Origin: Planoprotostelium fungivorum
Taxonomy: Eukaryota; Evosea; Variosea; Cavosteliida; Cavosteliaceae
Direction of reading: 5' to 3'
Length of the DNA stretch: 64,000 nucleotides
Assembly: GCA_003024175.1 (NCBI GenBank)
Contig: MDYQ01000078.1
Coordinates: 62,001 to 126,000, forward strand
Shown here: in pieces, positions 1 to 64,000 of the stretch
How positions within the stretch are numbered: position 1 is the stretch's first letter
Layout of the letters: the number at the start of each line of letters is the position of its first letter
The notes under the pieces: model-generated
Told to the model about the DNA's origin: nothing
The model's input: the letters and a program-made list of their open reading frames with translations, nothing else
Databases searched by the model: none
Made by a program: the position numbers and the translations under genes

Positions 1-1437
1 TAGTCAGAACAGTATCCGGTGTCTATCTACAATCAGCCATGCATAGATACGTACGATACGTACCTCGTCCGCGGAGATCCCAAAATATTTGGGATTGAGA
101 CTCTTTGCGATGACAACCGTGATGTCCCAACTCCGGTAGTTCCTAGGAACGACCTTTTCAACTTGAAAGTTCTCAAACTTCAAGTCACAAAATTCAAAGG
201 GTGCCGCCAGTACCACGTGATCGAAAATCTGTCTCGCATGAGAAAATGAAATTACTAATCCATGTTGATCTACACCTGTGTAGATGTACCCGTGGAATCT
301 TTGTACTCGATCTCGAATTTTCCGTCCAGTGTGGTTCGAATGATTTGGGCCTTCGTGTTCAGCTTGACGTTTGCTCCGGAAGAACGGAACATCTCTTCCA
401 CCATGGCCGAGTTCCCCTTCTGGGCCGAAAAATTCTCCGACACCATCGGCAGCAGAGCCACGATGCCAGCGAACGCTGACCATCGAGGTCATCACTTCAT
501 CTTTCTCATCGATGGATGTGTTTGAGATGATGGGACGTGAAGGATGCATGATCGAGCTTCTCACATTGGATGGACAGGGATTGATCGTAGATGACACGAG
601 TGAGGGGTTCCCAGGCGGATTTGGCCAAGTCATCACCGATCAGCCACCTCTCGGCCAGATCGATCGATCTCTGCGATGAGAAGGCGGACATGTCTCCATA
701 CCACAAAAAGTCTTCGAACGTATCGAAGGTGCGATGGAAGGTCTGTCTGTGTCAACGATGGAATGAGATGGACATCTACATGATGTAGATGTACCTGTCT
801 CAACCAATAATTGAGTTTTAAAGCCGTTTTGAATCTCAATATCTGGGCCTCCATGGCGACCTCCCTCAACTTGGTCCACAGTCCATCGAGATGGAGAAAT
901 TCTTTACCGTCCCAGATTCCAGCAGACGTGTTCTGTTGACTGTTTCCTGCTTGGTTTCCACCGATGGGGATCTATCTTGGTCATCAGATTGAGATGTCTA
1001 TCGATTCACATACATTCAAATCCTTGACGATGTCGATGACGTACGCGTTCTCGTCAGCAAAGGCATCGCCTCCCACTATTGAGCGTCATTCTCCCAATCC
1101 ATAAGCAATCTTCACCGTACGTTCTATAACTGCACCGTCGTACGTCAAGTGTTTGAGTCTTCCACCGATGTAATCTCTGCTCTCGAATGCGGTGATGCTG
1201 GCTGCGATCCATCAGACTCGGTGACGACATCAACTTGAGCCGAGATTCGTCCTCACCATTCTTTCCCAAGAACTTCTTTAGATAGTAGGACAGAGAGCCA
1301 CCTCCAATTCCCGCTCCAATGATACCGACAGATACAGTCGAATCATCTCGTTGGGGAAGAGGAACTGAGATGGCTGAGACATATATACTGATTCCGCATA
1401 TCAAGTAGAAGATGCAAAGGCTGCGTGTTGACATCAT
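1..1437 (-). CDS. Prenylcysteine oxidase (PCYOX)-like FAD enzyme, 3' end outside window
   Basis: Prenylcysteine lyases cleave the thioether bond of prenylcysteine left from degraded prenylated proteins, in a lysosome-like compartment. The chosen ATG at 1437 opens a hydrophobic signal peptide (MMSTRSLCIFYLICGISIYV). It is followed by the FAD-binding dinucleotide fold VGIIGAGIGGGSLSYYLKKF. Further exons carry family blocks: a stretch ending in EEMFRSSGANVKLNTKAQI (about 340-460), DHVVLAAPFEFCDLKFENF and RNYRSWDITVVIAKSLNPK (about 60-240). Several short introns interrupt the frame. Two of them hold palindromes of the ATCTACA...TGTAGAT type (268-285 and 773-791). The C-terminus lies beyond base 1. 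The assignment rests on the Rossmann motif plus several collinear family blocks; I did not resolve every exon. Confidence 0.85.
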
Positions 1438-1546
1438 GATGCGTGACCTTATTTTGATTTTTTCGCAATTTGTTTCAATTTCACGCATCACTTTCAAGCA
1501 GAGCTCATTCACGATTCCATCGATACATCTATTCACATTTCTGTCT

Positions 1547-2734
1547 TTAATTCAGAGCACTAGCGGATGGCATGACATAGACGTTGAACATGTACTTGAC
1601 CTTCTTTTCCTTCACCAAATCCATGTCAACCATCATCCATTTCGTCGCTTCGATATAGTCCTTCTATCTTTCAGACGTCCACCTCTTCATCTCTCATCAT
1701 CTCACCCTGCCGTGTCGCTGTTCCCGTTTGCATGACTCTGTTTTCCACACTCTAAGATAACAAGGGAGGACGATTTCATTCTGGTCTGTCTGATGCATCC
1801 ACATCTTCTGCCTGACGGCCAGTGGTGTGTAGTCAAATAGATAAGAGGTATCTTCTTGGCTCAGCTCGTGAGGTTGGCATGGCATTCCCGTCAATTTATA
1901 GAAGGCAGGGTTGGCGTGAACGACCTGATGGTGTTAATGGATGATCGAAGATCAAGAGTTGATCTGTGATGGATTGGTTGGGTGAGAAAATCAAGATGGG
2001 TGATCACCTGACTGAAGGCATTGAAGAGAACACAAGGTATTGGAATCTCATCGTTCTTCTTCATCTGCACCTGTCTGAATGTGATCATGAGATCGTGCAA
2101 TTTGCAGCCCACATCGATCCTCCTTCTCATCTCCTCCGTGTCAAGTACCTCCATCTGTTCGGCCATGCGTTCTGACAAAGTCTTTGTGACCATGACTGCT
2201 TCTCTCTCTGTCAACCATTTCCTGTTGACACGATGAGAGCTGCATCAGGTGTAGCTGTACCTATCCAACATCGATTTGACAATGTAGTCGATGCCCGAGG
2301 GTTCGGTCAATACGTGACGCGCTGGTGATGGGGGCAATGGTGGTGATAATAAATTGAGTGGTTCCGAAACATCGAATGGGAACAAGACCAAATCGTCAAG
2401 AAAGTGTTGGCCATCAAATGCATTAGGGTCTATCTGTTTGAGATACGTGAAAGTGACATTCTATACCTTCGTGATCAGAAGATTGTGGCTGAATCGGTGA
2501 AGATGTCACACAAGCATCATTTCGGCTTGGAGTGGAAGCACACTTCACCGGCTGAGTATCAGTGCAATCGTATTCGAGACGAGCGCATCGTTGACACGGT
2601 CGTGCTTGTTTTGTGAGAAACATGAAGTCATCGAACAGCCCACCCTCTTCGCACGAAACATGCGACGTCTTACAGTGTACACACGCTTTGATTCTCTTCC
2701 TCTTCCGCTGTACCTCCCTAGTAGACTCAGTCAT
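1547..2734 (-). CDS. Zn2Cys6 (fungal-type) transcription factor with PAS domain, ERT1/AcuK-like
   Basis: The start at 2734 gives MTESTREVQRKRKRIKACVH, a basic lead into a binuclear zinc cluster. The cluster is completed across a short intron (CVHCKTSHVSCEEA, then RPCQRCARLEYDC). Spacing is C-x2-C-x6-C-x5-C-x2-C-x6-C, as in Gal4-type DNA-binding domains. A middle exon is rich in Pro and Leu. The C-terminal exons contain VVHANPAFYKLTGMP, the typical opening of a PAS fold, and the protein ends KVKYMFNVYVMPSASALN. Zinc cluster followed by a C-terminal PAS is the layout of fungal gluconeogenesis regulators ERT1/RDS2/AcuK. Function by homology is therefore nuclear transcription control; the specific target pathway is inference. 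About five introns, including a long one after the zinc cluster. Confidence 0.8.
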
Positions 2735-3060
2735 CGATCCTGTCTTGAAAATGTCTTGAGGTGCAGTTCCGCGTGGTTGTAACACAGAACGAAGACCGAA
2801 GCACATACAAATCCCACCACACCACACATCGAAGGACAGCTTCAAAGAGCAACGTTTATAATATCGATTCAGAAGGGGAAGCAAGATCAGCTCCGCAGGC
2901 CTACACACGAGTAAAACACGCATTCGGATAACACAGCCGTTAGCATCAGCATTCGCCACAATCCACCTTCTTACGAGCATCCTTCTTCTCAACTAGAAGA
3001 CTCCGACATACGGAATAGTAGGCGACCACATATCATCGATCCTCTTTAAAACGTGAAGAG
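2735..3060. other. Divergent intergenic region between Zn2Cys6 factor and Ras gene
   Basis: About 325 bases separate the two divergent start codons. I see no convincing ORF, RNA gene or repeat. It presumably holds both promoters. An inverted TTCGTTAACGAA lies just downstream, inside the proposed first Ras intron. Confidence 0.4.
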
Positions 3061-4063
3061 ATGGGAGGTGAGAGCCTCTTTCGTTAACGAAGAGGATCCC
3101 TTTTTGCTGATAGGATCGACTGATGAATTCCGTGCAGGTTCGAAGTCTAAACTGAAATCCAATGAATCCTCCAAAGAGGCCGCCAAACCAATCAGTGTCG
3201 TCTTATTAGGTGCAGGTGGTGTGGGGAAGGTGTGTGGATCCATCTGCGACTTTGTCTTCGGCACGTCAACCGCGTTGACTTAACATAGAGTGCCATCACG
3301 ATCCAATTTGTGAAAGACAAGTTTGTCGAGCAATACGATCCGGTGAGCTCTTAATGTTGAGTAATGTCTTCCATTCTCATTATCATTGCAGACCATCGGT
3401 GGGGAATTTGAGGAACTACATCAAATCTAACGCAGAGATAGAGGACAGTTACAGAAAACAGATCGTCGTCGATGGAAAAGTGCAGATGATGACAATCTGG
3501 GACACTGCCGGGTGCGCTTCGTTCAAAATCCTACATATCTTCTAACTCAAACAGACAAGAAGAATACAGAGCACTCCAAGATGGTTACATCCGAGATGCA
3601 TCGGGATTTGTCATTGTCTACAGCGTCATCGATCAGACGAGCTTCTGCGACATCAGGTCAGGAGCACCGACTCCGTGTCTTCCCTCTCAACTTCTTTAGG
3701 AAATTATACGAACGAATATTGAGAATCAGAGATTGCGAACGAGTTCCAGCCGTTTTGTTAGGAAACAAAGTGGACATGGAAGTCGATCGGGAGGTGCGTC
3801 CATCATGATGTCACCTCCACCTTCTATCGTCACGATGGTGTTGACATCACATCAGGTCACGGCCGCTGAGGCAAAACAATTGGCCGACGAATACCATATG
3901 GATTTTCAAGAGACATCCGCTAAAAATAAGTGAATCTACAAGGTTGTAGATAGAGATTGACATGTGAAGGACCGGTGTAGAGCAGAGTTTTCATCAGTTG
4001 GTGAGGGCCATACGGTTAGCAAACGAAGAGCAGACTCCAGGAAGATCGAATAAAAAGAAGTAA
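3061..4063 (+). CDS. Ras-family small GTPase without CAAX box
   Basis: Molecular switch of the Ras subfamily. Splicing short introns gives a continuous protein of about 200 residues starting MGGSTDEFRAGSKS (ATG at 3061, first intron 46 nt). G1 is GAGGVGKS. The effector region reads DKFVEQYDPTIEDSYRKQ, the Ras/Rap switch I. G3 is DTAGQEEY, G4 is NKVD, and G5 is ETSAKNKTGVEQSFHQLVR. The intron after SAKNK contains a near-perfect palindrome, ATCTACA-AGGT-TGTAGAT (3934-3951). The C-terminus is NEEQTPGRSNKKK-stop. It is basic but lacks a Cys-containing CAAX motif, so the usual farnesylation signal is missing; membrane binding would need the basic tail or a partner. G2 threonine and the glutamine of DTAGQ are present, so it should cycle normally. 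Confidence 0.93.
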
Positions 4064-4408
4064 TTGATTTACGCTCTGTACGTGTTGACAATGAGAATGT
4101 CGTCATCACAGTATAGGAGAAAAGTTATAGCTAAAGTGTGAAAGAGTAGTCATTCTGTAAGGAATAAATCGCTTGATCTCGCGTCGATGCATCATCCTTT
4201 GTTGACGGACAGGGCGGTGTTATTAATACCAATTTGACAAACTTCCTTGGTACATTCTTCAGTGAAATACGGTAAAGCCGTGATGAGTACGGTAAGTAAC
4301 CGTGCCCGTGTAAGAACCTTCGGAAAATATCTCAGACAGACGCGTCGGGAAGCATGCACGATCCGTTTTGGAGGCTTTTTATTATCCAACCGACAGACAC
4401 ACAACAAC
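4064..4408. other. Intergenic region between Ras and nitroreductase genes
   Basis: About 345 bases. No ORF with family resemblance and no repeat was seen. It should hold the Ras 3' end and the nitroreductase promoter; a short AT-rich stretch (TTTTTATTATCC) lies 25-30 bases before the next start codon. Confidence 0.35.
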
Positions 4409-5250
4409 ATGAGTCAAAAATTTCTATCCGCAGTGGCAGCCAGAAGGTGATCCATTTTGTTCACGATTCACAACATCGACAAGCAACCTATTAATATTGT
4501 CAAAAGATCCTTCTATGGAATTGGATCAGGTAGTCCCATCTCGAAGAACAAGATCACCGACATCGTCCATCAGGCCGTCAAACACACACCATCGTCTTTC
4601 AACTCTCAATCGGCGAGGGTCGTCGTTCTCTTTGGAAAGCAACACCATCGTGTGTGGGATATCACGAAAGAGGTAAAACGAGAGCATTACGACACAGTGA
4701 TCTCACAAACACGAACAGATGCTCAAGCCAATGACCAATGCAGAACAATTTCCCAATACAGGTGAGGCATTGTATGTGAGATCGACAACACTAAGACCAT
4801 CTTCTAGTGAAGAAGTTGGACAGCTTCAGAGCCGGACACGGTACCATCCTCTTCTTCGAAGACATGCAGGTCGTTCGCAGCTTCCAAGAGAAATATGCCC
4901 GATTCCAGGTAGAGTGCGAGATACGACATCACGCATGTTCATCACACATAGGACCCCTTCGGTCAGTGGTCTCAACAATCAAACGGGATGTTACAGTTTG
5001 TCGTCTGGACCGCTTTAGAGGCCGAAGGTCTGGGTGCATCTCTTCAACATTACAATCCCATCATCGACAACAAGGTGAGACATCGTCCATCGACGAACAG
5101 TTCTTGATGAGAGGACAGTTCAAAGATGAGTTCAAGATCCCCGACCATTGGAGTCTGTTGGCAGAGATGCCATTCGGAGAGAGACTCTCACAGCCTGGAG
5201 AGAAGCAGTTTGCACCCGTAGAAGACAGAGTCAAGGTCTTTGATGATTGA
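4409..5250 (+). CDS. Nitroreductase family protein, Frm2/Hbn1 type
   Basis: FMN-dependent oxidoreductase family; fungal Frm2/Hbn1 act in oxidative-stress and fatty-acid signalling. The start at 4409 gives MSQKFLSAVAARRSFYGIG, spliced across a 59-nt intron. Collinear family blocks follow: HTPSSFNSQSARVVVLFG (FMN-site region), SFRAGHGTILFFEDM, QWSQQSNGMLQF, VWTALEAEGLGASLQHYNP, and the C-terminal PGEKQFAPVEDRVKVFDD. Five or so introns of about 44-60 nt all close in frame. Total length near 200 residues matches the family. There is no targeting peptide, so it is probably cytosolic. The electron donor and physiological substrate cannot be read from sequence. Confidence 0.93.
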
Positions 5251-5390
5251 AGATGAAGTTCACCTTCGTACCACAAACGGAAAACAAAATAGAGAGTCTC
5301 ATCTCATCTTTTGCAATGAGAGCAGCGCGAGTCATCCTTCGTCGTTTATTGTGACGTTCCACATTGAACATCACCATCATCGGCGTCTTC

Positions 5391-8300
5391 TCAAATTCGA
5401 ATCGTTCCGTATGCATCCCTAACTGCGGACGGCTGCCTGGGCATCGTGGCTTTGGTCTGTGATGTCCTCCCCAGGCGAGTAGTCAAGATTCGAAAGGATG
5501 GTCTGTCTACCCAATTGCCCAAAGTGCTGACAAGTGATGAGATGAGGTGATGAAGAGGCGACAGAACTCACCAGGAGGAGATGGTAGAGGAGATCTGACT
5601 GTCCCATTGATCTTCTACGGGAGGTATCACTCCATCTCGGATGATGTGCATCAGCTGTGAGAGATCAGATGATGAAGCACTGATGATGATGATGTGTTTC
5701 AAATTACCTCTTTGTGAGTTTTGCCATACAAGAACTGCTTTCCCTCCTTCATGATCGTCCACAACAGCAGTCCGAAGCTATACACATCAGAAGCTGTGCG
5801 CTGCACTCTGTCGTTCAACGCCTCTGGTGCCTGCATCATCTCAGTCTCTACAAGTACAATTAGATGATCTCGTCTGCACTTACCGTGTAGTAACCACAGT
5901 TTGCCTCGTTCGTAGCCTGTCCCTCGTTGGTACATCTAGACCAGCCACAGATCTTGACGATCCATTCGTCGCCAGACAACTCAGACAGTAAGATCTGAAC
6001 ACCTTCAGTATTTGAAAGAATGAGAGACAGAGACCGACCTTGTTGGTAGAGAGGCGAGTGTGGACTAGACCAGAGTCAGAGACGTACGTCATGGCCTTGG
6101 CAATTTGATTCGCTCTACAACGAGTCAGTCCCAAATCGAACGATGAGATACTGACATGGATAATACGTTGGATGCGCTGAGAGAGCACTTTGTGAGATAT
6201 CTCTGTAGGTCACCTCCATCCATATATTCCATCACAAAGTAAGAGGCTAGCACGCGTCAACATCATACATCACACTTGGCTCACATGTCTCGGTGAAGTA
6301 TTGATTCATGAACATGACGATGTTCGGATGATGCAGCTCCTATCCACATCAGCCCTCTTCCTTCTTCTCCTCACCTTCAGCGTGGTGGCTTCAGCGAACA
6401 GTTCTTGTACGTGTTTCGACTGAATTGCTTTCTTGATGACCACCGTGTTCGTGCCTCCGTACAGTCCCCTCCACAGCTCCGTCCTGCCGTTCCCACGGAT
6501 CAATTCCAAGAAATCCACCTTGTCAGAATCTCCCGAGCTCTCGAATATGACATTCTTTCTCTGACGAAGGTGAGACGAGGTAGAAGAGTTCGTGACTCAC
6601 CGGTGCTGCCCTCTTGCGTACGATGATGATGACGACGAGAAATAGGATGACTCCCACTACAACGCTACCGCACACTGCGGCGATGATAATAATCGTGGTG
6701 TTTGGGTTGTTTTTGGCGGGAACGATGACGCCCGACCTGCTTTCGTTTCTCTCCTGACTCAATCCCACGGTGAAATTGGTCAAATGAGTGCAGCTGCAGA
6801 CGACAGAGGTAGAGGTGATGAGAAGGTCGCAGCCATCGTTGTCCCAGTGTGAGTCTGACACTTCTTGCCAGAACAAGCACGTGTAGTCTGTACAATAGTT
6901 TGAGAATATATATCGATTAAGTGTGAATAGAGCCTCACTGGAATCGTGAGGCAGTATAGAACGTGAGCCGATGGTGATGTTGATCCTGTTTGGACTGTCT
7001 ACAACGCTCAACTCCGTCGTCTTCTGGTACACTGACACTCCCACGATATTTCCGTATCTGTCAAACTGTCAGTGACGATGTGACGTGTACACTCACGTGA
7101 CTCGATCGTCCTGCTGGGTGAACGGATTGGCACTGATGGAGGAGATCACTAGGGTGACACCTGTCCTGTCAGTCGTGAAATCTCATCGAATTCTCTCACT
7201 CGTCTGATTCTGAAAAGCGGTTGCGGGCAGGCTGGCCGCTGCGGCGGGTGTGGTGATGTACAGCGCGTTACCATTGGTGACGGAAAACGTGGTAGCCGTC
7301 AGGTTAACATCAGGACTGATGATACTGAAGTTGGGATTCTTCTTCAAGAGAGCCACAGTCAATTCGGTTAATAATCCGGGCAGCTTCGACACCATCAGAT
7401 GTGTTTCAAAGATAAAGACGAAGATAGACAGATAGAAATAGCGATTCACCGTTGTCGAATTTTCCGCCGCAAGGATGTAACCCTATCGATCGTCAATCTC
7501 ATATATCAGACGTGCTATCGCATCACCTTGGCGATTTCCACTGTGATATCACCCAATACTCCACACAATCTGGCACCGTTCGTGGAGCTGTCCGACGTAC
7601 ACGGTGGAGGTGGTATGCAGCCCAGACTGTTACCCGTCATGTCACAGGTGGACACGGAGCTCGGCAGAGAATTCGAGTCGTACGAGCTGAAGTTATTTCC
7701 GTTGAGATTCAGTACTCTCAGGCTCGCCCATCCTTTCACCGAAGGAATGACACCCGATAGATCGTTGCCCGTTAGTGATAGAAAGCCCATGGGACTGGTG
7801 GTCGGCCACGAGAGAGAGCCAGAAAGTTGGTTCCCGCCTAAATCGAGCCAATTGATGTTACAGCTGAAGAAATTTGAAGAGAGCTGTCCCGTCAATCTGT
7901 TATTGACCAACGTCAACTTCAGCAGGTTCGGCAGTAGATAGAGGGGAGGTAAAGGTCCACCCAAGTTCGTGCTACCGAGATCCAATGTCTGGAGGCTCGT
8001 GAGATTGTACACGTAGTCAGAGATGGTTGTGATCTGGTTGTAGAACAGCGTCAGGCTGGTGAGAGATCTCATTCCGGTTAGATTGGGTACAGAAGTGAAG
8101 AGGTTCTTCTGCAGGGAGAGAGTGGTGACAGAGGAAGTGATGAGAGAGGGATGAGTGGAGGACAGGCTGTTGAAGCTGAGGTCTAAATTGTTGAGGGCGG
8201 GTAGTTGGCTGACGTCGATGGTCTGACCGGTCAGGCGAGCGTCTGTTGATCATCAGCTCATGACATCATCACGTGATCGATCATCCTATCTCATCATCGA

Positions 8301-10140
8301 GATCACGATCATGAGGATCATCACGATCACGTTCATCATCAGATCATAAAGACTCACTTGTGATCGATAAGATTGCTAATTTGGGAAGTGAGATGATGAA
8401 GTCTGTGGAATTGAAGTAACACGCATTCATCCTCATTGTAGTCAATGCCTTGATCGTATTGACCGCCTGCGGATAAACGGAGAAACTGTTGTTGCTGATG
8501 TCCAGCTGATTCAACACCGGGAAGCTAAACGTGTAGTTTGGTACATCGTCCATCATGAAATTATTCTGCATCAGCAGGTAGATCAGGTTCGGAAAGTTGC
8601 CGGAAAGCTGAGGAAAACTCCCTCCTATCTTGCAGTTGTTCAGCTGTATGGATGTCACGGATGGTGCAGTGTAAGGAGTGGAAGTGATTTCGATGCTGTC
8701 AAAATCGTTGTCGTGCAGCCAGAGTTTTTTGAGTTTGGGGGAATTTGTGAAGATAGAGACGGGAACAGTTCCGTTGAATTGATTACTATGGCAATCAGGA
8801 TGATCGTGATCGTGATCGCAATGAGATGTGGTGATGATGACATTGAGATGTGATCGTGATGAGTTGATGAGGATACGATGATATAGAGGCCACCACTCAC
8901 TTGTTCAGAATAAGCGAGTTGATCTGTGTCAGATTCATGTTGGCAGGCAGACTTCCAATCATCCCATTAGTACTGTTCTCGTCAGCGATGCACATCCTTC
9001 CGTCCATCTACAACGCTCACCCCACATCCAAGTATGTCAGATTCGACAGCTGATTCCATTCTTCCGTAAATTCTCCGCTGATCTGATTCGATCCTGCGTT
9101 GAAGCTCTGTGGGACGTTACACCCTGTCTGTTACGTCTCGGTACTTACGGTGATGTTGGGGTAATGACTGATGCCCGATAGATTACCCTTTAGATGATTC
9201 GAAAAGATCGAGACTGTCTGCAGTGAAGTCTGTGATGAGTGAGAGACCGGAAAAACGGAAGAATGGATCGATCACCATGTTACCCAACAAGTCCATGACG
9301 GGAGAAGTCAATCTACAATTCCTGGAAATACTGTCAATACGGCCTCATCATTATTTTATTTCATTTTAATGTGAAAAGACTCACTGTACGTCGAGAGATG
9401 TGACGGACGAAGGGAAGGCCGCATAAGAGGTGATGACGTTGTTTCTGAGAGTGTCAGCCCGACCACCATGAGATCACGTTACCCTAAGCTCAAACTATTC
9501 AAGTTTGGAAGTTGGCTGAGATCGGGTATGGACGTACGGAGCTGGTTGCTGAACATCGAGAGAGTCTGCAGATTGATCATGCTTCCGATGCATGCGGGCA
9601 GTTGTCCGGTCAGTTGGTTCCTTTTCATCGTTACATCCAGAGACGGATCAGATGTCACAAAGATGACTCACGTGTCTAAGCTGAGGACTCTCAATTGTGT
9701 CAAATTACAGATGGCCTGCGGTATGTTGCCCGACAGTCCCAGACCATTGAGATTCAAACTCTGAATGCGGGGACCTAAGAGCCCCACAGATGGATCGATG
9801 ACACCCGTAGAACTATTGATGAAGGATTTGACTTTACTGGAAGAGACGTCGATACTGTATGGGAATGATGCAACTGAGCAGCTCAGACCAACGAAGTCAT
9901 TGCCCTGACAGGGCTACATAAAGTCAACCGTGACCTCTCCACCACATCCGATGTGAACTCACATTCGATCCCTGCCATTGAGTCTTAGCACCTGTGAAGG
10001 TCAGTTCTCACAGACTTTCATCACTGTTTACCCCCTAAGCCGAGCCAAAACGTTCTCAACGCTTGAGCATCGGTCTGCGCGAGGACAACACCGAATGAGA
10101 GCCAAATGAGCAGGAGAACATCCTTGAGTGTCCGGTTCAT
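5391..10140 (-). CDS. Receptor: LRR ectodomain, GAIN/GPS motif, one TM helix, tyrosine-kinase-like pseudokinase
   Basis: The start at 10140 gives a signal peptide (MNRTLKDVLLLIWLSFGVVL). A cap and a long series of leucine-rich repeats spread over many exons follow (about 7550-10050; e.g. LTYLDLGSTNLGGPLPPLYL-type repeats). A GAIN-like segment (about 7000-7450) ends in a GPS motif near 6775-6879: C-x2-W, W-x4-GC, then CSCTHLTNF. It has the canonical paired Trp and Cys residues and the HL-T cleavage tripeptide. One TM helix (about 6622-6696) and a basic stop-transfer IVRKRAAP follow. The cytoplasmic part is a tyrosine-kinase-like fold: VVIKK lysine, ELHHPNIVMF, MEYMDGG, APEAL, ASDVYSFGLLLW, and a final DRPSF. 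The catalytic loop reads LVHTRLSTNK in place of HRDLAARN, and the DFG region reads KICGW. It should therefore be catalytically dead. Role: probable surface receptor signalling by scaffolding. Confidence 0.87.
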
Positions 10141-10723
10141 CTCGACCATCGCAGACTGCCCCGCCGCAGTTCAAATGTCTAAGAGAAATGGCATAGGCAC
10201 CCTGGGGAATCTTCCTGGTTGAATTTCACCCTAAAGGTCAACCGGAACATTTATAAAGACAAGTGAAGGAGACGTATAACTATGTCCATCGACCAACAGA
10301 AGCACCACATTCAGAGGTAAGAGTCCATTCCTTTACCGATTCAGAGGTGGTCTTATGATCTGTCCACATAGACATCGAGACATTGAACTGCGCGTTGAGC
10401 TCAATCGGCACGGGTGTCACCTTATTCTCTCGCGTCAAGAACTATCGGCGTCCTGCTCAGAGAGCGAGACACAAAAATCACTCATCGCATCACAACCCAC
10501 GTCGCTAACTATTCCTCCATCCCCCTCCTTCTTTCTTCGTGACCTGATTTAACTGCCACGTACTTCTCCTCTATTGTCAGCTGAACTTCTATTGGTGCCA
10601 CGATGTGTCGGAACCTTTCAGCGAAAGAACAAAAAATGGGAAAAACGGTGAAGATCTACAAATGCGTCAACGGTTCTACTCGCTTTGTTATTCACAGCCT
10701 CCATCGCAGACTGCATCCTAAAG
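10141..10723. promoter_or_regulatory. Divergent promoter between LRR-GPS receptor and ATF6-like gene
   Basis: About 580 bases between divergent start codons. ATTGG-TG-CCACG lies at 10591-10602. It resembles an ER-stress response element II (ATTGG-N-CCACG), except that the spacer is two bases rather than one. A second CCACG lies near 10557. This is suggestive because the downstream gene is an ATF6-like factor, and such factors autoregulate elsewhere. No TATA box is obvious. Confidence 0.3.
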
Positions 10724-12567
10724 ATGGAAGAACACCCAGTTGACTTGGGATTTGATTATCTGAGAGGAGATGACTTTCAAGAAGATATATATGGAACAAC
10801 ATTTGTAGGATTGAGCGATGACTCTTCACCAGAGGGCATATCGATGTTCAGTGACATAGAAGACACGACAAAAATCGAGGGAAGTCTTCTGGGAGTCAAT
10901 GGGTCAGATCTCTCAAGTCCATTCTCCTCACCATACAACAACAACGACGGCGGATTCGTCTTTGACGTCTCGATGGTCGAGCCGACAGTCACACCCACCG
11001 ATCTGGACGTCTTTGCCAACTTCAAGCCCGATCTGGCGTCTCTCAAAGTAGTTCCATCGACTCCAAAATCGATTGCCAACGTATCGGCAACCTCCAACGA
11101 TTCACAAGCCACCATTGGAAAGAAGAGAGGAAGACCAAAGAAGGTTCCACGAGAGAGTAAGTCGCGATCACGATTTTGGGAGAAACCATCTGAGACCAAA
11201 CAGACGAGAGCACGGATATAAGCGCCGTTTTATTGAAAGAAGAAGAGCTCCTTCGATTGGATTCTGCCCGATATGAAGAACAGATCAGTCTACTCAAATC
11301 GAAGAGGGCTCTTACATTCGCAGAGGAAGAGTGCATCAAGGTAAATTGTAAATCCTTTGTTTCGGGCCCTCCATCCATCTTCTCATTTTCAATCTCACAT
11401 CTTTCTCAGTCACAAAGAAGGCGCATCAAGAACCGCGAGAGTGCTCACAACTCCCGCGAGAGAAAAAGGCAGGCCACAGACGATCTCGCATCGCACATTC
11501 ACATACTGGAAGAAGAGAATCGCAGCCTGAAGACACAATTAAACGCTGTCACATCCGAAAATCAGACTCTCCGCGAGCAATTAGCACGATTCACGAAATC
11601 AACGGGAGCCAACCCAAAGGCCATCGTATCGAGGTGACCCCTCCATCCCTTCATCTTCCACCTCTCATCTTCCATCTCTCATCTTCCACGTCTTCATCTT
11701 CCACGTCTTCATCTTCCATCTCTCATCTTCCGTCTCTTCATCGTGCACCATCTGAATCCATCACAGAGCGAGAGTCACGAAGAAAGTGGCCACGGCAACG
11801 ACTGTCTTTGTCGTTCTCTTCTGCTTCGGACTCTTCCTCCAGCAAGGTAAAGACAACGAGCCCAGCTTATCTTCTGCTCCCACTCGTTCTCTCTTGTCCT
11901 TCGAGGAAGCACAGAGAGTAGAGGGTAATTGCAGTCGTTACGATGCCCCCGTGGAAGGTGAGTCGCATTTGAATGAAACGGTTTTAATGAAATGCGACAG
12001 CTAAGCCGACCGTAGACAAATGGACACCCTCGGGCTCCGAGGTGGCCCGATGGGTCCCCGACGCCGCCCCCGCCGTTCCCGCCAAGGAGGTGAGCGAATT
12101 CTCGGAATATTCCATCTACAACGGTCTCATCTCTTCAGGTCACCGTCTATCCAACTGAAGTCGTCATGAAAGGACAAGCTTCAGATGTCAGCCGCGTCTT
12201 CAACAATGAATCAGCGGAAGCTGAGCCAGTTACGTACGGCAACCTGTGGGAGTGTGGCTTGAAGAGAAGAACCAACACGCACTACTACGCTGTCAGCAAG
12301 CTCGAGCAGATTTTCCCGCCAGAAAGTTCAGAGAATGTTTCGGGGGAGACGTACAAGATGAGCTTTATCATTCCCTCCTCGTCTCTTCCCAGCAAACCCA
12401 ACAATTCCGGGGAACCCACCGTGGTAGAGATCCACACGCAGGTGGGAAGACATGAAGGAGATGACATGTCTCATGATGATCAGGTGTTGGACATCTCTTT
12501 CATCCCTGTCCCCACCTCATCACGAACGACGGTGGAAGAGCCTACCAACGTGGCCATGGTTATCTAA
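10724..12567 (+). CDS. ATF6-like ER-membrane bZIP transcription factor
   Basis: Likely a membrane-tethered stress regulator. The start at 10724 gives MEEHPVDLGFDYLRGDDF, an acidic Ser/Thr-rich activation region. An AT-hook-like KKRGRPKK (about 11120) follows. The bZIP basic region is RRRIKNRESAHNSRERKR (about 11415-11470), followed by a leucine zipper (HIHILEEENRSLKTQL and on). After an intron comes a single TM helix, ATTVFVVLFCFGLFL (about 11789-11835). The luminal part begins GKDNEPSLSSAPTRSLLSF, where RSLL at 11885-11896 fits the site-1 protease pattern RxxL just after the membrane, as in ATF6 and plant bZIP28. A second half of about 150 residues (GNLWECGLKRRTNTHYYAV and on) would be the sensor domain; I do not recognise it. 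The intron before the TM exon holds repeats of CATCTTCCA. Confidence 0.85.
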
Positions 12568-12783
12568 TTGAATGTATAGAATAGAAAAGAATAGAATCTT
12601 GCCCCTCCTCTGTTGATCATCGTTGCAACGAAAAAGTTCAAGTTTGATGTAGAGTGTCGCAGTGCCGCTTGTCTTGCTGACGATGCATTTCTGTGAAGAA
12701 TTGACAGTAGCGTGGTACCATGCATTTTACACATGAAATGATTCCCATAATGTTTGATGAGGTTCAAAAAATTCGATCGACAT

Positions 12784-12889
12784 GGTCAGCCTTCGCTGAA
12801 CGGTCGAAGCGCAATGTCAATCGGCTACTTCGAACATTCTGAAAATCTTTAGACGTTAAACCACCCGCTGACGCTAACGCTTCTTTTGA
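12784..12889 (+). repeat. Dispersed ~105-bp repeat, copy A
   Basis: Shares CGAAGCGCA-TGTCAATCGG-TACTTC and a 3' block CGCTGACGCTAACGCTTCTTTTGA with copies at 13012-13110 and, inverted, 51353-51457. Divergence between copies looks like 15-25 percent by eye, with length changes in the centre. No coding potential and no clear terminal inverted repeats. It could be a short non-autonomous transposon or SINE-like sequence; class unknown. Confidence 0.75.
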
Positions 12890-13011
12890 TCGCCAAGATA
12901 TGGACATCCACCGCATTTTGCTGAACTGTTGCTGGCGCTCAAAACTGACAATCGTAGTAGAATGCAACTTTGTAATAACCATAATAAAATTGACTCAAAA
13001 AACTGCGCGAT

Positions 13012-13110
13012 TGACCTCAGAGTGGTTCACCGAACCATCGAAGCGCACAGTCAATCGGTTACTTCAGAAAGTCATTCCTAAAACCAACCGTTGACGCCAA
13101 CGCTTCTTTT
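13012..13110 (+). repeat. Dispersed ~105-bp repeat, copy B
   Basis: Same orientation as copy A, about 120 bases downstream of its end. It shares ATCGAAGCGCACAGTCAATC and the terminal GACGCCAACGCTTCTTTTG. The A-B pair in one intergenic gap may be a local duplication or two insertions. Confidence 0.75.
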
Positions 13111-13235
13111 GCCATCCTTCAGACTTCTCTCTTTTTCATCCACCATCTGATGACGTCCATCTGATCGACGATCGGATCACTTAAAGAAAGGAGGGAGAGA
13201 AGATGAAAGAGAGAGTAAATGCAGGACGATTGTAT

Positions 13236-15847
13236 TCAATATCTCCTCGACTTGTAAGAATCTTCGTAACCTCCCCAATTATCCAGAGGCCTCTTCCTCG
13301 GGTCACTCTGCGGCAAGAGATTCGACAGGTACTCCGAATCGTAAATCTTCTTCTCGTCCATCAATCTCACCACCTGCATCATCATCATCATCATGTCTTC
13401 ACGCCGTTGATGATGACGACACACCTTTGTGACCTTCCCCCTCTCTTCTTCATCTCCCGCGGCAGACATGACCGAAGCAAAGATATTCTTCAAGTGTGGA
13501 CGGAAGGCAGTGGAGAAATTGTCCGATGTCTCGCCGGGGGCTCTGTTTCTCGAGCTGTGGATGAGTACGTCGTAGACAACGTAGACGATGTTCAGCCTGC
13601 TCTCGAAGGTGGGAGAGAAATCGGCGCGGGAAGCGATGAGCCTGATGACGTTAAGAGGTGGAGCGCATCGCATGCGACGTGTCGATGATCACCTGATGAT
13701 GTCTGTCGCTTGGTTCTGGCGGCTCATGATCCATGTCTTTGTAGATTTGATAGTCTCTTTTTTCGATCCTAAATGGTCCAACAAGCCAGACAGTTCGTTC
13801 ATCATGCCCGGGCCGGAATCTGTATGACATCATCATCTGTCATCATGATATCATCACGATTACCTTGGGAGGGAGGGGGTGGAGGAGGGGAGGAGAAGCC
13901 GGTCGCGCGGTTCGCAGACGGCCCGTCGCTGAATCCAGTGCTGGGGGCGTTGTAGCCCGAGGGGGGAGCGTAAGAGTTGTAGCTTCCGTTTGGCGCGTTG
14001 TAGTTTGACGGAGGTGGTATCGCATTACCGTAGCCAGAGCCGTAATTTGAGGGGGGTGGGTACTGATTGGGACTTGCAGCGTAGGCCGGCTAATTTTTTC
14101 AATTTCCATATTTTCACTTTTTTCTCAAAATTTTTCTTTCATAAAATAAAAAACGCGAGATTCACCTCGGAAGGATAAGCGTTGTGCCCGATCGGTTCCT
14201 GATTTCTTTCAATTTCTTTTTCAAATTTTACGAAAATCCTCACCTGCGGTGCGGCATAACCAACAGGTTCTCCTTCACCTTTTCCGTGTTTCGTCATCCA
14301 CAGTCTCCACTTGTAATAACCGTGGTGCATCCCTTCAGGCAAGAGAAACGAAAATTTCGGGTTGCCCTTCTGCCTCTCGATCGTTGTCTGCTCGAATTGT
14401 GGACCGTTCTTCGCGACAAACTCGCACAGCTTATCGATGGTCTGGGTCGTCTGAATGTCCGAAGGGGGTGGATATTGGGCGGGTGGGACATCTACAACGG
14501 GGGGCGGGGGAGGTTGGTACGATTGCGATCCACCTGAGAGGGTGAGACGGAGATTCCGCGGAAGGTACGAGGAATCACCGTAGTAATCTCCGCGGTCTCC
14601 GCGGTCGCCGCGGTCGGAAAATCTTCCACCGCCGCCGCCGCCGCCACCGGGTGCCCCCGGTGGCTCAGTGTCTTTACCATAATTGATTCGAATGGGTGTC
14701 TCTATCAATATCTGTCCCTGCATGGCTGACTTAGCCGCCTGCGCGGCGTCCAGAGTGTAAAAATTGACAAAGGCACAATTCTTGTGGGCGAGCGTTCTGG
14801 TGTTCAAATGAGGGGAGGAGAGAGAAGAATGAATTTCACCGAATCTTTTCGATTGGACCGTAGCGAGAGAAAGCATTACGAATCACGCCTTCGTCTACAC
14901 CGGGGCCGATGCTGCCGAGCCACAAATTGCGGCAGGCTCTCGACTCGTCTTCTCGGCCTGTATTTTTCAGGGAAAATTCGGGCGGGAAACCGCACCACCA
15001 CCCGGTCTGTCACCCTCTTGTCTGCCCCAGCCCATTTTGATGGGCTGACCGCAGATTGTGTAGCCTTTCATGAGGTTGTGGGCTTTTATTGCCGCATCTA
15101 ATTCGCCGAATTTGATGAAAGCACAAGCCAATTGAGGCACGATCTGTCGCATTCAGATGGAATCTGCGAATGCGACTCACCCTGATGTGTTCGATGCTGC
15201 CGAAGGGGGAGAAGGCTCGTTGTAGATCGATCTCGGTGGCTTCTGGAGATAAACTTCCCACCCAGACTGATCTGCAAGGAGCAGAAGGTGGAGGTCCTTT
15301 TGTTCATGAGATGAGATCACGATGGACGAGAACAAGGAAATAGAAGAGAGAGATACGCACCACCAGCAGAGTGTCTGTCTGAGTAGTAGCTGTTGCCGTA
15401 GTCTTGTGAGTAATCTTGAGCGGGGGCGGCTGCTGCTTCTGATCCGTAGTATCCTCCGTAATTCTGTGCACCGTATCCTCCATAACCTGCTGTGGAGATG
15501 TCATCATGTGATGGTTGTATTTTGGAGATGGATGGTTTTCAGAGAAGAAGAGGAAGGAGAGAGAATGGAAAGTTGAGGATCGGGTTCGTGTGTTTTCTTG
15601 CGATGCCGATTCGAATCATTCAATCAGATCCATCGCTCACCATTCGAACCCATTTGGGCGTAGTAAGCTTGGACTTGCTCAGGGGTCCACTATGATTCGA
15701 TTAAATCTAGTTCCTAACCGGGAAAATGTGATCTGATATGATAAATGAATACTTCACCTGCTGCTGCTCTCCACCATATTGCTGTTGATCTCCGTATCCT
15801 GCATGTTGGTAGTCCTCGCGAGGTGGCGCTCCCTCCTCGGTGGACAT
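13236..15847 (-). CDS. RRM-SURP-CID RNA-binding protein (SR140/U2SURP-like)
   Basis: Likely nuclear pre-mRNA splicing factor. The start at 15847 gives MSTEEGAPPREDYQHAGYGD and a Gln/Tyr/Gly-rich low-complexity lead. RRM1 has VGSLSPEATEIDLQRAFSPF and ACAFIKFGELDAAIKAH. RRM2 has NLWLGSIGPGVDEGVIRNAF and CAFVNFYTLDAAQAAKSAM. A Gly/Arg/Asp stretch follows. Next is a SURP module (IDKLCEFVAKNGPQFEQTTI, then FLLPEGMHHGYYKWRLW), then a Pro/Tyr/Asn-rich linker. The C-terminal CID-type helical domain includes ADFSPTFESRLNIVYVVYDV. The protein ends DSYKSRRY. SURP followed by CID after an RRM is the layout of U2-snRNP-associated SR140; that protein has one RRM, so the second RRM here is a difference. CID domains bind RNA polymerase II CTD repeats. 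Confidence 0.88.
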
Positions 15848-15995
15848 GGTGGTTCGTATGGGAAAAGATGATGCAAACGTTTTCGGTTTCTTTCATTCTT
15901 TTTCTTAGAATTTTTCAACATGGACCAGCTCTCTCTAGCCTGTCGATGGACCCAACCCTTGGCTGGTGGACTCTCTACACGTGTGTCGCTGTTCC

Positions 15996-16483
15996 TCAAG
16001 TGACCTCAAAATCGGCCGGAGGCTGCCCGATGAAATGAGCGAAACACAAGACACCGCAACAGCAGCAGCAACCCAACAGAGCAGCTACAACACCTCTTCC
16101 TACGACAGAATAATCGTATTCCTGATGATCATCGGTTAGTGTAATCAAGGGACAGACGACGAAAATAGAAGGTGGTGGTATGTTGATGAATTTGAAACGC
16201 ACCTGGTCGTGCTCGTAGCCTGAATAATCTCCTTTTGGTGCATAGACCAATCCAAGAAAGAATAATAGATTCGTCACTACCATGATGAGGAAGCAACAGA
16301 AGCTATAGACGATGAGTCTTTCGAATCCACTAACCGATATGTAGTGAATGGAAAGCTGACTCACGCGATACGTGCATTGCTGAAACGGAAAGATAGACAG
16401 AATAAGAGGAGACTGACGCCCAACAAGATGATAACAGCTATGATGCCCCAGCCAACGCTGCCGACTCTCGCATCGGCAGACAT
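15996..16483 (-). CDS. Small multi-pass membrane protein of unknown function
   Basis: Not recognised. The start at 16483 gives MSADARVGSVGWGIIAVIIL. Two introns (one of 35 nt) close in frame to give about 125 residues. Three hydrophobic segments are visible: WGIIAVIILLGVSLLLFCL, IVYSFCCFLIMVVTNLLFF and VVAALLGCCCCCGVLCFAHF. The last contains five consecutive cysteines, a likely palmitoylation cluster. A tyrosine-rich loop (GDYSGYEHDQ, EYDYS) lies between helices 2 and 3. The C-terminus is PPADFEVT. Upstream sequence to the next start at 16956 shows no convincing gene. Confidence 0.65.
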
Positions 16484-16955
16484 GACGATTAGCCGCCTGT
16501 TGTTCTTGATCGTTGGTCACGCGGGAAGCTTCTGGGCGGCCCTCTACAACGATACTATCATCCAGATTAGGAGTTTGTGCAATGTCGATAGCTTCGAAGT
16601 TGTCTGGGTCAGCCGCCAACAGAAGAATTACCATCGAGGTTGATCATCAGAATGTGATGTGTTACAGCCCTCGTATACTTAGACATCTCCTTACCTTGAC
16701 AAAATGCTCTAAAATATGGTGGTTCTTCTTCGAATACGACTCAGCTTCCAATGCTTGTCCTCTGTTGCATTCTCTGAATATCTCGGCAGCCATGACAGAT
16801 ATGCATCTACAACACCATAGGTCCTCCAAATTGCACAGAGCATCACTTTTGACCATCACAGAGGTGAACTGCATAGATCGTACGTATCATCATCTGTTCG
16901 AGATGTGGATCACTTTGAACTCGTTCTATTGTTGCTGACGTTGCGAATGCAGACC

Positions 16956-19627
16956 ATGGACTGGGGAGCGTTGCATGCAACACTGAAGAAGGCTCCTGTC
17001 AAAAAGAAGACAGTGAAAAAGACAGTCTCCAGGGGTGAGCGAAATCACGATTCCATCCGATTGACACCCAACCAGCTGAGTCGAAGACGGAAGACAAGAC
17101 AGAGAGGTGAATCCATTACGAATGTCTTCAACGTGATGACTTCGACTCAGTTCGACATCACCATTTGATGATTCCCGAGGCACACAAGATGACGCCCAAA
17201 CTGGATCGGAACAACCAGATGAAGTGGAATCACCCCATTTAGATGACGGATCAGAGGAAGAGAAGAGACAAAAGGAGGAGAACAAGTTGAGAGAGGAAGA
17301 GAAGAGAAAGGAAGAAGAGAAGGCAGCGGCAGAGAGATTGGAGAGGGAAACATTAATCGAAGAAAAGAAAAGAGAAGAGAAGAAGCGAGAAGAAGAGAAA
17401 TTGAAAGAGGAAGAGAAGTTGAAAGAAGAGAAGAGGAGAGAAGAAGAATTGAAAGAGAAGAACAAGAGAGAGGAGGAGAAGAGACAAGAAGAAGAGAAGA
17501 AGAGACAAGAAGAGAAGAGACAAGAGGAAGAGAAAAAGAGACAAGAAGAAAAGAGACAAGAAGAAGAGAAGAAGAGAGAAGAACAACCAATGATACAAGT
17601 CAGCTCACCTCCACCCATTCCAAATCGAATTCCAAAGATTCTATTGAAGGAACAACCTCCCACTACCACGGATACATCCTCTACAACGAGCCTCCAAACC
17701 TTGGAGGGAGGGTAAATTTTGATCAGTCTTTTCTCAATGGATTGAAACTTCATCCAGTTCTACGCAAGAAGCGGCGGATAAGTTGAGGAGATCCAGCGAT
17801 GCTGATGAAGAGGTGAGACTTGATCGTGATCGTGATCGTGATCGTGATGATCATGAAGATCATCGTGATCATCCTCGATTGACATGTGACAGACGAAATC
17901 CAAGAGCCCCAGATTGAAATCTCCTCGAAAGATCGAGCCGGGAGGTGAAGGCAGCGCAATAAATTGGACCAATCTACACCGACTCACAACCTACACGAGA
18001 CCTACCATCGGTGCGTCCATCCTTTTTATTCTATATCCACCTCATCTCATTCTATTCTCTCTCCTCTCCCCCTCACATAATGGACATCCAATCGATTTTA
18101 TTTCATTTTATTCCCCTCATCTATTTCTCTTTCTCTTCTTCACACGCAAAAAGAACGAACGAATTAAAGTTATCTCTTAAAGTAAAATAGGAGAGGAGGC
18201 CAGAGTCAAGAAAGTCATCGAAGAGATCTCGCAGGAAGATCCAGAGAAGAAGAAGAGAGACGAAGAAATGGCAAAGAAGAGACAATTCATCGTGAATGAG
18301 ATTCTCACCACAGAGAGAAAATATGTCGCCGCCCTCGACGTACTGGTTAACGTGAGTTCGCGAAATTTCAACGAAATCTAACGACGAAAGGGATTTTACC
18401 TTCCCATGTGTCAAGAGTGGGCCAACATCGGTCTACAATCGATGGAAACGGTGTACAGAATATTCGGAAAAGTCAGTGAAATTTCATAGAATTTTGGAAT
18501 TTTGGCTCATTGTAGATAGGTGGACGTGTTGCGGCATAATCACGAATTCTTATTGAAGGGATTAGAGGACAGATTGGAACACTGGACGCCAGATAAAAAG
18601 ATCGGAGATCTATTCTTAGATCAGGTGGGACGTACCGTACGTTCACAATTGACTCGTTGTAGACTGATTTCCTCCTGCGCTACCGACATTACGTCAACAA
18701 TTACAACGTGGCCCTGCAGACTCTATCGGCACACCTTCAAATACCAGAGTTCAAAACTTTCATCCGGGTGATTTTCTCTCTTTCACTATCACATCGCGAA
18801 ATCGATCCACTTTTTATTCATTTTATTTCAGACTCGCGAAGCTGCCCCAGAGTGCAAGCATAGCGACCTCGGCAGCTATCTCATCGAGCCCATCCAAAGG
18901 ATTCCCCGCTACGAGATGTTGCTTAGAGATCTCCTCAGAAAGACGGACGCAGAACATCCCGACCATCACAACATAAGAGCTGCTCTGACCAAAATAGAAG
19001 AGATCATGAAATTCATCAACGAACAGAAGAAGAATTCGGAAGAGATTCAAAAGGTGGAGGCTAAATTGGGGGAGAAGGTATCGCAGGGTCTGGTGAGATT
19101 GGAAATCGAGTTGAAATTTGGGACTGACGGGGATAGTGGTTGTACAATAGAAAATATTACAAGGAGGGAACTCTATACATCGTGGCCAATCGAGGGGCAG
19201 ACAAAGAGCGTCACGCCTTCTTGTTCAATAATCTGTTATTACTCTGTAAAGAATTGACCGAAGAAGTGAGTCTCTACAACGTTGTAGATCATCAGTTCAT
19301 CTCTTCCAGGAATACGAAGAAGGTGGTCCCATCTACAGAGTGAAAGAGACCATCGGCATAGACACAAACACCCACCTCTTACCCTGGATCGCACCAAAAG
19401 GTGAACCCTTTCATCTCAGCGTCTCATATCTAAACTCACAATCAGGACAATCGACCGGCTTCGTTCATATCGAAGTGCAGAAGAGACGACACACGTTCAG
19501 AGAAGATACGGCGGAGGCGACTCTGGCGTGGTACAAGACGATGGAGCAGGTCAGGGAGGATTTGAAGGCAGATTCCATCGCGAACGTTCTGAAAACGAAC
19601 CGAAGGCATTCGAATAATCCAGAATAA
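16956..19627 (+). CDS. RhoGEF with long charged coiled coil, DH and PH domains
   Basis: Activates Rho-family GTPases by nucleotide exchange. The start at 16956 gives MDWGALHATLKKAPVKKKTV. The main exon (about 17170-17715) encodes a highly charged coiled coil of E/K/R/Q repeats (REEEKRQEEEKKRQEEKRQE style). The DH domain opens with FIVNEILTTERKYVAALDVL (CR1) and runs through MCQEWANIGLQSMETVYRIF. It closes with GSYLIEPIQRIPRYEMLLRD (CR3, about 18860-18930). A PH domain follows (NRKYYKEGTLYIVANRGADK, LFNNLLLLCKEL). The last exon ends NVLKTNRRHSNNPE. The intron at 19267 carries the palindrome CTACAACGTTGTAG (19274-19287). The intron near 17820 is full of TGATCG repeats. Target GTPase unknown. 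Confidence 0.9.
17818..17860. repeat. (TGATCG)n repeat in RhoGEF intron
   Basis: Six-base unit GATCGT repeated four times, then GATGATCATG. Confidence 0.85.
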
Positions 19628-20333
19628 AGACTCGTTCGGTTCCAGACGTGATCACGATCCTCTCCAGAAAGAAACACTATCCCTTGGCCCGTGATCGCCC
19701 AAACAGAATCGGCTCCACTTGATAAAATCATCCGGTGAAAGATCTTGGCTTACCGCGAGACTTCGTTGAACAGATCGTTCACTCTCTGTAACGTAGATTT
19801 CGTAACTTTCATGGTTGTTGAGATGTCCTCGGTGAGTTGAAAGCTACTTAGTTGGTGCTCTATGGAAATCCAGATGGTGATGGTAGCAGTGATCCATTTA
19901 CCCAATTTTGAACGTGCACCGAGACAAGAGGTGGTACTGACGCACTGGCTTGATGGGTGTCGCTGAAGCTAGTCCAGGTCTATCTTTCCTCTTGTCGACT
20001 CATTGGCCACAAAGAATCGATCGTCAGACAGATGGAAAACGAAATGTACGTTTACTCTTTGCTCGGTCATTCTAGCGTTCTCTGAGTGAAGGCGAGAGAT
20101 GCAAAGAATATACATATGCATCCAGTGTGGACACTGGTGACAAAGTTTCACCTGACAGCCTCCAGACGTCCATCTGCGTGGGGTCATGACGCACTTTCAT
20201 TGCGCAAGTCGTTGTGTGTTAGTTTGGCGAGCAAAATGTCTCTGGTCACGCATCTCTGAGGGTTTCGGGCAAGAGCTCCCTGATTGCGTGACATTCAAAT
20301 CACAGAGGAAGCATCAGCGGAGAGCAGCAGCAG
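19628..20333. other. Gene-poor stretch downstream of the RhoGEF
   Basis: About 700 bases with several short open frames on both strands but none with family resemblance or intron structure like the neighbours. It may hold the RhoGEF 3' end and the promoter and 5' exon of the small IQ-motif gene that follows. Confidence 0.35.
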
Positions 20334-20652
20334 ATGAGGAGTATGCTTTCGAGGACGACTATCATTCAGAAGGCACTACGGAGCCATCTGGCCCGAATGA
20401 AGGCGTCGCCACCGCGGCAGGACCGTGATGCTGACGCGAGGGATGATCGAGGAGGGATCAGAGGTGTTCGAACAGCTGAGCTGTGTACCAGAAGAAGAAC
20501 AGGTGACAAGCTGAGCTCGTGTGAGAGGCCAATCGAAAGGATTGGATATGAACAATATCAATCTCAGAATCGGTTTCTGTTTATTGTGAATATAATTTTC
20601 ATCTTCTAATTGAATTGCAGACGATGAGAGTGCGAGCAGAGAGAGTTGGTGA
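20334..20652 (+). CDS. Possible small IQ-motif protein
   Basis: Weakly supported. An ATG at 20334 opens MRSMLSRTTIIQKALRSHLA, which contains an IQ calmodulin-binding pattern (IIQKALRSHLAR). Splicing out a 120-nt intron (GTGACAAG... to ...TTGCAG, about 20505-20622) gives a short C-terminus, RRRTDDESASRESW. The frame upstream of the ATG meets a stop unless an earlier exon is spliced on, and I could not find one. The gene might be longer, or this could be chance. Role, if real: calmodulin or myosin-light-chain binding. Confidence 0.3.
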
Positions 20653-20734
20653 TTCTGGCGCTGCTCGTTCTGCCTGTCGATATGTCCAGGTAAAGGTCAT
20701 AAGCGCGTAGATCAAAATTTTGCAATGACCCGAT

Positions 20735-20739
20735 AAAAA
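20735..20739 (-). terminator. Pol III oligo-T terminator of tRNA-Arg
   Basis: Five consecutive T on the transcribed sense strand shortly after the mature tRNA end. Confidence 0.7.
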
Positions 20740-20745
20740 TCTTAC

Positions 20746-20818
20746 CACCCGATTTGGGGTTCGAACCCAAGGCCTACAGCTTAGAAGGCTGTCGCTCTTC
20801 CAACTGAGCTAACCGGGT
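20746..20818 (-). tRNA. tRNA-Arg (anticodon TCT)
   Basis: Complete 73-nt cloverleaf on the minus strand. The acceptor stem ACCCGGT pairs with ATCGGGT, with one G-T pair. The D arm is GCTC-AGTTGGAA-GAGC. The anticodon stem ACAGC/GCTGT encloses the loop CTTCTAA, anticodon TCT. The T arm is TTGGG-TTCGAAC-CCCAA, and the discriminator is G. A and B boxes are standard. No intron. A run of T (TTTTT on the minus strand, 20735-20739) lies about 6 bases past the 3' end and fits an RNA polymerase III terminator. It reads AGA codons. Confidence 0.97.
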
Positions 20819-20936
20819 AGATGTCGATTGGCTGATTTCAAGTAGGACATCTGTTGCCAAAACTGCATATATAGGGTCTCATTTGATGTCAATCCTGACT
20901 ACAACCGCTTCTGAGGAAAAAGGAGATCTCAGAAAC

Positions 20937-22734
20937 ATGATCACACCACCTTTTACAGTAGTACAAGATGCGGGTGATTTCATTCGCTGACAGCGTGAAG
21001 TGGCACAATTCTAATTCTTCTCAGATCACATCATCATCGAGCTGATAGTACCACACATCAAGGTAGGGCGAAGGTTGGTGTAAGATTGATCGTCACAGGC
21101 CAAAGAAGTGGACTTTTACATCGATGATACTCTGTTCAAGTTCCATTCTCATCCGTATTTCCTCAGGTGAAACGTGCAAAGACATCCTTTACAAAGACTT
21201 TCTCACATCGATCTCGCAGACTCCAGTTTCAACAATCACTTGTTGAAGATGGAAGAGAGAAGGCTGCATACGATTACGGTACAGGCAAACTCACCATCAA
21301 ACTTCCAAAGTTGAACGCGGGGGAAGACTTCACTGGATTAGACGATCTGAATCATCTCATTTCGAAACAACAGAATCAGACACAAGGAGAAGAGAAGATG
21401 CATCGTCCGGCCATCCAAGTGCTGAATTCCATCGATGAAGGTAGCTTCATCACATATCATCCATCTTGAAGATCGTCTAATGAGAACAGATTGGGAAGAC
21501 GAAGACATCGATTGGGAGATTGATCAGACACTCTCATCTGCCCCATTGGACCCCTCTGATCTGTTGGGCAAGCCAAAATACGGATTCAAAAACCACGCGT
21601 GCAATTACTTCTCTCCTCTACAGGGTGATCATGCTCACCATCGTCCATCATCACCTTCTCATGCTCTTCTCAGCTGACCTCAGAGACTTTTTGGAGATAC
21701 CAGAGCCTGATGCTATTCCCTCCACACAACGAAGTGATCTGAGAATCCAACTTGAGAACGACAAATGGAATCCAGACCATTACATGTGATCATCAATCAT
21801 CATTGTCCATCATCTCGAGACCGACAACATCACTGACTCCAATAGGATGGACTTCATCGAAGACGAGACGATCTTAGAGCTCATCGACTGGAAGGCCCCT
21901 TGGCATCCATCCGCTACCTCTCTGTCTCATGCCAGCCCCGCTGATCTCATCGACTCGAACGCCAACGCCCGTCTACAATTCAACGAAGAAGAGATGAGAA
22001 CACTCGTCAGCTTACCTCCAAAAGAATGTAAAGAAAAGAATGGTGAAGAAGAGCTCACTCGACACAGACATCAAGGGGGACCTCTTAGAGGACAAGTCGG
22101 CTCTGTGTGGCATGGTGTCGCTGTTGTTCGCTTACGCGTACGATAAGAGAGTGTCGGTAGACGTCGCACATTCTGAATCGGCGTGGAACGTGACCTTCTT
22201 ATCGCCCGTGTTGTGTTGGTTAGAGGTGATGCAAGATGCACGATGTATGTGGATGACATATGATGCAGTCGTTTCACAATTTGAAGTCGGTGATGGTGGC
22301 CAGCTATCGGAGGTCACTCTGTTATCCTCTGTATCGACACTGGGATCTTTCAACTCTCGTCCAGAAAGATGTCGTGTCCATCTTGGCATTAGGAAAGAGG
22401 TGATGTGAAGGTGAAGACGAACACTTTCTCATGTAGAAATAGATACACTCTGAAGGCACTGTTGAACATCAAGAAGATTTTGGACAAGAGTGAACAGTTT
22501 TATCACCACTCTCGTCTCTTCTTGGATGATTACTGCAGATGGACTCAAAGCGTGAGGTGATGTATAGAAGATCATGTGCTTGTGTTGAACGTCTCATGCA
22601 GCTCCAAGACGATAAAGAACTTGGCAGAAGAGCTCGCGAAGGTACAGATCGACAAGAGTGATGTCACATGGCCCCTGCAAGAGTTAGAAGAGGAGGCAGT
22701 GAGAAGGATCATGGAAGAAGAAGACGAAGAATAA
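20937..22734 (+). CDS. SHQ1: SHQ1, box H/ACA snoRNP assembly chaperone
   Basis: Shq1 binds free dyskerin/Cbf5 and protects it until it joins H/ACA RNA. The start at 20937 gives MITPPFTVVQDADHIIIELI after removal of a 50-nt intron. Next comes the CS-like domain: AKEVDFYIDDTLFKFHSHPY, FLRLQFQQSLVEDGREKAAY and GTGKLTIKLPKLNAGEDF. A middle acidic region includes ENDKWNPDHYM. The SHQ1-specific helical domain contains DLLEDKSALCGMVSLLFAYA, DLSTLVQKDVVSILALGK, YTLKALLNIKKILDKSEQFY and HSRLFLDDYCRW. It ends RRIMEEEDEE. About nine short introns. Order and content match the family over its whole length. Confidence 0.95.
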
Positions 22735-22891
22735 AAGATGACAAGCGTGCAGCTGTTCCCAGTTCACATTGCATGTCCGATCGATCGCATATCATGTATA
22801 CAAAACATTCAGAGAGAAACGAGAGTTTCAACATCCCACAATCGATGTTTATCAGAAACCCACAAAGAAGGTTATGGACATGTCTACTCAT

Positions 22892-23448
22892 TTAGATCAG
22901 CTCCTCGTATCTGAGGACGTGGATGTGCTCGACACCGGAGTTCTTGACGAAGTGAGCGGTCTTGGGCTGCTCGGGCAGTCTCTTGTGCTCTAAAACTTGC
23001 ATCAGCCCCAATCTCATTGTCCATATCCCATATCATCATGTAGAGAAAAGATGAAGAAAAGATGTAGAGAGGACTCACGTCCGGAGGCCTTGGCGGCCTT
23101 GCGCTCCTCAGCGGATCTGTTGAGACGGGCGAGGAAATCGACTCTGCATCTTGAGGGGCGGACGTGCTCGACTCTGACAGAGATTCTCTTGGCGATGATG
23201 CGGTTTCTAACCTGCTTGTTGACCTCGACACCGATGGCTCTGCGGGTGACGTTCCAGACTCTACCGGTTCTTCCGTGGTAGAACTTGTGGGGCATACCCT
23301 TCTGGATGGATCCGTTGGCCTTGACATCAACGTAGTCTCCCAGCTTGTAGGTGGTCAGGTAGGTGGACAGGTGAGTGGGACCATGCTGTCTGAAGGGACG
23401 AGCGAACTTAGAGCGAGTGCGTGCCTTGTAACCGAATGAGTGAGGCAT
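22892..23448 (-). CDS. RPL21: 60S ribosomal protein L21 (eL21)
   Basis: Component of the large cytosolic ribosomal subunit. The start at 23448 gives [20 protein letters not shown]. Family blocks include [40 protein letters not shown] and [21 protein letters not shown] single intron of about 90 nt joins KASG to [20 protein letters not shown], and the protein ends HVLRYEELI. Length near 160 residues is normal. Codon use is markedly biased to C-ending codons compared with neighbours, as expected for a highly expressed gene. Confidence 0.97.
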
Positions 23449-23985
23449 CCTATTTGGAATCGAATCAGAAAATGTTAATTTTCATTTGGACCATTGTTTC
23501 GATTCGATGGAAGGAAGAAATGGTCATCTAATGACCTCTCCTCCATCCAAACACATTGGAAGGTATCATTCATCCTCCATTTACATATCACAAGGATCGT
23601 CCACACAAAAGGACAACCACACCGATAGACATTGTATAACCATTCATCATCTTCTCACCTTCAAGATAAGTGGGATAGTCTAAGATAGGTTCTCTCGACT
23701 GTGTCTGAAAAGGAAACCGATTCCCCCTTCCTTCTCTCTTCCCTCCCTCCCCCATGTTTTTATTTGAATGAAACCATAAAATTACTTTTATTCTCTCTTT
23801 TTTAGAAGGCGTCTCAGCCTCGCAGACAGTGAATGCTCCCCTTTATAAATGTGTATAGAGAGATGACGATGTTCTTTTAGACGTTGTGTGAGAACTGAGT
23901 ATCTCAGTTGTTTGTCGAAGTCAGTTTGGCGGGAAAATGATACGTTAAATTTCAAGCTGGAGCCTTTGAGAGGAGAGAAAACAAG
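23449..23985. promoter_or_regulatory. Divergent promoter between eL21 and CEP57-like genes
   Basis: About 540 bases. A C/T-rich run (about 23725-23757) is followed by an AT-rich stretch. No coding region is recognised. It must carry the strong eL21 promoter. I see no TATA box that I would defend. Confidence 0.35.
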
Positions 23986-25720
23986 ATGGAGGTGATGTAG
24001 AGTGGGGGACAAGTGAAGTGATGGTTATAGGTTGACGGAGAGAGATACGTGCCTATAGACGAGCCACCTCTGATCGGTTCATTCCCTGGAGATAATGCAT
24101 CGAGAAACGCGTCCATGTTCACGACGCCTTCTAAAAGTACGTCACCATCACGGATGTCGGGAGGGACACCAACAGGAAACTCGAAAGGTGGGCAAATCAT
24201 AACGAACATCGCGTCATTTTCTACAGCAGTCTTATCCGCACTTCGATCTCTACAAGATAAGATCAAGGAATTAGAAGAAGAAAGACACCGCTATCAGGAA
24301 GAGGCCAGATCTCTTCGCGCACAGAGAGAAAGAGAGGTGAGCTGATCTCTCTACGCGACGGATGTTGACGTCCGCTCAGAATCAATTGAGGGAAGCGGAG
24401 AGACAGAGAGAAGAGCACAGATTGAAGAAGAGAGAAGACGAACTCCTTCAGTACGCGAAAGACCTCGAAGAACTACAGATCGCCCACGAGAGCAACCGAA
24501 GCCGAAACAGAGAGATCCAGAGGAAGGAGTCTCGCAAGGACAAGGACATCCAACTGCTGAAAGATCAAGTCGAGCTCGTGAGAGGATGACGATCATCTCC
24601 GTTCCACTCATCTTCCGACAGCTTCAGAGAGAACTGGGGCTCATGAGAGAAAAGGCTCATTCGTTGGACGTAGAGAACAATCAGACGAAACGACAGATGG
24701 AGATCATGAAGATGGAGGCGAAAAAGAGAGGTGATACAGTGATGGAACCAGAGAGAACGAGTCGAACCCCCGTGAGATCTCCGGATTCGAGAGGAAAGAA
24801 GAGGATCTTATCTCCCAACCGAGATACCCGATCGACATCGTCATTCAAAGACAATGCATCGGACGATGTAGAAGATCAACACCGAAGATCCAACGACATG
24901 CCCTTCGTCGTCGGAAAGGTGGACCTTTTCACATCGATGGTGAGATGAAGAAACTGAAGCCGAGCAGTCGGTCAGCAAGAGTTTTCACATGCCGTCGAAT
25001 GTTCAGCAGGCCTTGAATCTGATACAAGTCCACGCTCAGACTCAGCAAGAGAGGACGGAGAGCAGGAGGGGACCAAAGAAGGTGCTGCCCAGACCTTGCA
25101 GTAAAGTGTGGCAGCCCAACTGCGCCACTTCTGGTATACCCAGTGAGTTCGGCTTCGTCCCCGACGTCATCAGATTCCATCGTCTAAAGATGATGATGAT
25201 CCGAAGCATCACGACCACACTGTCTTTAGAGGAGAACATACACTGACGTGAGATAGATGAGGACAGTCTTGAGGTTGATGATGACGCAGAGGACGTGAAG
25301 AGGTCCGAAGAGTTCACAAGGATCATCAAGGATTTGGAATCTGAATACGATGACTTGAACCAGTGAGTTCACCATCGTTGTCGTAAGACATCAAGACTGA
25401 TCACCTGACAGAGAATACCAAAAGTTGATTCTCAAAGTCAGCGCCGACACGAAAGCCAGCAATCACATGGACAGCACACTCCTGAACAGTAAGATCCAAC
25501 AAGTCATCGAGAGATTAGGTGCAAAGGTGTGGACGATGACGATGTGGATCTTTTCTGATGAGATCAGGCCAAGCAGATACAACAAATTAAAATGGCTTCT
25601 TCTGAATTGAGAAATACGAGAGGAAGAGCTTTTCCAAAGTCGCCCGTTTTCGACGGCAAGCACATGAAGGCGATGAAATTGTTGCATCACCTCCAGCGGG
25701 TCAACAAAGAGAACAGATGA
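23986..25720 (+). CDS. CEP57-like centrosomal coiled-coil protein
   Basis: CEP57 proteins localise to the pericentriolar material and bind microtubules. The start at 23986 is chosen because a 42-nt intron right after MEV gives an open frame into GERYVPIDEPPLIGSFPGD. The N-terminal signature region is ASFSTAVLSALRSLQDKIKE followed by LEEERHRYQEEARSL, resembling the CEP57 centrosome-targeting coiled coil. A long charged coiled coil follows (24360-24720), then a Ser/Arg/Pro-rich linker. The C-terminal microtubule-binding-like domain has SFHMPSNVQQALNLIQVHAQ and EFTRIIKDLESEYDDLNQEY. The protein ends LLHHLQRVNKENR. Assignment rests on the two conserved ends; the coiled coil itself is not diagnostic. 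Confidence 0.72.
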
Positions 25721-25793
25721 TTGTGCACGATACCACTTTAGGGTCACCTAGTGATGGGGTGATGGAAATAAAAGATGACCGAATGGGATTTAT

Positions 25794-26719
25794 TTAGAAC
25801 ATGACGATGAGGGCGAAACACCAGTAGATGAGACCGACTGGGTATGCCAGGAGGAACTTCTGGTCCGTTGTGCCCATGACCCTCACAAAGGCGGATGATG
25901 CTGTGATGTCTTTAGAAGATGATTAGATGTGAAGACAAATCACCCGAATACGTGCAGAAGAGGATGATGGAGGTGGCAATCAAGAAGCCGACGATTTCAC
26001 TATGGACGATTAGAGGTGGCGATGGTGATTATGAGATGGACGATGACTCACGATGGGTGAAAGATGAGAGAAGTGAAGGACAATAGGATCATGGGAGTGA
26101 GGCAGTATCCCAATATGCTCATGGTGTGGGAGAATCCGATGGGTCTATCAGACAACAGATTGACGAGGAAGTAGAGGGCGAGACTGCCCAGGAAAGAGTA
26201 ACCGAAAATGTATCCGAAGTGAAGCTTTCCTCCTTGCTGTTCTTGTGTCATCACTCGATTACATGAATGATCGATGTAAAAATGGTTGCATTGTGAGACA
26301 TACCAAGACTAAACTGAAAGCCAGAGCGAGACAGAAGATGAAGGGTCCTCCCAGGTCTTCGTCGTGCAGAATGCGTGGTTCAATAGACTTTCTGGGCGTC
26401 AATAGTTGCACCAGCTTCGTCTTGATAAATACGGGATCAAAGCCGAGCTCTGAATCGAATCAAACGTGATCTCGCAAGAAGATTGTCCATCGTTCAAAAT
26501 CATATCAGATCAGGATGCATTTCGATAACGAATATCGAACTGAGACAAGATCTCACCTTCCCAAAGAGGTGGTTCATCTTCGAATCCTGTTGAAGTCGAG
26601 CCATAGTTCATGTTTCCTGAAAAGGCCATGTTTCCAGAGTACGGGGTGGAGAACGCATTCTCTGGACCAGCTGTATTGACGGAATACTCTGAAGGAAAGA
26701 AGTCGATCGTCGAACTCAT
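25794..26719 (-). CDS. YIPF5/Yip1-family Golgi membrane protein
   Basis: Yip1-family proteins bind Rab GTPases and act in ER-Golgi transport. The start at 26719 gives MSSTIDFFPSEYSVNTAGPE, a soluble N-terminus rich in Ser/Gly/Asn. Then ELGFDPVFIKTKLVQLLTP marks the family's conserved pre-membrane block. It leads into GPFIFCLALAFSLV, FGYIFGYSFLGSLALYFLV, SILGYCLTPMILLSFTSLIF, a segment with FLIATSIILFCTY, and a final LLAYPVGLIYWCFALIVMF. Five membrane segments and the GY...G and Y-P-V-G motifs are typical. Four short introns. Confidence 0.9.
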
Positions 26720-26910
26720 CGTGGTTGCGTTTGTGGCGATGATGTTGAATCCCAAAGAAATAAAACCCTCACCATTCCTCCATTGATCAGGAGGAATCCT
26801 CACCGTCTTCTATTATGCAACCCAATCAAACCATCCTCTATACGACAGCTACATCGAAGGTGAGTTGTGATGATATCAACAAAAACGAAGAGTGTGATCT
26901 CAAGTCGCGT

Positions 26911-27947
26911 TTATTGTGCCTCTGAAGTGATCTCATATGACTGCGAGTTCTTTCTCCCTTTGAACTCGGGTAATGTGGCACCCAAGAATCCGAGATACGA
27001 TGGGGCCATCTGCCAGCAACCATTGCAATGAGCGAGCCTCCTTGCCGAGTTGAAGTACTTCTTGTTGTGAGACAGGGAGTCCTGGATCTGTCTCTCGGGA
27101 GATCTCTTCTTTGAGTTCTGAGGAAACAAATGCATGTGAGAGTGCAGGAAGGGATAGATGTCGTCCTTCAGTGTGTACCACTCTTTGGGATCGTGAAGTT
27201 GAAGACACGCCAAGATGGCGATGGACATCTCGCGACTGTCTCAAATGATCAGGATCATGTCGATCGTGTGAAGAGAAGATGGACTCACCAGCCCGGGCTC
27301 TCATAGTTCAGGTTACGATCTCTCCTGTTCAAAAAGTAAGCTATGCCGTGGAAGCACAGCTGGCAGTTCTCGGTCCTGCATGGCGCTCTCGCGATGCTGG
27401 GGATGTTGTACATGTCGTTGGACATCTTGGGAATCATTTGTTGTTGTTGTTGCTGTTGGTGTTGTTGCTGCATCTTGCTGGCCATCATGTGTTGCTGCTG
27501 AGCTTGCAGGAGCATTCTTTGGGCTTGGAGGATGTGGCTCTCGGTGCCATGAGTACTGTGGTTCACGGGGAGGGTAACAGTCATGCCGTAGCTGGGCATG
27601 ATCACGTCGGGTCTCTGTCCAATCATCAGATCCGTATCAATCGATCTGACTCATCACCTCAGATTGCATCTCTGGAGAGCCATTCATGACCAAGAGAAGA
27701 TCTTCGTAAGAGTCTCCGGGCAATCCGCCGTGGTCACTTACGGCTGGCAGCATGTTGTATCCCGACTTGAGTGATCCATTAGAAGATCGAAGGTCGAAGA
27801 GCTTGGCGCTGGTGGAGGCGAAGTTTCTCTCGAAAGCTGTTGACATAAGACCTCCTTCATCTTCCTCCACTCCTCACCCGAAAAGTCCAGATCGGCGAAA
27901 TCAAAGGGGGCAAAAGCCATGTTGTTGTTCATACAGTTCGTAGCCAT
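26911..27947 (-). CDS. Putative forkhead-like winged-helix transcription factor with poly-Gln
   Basis: The start at 27947 gives MATNCMNNNMAFAPFDFADL. Spliced exons run through SYEDLLLVMNGSPEMQSE. A Gln/Met-rich segment (AQRMLLQAQQQHMMASKMQQ, then a run of Gln) follows. The C-terminal exon has EMSIAILACLQLHDPKEWYT, LKDDIYPFLHSHMHLFPQNS, RQIQDSLSHNKKYFN and CNGCWQMAPSYLG. The pattern AI-A-LQ / TLKDIYPFL / IQDSLSHN-KYF / G-W-MAP follows the forkhead helix order (helix 3 is usually W-NSIRHNLS). Divergence is large, so the family call is an inference; a different winged-helix group is possible. Probably nuclear. Confidence 0.55.
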
Positions 27948-28216
27948 GTTATACAGTATATAGAAGGTACAAGTCTATTATTCGTTAGAGTTCGTGTGTT
28001 CGTGCGTGCGTGTCGTGCCGGTCAGTGCGTATGAAGTCCTCTCCTCCTTCTTCTCTTTGGAAACGGAAACGCGCAAAGGAAACTTCACCCCAGACCACCG
28101 TCAGGAAGTTTCTTCTGACGCAAGCATCATAATTCCTTCATCTTTATCGAACTACAGATGACCTCATATCTTCCAGACTTTGGACGTTCGTATACGTGAC
28201 CGTGTTCTGAGCATGT

Positions 28217-29704
28217 CTAAAGACACAATTGTGGAGGTGGTGGTGTCTCTGGTATGCCGTTGAGGCTGAATCGATCGGAGGAGAAGGCTAGACGGGCTTC
28301 TTCTGTGAGTTGATCGACGAGTTGGTTGAGGGGGGAGACATTGGTCTTTGTGGATGTGACATTTGCGGCCGGGGGAAACGTGGCCGTTGTAGATGGACCC
28401 GTGGAGGGTGGGAACGAGGGGGGAGCGGTCGTGGCGGGAATTTGTGTTCCTAGAAATGAAATGAATACGAATTTTTCGTCCATCTACAACGAGCACCTGT
28501 GGGATTCGCTTGGATCGTCCCATTCGTATTCGCTTTGAGATGTCATTGACGATATCTTGATGACGTCACACTCACCCGTATCAGCTGGAGGGGCAGGTTG
28601 TAGTGGAGTATTTACGAGTGGAGTCTGTACGTTCACGCTGGGAGGGGTACTGATCGTGGGTTGGTTGAAGACGTTGTTCGTTGTAGATGGAGTCGTCCCA
28701 ATTGTACTCCCGCCGGGGCCGGTCCCAAATACGTTCGTTGCGGGCTTTCCAAACACGTTACCGGAAGAATTACTTGTCCCAAATACACTGCCGGCAGTAT
28801 TACCGGAAGAATTACCCGTCCCAAATACGTTCCCTGTTGTAGTCGAAGGTGTCCCAAATACGTTCCCCGTTGTAGATGGAGCCGTTGGCTTACCAAATAC
28901 ACTGCCCGTCGTAGTCCCAGATGTCCCAAATACGCTGCCCGTTGTAGATGGAGCTGTGGGCTTACCAAATACGCTACCAGAAGAATCGTTCGTCCCAAAT
29001 ACGCTGCCCGTTGTCGTTATAGATGGACCGAACACGCTGCCCGCCCCAGGTGTGTTTGTCTTTGCAAAGACGCTACCGGAAGAATTACCGGAAGAATTAC
29101 CCGTCCCAAAAACGCTACCGGAGGTGTTACCCGTCCCAAATACGTTCCTCGTTGTAGATGGAGTCGTGGACGGTCCGAACACGCCCGCGTTGGCTGTGGG
29201 TGCCATCGAGGAAGATTGTGCAAAGACACTCCCCGTGTTGGATGATGGGTTGTTGAATGCATTGGTGGTCGATGGTTGTGCGTTTGGATTCTGTACCTGA
29301 CAGAGTCATTCCTTCGATGTCTACACGATGCAAAAATTCACCTGGTCTAACAGAGCTTTCTTACTGTTGCGAATCTGTTCGGCTATGACTTTGACTCGCT
29401 CGTTCTGTTTTCGTCAATTTCATCACAGAGACGGCCAAAGACTCACGTATTCGTTGTAGTTGCCATTCTTCTTCATGCACTGATATGCCTCCCATCTCAG
29501 CTCCTCAGGTGTATATCCGATTCCAGTATACTGTACGGACGATGAGTACTGATGATTTGAATTGGCATCACATACATAATCTTCAAAGCCATAAGCTGAA
29601 AACTCCCAGGACTTCTCTTTCGTTGTGAGTTCTTCGATGATGGTTCGTACCGTTGCCGCTGAAGGAGCCTTGAAACATGAGAAATCACGCAGTGGCCAAT
29701 CCAT
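28217..29704 (-). CDS. FG-repeat nucleoporin, Nup42/NLP1/AMO1-like
   Basis: Nup42-type proteins sit on the cytoplasmic face of the nuclear pore and bind Gle1 in mRNA export. The N-terminal exons hold a folded block, AATVRTIIEELTTKEKSWEF then SAYGFEDY, that matches the region after the zinc finger in fungal Nup42/AMO1. A helical part (GYTPEELRWEAYQCMKKNGN) follows. The centre (28560-29240) is FG repeats of the type SVFGT and NVFGK with Ser/Thr/Asn/Gly spacers. The C-terminus (NQLVDQLTEEARLAFSSDRF, SLNGIPETPPP) fits the Gle1-binding tail. The usual N-terminal CCCH finger was not found, and the true start is uncertain; 29704 is the first ATG in the open frame. Five PSTT stretches are encoded by the exact word CATCTACAACG. 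Confidence 0.75.
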
Positions 29705-29955
29705 CCATACACTGGATGTTGACAACGGAAGACGGTAGAATATCTGAAATTGAACTCACCTTTTCTGCGCTCATCTCTCCCTCCTGCGTCGTAATGGAAC
29801 GTGGATTGCTTTTTGAGATGCGATCTGATCTTGGTGGGAAAATTGTAAATTTTACATCACCATCTGATCGGTTGATCGCACTCTAGTGATCGATCTCTAT
29901 AGACCTAACCACTTCCCACCGATGAGAACATAGCATCAATCACATCTCAATTGCA

Positions 29956-31149
29956 ATGAATCCGATATGTGCACAATGCCAGACGACTGGCACCTCCCTC
30001 TTACGATGTTCTCGTTGCCGTCTCGTCCACTACTGCAGCGCCGAACATCAACGTGCTCATTGGACACAACACAAGAAAGAATGTAAACTATTCGAACCCA
30101 AAGGAGATCCCAGAACACTCGAAACGAAAGAGATCGATAAGAAGAATCGCATCAAGAAGGCCCCTCAATCAGACCGATTTCCACCTGGGTGGAGAAACTT
30201 TGTCTATAAGCCGAGTCCAGATGGAGTGGACGAGAATCTACTAATTCTCTGTGAGTTTCATGACACAGACAGATTCTGATCAGGATATGCAGTCCATGGT
30301 ATGGGCGATTCAGAAGTTCCTTATGCTAAGTTTGCACAACAACTCAACCTTCCACAGTGAGATCCTTCCCTCCTCATCTCCTCTGATCGAGATCTAGAAC
30401 AGCGACACTTGCTTTGAGAGCACCTCTATCCGTTCCACTGATGGAAGACTCTTACTGTTGGATTCCGTCGTATGATGAAAACTTTGAACGTGATGATCCA
30501 TTATCTCATCCATCGCTGCTGATTCGATCTTCATCAGGTCTGATCAACTCACCTCTGCGTTTGAAGGGAATTGAAGAATGTAGAGACAGGCTGGACGATA
30601 TCATGAGACATCTAGAGGAGCTCGGTTGGTACGCACCGTCCATCTTCATGTTGGGATTCTCGCAGGGAGGAGCTGTCGTCATGCATTATACCATTCACTG
30701 CGGGTGATCTATTTTATTCTCTCTTTTTGTTTCTAAACCCACGTGTAATCCCCATCACGGCCGTCGTCGTCAGATGCTTCATGATTAACTCATTCGACTG
30801 CAGTAAGACTTTTGGTGGGTCGATCATCATATCGGGCAACGTCTTAGACGAGTACCTTCAACGAGAGAACGAACGTCCCACACTCGTCGCCTCATCCATT
30901 AGAACCCCCTTCTTCATTACCCACGGGAGACGAGATCAGATGTTGCCCATCTCTAAAGCCAGAGAAAAGTATCAGACGGTAAAGGACAAAATGGAGGGAG
31001 TCGAGTGGCATTACCACGAGTATGACAAGGGTCACACCATGATATCATCCAAAGAGGAGGCGAAAGACCTCGTAGAATTCTTTTCGAAGAGATTGAAACT
31101 GAGAAACATTGCATTAGAGGATCGTGACGACCTCATACAGATAAATTGA
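29956..31149 (+). CDS. MYND zinc finger fused to alpha/beta serine hydrolase (acyl-protein thioesterase-like)
   Basis: The start at 29956 gives MNPICAQCQTTGTSLLRCSR followed by CRLVHYCSAEHQRAHWTQHK. This is a complete MYND finger (C-x2-C, C-x2-C, YC-x3-C, H-x3-C), a protein-interaction module. After a linker comes a carboxylesterase/phospholipase-type alpha/beta fold: an oxyanion-side segment YAVHGMGDSEVPYAKFAQQL, ALRAPLSVPL, and the nucleophile elbow MLGFSQGGAVVMHYT. The catalytic Asp lies in FFITHGRRDQMLPISKAREK and the His in YDKGHTMI. Ser, Asp and His are all present, so it should be active, probably on thioesters or small acyl esters. The C-terminus LEDRDDLIQIN adds a short tail. About four introns. 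Cytosolic by absence of signals. Confidence 0.85.
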
Positions 31150-31197
31150 GCAGTTACATTCTTAAACGTTTATCTTCACGACGCGTCGCAGGATGAC

Positions 31198-31484
31198 TCA
31201 ATCTGAAGTCTTCTTCTCGTTTTGGAAGGGAACCATCTCTTCTGCCTGTAAGACATGAGTCTCATCTAGATGCAAGTGCAAGCATCATCACCTGTTTCGT
31301 AAAGTGCTTCTCGTCCGTTCCAGCAGCGCCAGATGTCTTAGGTGCCACGTAGGCCTCGAGGTAATCATTGGTCACTTTATCCTCCTTCACCTGATCTGAC
31401 GTCACCCATTTTCCACCGACCATCCGTAAAGATCACCTCGACTTGGGAGTTGTCTAAACCGGTGGCCTTCTCTTGAGATGACAT
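31198..31484 (-). CDS. Small hydrophilic protein of unknown function
   Basis: Not recognised. The start at 31484 gives MSSQEKATGLDNSQVE. Removing two introns (47 and 46 nt, GTGAT donors) gives one frame of about 66 residues, VKEDKVTNDYLEAYVAPKTS then GTDEKHFTKQAEEMVPFQN. It ends EKKTSD. The clean splicing of two introns in frame is the main support. No TM segment or motif. It sits tail to tail with the MYND hydrolase and about 180 bases from the end of TBCK. Confidence 0.6.
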
Positions 31485-31666
31485 TGTGCGTGTATGTGTT
31501 GCTGTTGTTGTTTTTGATTCCACCACACCCAACGGTTCAAATTTCCTTCGAGTTTTCGAAGGGCCATTCAAATTTGAACGACTGAAAGGGATACTGAGAG
31601 ATCCCAGATGACAATCTGTAGAGTGGCTACACTTACAAGTTACACACCTCAGACGTCTCATAATCA

Positions 31667-34600
31667 TCAATCGCATCTGAGGGGAGATGCAGAATAGACC
31701 CATTCCATGTGTTCGTCACGAACATTGGAGGTCGACATCGTTTTCACCTGATGAATCAACGCAGTGAAGAGATGAAGACAAGTGGGCGTATAGATATGAC
31801 AAGAGTTTTCGTGTATTTCAGACATCGACAACGAAAGAACAGCGATTACATCTATTGAAAGGGAAAACCTCCATGAAGGGAGCTGACGAAAGGAAACAGT
31901 CCCTGGACCAACCGATTGGCCATCTGCCATCATCATCATCAACATCATCCGTTCTTCTACTCACCGTCGGTCCATAATACTGGCTGGATGGATCAGGTGA
32001 TCCGATGATGACAATGTGCGTTCCTCTGTACTGATCGAAGCGGGTGATGTCTAAAGTGCCCTCCTCCGTGTAGACGTTGATGTGATTGACGTCAGGCAAG
32101 TGTTCCCGCTCGAACCTGAGACGAAACGTGAGAAATGAAGAGAAGAGGAGCGTTGTAGATGGACCCACTCTTGCTTGGGTCGTATGTCGATGGCAGTGAC
32201 GAGTTTCGAGTTTTCTTTGAGATCTCCCAGTGACATTCTGGGGGCTAATTCGGTCTTGAGGACCTGTAGGGGTGAGACAAACAATAAAATAGAATAAATT
32301 TGTGACGAAATACGATTGTGGTAGGAGGTAACAAGTAAGCTACATTTACAATCAAGAGAAAACAAATAGAACTGTCATTCAAATGGAACATAAAAGCATC
32401 ACCTCAATCGTCAGATTAAGATCTCTGACATTGTAGTCACCGTTTCCTCTCTCCAAATAATATTTCACTTCAGCCAAACTGGGTGGCGTGCAGTTGAACA
32501 TGGACACGGAGTCCTCGATCGCCTTCTGGATGTTGATCGCGGGCAAGTTGGAGAATAAGAAGATGCAATTGTTGAAATCGACCGACAGAATATCTTTCCT
32601 GAGCTGCTTCATGATGGCGACGGCCATGAAGTGGATGAGAGAGAAGGGAGAGACGAGAAGGATGTCCCAACAGTTGAAGATCTTGTCCAAATGAAGGAAA
32701 TCTGAGAGTATGATGATGGTGATGATGGTGATGATGTTGGTGATGATGTTGGTGATGATGTTGGTGATGATGTTGGTGATGGTGATGGTGGTGGTGATGA
32801 TGGTGACGGTGATGCGATGATGATCGAGATGGTGATGATGGTGATGATGGTGATGATGTGATGATGATCGTGAGCAGAAGAGAATCGAAGAGAGACACAC
32901 GTGAGAAGAGAGTGAGATACCAGCTGACCGCATACAGATCCGGGTAGAACCCGATATGATTGAGATGATAAGCCAATTCAGGATCGTGATAGGCAGTCAG
33001 TTGACTGAAGATCAACAATGTCTCCTATTCCATCGTCAGTCGAGTCGACACCGATTCTCCTCACCTGCAGGTGAGACATGTTGTCCTGAGTGAAGAAGCC
33101 TCTCAGATACTTGTGTACGAACAGGTCCATGGAACAGAAGGCCTTGGCCCAATCGTCCATGTGAAGTAACAAGAAGGGCGCCAAGACTGAATCTAAACCC
33201 TGCCAGTAGACTAACTCTCCGTCGTATTTAGCCACCCAACACTTCAAGATGGTCTTCAGACCTATTTCATCCTTTTTAATTACGAAATCTCGATCGAGAT
33301 AAAATAACACCTTCTCTCGCTTTAGGTGATGCCATCCTCTTGTTGTACTGATGACACCTCGGTATGTCTAAATCGATCTGTTTATCTGACAACATCAGTC
33401 ACCTCCTCAAGTTGTAACGTCTCAAGCTCACCGGCAGGTCCTTCAGAGATGTAATCGTAAGAGTTGAAGATGGATTTTGTGTCCACGGGTACACCCAGAA
33501 TGGCGGCCCAGACGTGACCGCGGACGATGGGAGGGATGTCGATCTTGGCTTCTTTGGTGATCTCTTGCTGTGTGACGGGATAATCTGAGAGGAGTTCCTT
33601 GAAGACGGATGATCTGTATCTGTTTGGATGTCAGTGACGAGATGATCGCTGATCGCTGATCGTTGATGCATGATCGTTGATGGATGATTCATGATCGATG
33701 ATCGATGATCGTTGATGGATGATTCATGATCGATGAAAGATGATCGAGGATGTGACTCACCTCTGATAGTGGATACTCTTCTCACGATAGATGACCGAAT
33801 AATTTCTCATGAAATCGAACGAAGGATCGTAATTCTGGATGTGATGTCTCGGCTCTTTCGACGATACCTATCCCATCAGTCCCAAATGTTTTCCAGGAAA
33901 TTTCTCACCTTCGTCGACGTCTCAAATATGGAAGGATGGATAGAGACCATGTCTTTCATGAACATGAATTTTGGATCTAATGGTAAGACCTTCTGCTGAG
34001 CTGGACGCACCACCGTCGTCGGTATACGATCGATAGAGCAACCGAACGTCTACAACGAGTCAATCTCAACGCGACGAGAAGAGACACCTGAGCTTTGTTC
34101 GTGAAGAGGAGTAATCGACTGATTCGCTTGTCTAGGTTTCCGTAACCGATGGACTTCCAACCTTTGTAGAGCTCCTCTAATTCGTCTACGGACTGCAGGT
34201 CATCAGCATGTGCATGACGATGGTGATCGATGACGAGATGCGATCACGGATCGGGTGACGATCACACGATCGTGATCGCACATGATGGTTGATCGATCAC
34301 GATCGCGGAGTGATCGATCATCGAATCATCTGCATCATCACAAACAAAAGACGCCTCCTCACCTCCGCCTCCACGTTCACCTCTCTGTGGTTCCTCTTTC
34401 CTTTCATTCCCGACTCTTCGATGATCTGTCCGTCTGGATAGTGAAACGTTGAGCATTCGCTCGAATGCTGAACCAACTGATCGAGAGTCGCGTACAACTT
34501 GTCACGATTGCTGATGAAGCAGAAGCCAGTGTGGCCGGGCTCGTTCACGTATGTGAGATTGTGGTGGGTCACCTGAGGGGTGAGTATGATATACAACGAT

Positions 34601-36418
34601 GTAGATCACCTTGTCGGAATTTTTGTCGTAGACGGACAGTACGTATCCCAGGTGTCGTCCGGCACTCTATCGAAACGTGAGTCTCTCCCAAGAATAAAAG
34701 ACAATAAAAGATCGAATGATATCATCTAAAATAAACCGAATATAAGAGAATAAAAATGTGATTCAATAGATGGATATTCACTTCACGTCTCCTGACCAAT
34801 AGAGTGTCTCGGCTGTGTTTCCTCAAGAAGGCTTCAGACTCTTTCAGTGTCATGTGTTCGAAGAACCAATCGTCAAACAGATCTTGCTTCTCTCCATCTT
34901 CCAGCATGTCATCCAAATCTCTGTCTATCTGTTCCAGTAGCTGTCTCGGTTCATTCACTGAATGAAAAGCGGACGTTCACCTTGTCTGAACTTTCGGTGA
35001 AAATTTCCATGTCCATGAGGTCGTCGTCCAGTGCATTCATCTCTTCGATCATCTTCTCCACATCTACAACGAGATATGAATATTTAACAATTTATATATA
35101 TAAGTTTCTATTTTAAATCGATCATGATATTTCAGTACAAATGTTTCGATCGTCACAAACATCAATTTTCATCTATTTATAGTTTCTATATCGTATCTAT
35201 TATCGTAGAATCAAAAAGATTGATTTTTTCCATTTTCTTCTCATGAAGTGATCGTCAGCTCACCTAAATGAAGGATTTTGAATGCCGGCTTGATCGCCCA
35301 CAACTTGTTCGGTCTCACTTTTTCCCGCCAATTTTGTACCTCAGGATGATCCCACAACTCACTGCAATCCGGTCGCTCACCCGGCGACCATTGTAGACAG
35401 TGAAAGACGATCTCTCTGTAGCCTCCCGTCGTATTTCCTCGAATTTTCTCGATCTTATCTGCCAGCCAAGCGTTGTAGATGGGGTCGACGTCGTGATCAT
35501 CGAAGGACAGTAGATCGTCGCCGGCGGATTCTTTCGCGACAGGCTTGAGAGCGTCGTAGAAGGGGCAGTCTTCCATTTCTAAGGGTAGGCCTCCGCTCAA
35601 CTGGAGGAGGAGGATGCCGAAGCTGTGGGGAGGTGAGGAGAAGGGAGAGAAATGGTGGATCTCACCCCCAGACGTCTGATTTGAAGTTGTGATTCACGTC
35701 GCCTTTTCGTCTCATGATGATCTCGGGCGCCACATTGGATAGTTGACTGATGATGTAAGGTGACGATGAGAGAATTTTGATAAACCATTGGAAGAGAGAG
35801 TAAAGGAGATGAAAATCACCCGAGGACAAAAGATGCATCGTCAGAATGATTGGTCAGATGGTCGACGGCAAAGTCGAGTGATAATTTGATATCCTATTGT
35901 CATCAGTACGATGAATTACATGCATCACACTCACTCCACTGTCTGATACTAATACATTATCCAGTGATAGACACCGATGTGTGATTGCACATTCGTTATT
36001 CGTGTGAAGGTACAATAGTGCAGATAGAATCTGTGCTGCCCATTTGAATAATTCAGACTCGTTCTTCCCTCTGTGATTGCATGTCAATCGGCTGCCAACC
36101 GGATGCACGAAAGAGAAAGAGATCATCACCCTGAATGAAACGAATTGGTGCCTGCAGATTTGATCTTCTCTCGCAATGTCTGAGGGAAATGTTCTCCAAC
36201 CAATGTCAATTTATCTGCTCGAATCAGCTGCGTGTTCAGTCTTGACCTCTCCTACTCTGTTTTCCCGGCACCACATCGTATATGCGAACAAGATTGGGAT
36301 GATGTAGAGATCTCAATCGTTTGAACCGATCCGATATTCCTATCCGTAGAGGGCTACGAGCGAGATAGAACGTCTTAAAACCTAAGAGTCTACCTTCTTT
36401 CTTTTCTACGGACGTCAT
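31667..36418 (-). CDS. TBCK: TBCK-like protein (pseudokinase, TBC, rhodanese) with an inserted SH2 domain
   Basis: TBCK is part of the FERRY complex and influences mTOR and Rab5. Domain order from the 5' end: kinase-like domain ([15 protein letters not shown]; catalytic loop [13 protein letters not shown] lacking the HRD aspartate; [36 protein letters not shown]). Then an SH2 domain ([69 protein letters not shown]; about 34340-34960). Then a TBC domain ([12 protein letters not shown] arginine finger, [20 protein letters not shown] glutamine finger, [40 protein letters not shown]) and a rhodanese-like end ([23 protein letters not shown]). The end is [12 protein letters not shown]. The ATG at 36418 is the first reasonable one, but open frame extends upstream to 36526. 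More than 20 introns; some carry long GATGGT or GATC repeats. Confidence 0.93.
32705..32860. repeat. GATGATGGT/GATGATGTTG microsatellite in TBCK intron
   Basis: About 150 bases of repeating GTGATGATG units, including five consecutive GTTGGTGATGAT-type units. Lies in an intron between TBC-domain exons, which makes that intron much longer than the usual 45 nt. Confidence 0.9.
33640..33755. repeat. GATCGATGATCGTTGATG-rich repeat in TBCK intron
   Basis: Degenerate tandem words GATCGCT, GATCGTTGATG and GATTCATGATCGATG repeated over about 115 bases. Confidence 0.85.
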
Positions 36419-36507
36419 TGCATCATCTGACACGATGCGATCCCCAAAGATGATTGGCACAAATGATTGGTCCTCGCTATCTTTACCACACAGCTGAAGA
36501 TGCAACA

Positions 36508-37877
36508 ATGACGAGCACAGAGACAAGTCCTCCTCCTTGGAATTCTGTAAGACGTTACCATTCGATCGATTAAAGCTTCAGCTCAAACATCGACAGAGCG
36601 ATCAGGATACCATCTTGAAACTGAAGAGAGAACTTTCAAGAGTGAAGCAAAATTTAGACGACAAGAATGGAGAGATCCATCGCTTAGAATATGAATTGGA
36701 AAGGAGGCAAGACAGTTACATCCGCAGGGAGGGTGATTACAGGGATAGAATCCACGTTTTAGAGAACAAACTGAACAAGGTGATCGAAACGTTGTCGAAT
36801 GATTCTGACGTGAGATCAGGAGAGATCGGTCGCAGATGGAATGGTTCACATCAGAGACATGCAGCGACAAGTGCTGTCGGGCATCAACACACTGAAGCAA
36901 TCCAAGAAAGACATGGAGAGAGGTGAACGTAACGTCGCAATGCACGTTCTTCGAAGTGACACATGTTCAAGATTTTGACGATCTCGTCATCGAGAAGAGG
37001 CAAGAGTTGCGGAAAGCACAAGATGCTAACCAACTTCGAGTGAGCTCTCATCTGCATCACCCGCGCCATCTCATCTTCTGAAAGGAAGAGGAAGTCGCAG
37101 AATGGACCAAGACTCTCAATGACCTCTTGAAAGAAGTAGAAAACCTCAAACAGACTGCGAAGAAATTAGACCAAGAAAATTCAGAGGTAGTGTTGACATC
37201 GATCATCGTCGTTTGATGGACGTCAACAGCTGCGGCGTCAGAATCGTCTTCTGTCTAGACAGTGCAAGTTTGAGATGGAAGTTCCTCTTCTCTTTGTCGA
37301 GGCCAAAAAGAAGATCAAAGAGCTCACTTCTCTATTGATGAAAACGGAAGGCGCTCTCCAATCCCAAGAGGCACAGACTCAGCACATGAAAGACAAGATC
37401 AACCACCTCATCATCGGCAACTACAACTACAACGACCTCTCTAGCGACAAAGAGAGGATGTATCAAGAAGAGATCGCGAAGCTCAAGATGACGCTGGAGA
37501 TCCATCAGAGAGACGATGACCTCCAGCTGTCGAAATACGAGAACCTGGTAGTCGCCGCTGACCTCACAGGAGGCCCAAAGACATCGACCGAGGAAGATGA
37601 TGAGCCAGACATCCCCGTCGATGATGCAGATCAGTCGGAAGACGATGAGAAAGAGCACGTGTTACGATACCGCCAGCAACAGAGAGAAGTAGCTTCAGCC
37701 CCTCGATCTACAACGAGACCGTTTCTCTTCACGAATTCCCGCCAGGAGAGAGAAGAGGACAAGGCGAGAATGGGGCTGAGATCTTTTGGACAACTGACGT
37801 CGGTGTATACACCTACATCAGACCGAAGAACTCCTTTAGATGATTCGAGTGAGTGGGAGGAGATGGATGATAGCTGA
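36508..37877 (+). CDS. Coiled-coil protein of unknown function
   Basis: Not recognised. The ATG at 36508 (MTSTETSPPPWNS) is followed by a 35-nt intron, then LKHRQSDQDTILKLKRELSR and almost continuous coiled coil: NLDDKNGEIHRLEYELERRQ, SVADGMVHIRDMQRQVLSGI, LVIEKRQELRKAQDANQLRE, AKKKIKELTSLLMKTEGALQ. The last third is acidic and Ser/Thr/Arg-rich (EEDDEPDIPVDDADQSEDDE, RSTTRPFLFTNSRQEREED) and ends LDDSSEWEEMDDS. Introns of 44-49 nt close in frame. Layout suggests a cilium, centrosome or trafficking coiled-coil protein, but no family could be assigned. It shares a promoter of under 100 bases with TBCK. Confidence 0.7.
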
Positions 37878-38160
37878 TGACGATGAACAGAGAGTCCGGC
37901 CAGCATCATGGATGACCTTCTTCAAGAAGAGATCAATTTGTAGTGGAGACATGTTCTTCTGGAAGGTTATCGCGTCTACTTTGTGTGATGATGTACTATA
38001 CGTGTGGGTCGTTCGAATAAACGCACCCTTATTTCCGCCCTAGCCATTTTCACTGTCGTGAGAATACATCGAACATCATCATCATCTCTATGCACAACAA
38101 TCACTTACCTTCTATATCATCTACCATCTATAATATCCTCCTCTATACTTTCTCCAACAT

Positions 38161-41100
38161 TTATTTCTTTGATTTCTTTTCCGCCGTCTTTCTCAGCTTG
38201 TCATACTTTTCTTGCAGCTTCGCCCTCGTGTCGATCTCCAGCTTTGTCTTCTTCTGCAACTCCTCCATCTTTGGATTGTATTCGTCCTTCCACAGCGACA
38301 GCTCCCTCCTCGCCTTTCTCTCTTGGTTCAATTGCTTCGTCAGCTCGTTCGTGTCGTGCATGACCTTCTTGTACTCTGACGATCCTCCCTTCTTATCCTA
38401 ATCTACAGTCAATCTACTACGTTCTCCATTCACTATAGTGTTATTCTTATTCTACTATTGTCATTCTTACTGATTTATCTTATTCTAGTTGAAGGTTCGA
38501 ATGAAATGAAATGAATCCTTCACCTTTCCGTTGTCTGAGCCCTTGTCATTCATCTGAATCATCTGCATCTTCAGCGTCACCAACTGCTCTTTCAGCTGCG
38601 TCAGCTCCTTCCTCTGTTGCGTTCTGATCAACACGTCCCCTGCTCTCATCAACCTCCACACCCCACATCTTCCCCTCACCTTCCTTGTGCTCGTTCAAGA
38701 TCAACATCTTATTGTGAGAAGCTTTGATCTCTTCCTCAAATTTCTTCTTCCATTCGTTGAGCGAGTCTAACTTCTCTTGCTCTTCTTCTGCTTCAACTTG
38801 AGCTTCTTTGATGGCCTCCTGGGAGGCTGCCGCCCACGTTTCGGCGTCTTCGTCTTTCGCCAGTTGGGCGGCGTTGAGAGAGGCGAACGATTGACGGATC
38901 AATTGTCTCGATGAGCGTTCGTTGGCGGATTTTCCGATGGCTGGTGTGGAATCAACGATGTGATGATGATGGATGATGTAATGTGATGATGGATGATGTC
39001 ATGTGATGATGGATGATGTCATGATGGATGATGTAATGTGATGTGATGATGTGATAATGATGGATGATGTGATCTGGTGCGATGTGATGCGATGACATAT
39101 CTCCGTGAAATTTCGAGCACTTACGTAACGAACCAGGCGATCTCTCTCCCTCCGGGCTGACCGAGAAAGAAGGTGAGCTCGTCGACAACCTCCTGAACTG
39201 CTTCGGATCATTGTTCGGGTAAATGACTTCGTTCAACGCTTTGATCCAAGAGTCTTTCTCCGCCTGAGTCTGCGCCCCCAGTGTCAATTTGACACCCGAG
39301 GCCGACACGAGCTGCCAGCCGTACTTGATATCTGATGAGGTCACGTGACGTCACGTGACTTCAGACTCACATGTGGCGTCGTTCCACGATTGGATGGTAG
39401 CTTCACTCATGAACATCTTGCCCTTGAAAGACATGTGGGCCGGACGGTTCTTGCTGGACATGCTGTGTCTCTTACTGAATCTAAATTTGGATGAGATTTC
39501 GAGCATCTACAACGAGCCGATTTCACCTCGAGGCCTTGGCGAAGACGAGGAGGTCGGAAAATAGGAAGAATGTGAAACTCCGAGCTTTCGTCGATTTTCC
39601 ATCGAGCATGGCGATGAGTTCACCTTCCTTGATGAACATTCTCTCTTCAGAGTCGGTCAACTCGGACATGCCTAAGAGGTTCGCAACCTGTCACGAGCGT
39701 CATCATGAGAAAGTCTCATCGTCGATCGTGATGACAGTAATGGTGATCGTCATCGAGAGATGATGTGATGAGCGATCGTGATGTTGGTGATCATCTTGAT
39801 GTGATCACCTGATGAATCTTCGCAAAACTCTCTTCGTATCGTTTGCTCTCGTTGACCATACTGGTCAGCTGCTCCATCTGTTGGTGCGCGAGGACTGTTG
39901 CATTCGAATAAGAACTTCATCTTACACTTTCGTCTCACCCAACTGCTCGTAATCGACGTGATAGTCTTTCGTATAGCGGAGTAATTCTTTGAGTAAGAGG
40001 GGATACCTACAGATTCGCTGCACTGGCTTGACTAAGAAATCTTGTAGGCCCAGGCCATTCAAATCTGTGTCTTTTGACATATCCTGATATCGTCAATCTT
40101 CTTCTCGTTTCATTCTGTCCGTGAGGAGTTTCGATGCATGTTTTATTTCATTTTATTCTGTGGGACACGGACGTGATAGCGTTGTAGATGGATGACTCAC
40201 CTTGACCCACTTCTGGAAGGAAGAATTTTCTTTGAACAATTTGAGGTACAATGACCCAGATTGATCTTTGTTCGTACAATAAATCGAATAGATCGCCATT
40301 TGGTCCGCCTATCCTCCCGTCAGCACCGAGAAATTTCATCGAAAATTCCACACCATTTCCAGGAAAATATCACCGATCATCCAGTACTCTGAAGATGAAT
40401 TTTCGATCCTGTCTTGTAGTCTGGCCAATAATTTCGAATTTAAAACCTATTTGGGTCATAAAAAACGTGGTTCACAAGAATAAAATGAAATAAATGTTAC
40501 CTCTAATTCTCTGACATTCGAAAAGAGAGAAGAGATGGTCTGTTCGTCCACGATATTATTGTACTTCAATCCGTCGATGAACGTCTATAAAAAGTCAATC
40601 TACAACGGTGTAGATCGATACCCACATTGACGATGATGCGTAAGTGCTTGACGTAAGCTTGTTCCGTGCTGACGATCTCCTTGATGACTGATACTCTGAA
40701 ATTTTCGTTCTTCGCATCATTGTCCACTGAGCCCACGCTGGAGGTGCTGACGCTATTTTCCTTCAGACCTCTTCCATCTACAACGCGCCAAAAAACGTCG
40801 AACGCGGGTAATGGAAACGTGACTCGTTGTAGATGATCTCTCACTTGCTGATAGACCTCTCTTTTCGGTTGTCATCGTCATCATCAGAAGATTCCATCAT
40901 AATTTCGTTCTTCTTCTCTTCTTCTGTCTTGCCTTCTGGTTTCTCCTTGTCTTCTTTGCTCTCTTTGATGATGGCATCCAATACATTGGCCAGAGGATCA
41001 ATTTCTTCCTCCTTATCGGCAATTGTTTCCGGCGTCCCAATGTCTTGCGACGGCTCAATGATTCGTGCCACCGGACTCTCCACCTCCCTCGCGGGGGGTT

Positions 41101-42398
41101 CCTCGACGGGGGCTGGCGGCTCGAATTTTTGTGCCACCGGGGTCTCCGGTGGTGGGACCTTCACTTCCGGTTTTTCCTGTGAAATTTCCGCGGATTTCGT
41201 TGGAATTTGTACAGTCGGTTCAGCATGAGACGATGTGGGGGACGTGATCGAGACTGGTGTTGATTCTTTGACTTCGTGATGAGATGCAACGTCTTCCGAT
41301 GATGACGTGGACTGATGGACGTCAGATGAGATGGATGTGTGACGTCTCACTCGTTCCAACTTTTGGGTTCTCAATTCGAGGGCCTTCATGATGGAGGGTG
41401 TCTGTCGATGAGGTGAGATCGCATGATGTGTGACACATGATGTGTTGACGTGACACATGGTATGGACATCATGCGAACATGTGATGGTTCTCACCGTTTT
41501 TTGAGAGCCCTCTCCATCTTTCAAAGACCTCGATGTCGTCTTCACCAACAATCGCCCCGGTGCCGCCGCTGCGTAGATTAAATCATTTTCTTCCGATTTT
41601 AATGTTCCCCCTGGAGAGGAAGTGCTCACGTTGGTTGGCTTTGTTCTTATCGTCCACTGCCCACTTGATTCGATTCAATGCCTTCTTCTCTATGCCACCC
41701 TTTCCACGGTCAACATATATCGACATGATGCAGCGCGTGCGGTGTAAGGCCTACCTTCTTTGTTGGTGCCTCGATCTTTTCTATACCTGGTGCTTCCCCT
41801 CTCGAATGAGCCAACTCGGCTAGCTCATACAAAGTCGCCAGCACGGACATCATGTTGTTACCAGACACCTGAAGGAGTTAACGCGGAGAAGGAGGGAAAG
41901 AGGGAGCGGGTGATGTTCACCAGATCAGATGGCAAGAACACAAACTCGACTCCATAGTTGACGGCAGCGATGGCGAACCAACTGACATACTCCATCATCT
42001 TAAAGGCCGCTTGTGTTTTGGTTGGTTCTTTGGCGATGCAACCTGAAAGACATTAGACAGTTCCACATTTTGATGCGGCATCGTCGCATGAACGCGAACA
42101 GAATCTGAACGAAAAGGAGGGGGAACGAAAGAGATGGACACACACCCGGTCTGATCTTGTTCATGAGCCGACACAAGATCCTTCCATCTCTGAGAGAGAC
42201 GGAGAAGTCAGAATTGCTTTCAAAGAGATTCTGATCTTCTAACACCTAAGAGGATGAGCACATATATCATCCGAATGTTCCGAGGTATCATGTGTCCAGA
42301 TTCACCTGTCCCATCCATTTCTGCAATTCTACTTGCATGCACATGAACTGATGGTGAGCCGTCTGCGCCCTCTTCAACGTGAGCCCTGGATCCGACAT
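38161..42398 (-). CDS. CH-DH-PH guanine nucleotide exchange factor for Rho GTPases
   Basis: The start at 42398 gives MSDPGLTLKRAQTAHHQFMC. A calponin-homology domain follows: ELQKWMGQVLEDQNLFESNS, FSVSLRDGRILCRLMNKIRP, FKMMEYVSWFAIAAVNYGVE, DLVSGNNMMSVLATLYELAE. A long Pro/Glu/Ser/Val-rich linker follows (40860-41600; e.g. EPPAPVEEPPAREVESPVAR). The DH domain starts FRVSVIKEIVSTEQAYVKHL and includes IDGLKYNNIVDEQTISSLFS. The PH domain (about 39100-39560) ends with TLGAQTQAEKDSWIKALNEV, the conserved C-terminal Trp helix. A final coiled coil (EEEIKASHNKMLILNEHKEG, KLQEKYDKLRKTAEKKSKK) closes the protein. CH plus DH-PH links actin binding to Rho activation, as in Vav or PIX proteins. One intron (40771-40844) has inverted CATCTACAACG arms at both ends. 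Confidence 0.86.
38955..39085. repeat. GATGATG-rich repeat in CH-RhoGEF intron
   Basis: Repeats of GATGATGGATGATGTCATGT over about 130 bases just before the PH-domain exons on the minus strand. Confidence 0.85.
40771..40844 (-). repeat. Intron bounded by inverted 11-bp arms
   Basis: The 74-nt intron of the CH-RhoGEF gene has CATCTACAACG close after the donor and CGTTGTAGATG close before the acceptor (plus-strand positions 40825-40835 and 40775-40785). The acceptor choice is supported by reading frame (K-GLKENS). Confidence 0.85.
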
Positions 42399-42789
42399 TC
42401 TGAACTCTGTGGACAATCAATCGGATGCAATGATGCTTCGTTCTATGTGTACCGTCTGTGTGTGTATGATCCAGAGGTCGGAGGGTGTAGTGCCTGAACA
42501 AAGATGATGGCTTCCGTTCTTGTGTCAAATGGTGACACCGAAATTCTCCCTCCGCATGGTGGTGAATTATTCAGTTTTATTCTTTTCAAATGATATCTTC
42601 CCTCTCACCTTCTCCTCTTTCATTTATCCAACGCTGAAGTGACCGTCTTAACGTGATGATGATGATCTAGGATAGTTCTTCGCTCGAAGTCCGGAACTTG
42701 CTTTTCTGCAATATTCATTTTTCCGTTTTCCCACAGATCATGATCCATCTTTGAAAGTTTCACGCTGACGATTCATTCTACGAACCTCT
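42399..42789. other. Intergenic region between OMA1 3' end and CH-RhoGEF start
   Basis: About 390 bases, both flanking genes on the minus strand. No ORF or repeat recognised. The RhoGEF promoter should be here. Confidence 0.35.
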
Positions 42790-44486
42790 TCATACGTTAC
42801 CATATAACGGGTGCACCTCGTAGACACAATTCTTCTTCGATTTTGAAACGACAACACAAACGAATGAAACAGTAAAGACGACCTCAAATGTATAAATGTC
42901 CTATCGTCTAATAGAAAGTGAAGGGTGGGCTGTTCTTCGGTTGACAGTGACTCTAACAGACGTGAGAAGAGAAGACGAGATGATGCATGAACCTTTTCTG
43001 CCTCTGCCACGGCACGTGGCATGCTCATCTCTAACATGTGGATGCGATCTTTGTGTGGAGGATGGGTAGAAAAATATTTCGGAACCTATAGAGATAGTCA
43101 AGATCGGTTGCTGCTACTGATCGTGCCGCATGTGATGTACGATGTGTCGAATGAGTTGGATATGTGTCCTTCGAAATCGAACGATCATCGTGATGATGAT
43201 TTGATGGTGATGGAGTACGTACTTCTCCTTTTGGTCTCTCTGAAAACCTCTTCCATATTTCGGGCGCCCTCTTAAAGTCGTAACAAGCTCTCGCCATCAA
43301 TACCAACCTGCGCCTCATCAATAGACATGACACGATGATCATGCTCACCCGATGACGTCAGCTTCATGTTCTCTCTTTCTAGAGAAGGGTAACGTAAGAG
43401 CTAAGCCCGTCACCTGTCCATGTTGAATGGACGTTACGAGATGATTGAATGTCTCTTCACCGTAGGAGCTAACAGGCCGACGTGAAGAGCTGAAGCGATA
43501 AACACAGTGACGAACCAAGTGAACTTGTTGTAGCCGAGACCTGGATTTATTTCATTTATTCATAATGAATCGTTGTAGATGGACTCACCCTCGGCCGTGT
43601 GCCTGGCGACGATGTGACCGATCTCGTGGGACAGAACGGTTGCCATGCCAACTTCGTCTTTCATCAGGGGTAATATACCCGTGAACACGCAGACTTTCCC
43701 GCCTGTACACCTCTCTTCAGTTTCCCGCGCAAAAAAAGGCGGGAAAATGGGGTCGACGCACCGGGTAGAACGAAAGCGTTGGGCTCTTCTGACTTGATGA
43801 CGTTCCACTCCCAGTCGAGTTGTTGGAGTTCTGGAATGTTACTGCTGTCTATGATCTTCTTGCCGACCTTCTTGACTGCTAACACGTCCTGTTCTGTGTC
43901 ATCGGTTACATCGTGGATCATGATATGGTGGTTGGTGGTGATGGGATGATTGGAAGTGATGGGTTCGTATTCACCCTGTGGTTTGGTGGGAGGATCTTAT
44001 CTTTCTGTAAAGGATGGTGAGATCTCAATTCGATGTATCTTGATGACGATATGATGTATCACATATTGAACGAGGATCTGTTGATAAGGTTTTTCTGATA
44101 GTTTGATCTCTTGTTCTCGACTGAGGTCGATCATACGCCACCGTCCTGGACCATATCAGACACAGAGGAAATGGGCCTAATAGCACCTGTGACCTCTACT
44201 TTCTCCAGGTGATAGACGTAATAAGCACCGAAGAGAACAGCGAGGCCTCCCCCCCATTTGGCAATAGAAAACCCATTACGGCGAAGCCAAGAGTCCTCAA
44301 ACGCACCTGATACGAAGGTGTGAGTCATCATGTTCTTTGTCTTCACTGATGAATTATCATCACACCTCCAAAAGGGCGATCATCTGTGGGCTTTGATCTG
44401 TTGAAGAAACCTCGCCTGAATTGTGATTGAGAATGAGACCGATTCGTTGACTGATAGAAGCGATGGAAACGGCTACCCCAGTTCAT
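42790..44486 (-). CDS. OMA1: OMA1-like mitochondrial M48 metalloprotease
   Basis: OMA1 is the stress-activated inner-membrane protease that cleaves OPA1-type substrates. The start at 44486 gives MNWGSRFHRFYQSTNRSHSQ, rich in Arg/Ser and free of acidic residues, a good presequence. A TM helix (GGGLAVLFGAYYVYHLEKV) follows. Next are RWRMIDLSREQEIKLSEKPY and LDWEWNVIKSEEPNAFVLPG. The catalytic exon reads VCVFTGILPLMKDEVGMATV then LSHEIGHIVARHTAE, with the HExxH zinc motif intact. Further exons give LMARACYDFKRAPEIWKRFS and VPKYFSTHPPHKDRIHMLEM, the family's third-ligand and C-terminal blocks. The last exon is less sure: a splice to KNCVYEVHPLYGNV-stop at 42790 is the best fit I found. Confidence 0.9.
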
Positions 44487-44596
44487 GTCGATTCGATCGC
44501 TGTACAAGTGGTGATGTTTGTCGTCAGCTGATGTGATTAATACACCCTGCCTGTAAAAATGTGTCGGGTAATTCTACACAAGCCGCCAACACGATT

Positions 44597-46324
44597 ATGC
44601 AACCACTGCCAGCCGATCTGTGGACCGGACTTCTCTTTCTTACCTACGTCCGATCTCTTTGTGCCTTGCTGCCCACAAGATCATCAACTCCCGCATTCCT
44701 AATCATCACAACTGGTGGCGTCATAAGAAGCAACCGCCTGCATACAACAGGGAGGTGGTCCGATGGTGGATGACCAACATCCGAGAGCCCGTTTGGGAGG
44801 AAGTATGTGATGCCGCACACCGAGATGATGTGGACATGCTCGACCTCCTTGGCTGGGATCATACTCAGGCGTCATCTCGCCATCTGTGTCGACCCGGCTG
44901 GAAGCGACAGCAGATACTGCTGGAGGCTCTCGTGAAAGGAAGCAAACGAACGATCAACGCGTATCAACAGAAGGAAGACATATCAGGAGCCCCTTCAGTT
45001 GACTACCTCTCACGGGAGAAAATTTCGCAAAGACTCGGAGAGGAAGGAAATTTGGAGATGATCCAATGGATCCATACTGAGCAAACTGTCGAGGGTCTAC
45101 CCTCTGTCACGTGGTCATATCTTAGCTCAGAGGACACGAATGGATGCCTTAGGTGCGCCGCTAAAGCAGGACATAAACATGTCATCAGTTGGTTCAAGGA
45201 AAGAGGCAGCATAGATGAATATACCGCCTATGATATGTGAGTCCCTGAGGGAGACATTACAGTAAAAATAGAAGATATAAGGGGGAAGCAGAAGGAGGTC
45301 GCATGGATGTGATCACTTGGCTGGTGAGTGCGTAACGATGAGAGATGACGACGCTGAGACAGGAAGATAACGAGATCCATTTCGATGCCACATCAGATGG
45401 CGATGCTGCGCTGGCAGATTTCGTACAATCGTTACCTATCTTCAAATGGGCGTTGAGTGTGAGTGGATGAGTGGTGTCTTTCAACGATGGATTGACACCT
45501 CATCAGCACAACATACCAGATCGATCGAGTGAATATGTTATTGACAATGCCGTAAGAAGTGGCTGTACTGAGGTGAGGAGACTTCGAAATGACGACATAA
45601 CGAGCGGCCAAGGTGTTGAGGTACTGCTTCGAGAACCAATTAAGCTTTCGCGCATATGGTCCACTGACCGGTTTTCCTTCGCATGACGAAAGTTATGAGG
45701 TGAAAATCGATCAGAATTCTATCTTTTGTGCGTCACTTAGGCAAAATACAGGCCATCAAGTTGGCTGTCAATTACGGGTACATAACTATACAAACTGACC
45801 TTTGGTTTGGATCAACCGATCAACAATTCGAATTGATCCGCTGGATGCACGGGAGAAATGTCCTCCACCCTAACTTGTCAGTGTCCAATCTCAAGTCAAC
45901 CACTGATGGGCAACAGTTACCACTCAGCCATATGTTATGACAATCTCGACGTTCTACAATGGGCAGCAGAGAAGGGCTATCTCACAGAGATAGATTGTGA
46001 TCTGTACAAACATGGATCGCCTGAAACGATCGAATGGCTGATGAAGAGTGAGATGACGGTCGCAATCGCATGGTAACACATTCGATCAGCGTTCGGCATT
46101 GAAGAGGCCGAGATGTATTGTTATCTTGCCTCGAGTGGTTGGAAAATGTTGATGTGTCTACCGGGCTACGATCAACATGTGATCAAGTGGAACATAGAGC
46201 CCATGGAATGGATGCTTCAGAGAAAGTGGAAGAAGAGCCAAGATGAGGTACAGAGATGGTTTCAGGCAGAGCACATCACAATAGAGTGGTTGATGCACCT
46301 GTGGGAGCACGGGACAGACAAGTG
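44597..46324 (+). CDS. F-box/ankyrin-like repeat protein, possibly decaying
   Basis: The N-terminus MQPLPADLWTGLL in one frame and SYLRPISLCLAAHKI in another together look like an F-box, but they lie one base out of register with no room for an intron. A long open exon (about 44620-45238) follows, with ankyrin-like repeats: LGEEGNLEMIQWIHTEQTVE, CAAKAGHKHVISWFKERGS. Further short exons carry similar units: GGRMDVITWL, AIKLAVNYGYITI, YDNLDVLQWAAEKGYL. The join after EYTAYD does not close in frame with any AG I can find. Either two sequence errors, an unusual splice, or a young pseudogene. Such large F-box/ankyrin families are common in amoebae. The last ORF ends LMHLWEHGTDK. Confidence 0.45.
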
Positions 46325-46656
46325 AAGAAATGAAGTCATACATAGGGAAGATTAGGCGGGTCTCTTCTTCAGACTTGTGCACCACTGCATAGAATTCCGT
46401 ATTTTGTCCACAACAGTAGAATGGAGTGAAAATCAATATCGATCATATGCACCACCTAATCTGTAGACTTTTTGATACATGAAATAGCAGCCATATACAC
46501 TATCGCACTGCTGGAACAACGAAGAAATAATCGATGATAATAATGGATTTATTCGTGAAAAGGATAAATACCCTGCCGGGTAATTTCGCGTCCATCATCG
46601 CCTGAGCAACATTCATCGCACAACATCTTGAAGGCAGAGGTTCAGAACTACACAAT
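46325..46656. other. Intergenic region before the TBC1D9-like gene
   Basis: About 330 bases between two plus-strand genes. AT-rich around 46490-46560. No gene seen. Confidence 0.35.
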
Positions 46657-49600
46657 ATGTGGGTCAAACCTGAACCACACAAGTCTGGTATGTCTTGGAC
46701 GTGCATACAACAAGATGAATATTTCGAAGTGAGTCTCATAGAGGGTCACATTCACGTTCACAATACCTCATTCACGTATCATCTTCGTGAACGTCCGTGC
46801 GATGTTATGGATGATGATGATATCACAGATTTACAAAAAGAGAATGGGGTTTTCCATGTTGAAGTCTGAGAGTCCGTTTCGGCTAGTCATTCGATCGTGA
46901 GATCTAACTCCTCTTTCCCGACTCAATCTCTCCAGTGATCCACCTCGGATGGTAGCTGAAGCGGCCACTCAGGAGATCATCATGAGAGACTTTCAATCCG
47001 CAGAGAGAATCCTCAACAACGCCATGCTAGAGAACGAGAGCATCGCGAGTCTCAATATTGCCGAGCGGATCGATTTCTTACTCGTCCGTCTCCAGTGCAT
47101 GACGGTAGAACTACTCAACTCAAACGAGAAGAAGGTCCAGCAGGTGATGGAAACGTTTCACTTGCAAGTGTAAATGTTCGAATCAGGAAGAAGAACAGAG
47201 ACAGAAGGAAGAATTAACTTCAGCTGATGCATTTCGTAACACGTTCGACCTCAAGACAGAAAAATTATTAGCCAGTGAGAGAAAACTCGTGGAGAACTCA
47301 CGCTCACTTGTACAGCCTTCGCTTGCTCTATGTGGGAGAAAGTTCCAAAATCTGGCACGTTGTACTTGTCTCACAATTATCTCTGTTTTTCTTCTCCTAT
47401 ATCTACTAGACTGGTCAAATTATTACTGGTAGAGATCAAATCAATCAGCAAGGTGAAAGAAAAAATCACATGTTAAATGATTTATGCTTCTGATGCGCGT
47501 TGTAGACGAAGCACAACGGTGTGGGCACCATCAAGATCGTAGGACCGACGGAAGAGGTGATTTTCCCGCCAAAATTCTCACTCATCCCCTCCAGCTCTGG
47601 TTGGTCTCATTTCGATTGAACGACATTTTCGACATGCTGCAACAACTGTGGGACCTTGCAATGAATCGCGTTCTACAATCGGCCGAGAAGACGATGGAGG
47701 GGATAGAGGCAACCTATTCTAGAAGGATATCCACGACGAAATGTGCGCCTCGTTGTAGATGAAATATTCTGACACGTCTGCAGCGGCGGAGACACCTCTC
47801 AGTCCGAGGCCGGTACCACAAAAATTCAACTCGAAAGCTTCTTTACAGCAGAACAAGAGGGACGCAAATTTTCAGCAGAATTTCAGATTACCATTAGATG
47901 AAACGCTGCTGAAAGGTGTGTGGGTGATCGGAGGAGAAGTTGACGCGTTGTAGAATACACGAAAGTGAGGGTATTGAAGGGAACGAAGTTCAGGAAGGGT
48001 AGATTGTACATTTCTACGCATTTCATCGCATTTGAATCGAACACGTGGGGCAACAACAAGTTTTTTTCGGTGAACTGATTCTCTCCTCATTTTTATTCTT
48101 GATTACAATGAGAAGAACTTGAGATTATTTCTATATCCGTTGCGAAAATGTCATTCGAGGTCAATTTTATTTTCGATAGAAAATTTAATATTCAACTCTA
48201 TTTCTCGTGAAATATTTGTTGACAATGAAATGTAGTTTGTCATGGCTTTTCAAGATATCGAATTTATTTCTACCTCCGAGGACGATCCTTTCGTGTTAGG
48301 AGAGGCCGGTGAGATTTCATCGAGATTTCATCGAGATTTTCGTGTTACTGAACGGCGTTGTAGATCTGAGTCGGTCTCAACGGAGTTCACAAGTTATCAA
48401 ATTACACGAAGCAGTTGGAGAGTATAGTATCCAGGTGAAGACAAACGTATTATCATCCTACGACGTGACATGGTAACGATCGTGAAGACATCAGATCGAA
48501 TCGTCTGTGCTAGATTCTTTCATCATCTTTTCGCATCGTGATCATGATGATGATGATCTCACTCGTCACGATCGCGATCACATCATCACATCACAACGAT
48601 CGCGATCTCATCACGATCATCTCATCCACTCCGATTCACACGAGAAAAAAGGTCCCCGATGACAACCAACGTGACGCTCTATTATCCGAACTGAACGATC
48701 TCCACTACAAGATCAAATCTCAATACAACGAGAAGAAACTCGTCAACTCCTGGTCGGTCTGGTGAGCCCTCTCCACCATCTACAACCGTAACCGTACGTA
48801 ACAGGTCGTTGAGTATAGAAGACAAGATCGGTCAGAGCCTACTGGAAAATCGGCGGGAATTCGCGCCCATGTACGTTGAGAAAGAAGAGAGAAAATCAGA
48901 AGATTGGAGGAAGTATTGTGCTAAATATGGAAACGGTCTCAGCATGACCAAGACGGACAAATTGAAGCTGATGATACGACAAGGCATTCCGAACAATATA
49001 AGAGGTGAGTCTACAACGTTGTAGATGGAATTGAGTGAGGAAAGGTCGCATGTGGATGATTTTTTCCGGCGCCTTCGCTCTCTTGTGAGTTTCATTCCAA
49101 TACGACTCGTCCCAATTCCATCCCAATTTCCACGATTAAATATATCATCAGGTTATCGAAGGGCGCGGGATATTTTCAATCTCTGTATGATAGGAGAGAT
49201 GAATGCCAAGTGAAAGATGAAATTGAAAAAGATCTACACAGAAGCTTTCCCGAGCATCCGTTTTTTCAAACAGAAGAAGGTCTCAACTGCCTGAGAAAAG
49301 TCTTGGTCGCATTTTCTGTGTGAGAATTTATTCTTCATATCTACAACTCGTGCCGGGAAATTCGAGGGAGAATTCGATGAAAACTGAACGAGATTTCAGA
49401 CATAATCCGGTGATTGGATACTGCCAATCGATGAACATCGTGTGTGCTACACTTTTGTTGTTCCTCCCGGAGGAGCATTCCTTCTTTCTACTCTGTACAA
49501 TCTGTGAACAACTTGTGCCCGATTATTATGTCAAGGCCATGATCGGCTCCATTGTAGATCAGAGGCTCTTCCAAGGTGACTGAAATGTCTCATCCTATTT

Positions 49601-51204
49601 TCCACGATTTTTGATCCATATTTTATTTTTCTCAACCGTTTACAAAATGACTCTATTTTACAATCACATTTATTCTATTTCCATCGTTCTATTCTCTTCT
49701 CTCATTCTTACACAACCACATCGTCACTTTCCATTTCTTTTTTCTTCTCAAATTTTTCTCACTTTTCCATAGAACTGATGACGAATGGAATGCCTGAAGT
49801 TGCCGCTCATTTAGAGAGCACCGGTCTACCTTTACCTTTAGTCACTCTACCCTGGTTCATGTGTATATTCATTGGTTACGTTCCATTGGAGGTGAATCTC
49901 TGCGATATTTCGCATCGCAGATCGCGGATCGCTGATCGCTGATCGCGTGATTCAGGTGGCGCTGAGGATATTGGATTGTTTCTTTGGTATGGACGGACCA
50001 CCCTTTCTCTTCTCGGTGGGATTAGCTCTGTTCGAGGTGAAGAAATGTCGACCGTTGGAATGTATGGAAACTGATGGTCGACATTGTTCAGGCCAACGAA
50101 GAGGCAGTTCTGAACGAGAACGATGGAACGCTGCTGTCGAATCTTCTGCGAAATTCAGTGAAAGATCCAGATGATATCTTACCTGTATGTACATTCATTC
50201 CTTTTTAATTCTGGTTGTTTGAAATTTGAATCACCCGCTCACCGTCCCCAGCTGGCATTTGAAGAGGCAGACCTGATCACACCATCCATGTTGGCCGACA
50301 TGAAGAACACACACAGAGCCAAAGCCATCAAAGACATGGAAACAAAGACGGAAAATACTCGCCTGAGAGAGCTGAAAAAGTCGGTCAATCGTGAGTCGTC
50401 CGTCTACATCGTTGTAGAATGACGTTCTTCAGTGTCGCCCGCCGACGTGACTCGATTGTACAACGAATTCGTGTCAGCGAATCGTGGTACGCAGGCTGAT
50501 TACGTACAATTTGAGGAATTATTTCAGAAACATTGTCCAGAGTGGGACGGAGACATTGAAATCCAGATCTTATTCAAGGTGAAGGGAGCGTTGTAGATGG
50601 AGGCTGATGGAGGGCAGTTGCTGGATAAAGATAGAACGGGTTTGATTGACGTGGGAGATTACGTATCCGCTCTGTCGATCATTTTGGCGGGAACGCCTGC
50701 AGAGAGGATCCACTGTGAGACTCGTTGTAGATGGAGATACTTAATCTATTTTCAGTTTCATTTCGTCTGTTTGATGGTGATGTCGATGGTTTCATATCGA
50801 AAGACGAATACGAATATGCCGTCACGCTGCTGCAACGGTGATGATTTATTCTATTTTATTGTTTTTCCGCCCTAGTTGACTCTTTCAGTTTCTACGAGAA
50901 GAAACCAACGAAAGAAGAGAAGGAAGAAACAGTAGAGAAGAAAGAGAAGAAGAAAGAAGTCGACCTCATCTCCTTCGATGACGATCACGATGATCATGCC
51001 GATGAGGACACTGCCACACCACCGAAGCAATCTCCACGATCTCCTGATGGCCTGTGGAGGTCTAGATCCATCGACGTACCTGCCATCACGGTCTCCTTCC
51101 ACCAATCGGATTTGGATGAGGACAATCGACTGTCCTTCAAAGAGTATCAAGCAGCCCTCCATCATCCGATATTGCAACCCGTTTTGAACCTTCCCGAGAA
51201 ATAA
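46657..51204 (+). CDS. TBC1D8/9-like RabGAP with GRAM, TBC and EF-hand regions
   Basis: Rab GTPase-activating protein. The start at 46657 gives [11 protein letters not shown], close to the MWVNPE opening of animal TBC1D9. A helical N-terminal part ([20 protein letters not shown]) follows. A GRAM domain comes next: [11 protein letters not shown], then [20 protein letters not shown] and [18 protein letters not shown]. The TBC domain starts [20 protein letters not shown] and has the arginine-finger segment [16 protein letters not shown]. The glutamine finger is [20 protein letters not shown]; later blocks include [20 protein letters not shown] and [22 protein letters not shown]-terminal EF-hand-like pair includes [20 protein letters not shown] and [18 protein letters not shown]. 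The end is PVLNLPEK. Both catalytic fingers are present. At least five introns carry the CTACAACG motif, including 49011-49024. Confidence 0.9.
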
Positions 51205-51923
51205 AATGTGCGAAATGAAACTTTGTGTATTCCACTTCAGATGTTTCAAAGTTTGTCGTGCGTAACACTTTGAGCGCTCGATCGATCGGATGGTGGAGTT
51301 TTCGATCTTTCATCAGAAGTGATCCGATCGATCACCCATCGGAATTGGGATGTCAAAAGAAGCGGTAGCGTCAGCGGTTGGTTTGAATTTGTTTTCCATA
51401 GTTGAAATCGAAGTAACCGATAGACTTTGCGCTTCGACCGTTCAGTGAAGGTCAACCAAGTCGAGCCAAAATATTCGGCTTGATCAAATATTATGGGATT
51501 GTAAGATGTTTTAGCGCGCCACACTGATGAACTCACATGTCATGACATCGTATGAGGTCAAGTCGATTTATATATCTGCTTGTTTGTGTCGATCATTGTA
51601 AGATTTATTCTGAAATTCGTTGTTTGTGGCCAATTTACTCATCACTTCCGTTAAAGAGCGCAAACAGTGTGATGCACTGCTGATTGGCATCACTCTTTCA
51701 GAGACTATCTCAGACCAGGCACTGAGTACATCCAATCATCTGAGATATCACCCCTCTGCTTTCTTATATAGACGAGGTAGACGCCTGAAAAGGATCGGTG
51801 GCAAGATTAACTCGCCTAAGATCGAATCTTTTAGCTGGCTCGTATCACAGGCACGTAAGAGATTTATTAATCATCTCTCCATAGAATGGTGAAGAAGGAC
51901 CATTACAGGCAGATCTTTATTCA
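51205..51923. other. Convergent intergenic region with dispersed-repeat copy C
   Basis: About 720 bases between two 3' ends. Holds the repeat copy listed separately. A plus-strand frame of 90 codons (51620-51892) starts only at TTG and resembles nothing I know; I do not call it. Confidence 0.5.
51353..51457 (-). repeat. Dispersed ~105-bp repeat, copy C
   Basis: Reverse complement of copies A and B at 12.8-13.1 kb. Its minus strand reads CACTGAACGGTCGAAGCGCA near the start and CGCTGACGCTACCGCTTC near the end. Like A and B it lies between two convergent 3' ends. Confidence 0.75.
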
Positions 51924-53946
51924 TTATGTGACACGGTTTGCACTATCGGCAGTCAAACCAGAATGGGGCAGTGAGTCGAGCAGACACTCCCTTCCCTTCA
52001 GATGTGATCGAAACGATGACACCTTCTTTCTCCCGATACCAGACGATGACTTGGTGTCTTCACGATGCGTCTCCGTGGGTTCATCTGATGTGTATTCTCC
52101 TTCGAACGTGTCCACGTCGGGTGGATCGATAAAGTATTCGTCATCGTCGCTCTCTAAATACAACCAAGATCCAAGCTCTTCTTGCGAAGATGTCTTCACT
52201 CTCTTGCGATCGGTTTCGGCCTGCGTCACGATCAGACTCCTCCGGGTCGATCAAAATGAGATGATGCAAATGAGATGGTATTGAGAATATCTCACGAGAT
52301 CTCGATTGATGATGTCCTCTACGGATTCTTTTTGGGATAAGTCGTCGTCGTTCAAACCTGCATGAATTCCATCAGCGGGGCGTCATCATCGACCGATCAT
52401 ACCGATCGAACGATTCACGATGAATGAAGAATCTCTCTTCGGCCAGGCACTGTTGGTCGTCAGTCGAAAATGAGAATAAGAGATGTCGTTTTGAATTTAA
52501 TTCGGTTTCAGATGATGAGTGGGCTCACGTCTTCTGACTGAAAACACCGGGTTTAGGGTTTTGTGATGCCCTCTGACAGCTGTCTGACAATTGTCGCAGC
52601 AGTGGCGCATCACAATCGGTCAGTGGCACAATCTTTTGTGCCCCCACACGAGCGACAAACTCGACCAATTCTTCCATCGAACTGTGAATCGAATAGAGAA
52701 CGTGCTGCGATTTTCTCAGAAACGTTTCAGATTTTTCTGTGAAATTTCTCCCACCCAGACACCCTCTGATGACACTGGCGTTTGTAGATACTTCATCGGG
52801 TCTCTCTCTAACCCGAACCATTGGGTAGAAGCCTTGATGAATACTTTTCCTTCCTTTTTCCAGTTCATTTCACGGAACATTCACCACCCCACCTGATTCT
52901 CTTTTCGTCTGGCCATGTTGAAGAAAGTCTTCGCCTTGCATGCGTGGAATATGGTGTCATCATCACAAGTGAAGAGCTCTTCTGTTCTCTCTTTGTAGAG
53001 GATCTTCAGTTTGCGGTAGAAAGAAGGACGAACTTGGATCTAAAGGAGATCATGTCAATCGAGAGACGCAGTTGATGATGCTTATGATGTTGATGATCAT
53101 GAGGAGGCCACCTTGTGTGAGAACCTCTCTGAGAGGTAGACGAGGAGCTCTTCTGTACCCAACATCTCACATTCGATGTAGAATTCGATGGGTTTCCGTT
53201 TGTTCTTGAGGGATTTTTCCACGATACTTCCCACCATCTCGAACGATCCCACCTACATCACGATCATTAGCATCAGCGTCATCATCTTTCACGTCAGATG
53301 TGAAGCGTGCGACTCACTGCTGGTGGAAAGCTCTTCCATTTGAGTTGAAGGAAGGTCGTGTCGAGGTAAAGAGTGTTCACTTGACCGATCTTTGTCATTG
53401 CGGGTGCGAAGATGTCTGCGTCGTATCGAATATCTCCCGTGTGAAGCACCCTAGTAGTTCCACTGTCTAAGAGCAACCTGAGGATGGATTAAATCCAGTG
53501 TTGTATGATTGGTGAGTCACATGACGGCACCGGGGCAGTGATTCGTCGGAAGAGTCTGAACATTCAGAAGACAAGTCTTCGTCTGAATGATGTGGGTTCC
53601 GCAATCCATGAGAATCACCTGATGATGCGATCAGTAGAGCACGTTCAGAATAGAGGGTGATTTGAGGATCTCACAATTTGAGAGGGTCTGAGCTTCTTAA
53701 ATCGATTGAGAACTAGATCTCTGGTGATGGATGTGCAATGGATGATACCATCGAAATCGTCAGCTAATCCAAGATAATGGTCTGCGGCTACTCAGTTATG
53801 TGCTATCATCTTTTTCGTCTCTCACCGGCGTGGAAATGAGTTAAGAACCAAACTACGCCTCTGCTCTCTCTCAACTCTTTCGACTGTTCAAAACTGTCGA
53901 TATAGACGCCGGGTATACTATATATGGCCCCACGATGGGGCGGCAT
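51924..53946 (-). CDS. SNM1/Artemis-family metallo-beta-lactamase nuclease
   Basis: Members are DNA 5'-exonucleases or endonucleases in interstrand-crosslink repair and end joining. The start at 53946 gives MPPHRGAIYSIPGVYIDSFE. Then VVWFLTHFHADHYLGL, with the zinc motif HxHxDH completed across a short intron. Next are DGIIHCTSITRDLVLNRF and KTCLLNVQTLPTNHCPGAV (motif 3 His). Motif 4 is RVLHTGDIRYDADIFAPAMT, followed by NTLYLDTTFL. Beta-CASP region: EEFYIECEMLGTEELLVYLS-like exon and HVLYSIHSSMEELVEFVARV (beta-CASP His), then QKIVPLTDC. The C-terminus is acidic, with DDDEYFIDPPDVDTFEGEYT, and ends LTADSANRVT. Active-site residues look intact. Whether it is closer to Artemis or to SNM1A/B cannot be settled by eye. 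Confidence 0.88.
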
Positions 53947-54087
53947 CTGTTGTGGCTTTCCTGGAAACAGAAAATAGTTTCGTCTACAACGGAATATATC
54001 ATCTAATTTTTCGTTGCTGATCGGCCGCTCACACGATGAATTGAGACATGAACAGTTTCATATGCATTCTTATCATGCATTCATCCA

Positions 54088-56315
54088 TTAAAGCGAGAAG
54101 ATGAGGCCGATGATCGCGACCGAGATGCACCTCACGAGATGAGCTGCCGAAGACATCGCACCGGAAGAATGCAAGGTTGGTACCACCACGGTGCTTCTCG
54201 TCGTATCAGACTGATTCGATTCCTCTGTCTCCTCGTAGCAGTCGAAAGCTGGGTACTTGTCTTCTCTTCCATCGATGCTGCGGGCCAGTTCGACCAGAAC
54301 CGACCAGTACTTCATGTGAGTCAATCTGCGACGGAAAGACAAAGTGTGGCCGTCGATATTCGCGCTGGCACTCAAGTTTCTGCATCCATTTGGCTCGTAA
54401 AAGTTGAAGATTTCAGATTGGCCACCATGAGTGCGACTTCTGAAGGAAACTGTACGGTCTTCGCGTGGAAGGCTAACAGAGCCGCCGCTTGATCCGGAGC
54501 CCACGCGGCGGTGTGTGATGCTGTCCTGTGGAAGATGGCCAACCTACCCACCGTCCCTGCGCCGTTTCACTCTCACCCTCTACATCGACTCCTCTCACCA
54601 CCGTAACTTCCGGGCTCGACGATCCACTTGACTTTGACCGAAGACATGTCCGAGGCGATTCCAGTCGTGGCCGTTAAAATTCGGAAGACAATAGCACCGG
54701 TCTTGTATCTGACCGATACGATTGTGTCCAATGGTAAGTCCACGCTGGTGTTCATAGCTCGACTGATCGATCGTCCGTTGATCAGAATCTCGTCGGCGGC
54801 GAGTGGAACGATGACGTTCGTCGAGGCCTCCTTGTTCTGCGGGTTTGTGAGTTTCATTTTATTCTTTTTATTTCTCACGGAGATTTCCGTTCCGTTGTTC
54901 CACGTGATACCGGTCAATACCGTTCCCCCCTTCTGGACGTTGACTCTGACGTTGACCGGGTGCTCACAGTGGCCGGTGGTTCTCGATGCTCCGGTACAAT
55001 ACGGATCGCCGACGTCGTCGGTCATGACATACAAAGAGGCCATGGAAAAGTTTGCAAAGAGTCCCACGACGGGTACGTCGGCCTGGAGATGTGAGTCACG
55101 TATCGTGATGTCATACGTACCGCGGATGCGTAACCGCCGGCTCCAATGGAGACTCCTGGTGAAGACCACGAACTCCTGTCTGCTCCTACGTCCGACTTGA
55201 ATTTTCCACGATAACTCTTCGTGGGCCACTGTAAGTATCGCTGGCTCGTTGTAGATGGTCCCCAGGGGGTAATGTCCGGTTGTTTGAAGAGGTCTAACGG
55301 ATTGGTGCTCAGGCCTTTACCGTTCAAGACGAGAGAGACATCTTGTGTTGTCCAGTGAGGGAATTGAAACGCAGCGAACCAGATCGTTGCGTATGTGGGA
55401 AGGTAGCCGTAGTTATATGTCCTCGATTCTGAGCCACTGTGACGATGGTGAGTTGATGAGAATGACGATGATCGTGATGATGTCTTTTGATTTCATCAGT
55501 TCTTCACCCAGTATATCCGGCGCCAGAGAAGTAAGTTGCAGTAAGTTCTCTCCATACCAGCTCTAAAGCCACGAGTGCATCTTGTCTGATCAGCTCGGGA
55601 CCGTTGCGAGCCAGGTTTTGGAACATGTCGATGCTCATGCCGATGTAAGTCTGAGCGCTGTATTCCGCGATACCACTCGTCTGCGTGGTGTTGATCCACA
55701 ACTTGAGCATGTTGTGACCATCCATCACGGTGACATCGTCTCCCAAGATGGTTCCCCACATGACAAAGAGGTGAATGGTAGACACATACATATTCGTGTA
55801 GGACGGAACGTATTTGTTGTATCTCTTCATCTGACTTCGCATCCACAGGATGGCTGACGATCTTCAGTTTTTGTGATGTGCTGTCGATATCTCTCACAGA
55901 TACGACCAGAGGTGAGAGCTGCTTGATATGTAGACGGTGACACTCTCTTCAATCCATCTCCACACTGTCTGAGGCAATATGCAGTACCAGAGGCGATGAA
56001 ATTGTTCGCATTCGAATCAGAGGTAGACATGTCGTCTTTCTGAGTCCAATACCAAGGGAATCTTCCGTAATCTAGTGAAGAGGCGTTCTTGTTTTGGACG
56101 GAATGAAGACTGTCCAGATACTGAGCCATCTTCGTGAGGTTACCGTTGAGAGCACAAATCATGCCAGTGTAATCGGCTACGCCCCTGGTCTCTGAACTTC
56201 CATGTGATTCTGGACGGATCTTGGATACGGTGATGTTGTAGTATGGATCATTCAACATGCTGATGCCTCCCACCGCGCATGCGGTGGTGACACAGAAGAG
56301 GAGGAGCCGGTTCAT
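54088..56315 (-). CDS. Secreted, probably GPI-anchored protein of unknown function
   Basis: The start at 56315 gives MNRLLLFCVTTACAVGGISM, a signal peptide. An alpha-helical N-terminal half contains MAQYLDSLHSVQNKNASSLD, NNFIASGTAYCLRQCGDG, TNMYVSTIHLFVMWGTILGD and EYSAQTYIGMSIDMFQNLAR. A beta-rich C-terminal half contains DSHLQADVPVVGLFANFSMA, HPVNVRVNVQKGGTVLTGIT and DTIVSVRYKTGAIVFRILTA, with many N-glycosylation sites. The end (SSGAMSSAAHL then a hydrophobic tail VAIIGLIFSL) is a good GPI-attachment signal. A helical domain followed by beta sandwiches recalls polysaccharide lyases such as family 8, but I see no catalytic motif, so this is only a suggestion. It is divergent from the GH130-like gene. 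Confidence 0.7.
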
Positions 56316-56713
56316 CCTTGCAGGAGCCGAGAGAATGAACACTCGTGTCTCGTTGAAGATTCGCAGTATGGCAGTCTCAAACGTCCATATGTGTCATCAA
56401 GAAAACCGCGATTCTGTCACGAGGGTCTCGAAGAAGCACGGAATGGATGATCGAACTGCAGCGATGCAAACGATTTGAATACAAAACAAAAGACGGGAGT
56501 TGCACGCAGCTGGCCTGACGTTCATGATCCCAGATCTGCTAATCAGGGAGAGCAGAAGTAAATCGACTTCAACCTATTCACAGCAGGCATTCGATCAACC
56601 TATTACTTCTGGTGGTGACCAGTAACATTTTGACGTACAGTCGCGAAATTGAGATATCCGCGACGTGCGATTACTGCAAGTTTTTTGACAGACTCAACGT
56701 CCCCAGGGCGAGC
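56316..56713. promoter_or_regulatory. Divergent promoter of two secreted-protein genes
   Basis: About 400 bases between the GPI-anchored protein and the GH130-like gene, both with signal peptides. No gene seen inside. A shared control region is plausible. Confidence 0.35.
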
Positions 56714-58288
56714 ATGTTGTTTGTCTTACTCCTTCTCTCCACCTACCTAGTGGACGCGAAGACTTGGACTGTCACCACTGAGAGAGTCAATTCGAATAAG
56801 CCAGTCATTGGACATGGTGCTGATTCCACATTCGATTGGAATTACAATGCTGCCTTCGTTCGCTCGGCTGAATCTCCTATGAAGGGAGGAATACTCGTCA
56901 GGTGCCAGAACCGCACCTCTAAGACGGACCTGTATGCAGTGGGTCCATCTTACATGGTCTACACGTGAGTCGCAACACCATCACCTTCGTCTGACCACAG
57001 AATAGACCATTACTCACCGATCTGACCGATCTCTCTGAAATCAAGTTTGCACCTATAGATGATTCGAGAATCGTTATCGGTCCCACAGACAAAGACGATT
57101 CCGCCTTCGGTGTCGTACGTCTCTTTCATGTTTCTCTACCTCTGACTTGTGTTATAGGAAGACCCCAGATCCACCTATGACGAGAAGGAGGACACTCACT
57201 ACATACACTATTCTGCCGTTTCAAAGTCACCTGTGATCTCGAGGCTCTCTCTGGCCACCGTCAAATCTGCGTCTGTTGCTGTGAGTCTCACCATCCATAG
57301 TCCTGTATAGAGATGGTCCGGGAGAATGTCTAAAGAATCCCAGAACGCTTCCGAATACCAGTTGAGGGGCCCCATCTTTGACAAGAAGGTATGAGCCATC
57401 ACGTCACCATCCGATTAATTTTCATCAGACATGGTCCAAGAGTGGCGCCCTCTTGATCAGAAAGAGCAACCAAAAGTCTTACCTCTACTGGGGGGACTCT
57501 TCTTTCGGTAATGATGATCCACCTCACACCATTATCTGATCATCCGCAGCTGATGGTATGTTCCTCGCCTCTTCCCGTGATCTCCTTCATTACACCAACT
57601 CTCGTCAAGTCTTCTTACCTGTGAGATCTCATCGCAGATGACCATCTTCTCACCATCTTGACAGAAGAGAGCCAACATGTGGGATTCTGCTCTTGTCGAG
57701 GGAGGACCTCATCCTTTTGTCCTCTCTGATGGAAACTACCTCATGCTCTATAATTCGGCCAGGTCAGATGTCTCATCATCCATCTGCATCACTGCCATCT
57801 ACCGTCTATACGTCGAATCATCTGAACTCTTGACGTCATGTCATCTCATCACATCACCTGTTCCTCCATCTCCTCGGTCATCTCCGTGATGCATATTCTC
57901 ATCGGTGTACAGAAACGGATTTCCTTCTAAGAAGCCAGGATGGGACGTCCAATACAACGTCGGCTACGTCATCTTAGACAAGAAAGATCCCAAGAAGATT
58001 CTCTACCGTTCAGAACAACCTATCTTTTCCCCCGGTGAGATCATCAACATCATCATCGCGCCTTCCATGTCTTTCTCTCAACTGAAGACGACAGAGCTCG
58101 ATTGGGAGAAGGATGAAGACAGTCTGACACCCAACGTCGTCTTTATAGAAGGGTGGACGAGATTAGCCGAGCCAGACACCTTCCTGTTCTTCTATGGTGA
58201 GTTGGGGAACAAGTGATGAAGTGATGACGATGCAGGTGCGGCCGATAGTTTGGTCGGTGCCGCCAAATTGACAGTCAAGATCCGGTAG
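56714..58288 (+). CDS. Secreted GH130-like glycosidase/phosphorylase
   Basis: GH130 enzymes phosphorolyse or hydrolyse beta-mannosides with a five-bladed beta-propeller. The start at 56714 gives a signal peptide, MLFVLLLLSTYLVDAKTWTV. The propeller begins WNYNAAFVRSAESPMKGGIL. Family-like blocks follow: GVEDPRSTYDEKEDTHYIHY (the D-P-R near the active site), MWDSALVEGGPHPFVLSDGN, LMLYNSA, WDVQYNVGYVILDKKDPKKI, LYRSEQPIFSPE, DSLTPNVVFIEGW and FFYGAADSLVGAAKLTVKIR-stop. Many short introns (about eight) show it is a resident nuclear gene. Because GH130 is mainly bacterial, an old transfer is possible. Exact activity unknown. Confidence 0.82.
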
Positions 58289-58489
58289 GCTCTGAGAATC
58301 GATCGATATCCAAATAAAAAATGATTTTATTCTTCGATGACTGTGGCAACGTGTGAGGTGAAGACAAAAGCTCATGCGTTGTTCAAAGTCAGACGACACA
58401 GACCATCACCATCACAATTCAACATCATCAACGTCACCGTCATCACCATCAAGATCGGCATGCATCATCTTCCTTCATTTTATTGAATC

Positions 58490-61208
58490 GAATTCCGATC
58501 GGCGTTTCGGGGTTCGCATCGATCGGACATCCGATTCATCTCTTCTTCGGTGACGATGTACATCCTCTTTGAATCTAACATCTGGGCGATCTGTGGGATC
58601 TCTACAAAACTGTATCCTTGGTTCTGGTATCGTGTCACCTGTACATCCTTCAGTCATCATCATCCATCATGAGATGATCATATCATCAACATATCATCAG
58701 ATGACGGTCGTGATCATCATCGGAATATATATCATCAGATGATCACGATCATGATGAGGAGACATGAGATGATCACGATCATGATGAGGAGACATGAGAT
58801 GATCACGATCATCATCACAACATCGGATGATGTTCATCGCGAGACGATGTTCATCGCGAGACGATGATCACGATGAACCTTCTCACCTTCTCTATGATGT
58901 CGTAGATCTGCTTCCTCTTGTTCACGTTGATCAGGTCATCGATGGTGTCCGGATTCTCATCAATGTAGACGAGATCTCTCAAGAACAGACCCCTATTCCC
59001 ATCAGTCTACTTTTCATTGTCGACATTTCAAAGTCGACAATTGTTATCTCACAGGAAAGGGATGCAAGGCTGATCCGCAGCGTTCAACATGTTTCGATAG
59101 GCCAACGGGTCCGTCAATTTCTCAGAAAGTTCCTGGAAGGTCTGTCCACGTTCAGTATCCCCTCCCTCGAGAAATTTCCGAGAAAAATGAATCTACAACG
59201 AGCCCACCCTGGACTGTTGGTTGGGTAGTTCGGCCCACGTGTACTTGAGCTTGTGTACTGCAGTACAACCCAAGCCACCAGACACGATGGCCATCGCAGT
59301 GCTAAAATTATTCATCCCCGCCGTGAATTCCGCGATACGTATGAACCTGAAATTTCGCGTGAATTTCGCGTAGTCTCACGACATCGATACGGTAGAGGAC
59401 GTATCACCTGGTCACGGCCTTGACTCTCTTTCTGATCTTCTCTTGGGAAAGAATGGTGAAGGCGACCCAATTGGATATGAGATTACTCCTCTCCGTCATC
59501 TTGATGATGTTCGGTGCCTTGTGTCTCAACCTAGGCTTCGTCCAAGCTTGGTTCATCAATTCTGAGGCCTGGCTAAATTTAGAATCGTCGAGTTGTAGAT
59601 CGACATACCTGAATGGAAGAGAAAATGTTGAATTCGATGATGGACAATTGTCTGGCGATCTCTTCGTCATCACAGTCCCAAATGGTCAGGGCGGGAGAGA
59701 AGATGGTCTTCCACGGAATCTACCTCGTTCTCAGGATTTTCTCGGGACGTTCCCGGGAATCACCTTCGGTTCCGGGATCTTATCTTTCCTCGAAGAATCC
59801 TCTATGGTTTTGACGCCCGTGTGTAGATCGAGAGCTCTCGTCAATTGTTGGGCCAAATTCTTCGACTCGATTTCGACCATCTTGATAAACTCTTCTAAGG
59901 CAGTCATGAGCTTGTCGCTGTTCTTGAAATCATCAAAGTGCCTGGTGATCCACGACTTGATGACCTGGATGACTGGAAGATTCGGTGAATCTTCGTGGAA
60001 TGGGTGAAATGTCTTCACCTTGGATGCGAATGCGAGCCTTCTGTACACGCCACTCTTCGTCTCTCTTGGAGAGGGTGGGATCTTTGGCGGGAACCTGCGA
60101 GATTCAGTCCATCTACAACGATGTAGACGGTCACCTGATATCTCTCGATCAATTTCTGCAGCAATTTCTCGGGCGTGACGAACGTCTGGTAAGTGTACAA
60201 TACGATGTCTCTCAAGTTCGATTCTGTGATGATGTCACGTTGTGATGATGAGCCACACGGTCTCACTCGTCTCTTCGTCGGTCATCCTGAGGATGATGTG
60301 ATTGAGAGAAGCGGCTTTGAGTGAATTGGGATCCTTTTCTTCGGGTACAAAGTTGAATTGACTCTCGTTCCAGATGTTCGTGTCCTCCGACTGCGTCTTG
60401 TCTGTCACGATCGTCAGAAAAAAATTTCTAGAATGAAAAACCTTCGTGGAGATCTAAGCTGAGGAGGTGCTCTCTTAGATCGTTGGCGTTCGTCTCTTCG
60501 GTTGTAAATTTGTCATCTGAGATGAGGTGTCAATCGGTCTGTTTCGATGAGGGTGTAGAAGGATGAAAGGTAGAGATGGTGTCGAAGATGATGTGACAAG
60601 ATCGATGTATCACCCATGGTGTGATCCCAGACCATCTCCGTGTCTTTAACGGCCAATCGCATGAGAGTCACCAGACGACTGTCTGTCAACTCGGGTCTCT
60701 GTACGTCTGTGATCATTCAGAAATGAGTTCCGCACGAGATCACATCACATCTTCTGCCGGACACTTTCTCGAGCTCTTTACGACTCTGTCTCAATCCTTC
60801 CATCTGTAATCCTTCAGACTTTCGTCTTCAAAACGGCCTGACCTCGAGGTGTTGCATTATCAATTGCATGATTACATCTTCCTTCAATAGCTCCGATCTC
60901 TTCTCTGCTTTGATCGAACCCTCATCCGTGTAATATTCTTGAGCGAAAGAGCACGCTCTGAACATCCATATCACCCACGGCTGACATGCAACCAATCTCA
61001 CCTCTCTAAAGGATAAATCCTCTCTTTTAACGCAGCAATTTCCTTGTGCTTCGTTCCCACACGTGCGGCCCAGTCGGATCGATCGACGACGGGAGCTGTG
61101 AATGATATCAGTGTCTATATGGTGAGGTTGAAGATGATGATCACGTGGAGGAGGCGACCGAGCACCAATAGTGTTGGAACGTGTCCGATTAGAGGCAGCG
61201 GCCCTCAT
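58490..61208 (-). CDS. LisH-containing Ras guanine nucleotide exchange factor
   Basis: Activates Ras-type GTPases. The start at 61208 gives MRAAASNRTRSNTIGARSPP. After a short coiled region, SELLKEDVIMQLIMQHLEME then GLRQSRKELEKVSG resembles a LisH dimerisation motif, common in Dictyostelium RasGEFs. A RasGEF N-terminal (REM) module follows: NLRDIVLYTYQTFVTPEKLL then QKLIERYQVPAKDP, and LPVIQVIKSWITRHFDDFKN. The catalytic Cdc25 domain has LTIWDCDDEEIARQLSNIEF, SNLISNWVAFTILSQEKIRK, FIRIAEFTAGMNNFSTAMAI, VSGGLGCTAVHKLKYTW, AADQPCIPFLGLFLRDLVYI and DENPDTIDDLINVNKRKQIY. The end is CEPRNADRNSIQ. Intron 58670-58870 holds a 30-bp tandem repeat. Confidence 0.93.
58741..58812. repeat. 30-bp tandem repeat in RasGEF intron
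   Basis: Two full units and a partial third of a 30-base unit starting GATCACGATCATGATGAGGA. It is itself made of GATC/ATGATG words and embedded in a larger ATGATC-rich intron. Confidence 0.9.
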
Positions 61209-61360
61209 GATGTCAGGAAAGCTTTGTTCGGTTGTCAATTGACATTTCTCTCGTTGTAGAACCGACTTAACCAGAATTTACACATGTCATTCATTCACCC
61301 TGCCTGTAACTCTGCCATGTGAAGACAGACACAGACACCTCTATCGTATAATCATCTTTA

Positions 61361-64000
61361 TCAATTCGCCGATGGAATGGGTGACGGAGGCATGTGAGGT
61401 GGTGATATGATCTCCGACATCTCTGTCAGTCCATCAGACTCTACAGGCTGTGAGTCCGAGTGGACGAGCTCGACCGGCGTGGAGTAATCATCGGGCTCTC
61501 CCATGGCAGGATCCGTATACATTCTTCTGGCCTCTTCGACCTCTTTGTCGCTCAGAGGTTCACAGATGAGATAATCGAGCGGTGGCTGTGATATGATGCC
61601 CAGATATCTAGTCCTGAGGTACAAATAGAAGAATGCACCCATGGCGATGAAAGGAATGACGGCGACGCCGGCGATGAAAGACTTCATGAGGAACAGAGCC
61701 ACCATCAGAATCTGTGATGATGAGTCACGTTTAGATCCGTTGAGATGAGTCACGATGACGAGATCAGATGAGAAGACAAAGTACCTGATAGATGACGAGA
61801 GAAGCGAAGACCATCTCCATGGTGACGGGAGAGTGGTTGAAACCTTCGTAGGCGAGAGAGTAAGAGTACATCATGTGATGCTTCGTGGTGAAATAGGCCG
61901 AGAAGAAGAACATGGCGGCAAAAGGGTTCACCAAGGGGCCCAACACCGAGTAGATCAAACCGATACTGAAGACTGTCCGAAGATAAATAAAACGAAAAAG
62001 ACACGTTCCACGTGATAAATAAAATGAAATAAAATGTTCACCGAGGATTTCGTCGCCGATTTTCGTGACAAAATCGAAAGCTCCGGGGTCCTCCCTCTTC
62101 TTCTTCTCTGCTTTCGTCTTGGATAAGAGTCTGGCCAATATTTTAGACACGGCCAATTCGACGGCTCGGCTCAAGAAGAGGTAGTGTCCGGCTGGATGAT
62201 GACGTCAGACGATGAGAGAATAAAACGAAATAAAATGCACGCACAGATGTTGACTAGGATGTAGTTGATGAAGAAAGTGGTGACGCCGGGGACGGCGGAG
62301 GCCAGGAGAGATGGAATGTTCATTGGTGATTCGAGGAGGGTACCGATGGATCTGATGGCTCATCAGACTCATCATCGATCGGTGTGCATGATGTTGATGA
62401 TTCGGATGCATCACGGTTTGTGATGTGATGTCGTTTTGTGATGTGATGTCGTTTTGTGATGTGATGTCGTTCTGTGTAGAGAAGATGAGATGAGGTGATG
62501 CTCACTTGTAGAGTGCACCAGAGATGACACAGACGAAGAAGACATTGAATAAAACGAAGGACCAGTAACTTCTCATGACTTGATGGTCTAAGTACAATTC
62601 ACTGTGGAAGATCAATCACAACGATAAGATTCACATTCCATTATACCTGATGGGAAATGCGAGAGAATGGATGCTCCTCAGAATGAGAACGAGGAAGAAC
62701 ATGAACAATCGAAGGGCCAACGTCGGCAAAATTCCTTGTATAATACCTTTCTATCGTCAATTGAAATGACTCTTTCATCACAGAAAGATGACATCGTAAC
62801 TCATGAAGATGAAAGATAAATCATCTCAATAATCAATCAACGAAAACGAGAGAATATAAAAGATGAATCATCTCTTGATCATCAATAAACGAAAGATAAA
62901 ACTGTGAACGAGAAACTCACCCGTCAACCAAGAAGAAGTAGCTAACAGTTTCACGAGAAAATCGAAACCGGGGATCTTCGATAAAGTGGCCAAATTCATG
63001 ATGCCAGATAAGAAGGCGACGGGTACGGGCCAGAATAAGAAGAGTGCAATGATGAGACCGATGGAAGCGATGGCTCCAACAGTTCTCACGTGTGCTCCTC
63101 GGTTGACGTTCTTCCAGATGATTGAGTCTGCGTCCTTTTTTTTGCGATCAGTCGGTGGAGAGAGGAGAGTGGACTCACCGGTGCCATGGTAACGGATAGA
63201 CTCCATCTGTGTCTGCGCCGTGTCAGTCGATGTGATGATGATGATCATCATGTCCGTGATGAGATGCTCGTCTCGATGATGACAATGTTCAATCTTCATT
63301 CACCTGTGAATCGTCTGAGATGCCATGACCGCCGCAGGTGCTCTCCTGAATACGGCAAACGCCAACGGGGTCACCTTCTTCTCGTTTTCCCTCACTCCTT
63401 CTCTGTCTCTCGTTCAGCCATCATACTAATCCACATACACTATCATTTACCTCGCTGCATCGATCTTTCTAAGCAACTCTTGTTTCTTGATCGTGTGGAA
63501 TTCTTCAGAGTCCATCTTTGGTCCACACAGACTCTCCTTGTGAGTCAATCTCTCTTCTCCTTCCTTCTTCTCCTGGGAAGGGTGAGTCCATCTACAACGT
63601 TGTAGATGGAAGTCACCGCGTTGTAGTCGATGGCGATCTGGAGGTTGTTCGATACGACGGAATATTCCTCTTGTAATTCTCGGAGTTTGGCCGCGGAAGG
63701 CACCATGACGAGAGCTCCAATGCTTCCTGTCTCTCATCAGTCATCGCGATCACCATCATCATCATGATCTTCAGAATGTGAGAAGATGATCATCACCTGC
63801 CGAGTGGATTCTCTCCATGGCGGGAAGTAATTTCTCTTCCGATCTCAAATGGACGCTGACCTGATCGCATCGTCAGAATCCATCATGTTAGAGTGTTCCA
63901 TGTCCCCACGTCTTTGATGAGCGCGGTCGACCTTCGAGTGCGGTGCTTCTGAGAATCTCTGATGGCTAAAAGGGAGCTGAGAGATGCATACTTGTACATG
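61361..64000 (-). CDS. OSCA/TMEM63 (CSC1-like) mechanosensitive cation channel, 5' end outside window
   Basis: Osmo- or mechanosensitive channel of plasma or endo-membranes. The visible 5' part is the cytosolic domain: HRTRRSTALIKDVG, VSVHLRSEEKLLPAMERIHS, GALVMVPSAAKLRELQEEYS, VTPLAFAVFRRAPAAVMASQ, DSIIWKNVNR. The membrane core follows: GLIIALFLFWPVPVAFLSGI, MNLATLSKIPGFDFLVKL, ILPTLALRLFMFFLVLILRS, SYWSFVLFNVFFVCVISGAL, ILVNICAGHYLFLSRAVELA, GLIYSVLGPLVNPFAAMFFF and HHMMYSYSLAYEGF. The acidic C-terminal tail ends PPHMPPSPIPSAN. The N-terminal TM helices lie beyond 64000. The intron at 63573-63615 is built around a perfect 22-bp palindrome (63588-63609). Confidence 0.92.
62415..62478. repeat. 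18-bp tandem repeat in OSCA-like gene intron
   Basis: Three near-perfect units of GTTTTGTGATGTGATGTC followed by a partial unit. Intronic. Confidence 0.9.
63588..63609. repeat. Perfect 22-bp palindrome of the CATCTACAACG family
   Basis: Two inverted copies of the 11-mer joined head to head, filling about half of a 43-nt intron in the OSCA-like gene. It is the longest perfect example in the window. Confidence 0.95.

Follow-up and report, generated by a model that had tools for sequence, protein, structure and literature searches.

The 11-mer CATCTACAACG is the commonest 11-mer in the window, i.e., the whole stretch of 64,000 nucleotides of Planoprotostelium fungivorum DNA that was analysed (contig MDYQ01000078.1, positions 62,001 to 126,000). 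It is over-represented, occurs in both orientations with a sharp core, is enriched in introns and forms dyads. The original prediction of about 25 exact copies was borne out: 25 were found over the two strands, none more than 5 bases away from its predicted position, whereas 100 dinucleotide shuffles of the window contained 0.06 copies on average and 1 at most. With up to one mismatch, 42 copies were present against 1.0 expected; with 2 mismatches 59 copies were counted (permuted-word mean 14.9, permuted maximum 122) and with 3 mismatches 261 (mean 134, maximum 422). Only 2 single-substitution copies altered in letters 4-10 were found beside the 25 exact ones, and the information content of the aligned sites faded gradually across the flanks of the core. 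The best reading is that CATCTACAACG forms the core of a longer recognition site, TCCATCTACAACG[A/C][G/T], which spans about 13-17 bp. A sharp core, graded flanks and both orientations are as for a transcription-factor binding site. Over-represented in both orientations and almost unmutated in its core, the word thus looks like a site maintained for a factor that binds DNA or RNA rather than like a repeat in decay. We tentatively propose that CATCTACAACG is the core of the site of a putative sequence-specific factor, selected within transcribed gene bodies and read as double-stranded DNA.

Repeated intron words are usually orientation-fixed splice signals or decaying mobile elements. An almost unmutated core in both orientations, frequent in minimal introns, fits poorly to either; if this is confirmed, tiny introns would also serve, under selection, to carry recognition sites.

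Copies in introns and coding sequence

The copies had been predicted to lie mostly inside short introns. The preference for introns is real, the statement itself holds only with care, given the coding copies of an FG-repeat gene and the dependence on the score cut-off. Introns were called with a motif-blind score, whose length prior has its centre at 42 nt and which admits only GT..AG introns; its splice matrices were built from 11 introns judged real and lacking the motif. At threshold 6 the score regained 9 of these 11 training introns and 7 of the 8 motif introns read by eye, missing 49005. Among the 20 distinct 11-mer sites outside the FG-repeat block, 15 were intronic at threshold 4 (18 % of the window; rotation mean 3.6, p 0.0004), 9 at threshold 6 (9.8 %; 1.95, p 0.0004), 6 at threshold 8 (4.8 %; 0.96, p 0.001) and 3 at threshold 10 (2.0 %; 0.4, p 0.011); at least one of the 15, at 14489 in a SURP/RRM ORF, may actually be coding. 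The 8-mer was present in 13 of the 122 motif-blind introns. Ab initio gene models over- or under-called introns, therefore we relied on the motif-blind score and on Pfam searches with spliced peptides, whose matches cross the junctions of several motif introns and confirm these. The earlier, poorer gene models gave, in the most sensitive of four settings, 8-mer densities of 2.05 per kb in introns (9 of 50), 1.32 per kb in coding sequence (13 of 50, FG copies included) and 0.56 per kb elsewhere (28 of 50), thus most 8-mers lay in unannotated DNA. By our own reading, with intergenic limits drawn without annotation, intergenic-looking DNA holds few copies. Introns with single or separated copies, and the coding repeat, are as follows.

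8973..9020, minus strand: putative 48-nt intron, sense R copy; score 6.3
12090..12138, plus strand: 49-nt intron, sense F copy; motif-blind score 13.6
18625..18662, plus strand: 38-nt intron, 3' end is the R 8-mer (ACTCGTTGTAG|); junction at residue 141 inside RhoGEF match 59-239
28450..28496, minus strand: putative 47-nt intron, GTGCTC donor, FG-repeat gene, sense R copy; by-eye reading agreeing with the gene-model frame
28679..29160, minus strand: FG-nucleoporin-like ORF 28484-29305, four exact copies within its coding repeat, frame PSTT; ORF translation
32116..32168, minus strand: 53-nt intron, GTGGGT donor, rhodanese-like gene, sense F copy; rhodanese match spans junction; score 5.5
39475..39526, minus strand: putative 52-nt intron, sense R copy; score 8.2
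40115..40200, minus strand: putative 86-nt intron, second RhoGEF gene, sense F copy; score 5.8, acceptor uncertain
40753..40844, minus strand: 92-nt intron, two inverted copies 39 nt apart (40775, 40825); 11-bp perfect stem, frame kept
43541..43588, minus strand: 48-nt intron, M48 peptidase gene, sense F copy; Pfam M48 match spans junction; score 9.8
47743..47783, plus strand: putative 41-nt intron, sense R copy; motif-blind score 5.2
48762..48804, plus strand: 43-nt intron, TBC-domain gene, one-mismatch copy CATCTACAACC; by-eye reading, gene models, motif-blind score
50579..50617, plus strand: 39-nt intron, sense R copy; junction at residue 96 inside EF-hand matches; score 11.8
50715..50755, plus strand: 41-nt intron, sense R copy; junction at residue 128 inside EF-hand_7 match 90-151; score 8.7
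59142..59207, minus strand: putative 66-nt intron, one-mismatch R copy; score 4.3

Intron 18625..18662 is absent from the motif-blind introns, and putative intron 28450..28496 was missed by the motif-blind score; for 40753..40844 the score picked 40747-40844, and the junction lies outside the Pfam match. The rhodanese match over the 32116..32168 junction reached 22.9 bits at a cut-off of 22.2.

Domain-confirmed introns carry F (43541-43588, 32116-32168) as well as R (18625-18662, 50579-50617, 50715-50755). On the sense strand of the motif-blind introns at threshold 6, R was counted 11 times and F 4 times, dyads entering both counts and one R lying in a doubtful intron; the first half of the intron held 11 of the 15 copies. 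The motif-side flank TCCAT accompanied 5 of 8 F and 8 of 16 R copies in the 20 motif introns. The claim that many copies lie about 10 nt from a GTGAG donor was overstated: GTGAG was found within 30 nt upstream at 11 of the 47 distinct 8-mer sites (rotation mean 4.9, p 0.007; mirror control 3 of 47), and several motif introns have GTGGG, GTGAA, GTGCT or GTGAC as donor instead. The coding copies are read in several frames, and one with a single mismatch (15218) is situated in a coding RRM-like segment.

In 7 of 11 cases (rotation mean 1.07, p 0.001) no more than 70 bp separated an E2F-like word, TGGCGGGAA, from a motif site; this word was picked after being seen, with several variants and two distances tried. 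Among the 7-mers at up to 100 bp from a site, CCCGCCA and GCGGGAA showed the highest enrichment, by uncorrected p-values. The geometry is variable, with no fixed arrangement, and some of the E2F-like words fall in conserved coding sequence. One exonic word starts 14 nt ahead of the donor of intron 12090..12138, another is at 50684, upstream of intron 50715..50755, and a further E2F-like word is in the next exon after intron 60095..60134.

Doubled sites and folding of intron RNAs

The doubling of the word was confirmed: CTACAACGTTGTAG is perfect at three places (19274, 49011, 63592) and has one mismatch at four more (3936, 40600, 50404, 60113). Dyads of the form TCTACA-N3/4-TGTAGA occur 9 times against 0.09 expected, six of them within motif introns, and have loops of 3-4 nt only, though 3-12 nt were searched. 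TCTACA leads the 60 perfect 6-bp stems with 3-4-nt loops, with 9 against 3 for the runner-up. In three dyads the loop differs (CCTG, TGA, AGGT), thus the stem persists even where the 8-mer is missing.

229..285, minus strand: dyad ATCTACA-CAGG-TGTAGAT over the 5' splice site of a 47-nt intron (229-275); Prenylcys_lyase match spans junction
775..789, no strand: dyad TCTACA-TGA-TGTAGA without the 11-mer; dyad search
3935..3950, no strand: dyad TCTACA-AGGT-TGTAGA without intact 8-mer; dyad search
19266..19309, plus strand: 44-nt intron, first RhoGEF gene, perfect dyad; junction at residue 306 inside PH match 270-324; score 12.0
40585..40625, minus strand: 41-nt intron, second RhoGEF gene, dyad CTACACCGTTGTAG; RhoGEF match spans junction; score 9.1
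49005..49044, plus strand: 40-nt intron, TBC gene, perfect dyad CTACAACGTTGTAG; junction NIRG|RMW at residue 137; score 5.3
50391..50432, plus strand: 42-nt intron, dyad CTACATCGTTGTAG, sense R copy intact; junction (residue 47) outside Pfam matches; score 11.8
60095..60134, minus strand: 40-nt intron, RasGEF_N gene, dyad CTACATCGTTGTAG; RasGEF_N match 34-114 spans junction; score 7.6
63573..63616, minus strand: 44-nt intron, perfect dyad within a 24-bp palindrome, 10-bp stem, loop ACGT; score 10.5, without Pfam support

The TBC match 134-263 begins three residues before the NIRG|RMW junction of intron 49005..49044.

Going outward from the stem, 3 of the 6 intronic dyads (49005, 40585, 60095) first depart from Watson-Crick pairing with a G-U pair on the transcribed strand; in 19266 and 50391 the next outward pair is a plain mismatch. 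Energy z-scores were -5.55 (63573), -2.92 (50391), -2.64 (40585), -2.53 (60095), -1.49 (19266) and -1.29 (49005). Compared with shuffled flanks, single F copies were less paired in 4 of 5 introns (12090, 40115, 43541, 48762; not 32116), and single R copies were more paired in 3 of 7 introns and less in 4; in this test of single copies, pairing of the motif in most intron RNAs was not found. Sequence after GTGAG folded no more stably than before it (mean -4.40 versus -4.44 kcal/mol). Stems of at least 8 follow 8 of the 229 GTGAG words and precede 4, with about 2 expected from random windows, a weak general hairpin excess after donors. The splicing hairpin of the original prediction suits only the doubled minority of nine dyads; in intron RNA the single copies show no consistent pairing.

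Weighing the explanations

A protein-binding site, likewise among the predicted candidates, fits best to the sharp core, graded flanks, both orientations, coding copies and E2F-like neighbour; the bound molecule may be DNA or RNA. Recognition of double-stranded DNA is favoured, with reservation, over an RNA element. The factor would read an intragenic, intron-borne regulatory element in double-stranded DNA, and selection would keep the word inside transcribed gene bodies; dyads would act as dimer sites, and the site would work beside an E2F-like one. Many copies are in the 5' half of introns of about 42 nt, where codon constraint is absent, and some in coding exons. Against this reading, a plain transcription-factor site should crowd promoters too, and intergenic-looking DNA is poor in copies; free orientation does not predict the 11 R versus 4 F copies. 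The first-half bias (11 of 15) was counted on the same side, as were the after-the-fact choice of the E2F-like word and the counts with 2 and 3 mismatches, which exceed the permuted-word means yet stay under the maxima. In the TBC gene the sites extend to the EF-hand end, hence they do not seem promoter-proximal there. It seems rather unlikely that the fuller scheme applies in all its parts, i.e., that a dedicated factor reads a near-invariant DNA word in either orientation, in about one tenth of the introns of about 42 nt, singly or as dyad, beside E2F-like sites, as a signal across gene bodies. A pre-mRNA element is a possible but less probable explanation: a stem-loop UCUACA-N3/4-UGUAGA or single-stranded CGUUGUAGAU downstream of the 5' splice site would be bound by a putative splicing or other RNA-binding factor. 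The dyad excess (9 versus 0.09) with loops of 3-4 nt only, the three stems kept without the 8-mer, the G-U pairs on the transcribed strand in 3 of 6 intronic dyads, the low z-scores at 63573, 50391, 40585 and 60095, and TTGTAGA as top strand-specific 7-mer in the 122 motif-blind introns, with R exceeding F, argue for it. However, dyads are a minority among the 47 distinct sites, single copies are less paired (F, 4 of 5 introns) or mixed (R, 3 more and 4 less), dyads 19266 and 50391 continue with a plain mismatch, and three G-U on the sense strand with zero on the other arise by chance in 1 of 8 cases. The z-scores of 19266 (-1.49), 50391 (-2.92) and 49005 (-1.29) were also cited against an RNA element, as was the folding after GTGAG, no more stable than before it; F and R are different RNAs, yet each was found in confirmed introns. 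Since R copies are no rarer than F copies, a role as branch point was set aside. PUF-type motifs read UGUANAU; such a reading of the R copy leaves the F copies unexplained.

Introner-type elements, also predicted, found no support: it is improbable that the introns are introners, a short mobile element carrying the motif, some with terminal inverted repeats. The motif is linked to introns, intron 40753-40844 has an inverted copy pair, 10 of 190 intron pairs reached E 1e-5 in a database of the 20 motif introns only, and two further candidate introns (11958-12000, 15144-15180) have matching ends and stems. In PMC9860276, introners are defined by a similarity between introns that extends near both splice boundaries. 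The longest alignment among the 20 motif introns was 23 nt and none of the 160 similar pairs (E up to 0.1) came within 10 nt of both boundaries, thus this definition failed. Terminal inverted repeats, known from some introner families, are not a general feature of the 20 introns: one (40753-40844) has separated inverted copies, and the other dyads are contiguous. Some introner families also have target site duplications of 3-9 bp. Repeats of 3-5 nt at both junctions were present in 6 of 20 introns, one GAAAG and five AG|GT-like, which the splice consensus produces anyway. The domain-confirmed motif introns are all GT..AG, whereas non-canonical splice sites in most introns mark the introner elements of Amoebophrya. 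Mutated copies are few, and copies also reside in coding exons, including the RRM-like segment at 15218. An origin of the excess from a coding repeat, low-complexity sequence or an assembly artefact is very improbable. One FG-repeat ORF holds four exact copies (28679, 28868, 28940, 29150), and a fifth, at 28385, probably belongs to the coding sequence of that gene too, but 20 distinct sites with unrelated flanks are left once this block is excluded. A coding-repeat origin for most copies is already refuted.

Comparison with known systems

In wider searches, the 20-mer palindrome had no match in viral_contigs; the 16-mer had 13 there and 79 in genome_contigs, near the approximately 60 expected for 257 billion bases with equal base use. 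None of the 92 matched loci carried more than one copy of the 11-mer, and the one densest in 8-mers (L088) had 4 in 2,760 bases. In the literature, 1,730 papers contain one of the motif strings; among the 20 matches listed, the titles are unrelated. The neighbouring word fits the E2F binding site consensus, TTTGGCGGGAA; the E2F-like word is a neighbour and not the motif, and several of its copies are in coding exons. The Mer1 intronic splicing enhancer of yeast is a short intron word near the 5' splice site, acting as single-stranded RNA in one orientation; the word described here is likewise short and found in introns near the 5' splice site, and differs by its two orientations.

Introners (PMC9860276) and the Amoebophrya introner elements (PMC7789003) share with our introns an intron-linked repeat and inverted repeats in some introns, whereas here similarity does not extend to both intron ends, the introns are GT-AG, the flanking repeats mostly of the AG|GT type and decayed copies few. 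From the Arabidopsis intron-mediated enhancement motif TTNGATYTG (PMC6760150) the present word differs in its letters and in sites that reach the 3' part of a gene; TTNGATYTG is tied to promoter-proximal introns and inactive when farther than about 1 kb from the start (PMC6760150). Both are short words enriched in introns, with copies here in coding sequence too, and TTNGATYTG also acts from coding sequence, does not require splicing, and has been suggested by its authors to be bound by a sequence-specific protein (PMC6760150).

Excess and core of the word

CATCTACAACG, the 11-mer under study, occurs 25 times on the two strands of the 64-kb window and is its top-ranking 11-mer by count, while dinucleotide shuffles give 0.06 copies; the over-representation claimed in the original prediction was thus borne out, with copy coordinates correct to within 5 bases. 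At most one mismatch is found at 42 places (1.0 expected), and the 8-mer core, CTACAACG in F and CGTTGTAG in R orientation, has 50 occurrences in the window against 5.8 expected from a fourth-order Markov model. Alongside the 25 exact copies stood 17 with a single mismatch; the core letters 4-10 were hit in only 2 of these, the other 15 deviating at letters 1-3 or 11. A neutral repeat would show more mutated cores. The flanks fade in the aligned copies (TCCAT 5' of the 8-mer, [AC][GT] 3'); invariance of the 8-mer in this alignment is a consequence of site choice, the substitution count being the independent test. A literature search of open-licence papers found no published report of the word. 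ATCACGATC is also over-represented in the window.

Location in introns

The window (47% G+C) contains Pfam matches to ribosomal protein L21e, two RhoGEF domains, RasGEF_N, TBC, EF-hands, M48 peptidase, SHQ1, RRM and SURP, leucine-rich repeats, GPS and Prenylcys_lyase, and an FG-repeat ORF. On the minus strand, LRR repeats and a GPS motif, with an apparent membrane segment after them, are collinear at 6526-8249, perhaps as a single receptor gene. Introns are short (seed introns 36-49 nt; median 44 nt with 42 as the centre of the length prior). Four CATCTACAACG copies (28679, 28868, 28940, 29150) read PSTT in the FG-repeat ORF, and the one at 28385 probably belongs to the coding sequence of that gene.

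Introns were predicted with a motif-blind score combining splice matrices from 11 motif-free introns, the length prior and coding potential over 60 nt on each side. Palindromes were merged and the FG-repeat copies excluded, leaving 20 distinct 11-mer sites.

Table. 11-mer sites in predicted introns, by score threshold (the lenient set, threshold 4, includes false introns)
Threshold; sites in introns; introns as share of window; rotation mean; p
4; 15/20; 18%; 3.6; 0.0004
6; 9/20; 9.8%; 1.95; 0.0004
8; 6/20; 4.8%; 0.96; 0.001
10; 3/20; 2.0%; 0.4; 0.011

Sites outside the threshold-4 introns were 28385, 28481, 35061, 35471 and 55247, with 28481 read as intronic; the predicted introns at 13929 and 14451, within the SURP/RRM ORF region, may be coding instead. 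At thresholds 4, 6, 8 and 10, introns held 25, 13, 9 and 5 of the 42 distinct non-FG 8-mer sites (rotation means 7.56, 4.11, 2.0 and 0.84). Poorer gene models, at the most sensitive of four settings, divided the 50 8-mers into 9 intronic, 13 coding and 28 others, at densities of 2.05, 1.32 and 0.56 per kb. Counting GTGAG alone linked 11 of 47 sites to a donor and understates intron membership, because donors include GTGAG, GTGAA, GTGAC and GTGGG.

The 8-mer was present in 13 of 122 threshold-6 introns, in whose bodies TTGTAGA was the most enriched strand-specific 7-mer; 11 of 15 copies lay in the first intron half. Introns holding the motif were spliced out in silico and the peptides searched with Pfam for matches spanning the junction.

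Table. Domain matches at motif introns
43541-43588; M48 spans junction
32116-32168; rhodanese spans junction, just over cut-off
40585-40625; RhoGEF spans junction
60095-60134; RasGEF_N spans junction
49005-49044; TBC spans junction, three residues inside the match
50579-50617 and 50715-50755; EF-hands span junctions
18625-18662 and 19266-19309; inside DH and PH matches of the first RhoGEF gene

Both orientations of the motif are represented among the domain-confirmed introns.

Doubled copies and hairpins

Nine dyads of the form TCTACA-N-TGTAGA were found against 0.09 predicted by random placement. All have spacers of 3-4 nt (plus strand: ACGT three times; ACGG, TCGT, ACGA, AGGT, CCTG and TGA once each), none in the window has a spacer of 5-12 nt, and any other 6-bp stem with a 3-4 nt loop occurs at most three times.

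Table. Dyads
49005, 40585, 60095; in motif introns, first pair beyond the Watson-Crick stem G-U on the transcribed strand
19266, 50391; in motif introns, plain mismatch first met outward of the 6-bp stem
63573; in motif intron, Watson-Crick pairing continues for 10 bp
270; lies across the Prenylcys_lyase intron's 5' splice site
775, 3935; remaining two

The outward pairing leans towards an RNA stem. The splicing hairpin proposed originally fits only the doubled copies, six of nine dyads being in motif introns; single copies showed no consistent pairing in intron RNA.

Other hairpins were also observed. Perfect stems of at least 10 bp enclosing a loop of 3-30 number 9 in the window; five shuffles gave 0-2.
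50037-50091 (+) and 59973-60018 (-): long perfect stems within introns, their sequences unrelated (AATGTCGACC/GGTCGACATT and GAAGATTC/GAATCTTC)
11958-12000 (+) and 15144-15180 (-): candidate introns with common ends GTGAGTCGCATT ... AATGCGACAG, each nearly all hairpin (9-bp stem), which look like a two-member family

Possible function and known systems

The excess, the sharp core, the intron enrichment and the presence of both orientations are direct observations. Most likely, the site is recognized by a putative factor and maintained by selection. The factor would read DNA within gene bodies and might act on transcription, perhaps with an E2F-like partner. Of the 11 occurrences of TGGCGGGAA, a match to the E2F consensus, 7 have CTACAACG no more than 70 bp away (rotation mean 1.07, p 0.001), and 9 of the 16 copies of GGCGGGAA have it within 150 bp (rotation mean 3.0, p 0.005). 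CCCGCCA and GCGGGAA top all 7-mers near sites (uncorrected p 4e-5 and 2e-4). Part of this association may be chance, since the word was chosen after being seen, several variants were tried and some copies lie in conserved coding sequence. Neither spacing nor orientation relative to the motif site is fixed. None of 12 GATCGTGATC copies lies within 70 bp of CTACAACG.
43695-43746: inverted E2F-like pair TTTCCCGCCT ... AGGCGGGAAA, 32 nt apart, one word being GGK codons of the M48 gene
32710-32868, 33641-33751, 38957-39094, 58733-58812: imperfect GATGAT and GATCGTGATC-like repeats

Close behind DNA recognition follows an RNA element near the 5' splice site. It is favoured by the dyads, by the scarcity of copies in DNA of intergenic appearance and by the bias of the intron sense strand to CGTTGTAG (11 times against 4 for CTACAACG in threshold-6 introns, dyads counted in both). 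Introners, another original candidate, are defined by similarity extending to both splice boundaries (PMC9860276); none of 160 similar pairs among motif introns has it, and the candidate is not supported. Flanking sequence is unrelated among these introns (longest alignment 23 nt). Amoebophrya introners differ in their mostly non-canonical splice sites (PMC7789003), which the motif introns do not share. The Arabidopsis motif TTNGATYTG acts close to the start of transcription, whether it sits in an intron or in coding sequence (PMC6760150). The two motifs appear similar in kind, but at least one gene carries the present one outside the promoter-proximal region.
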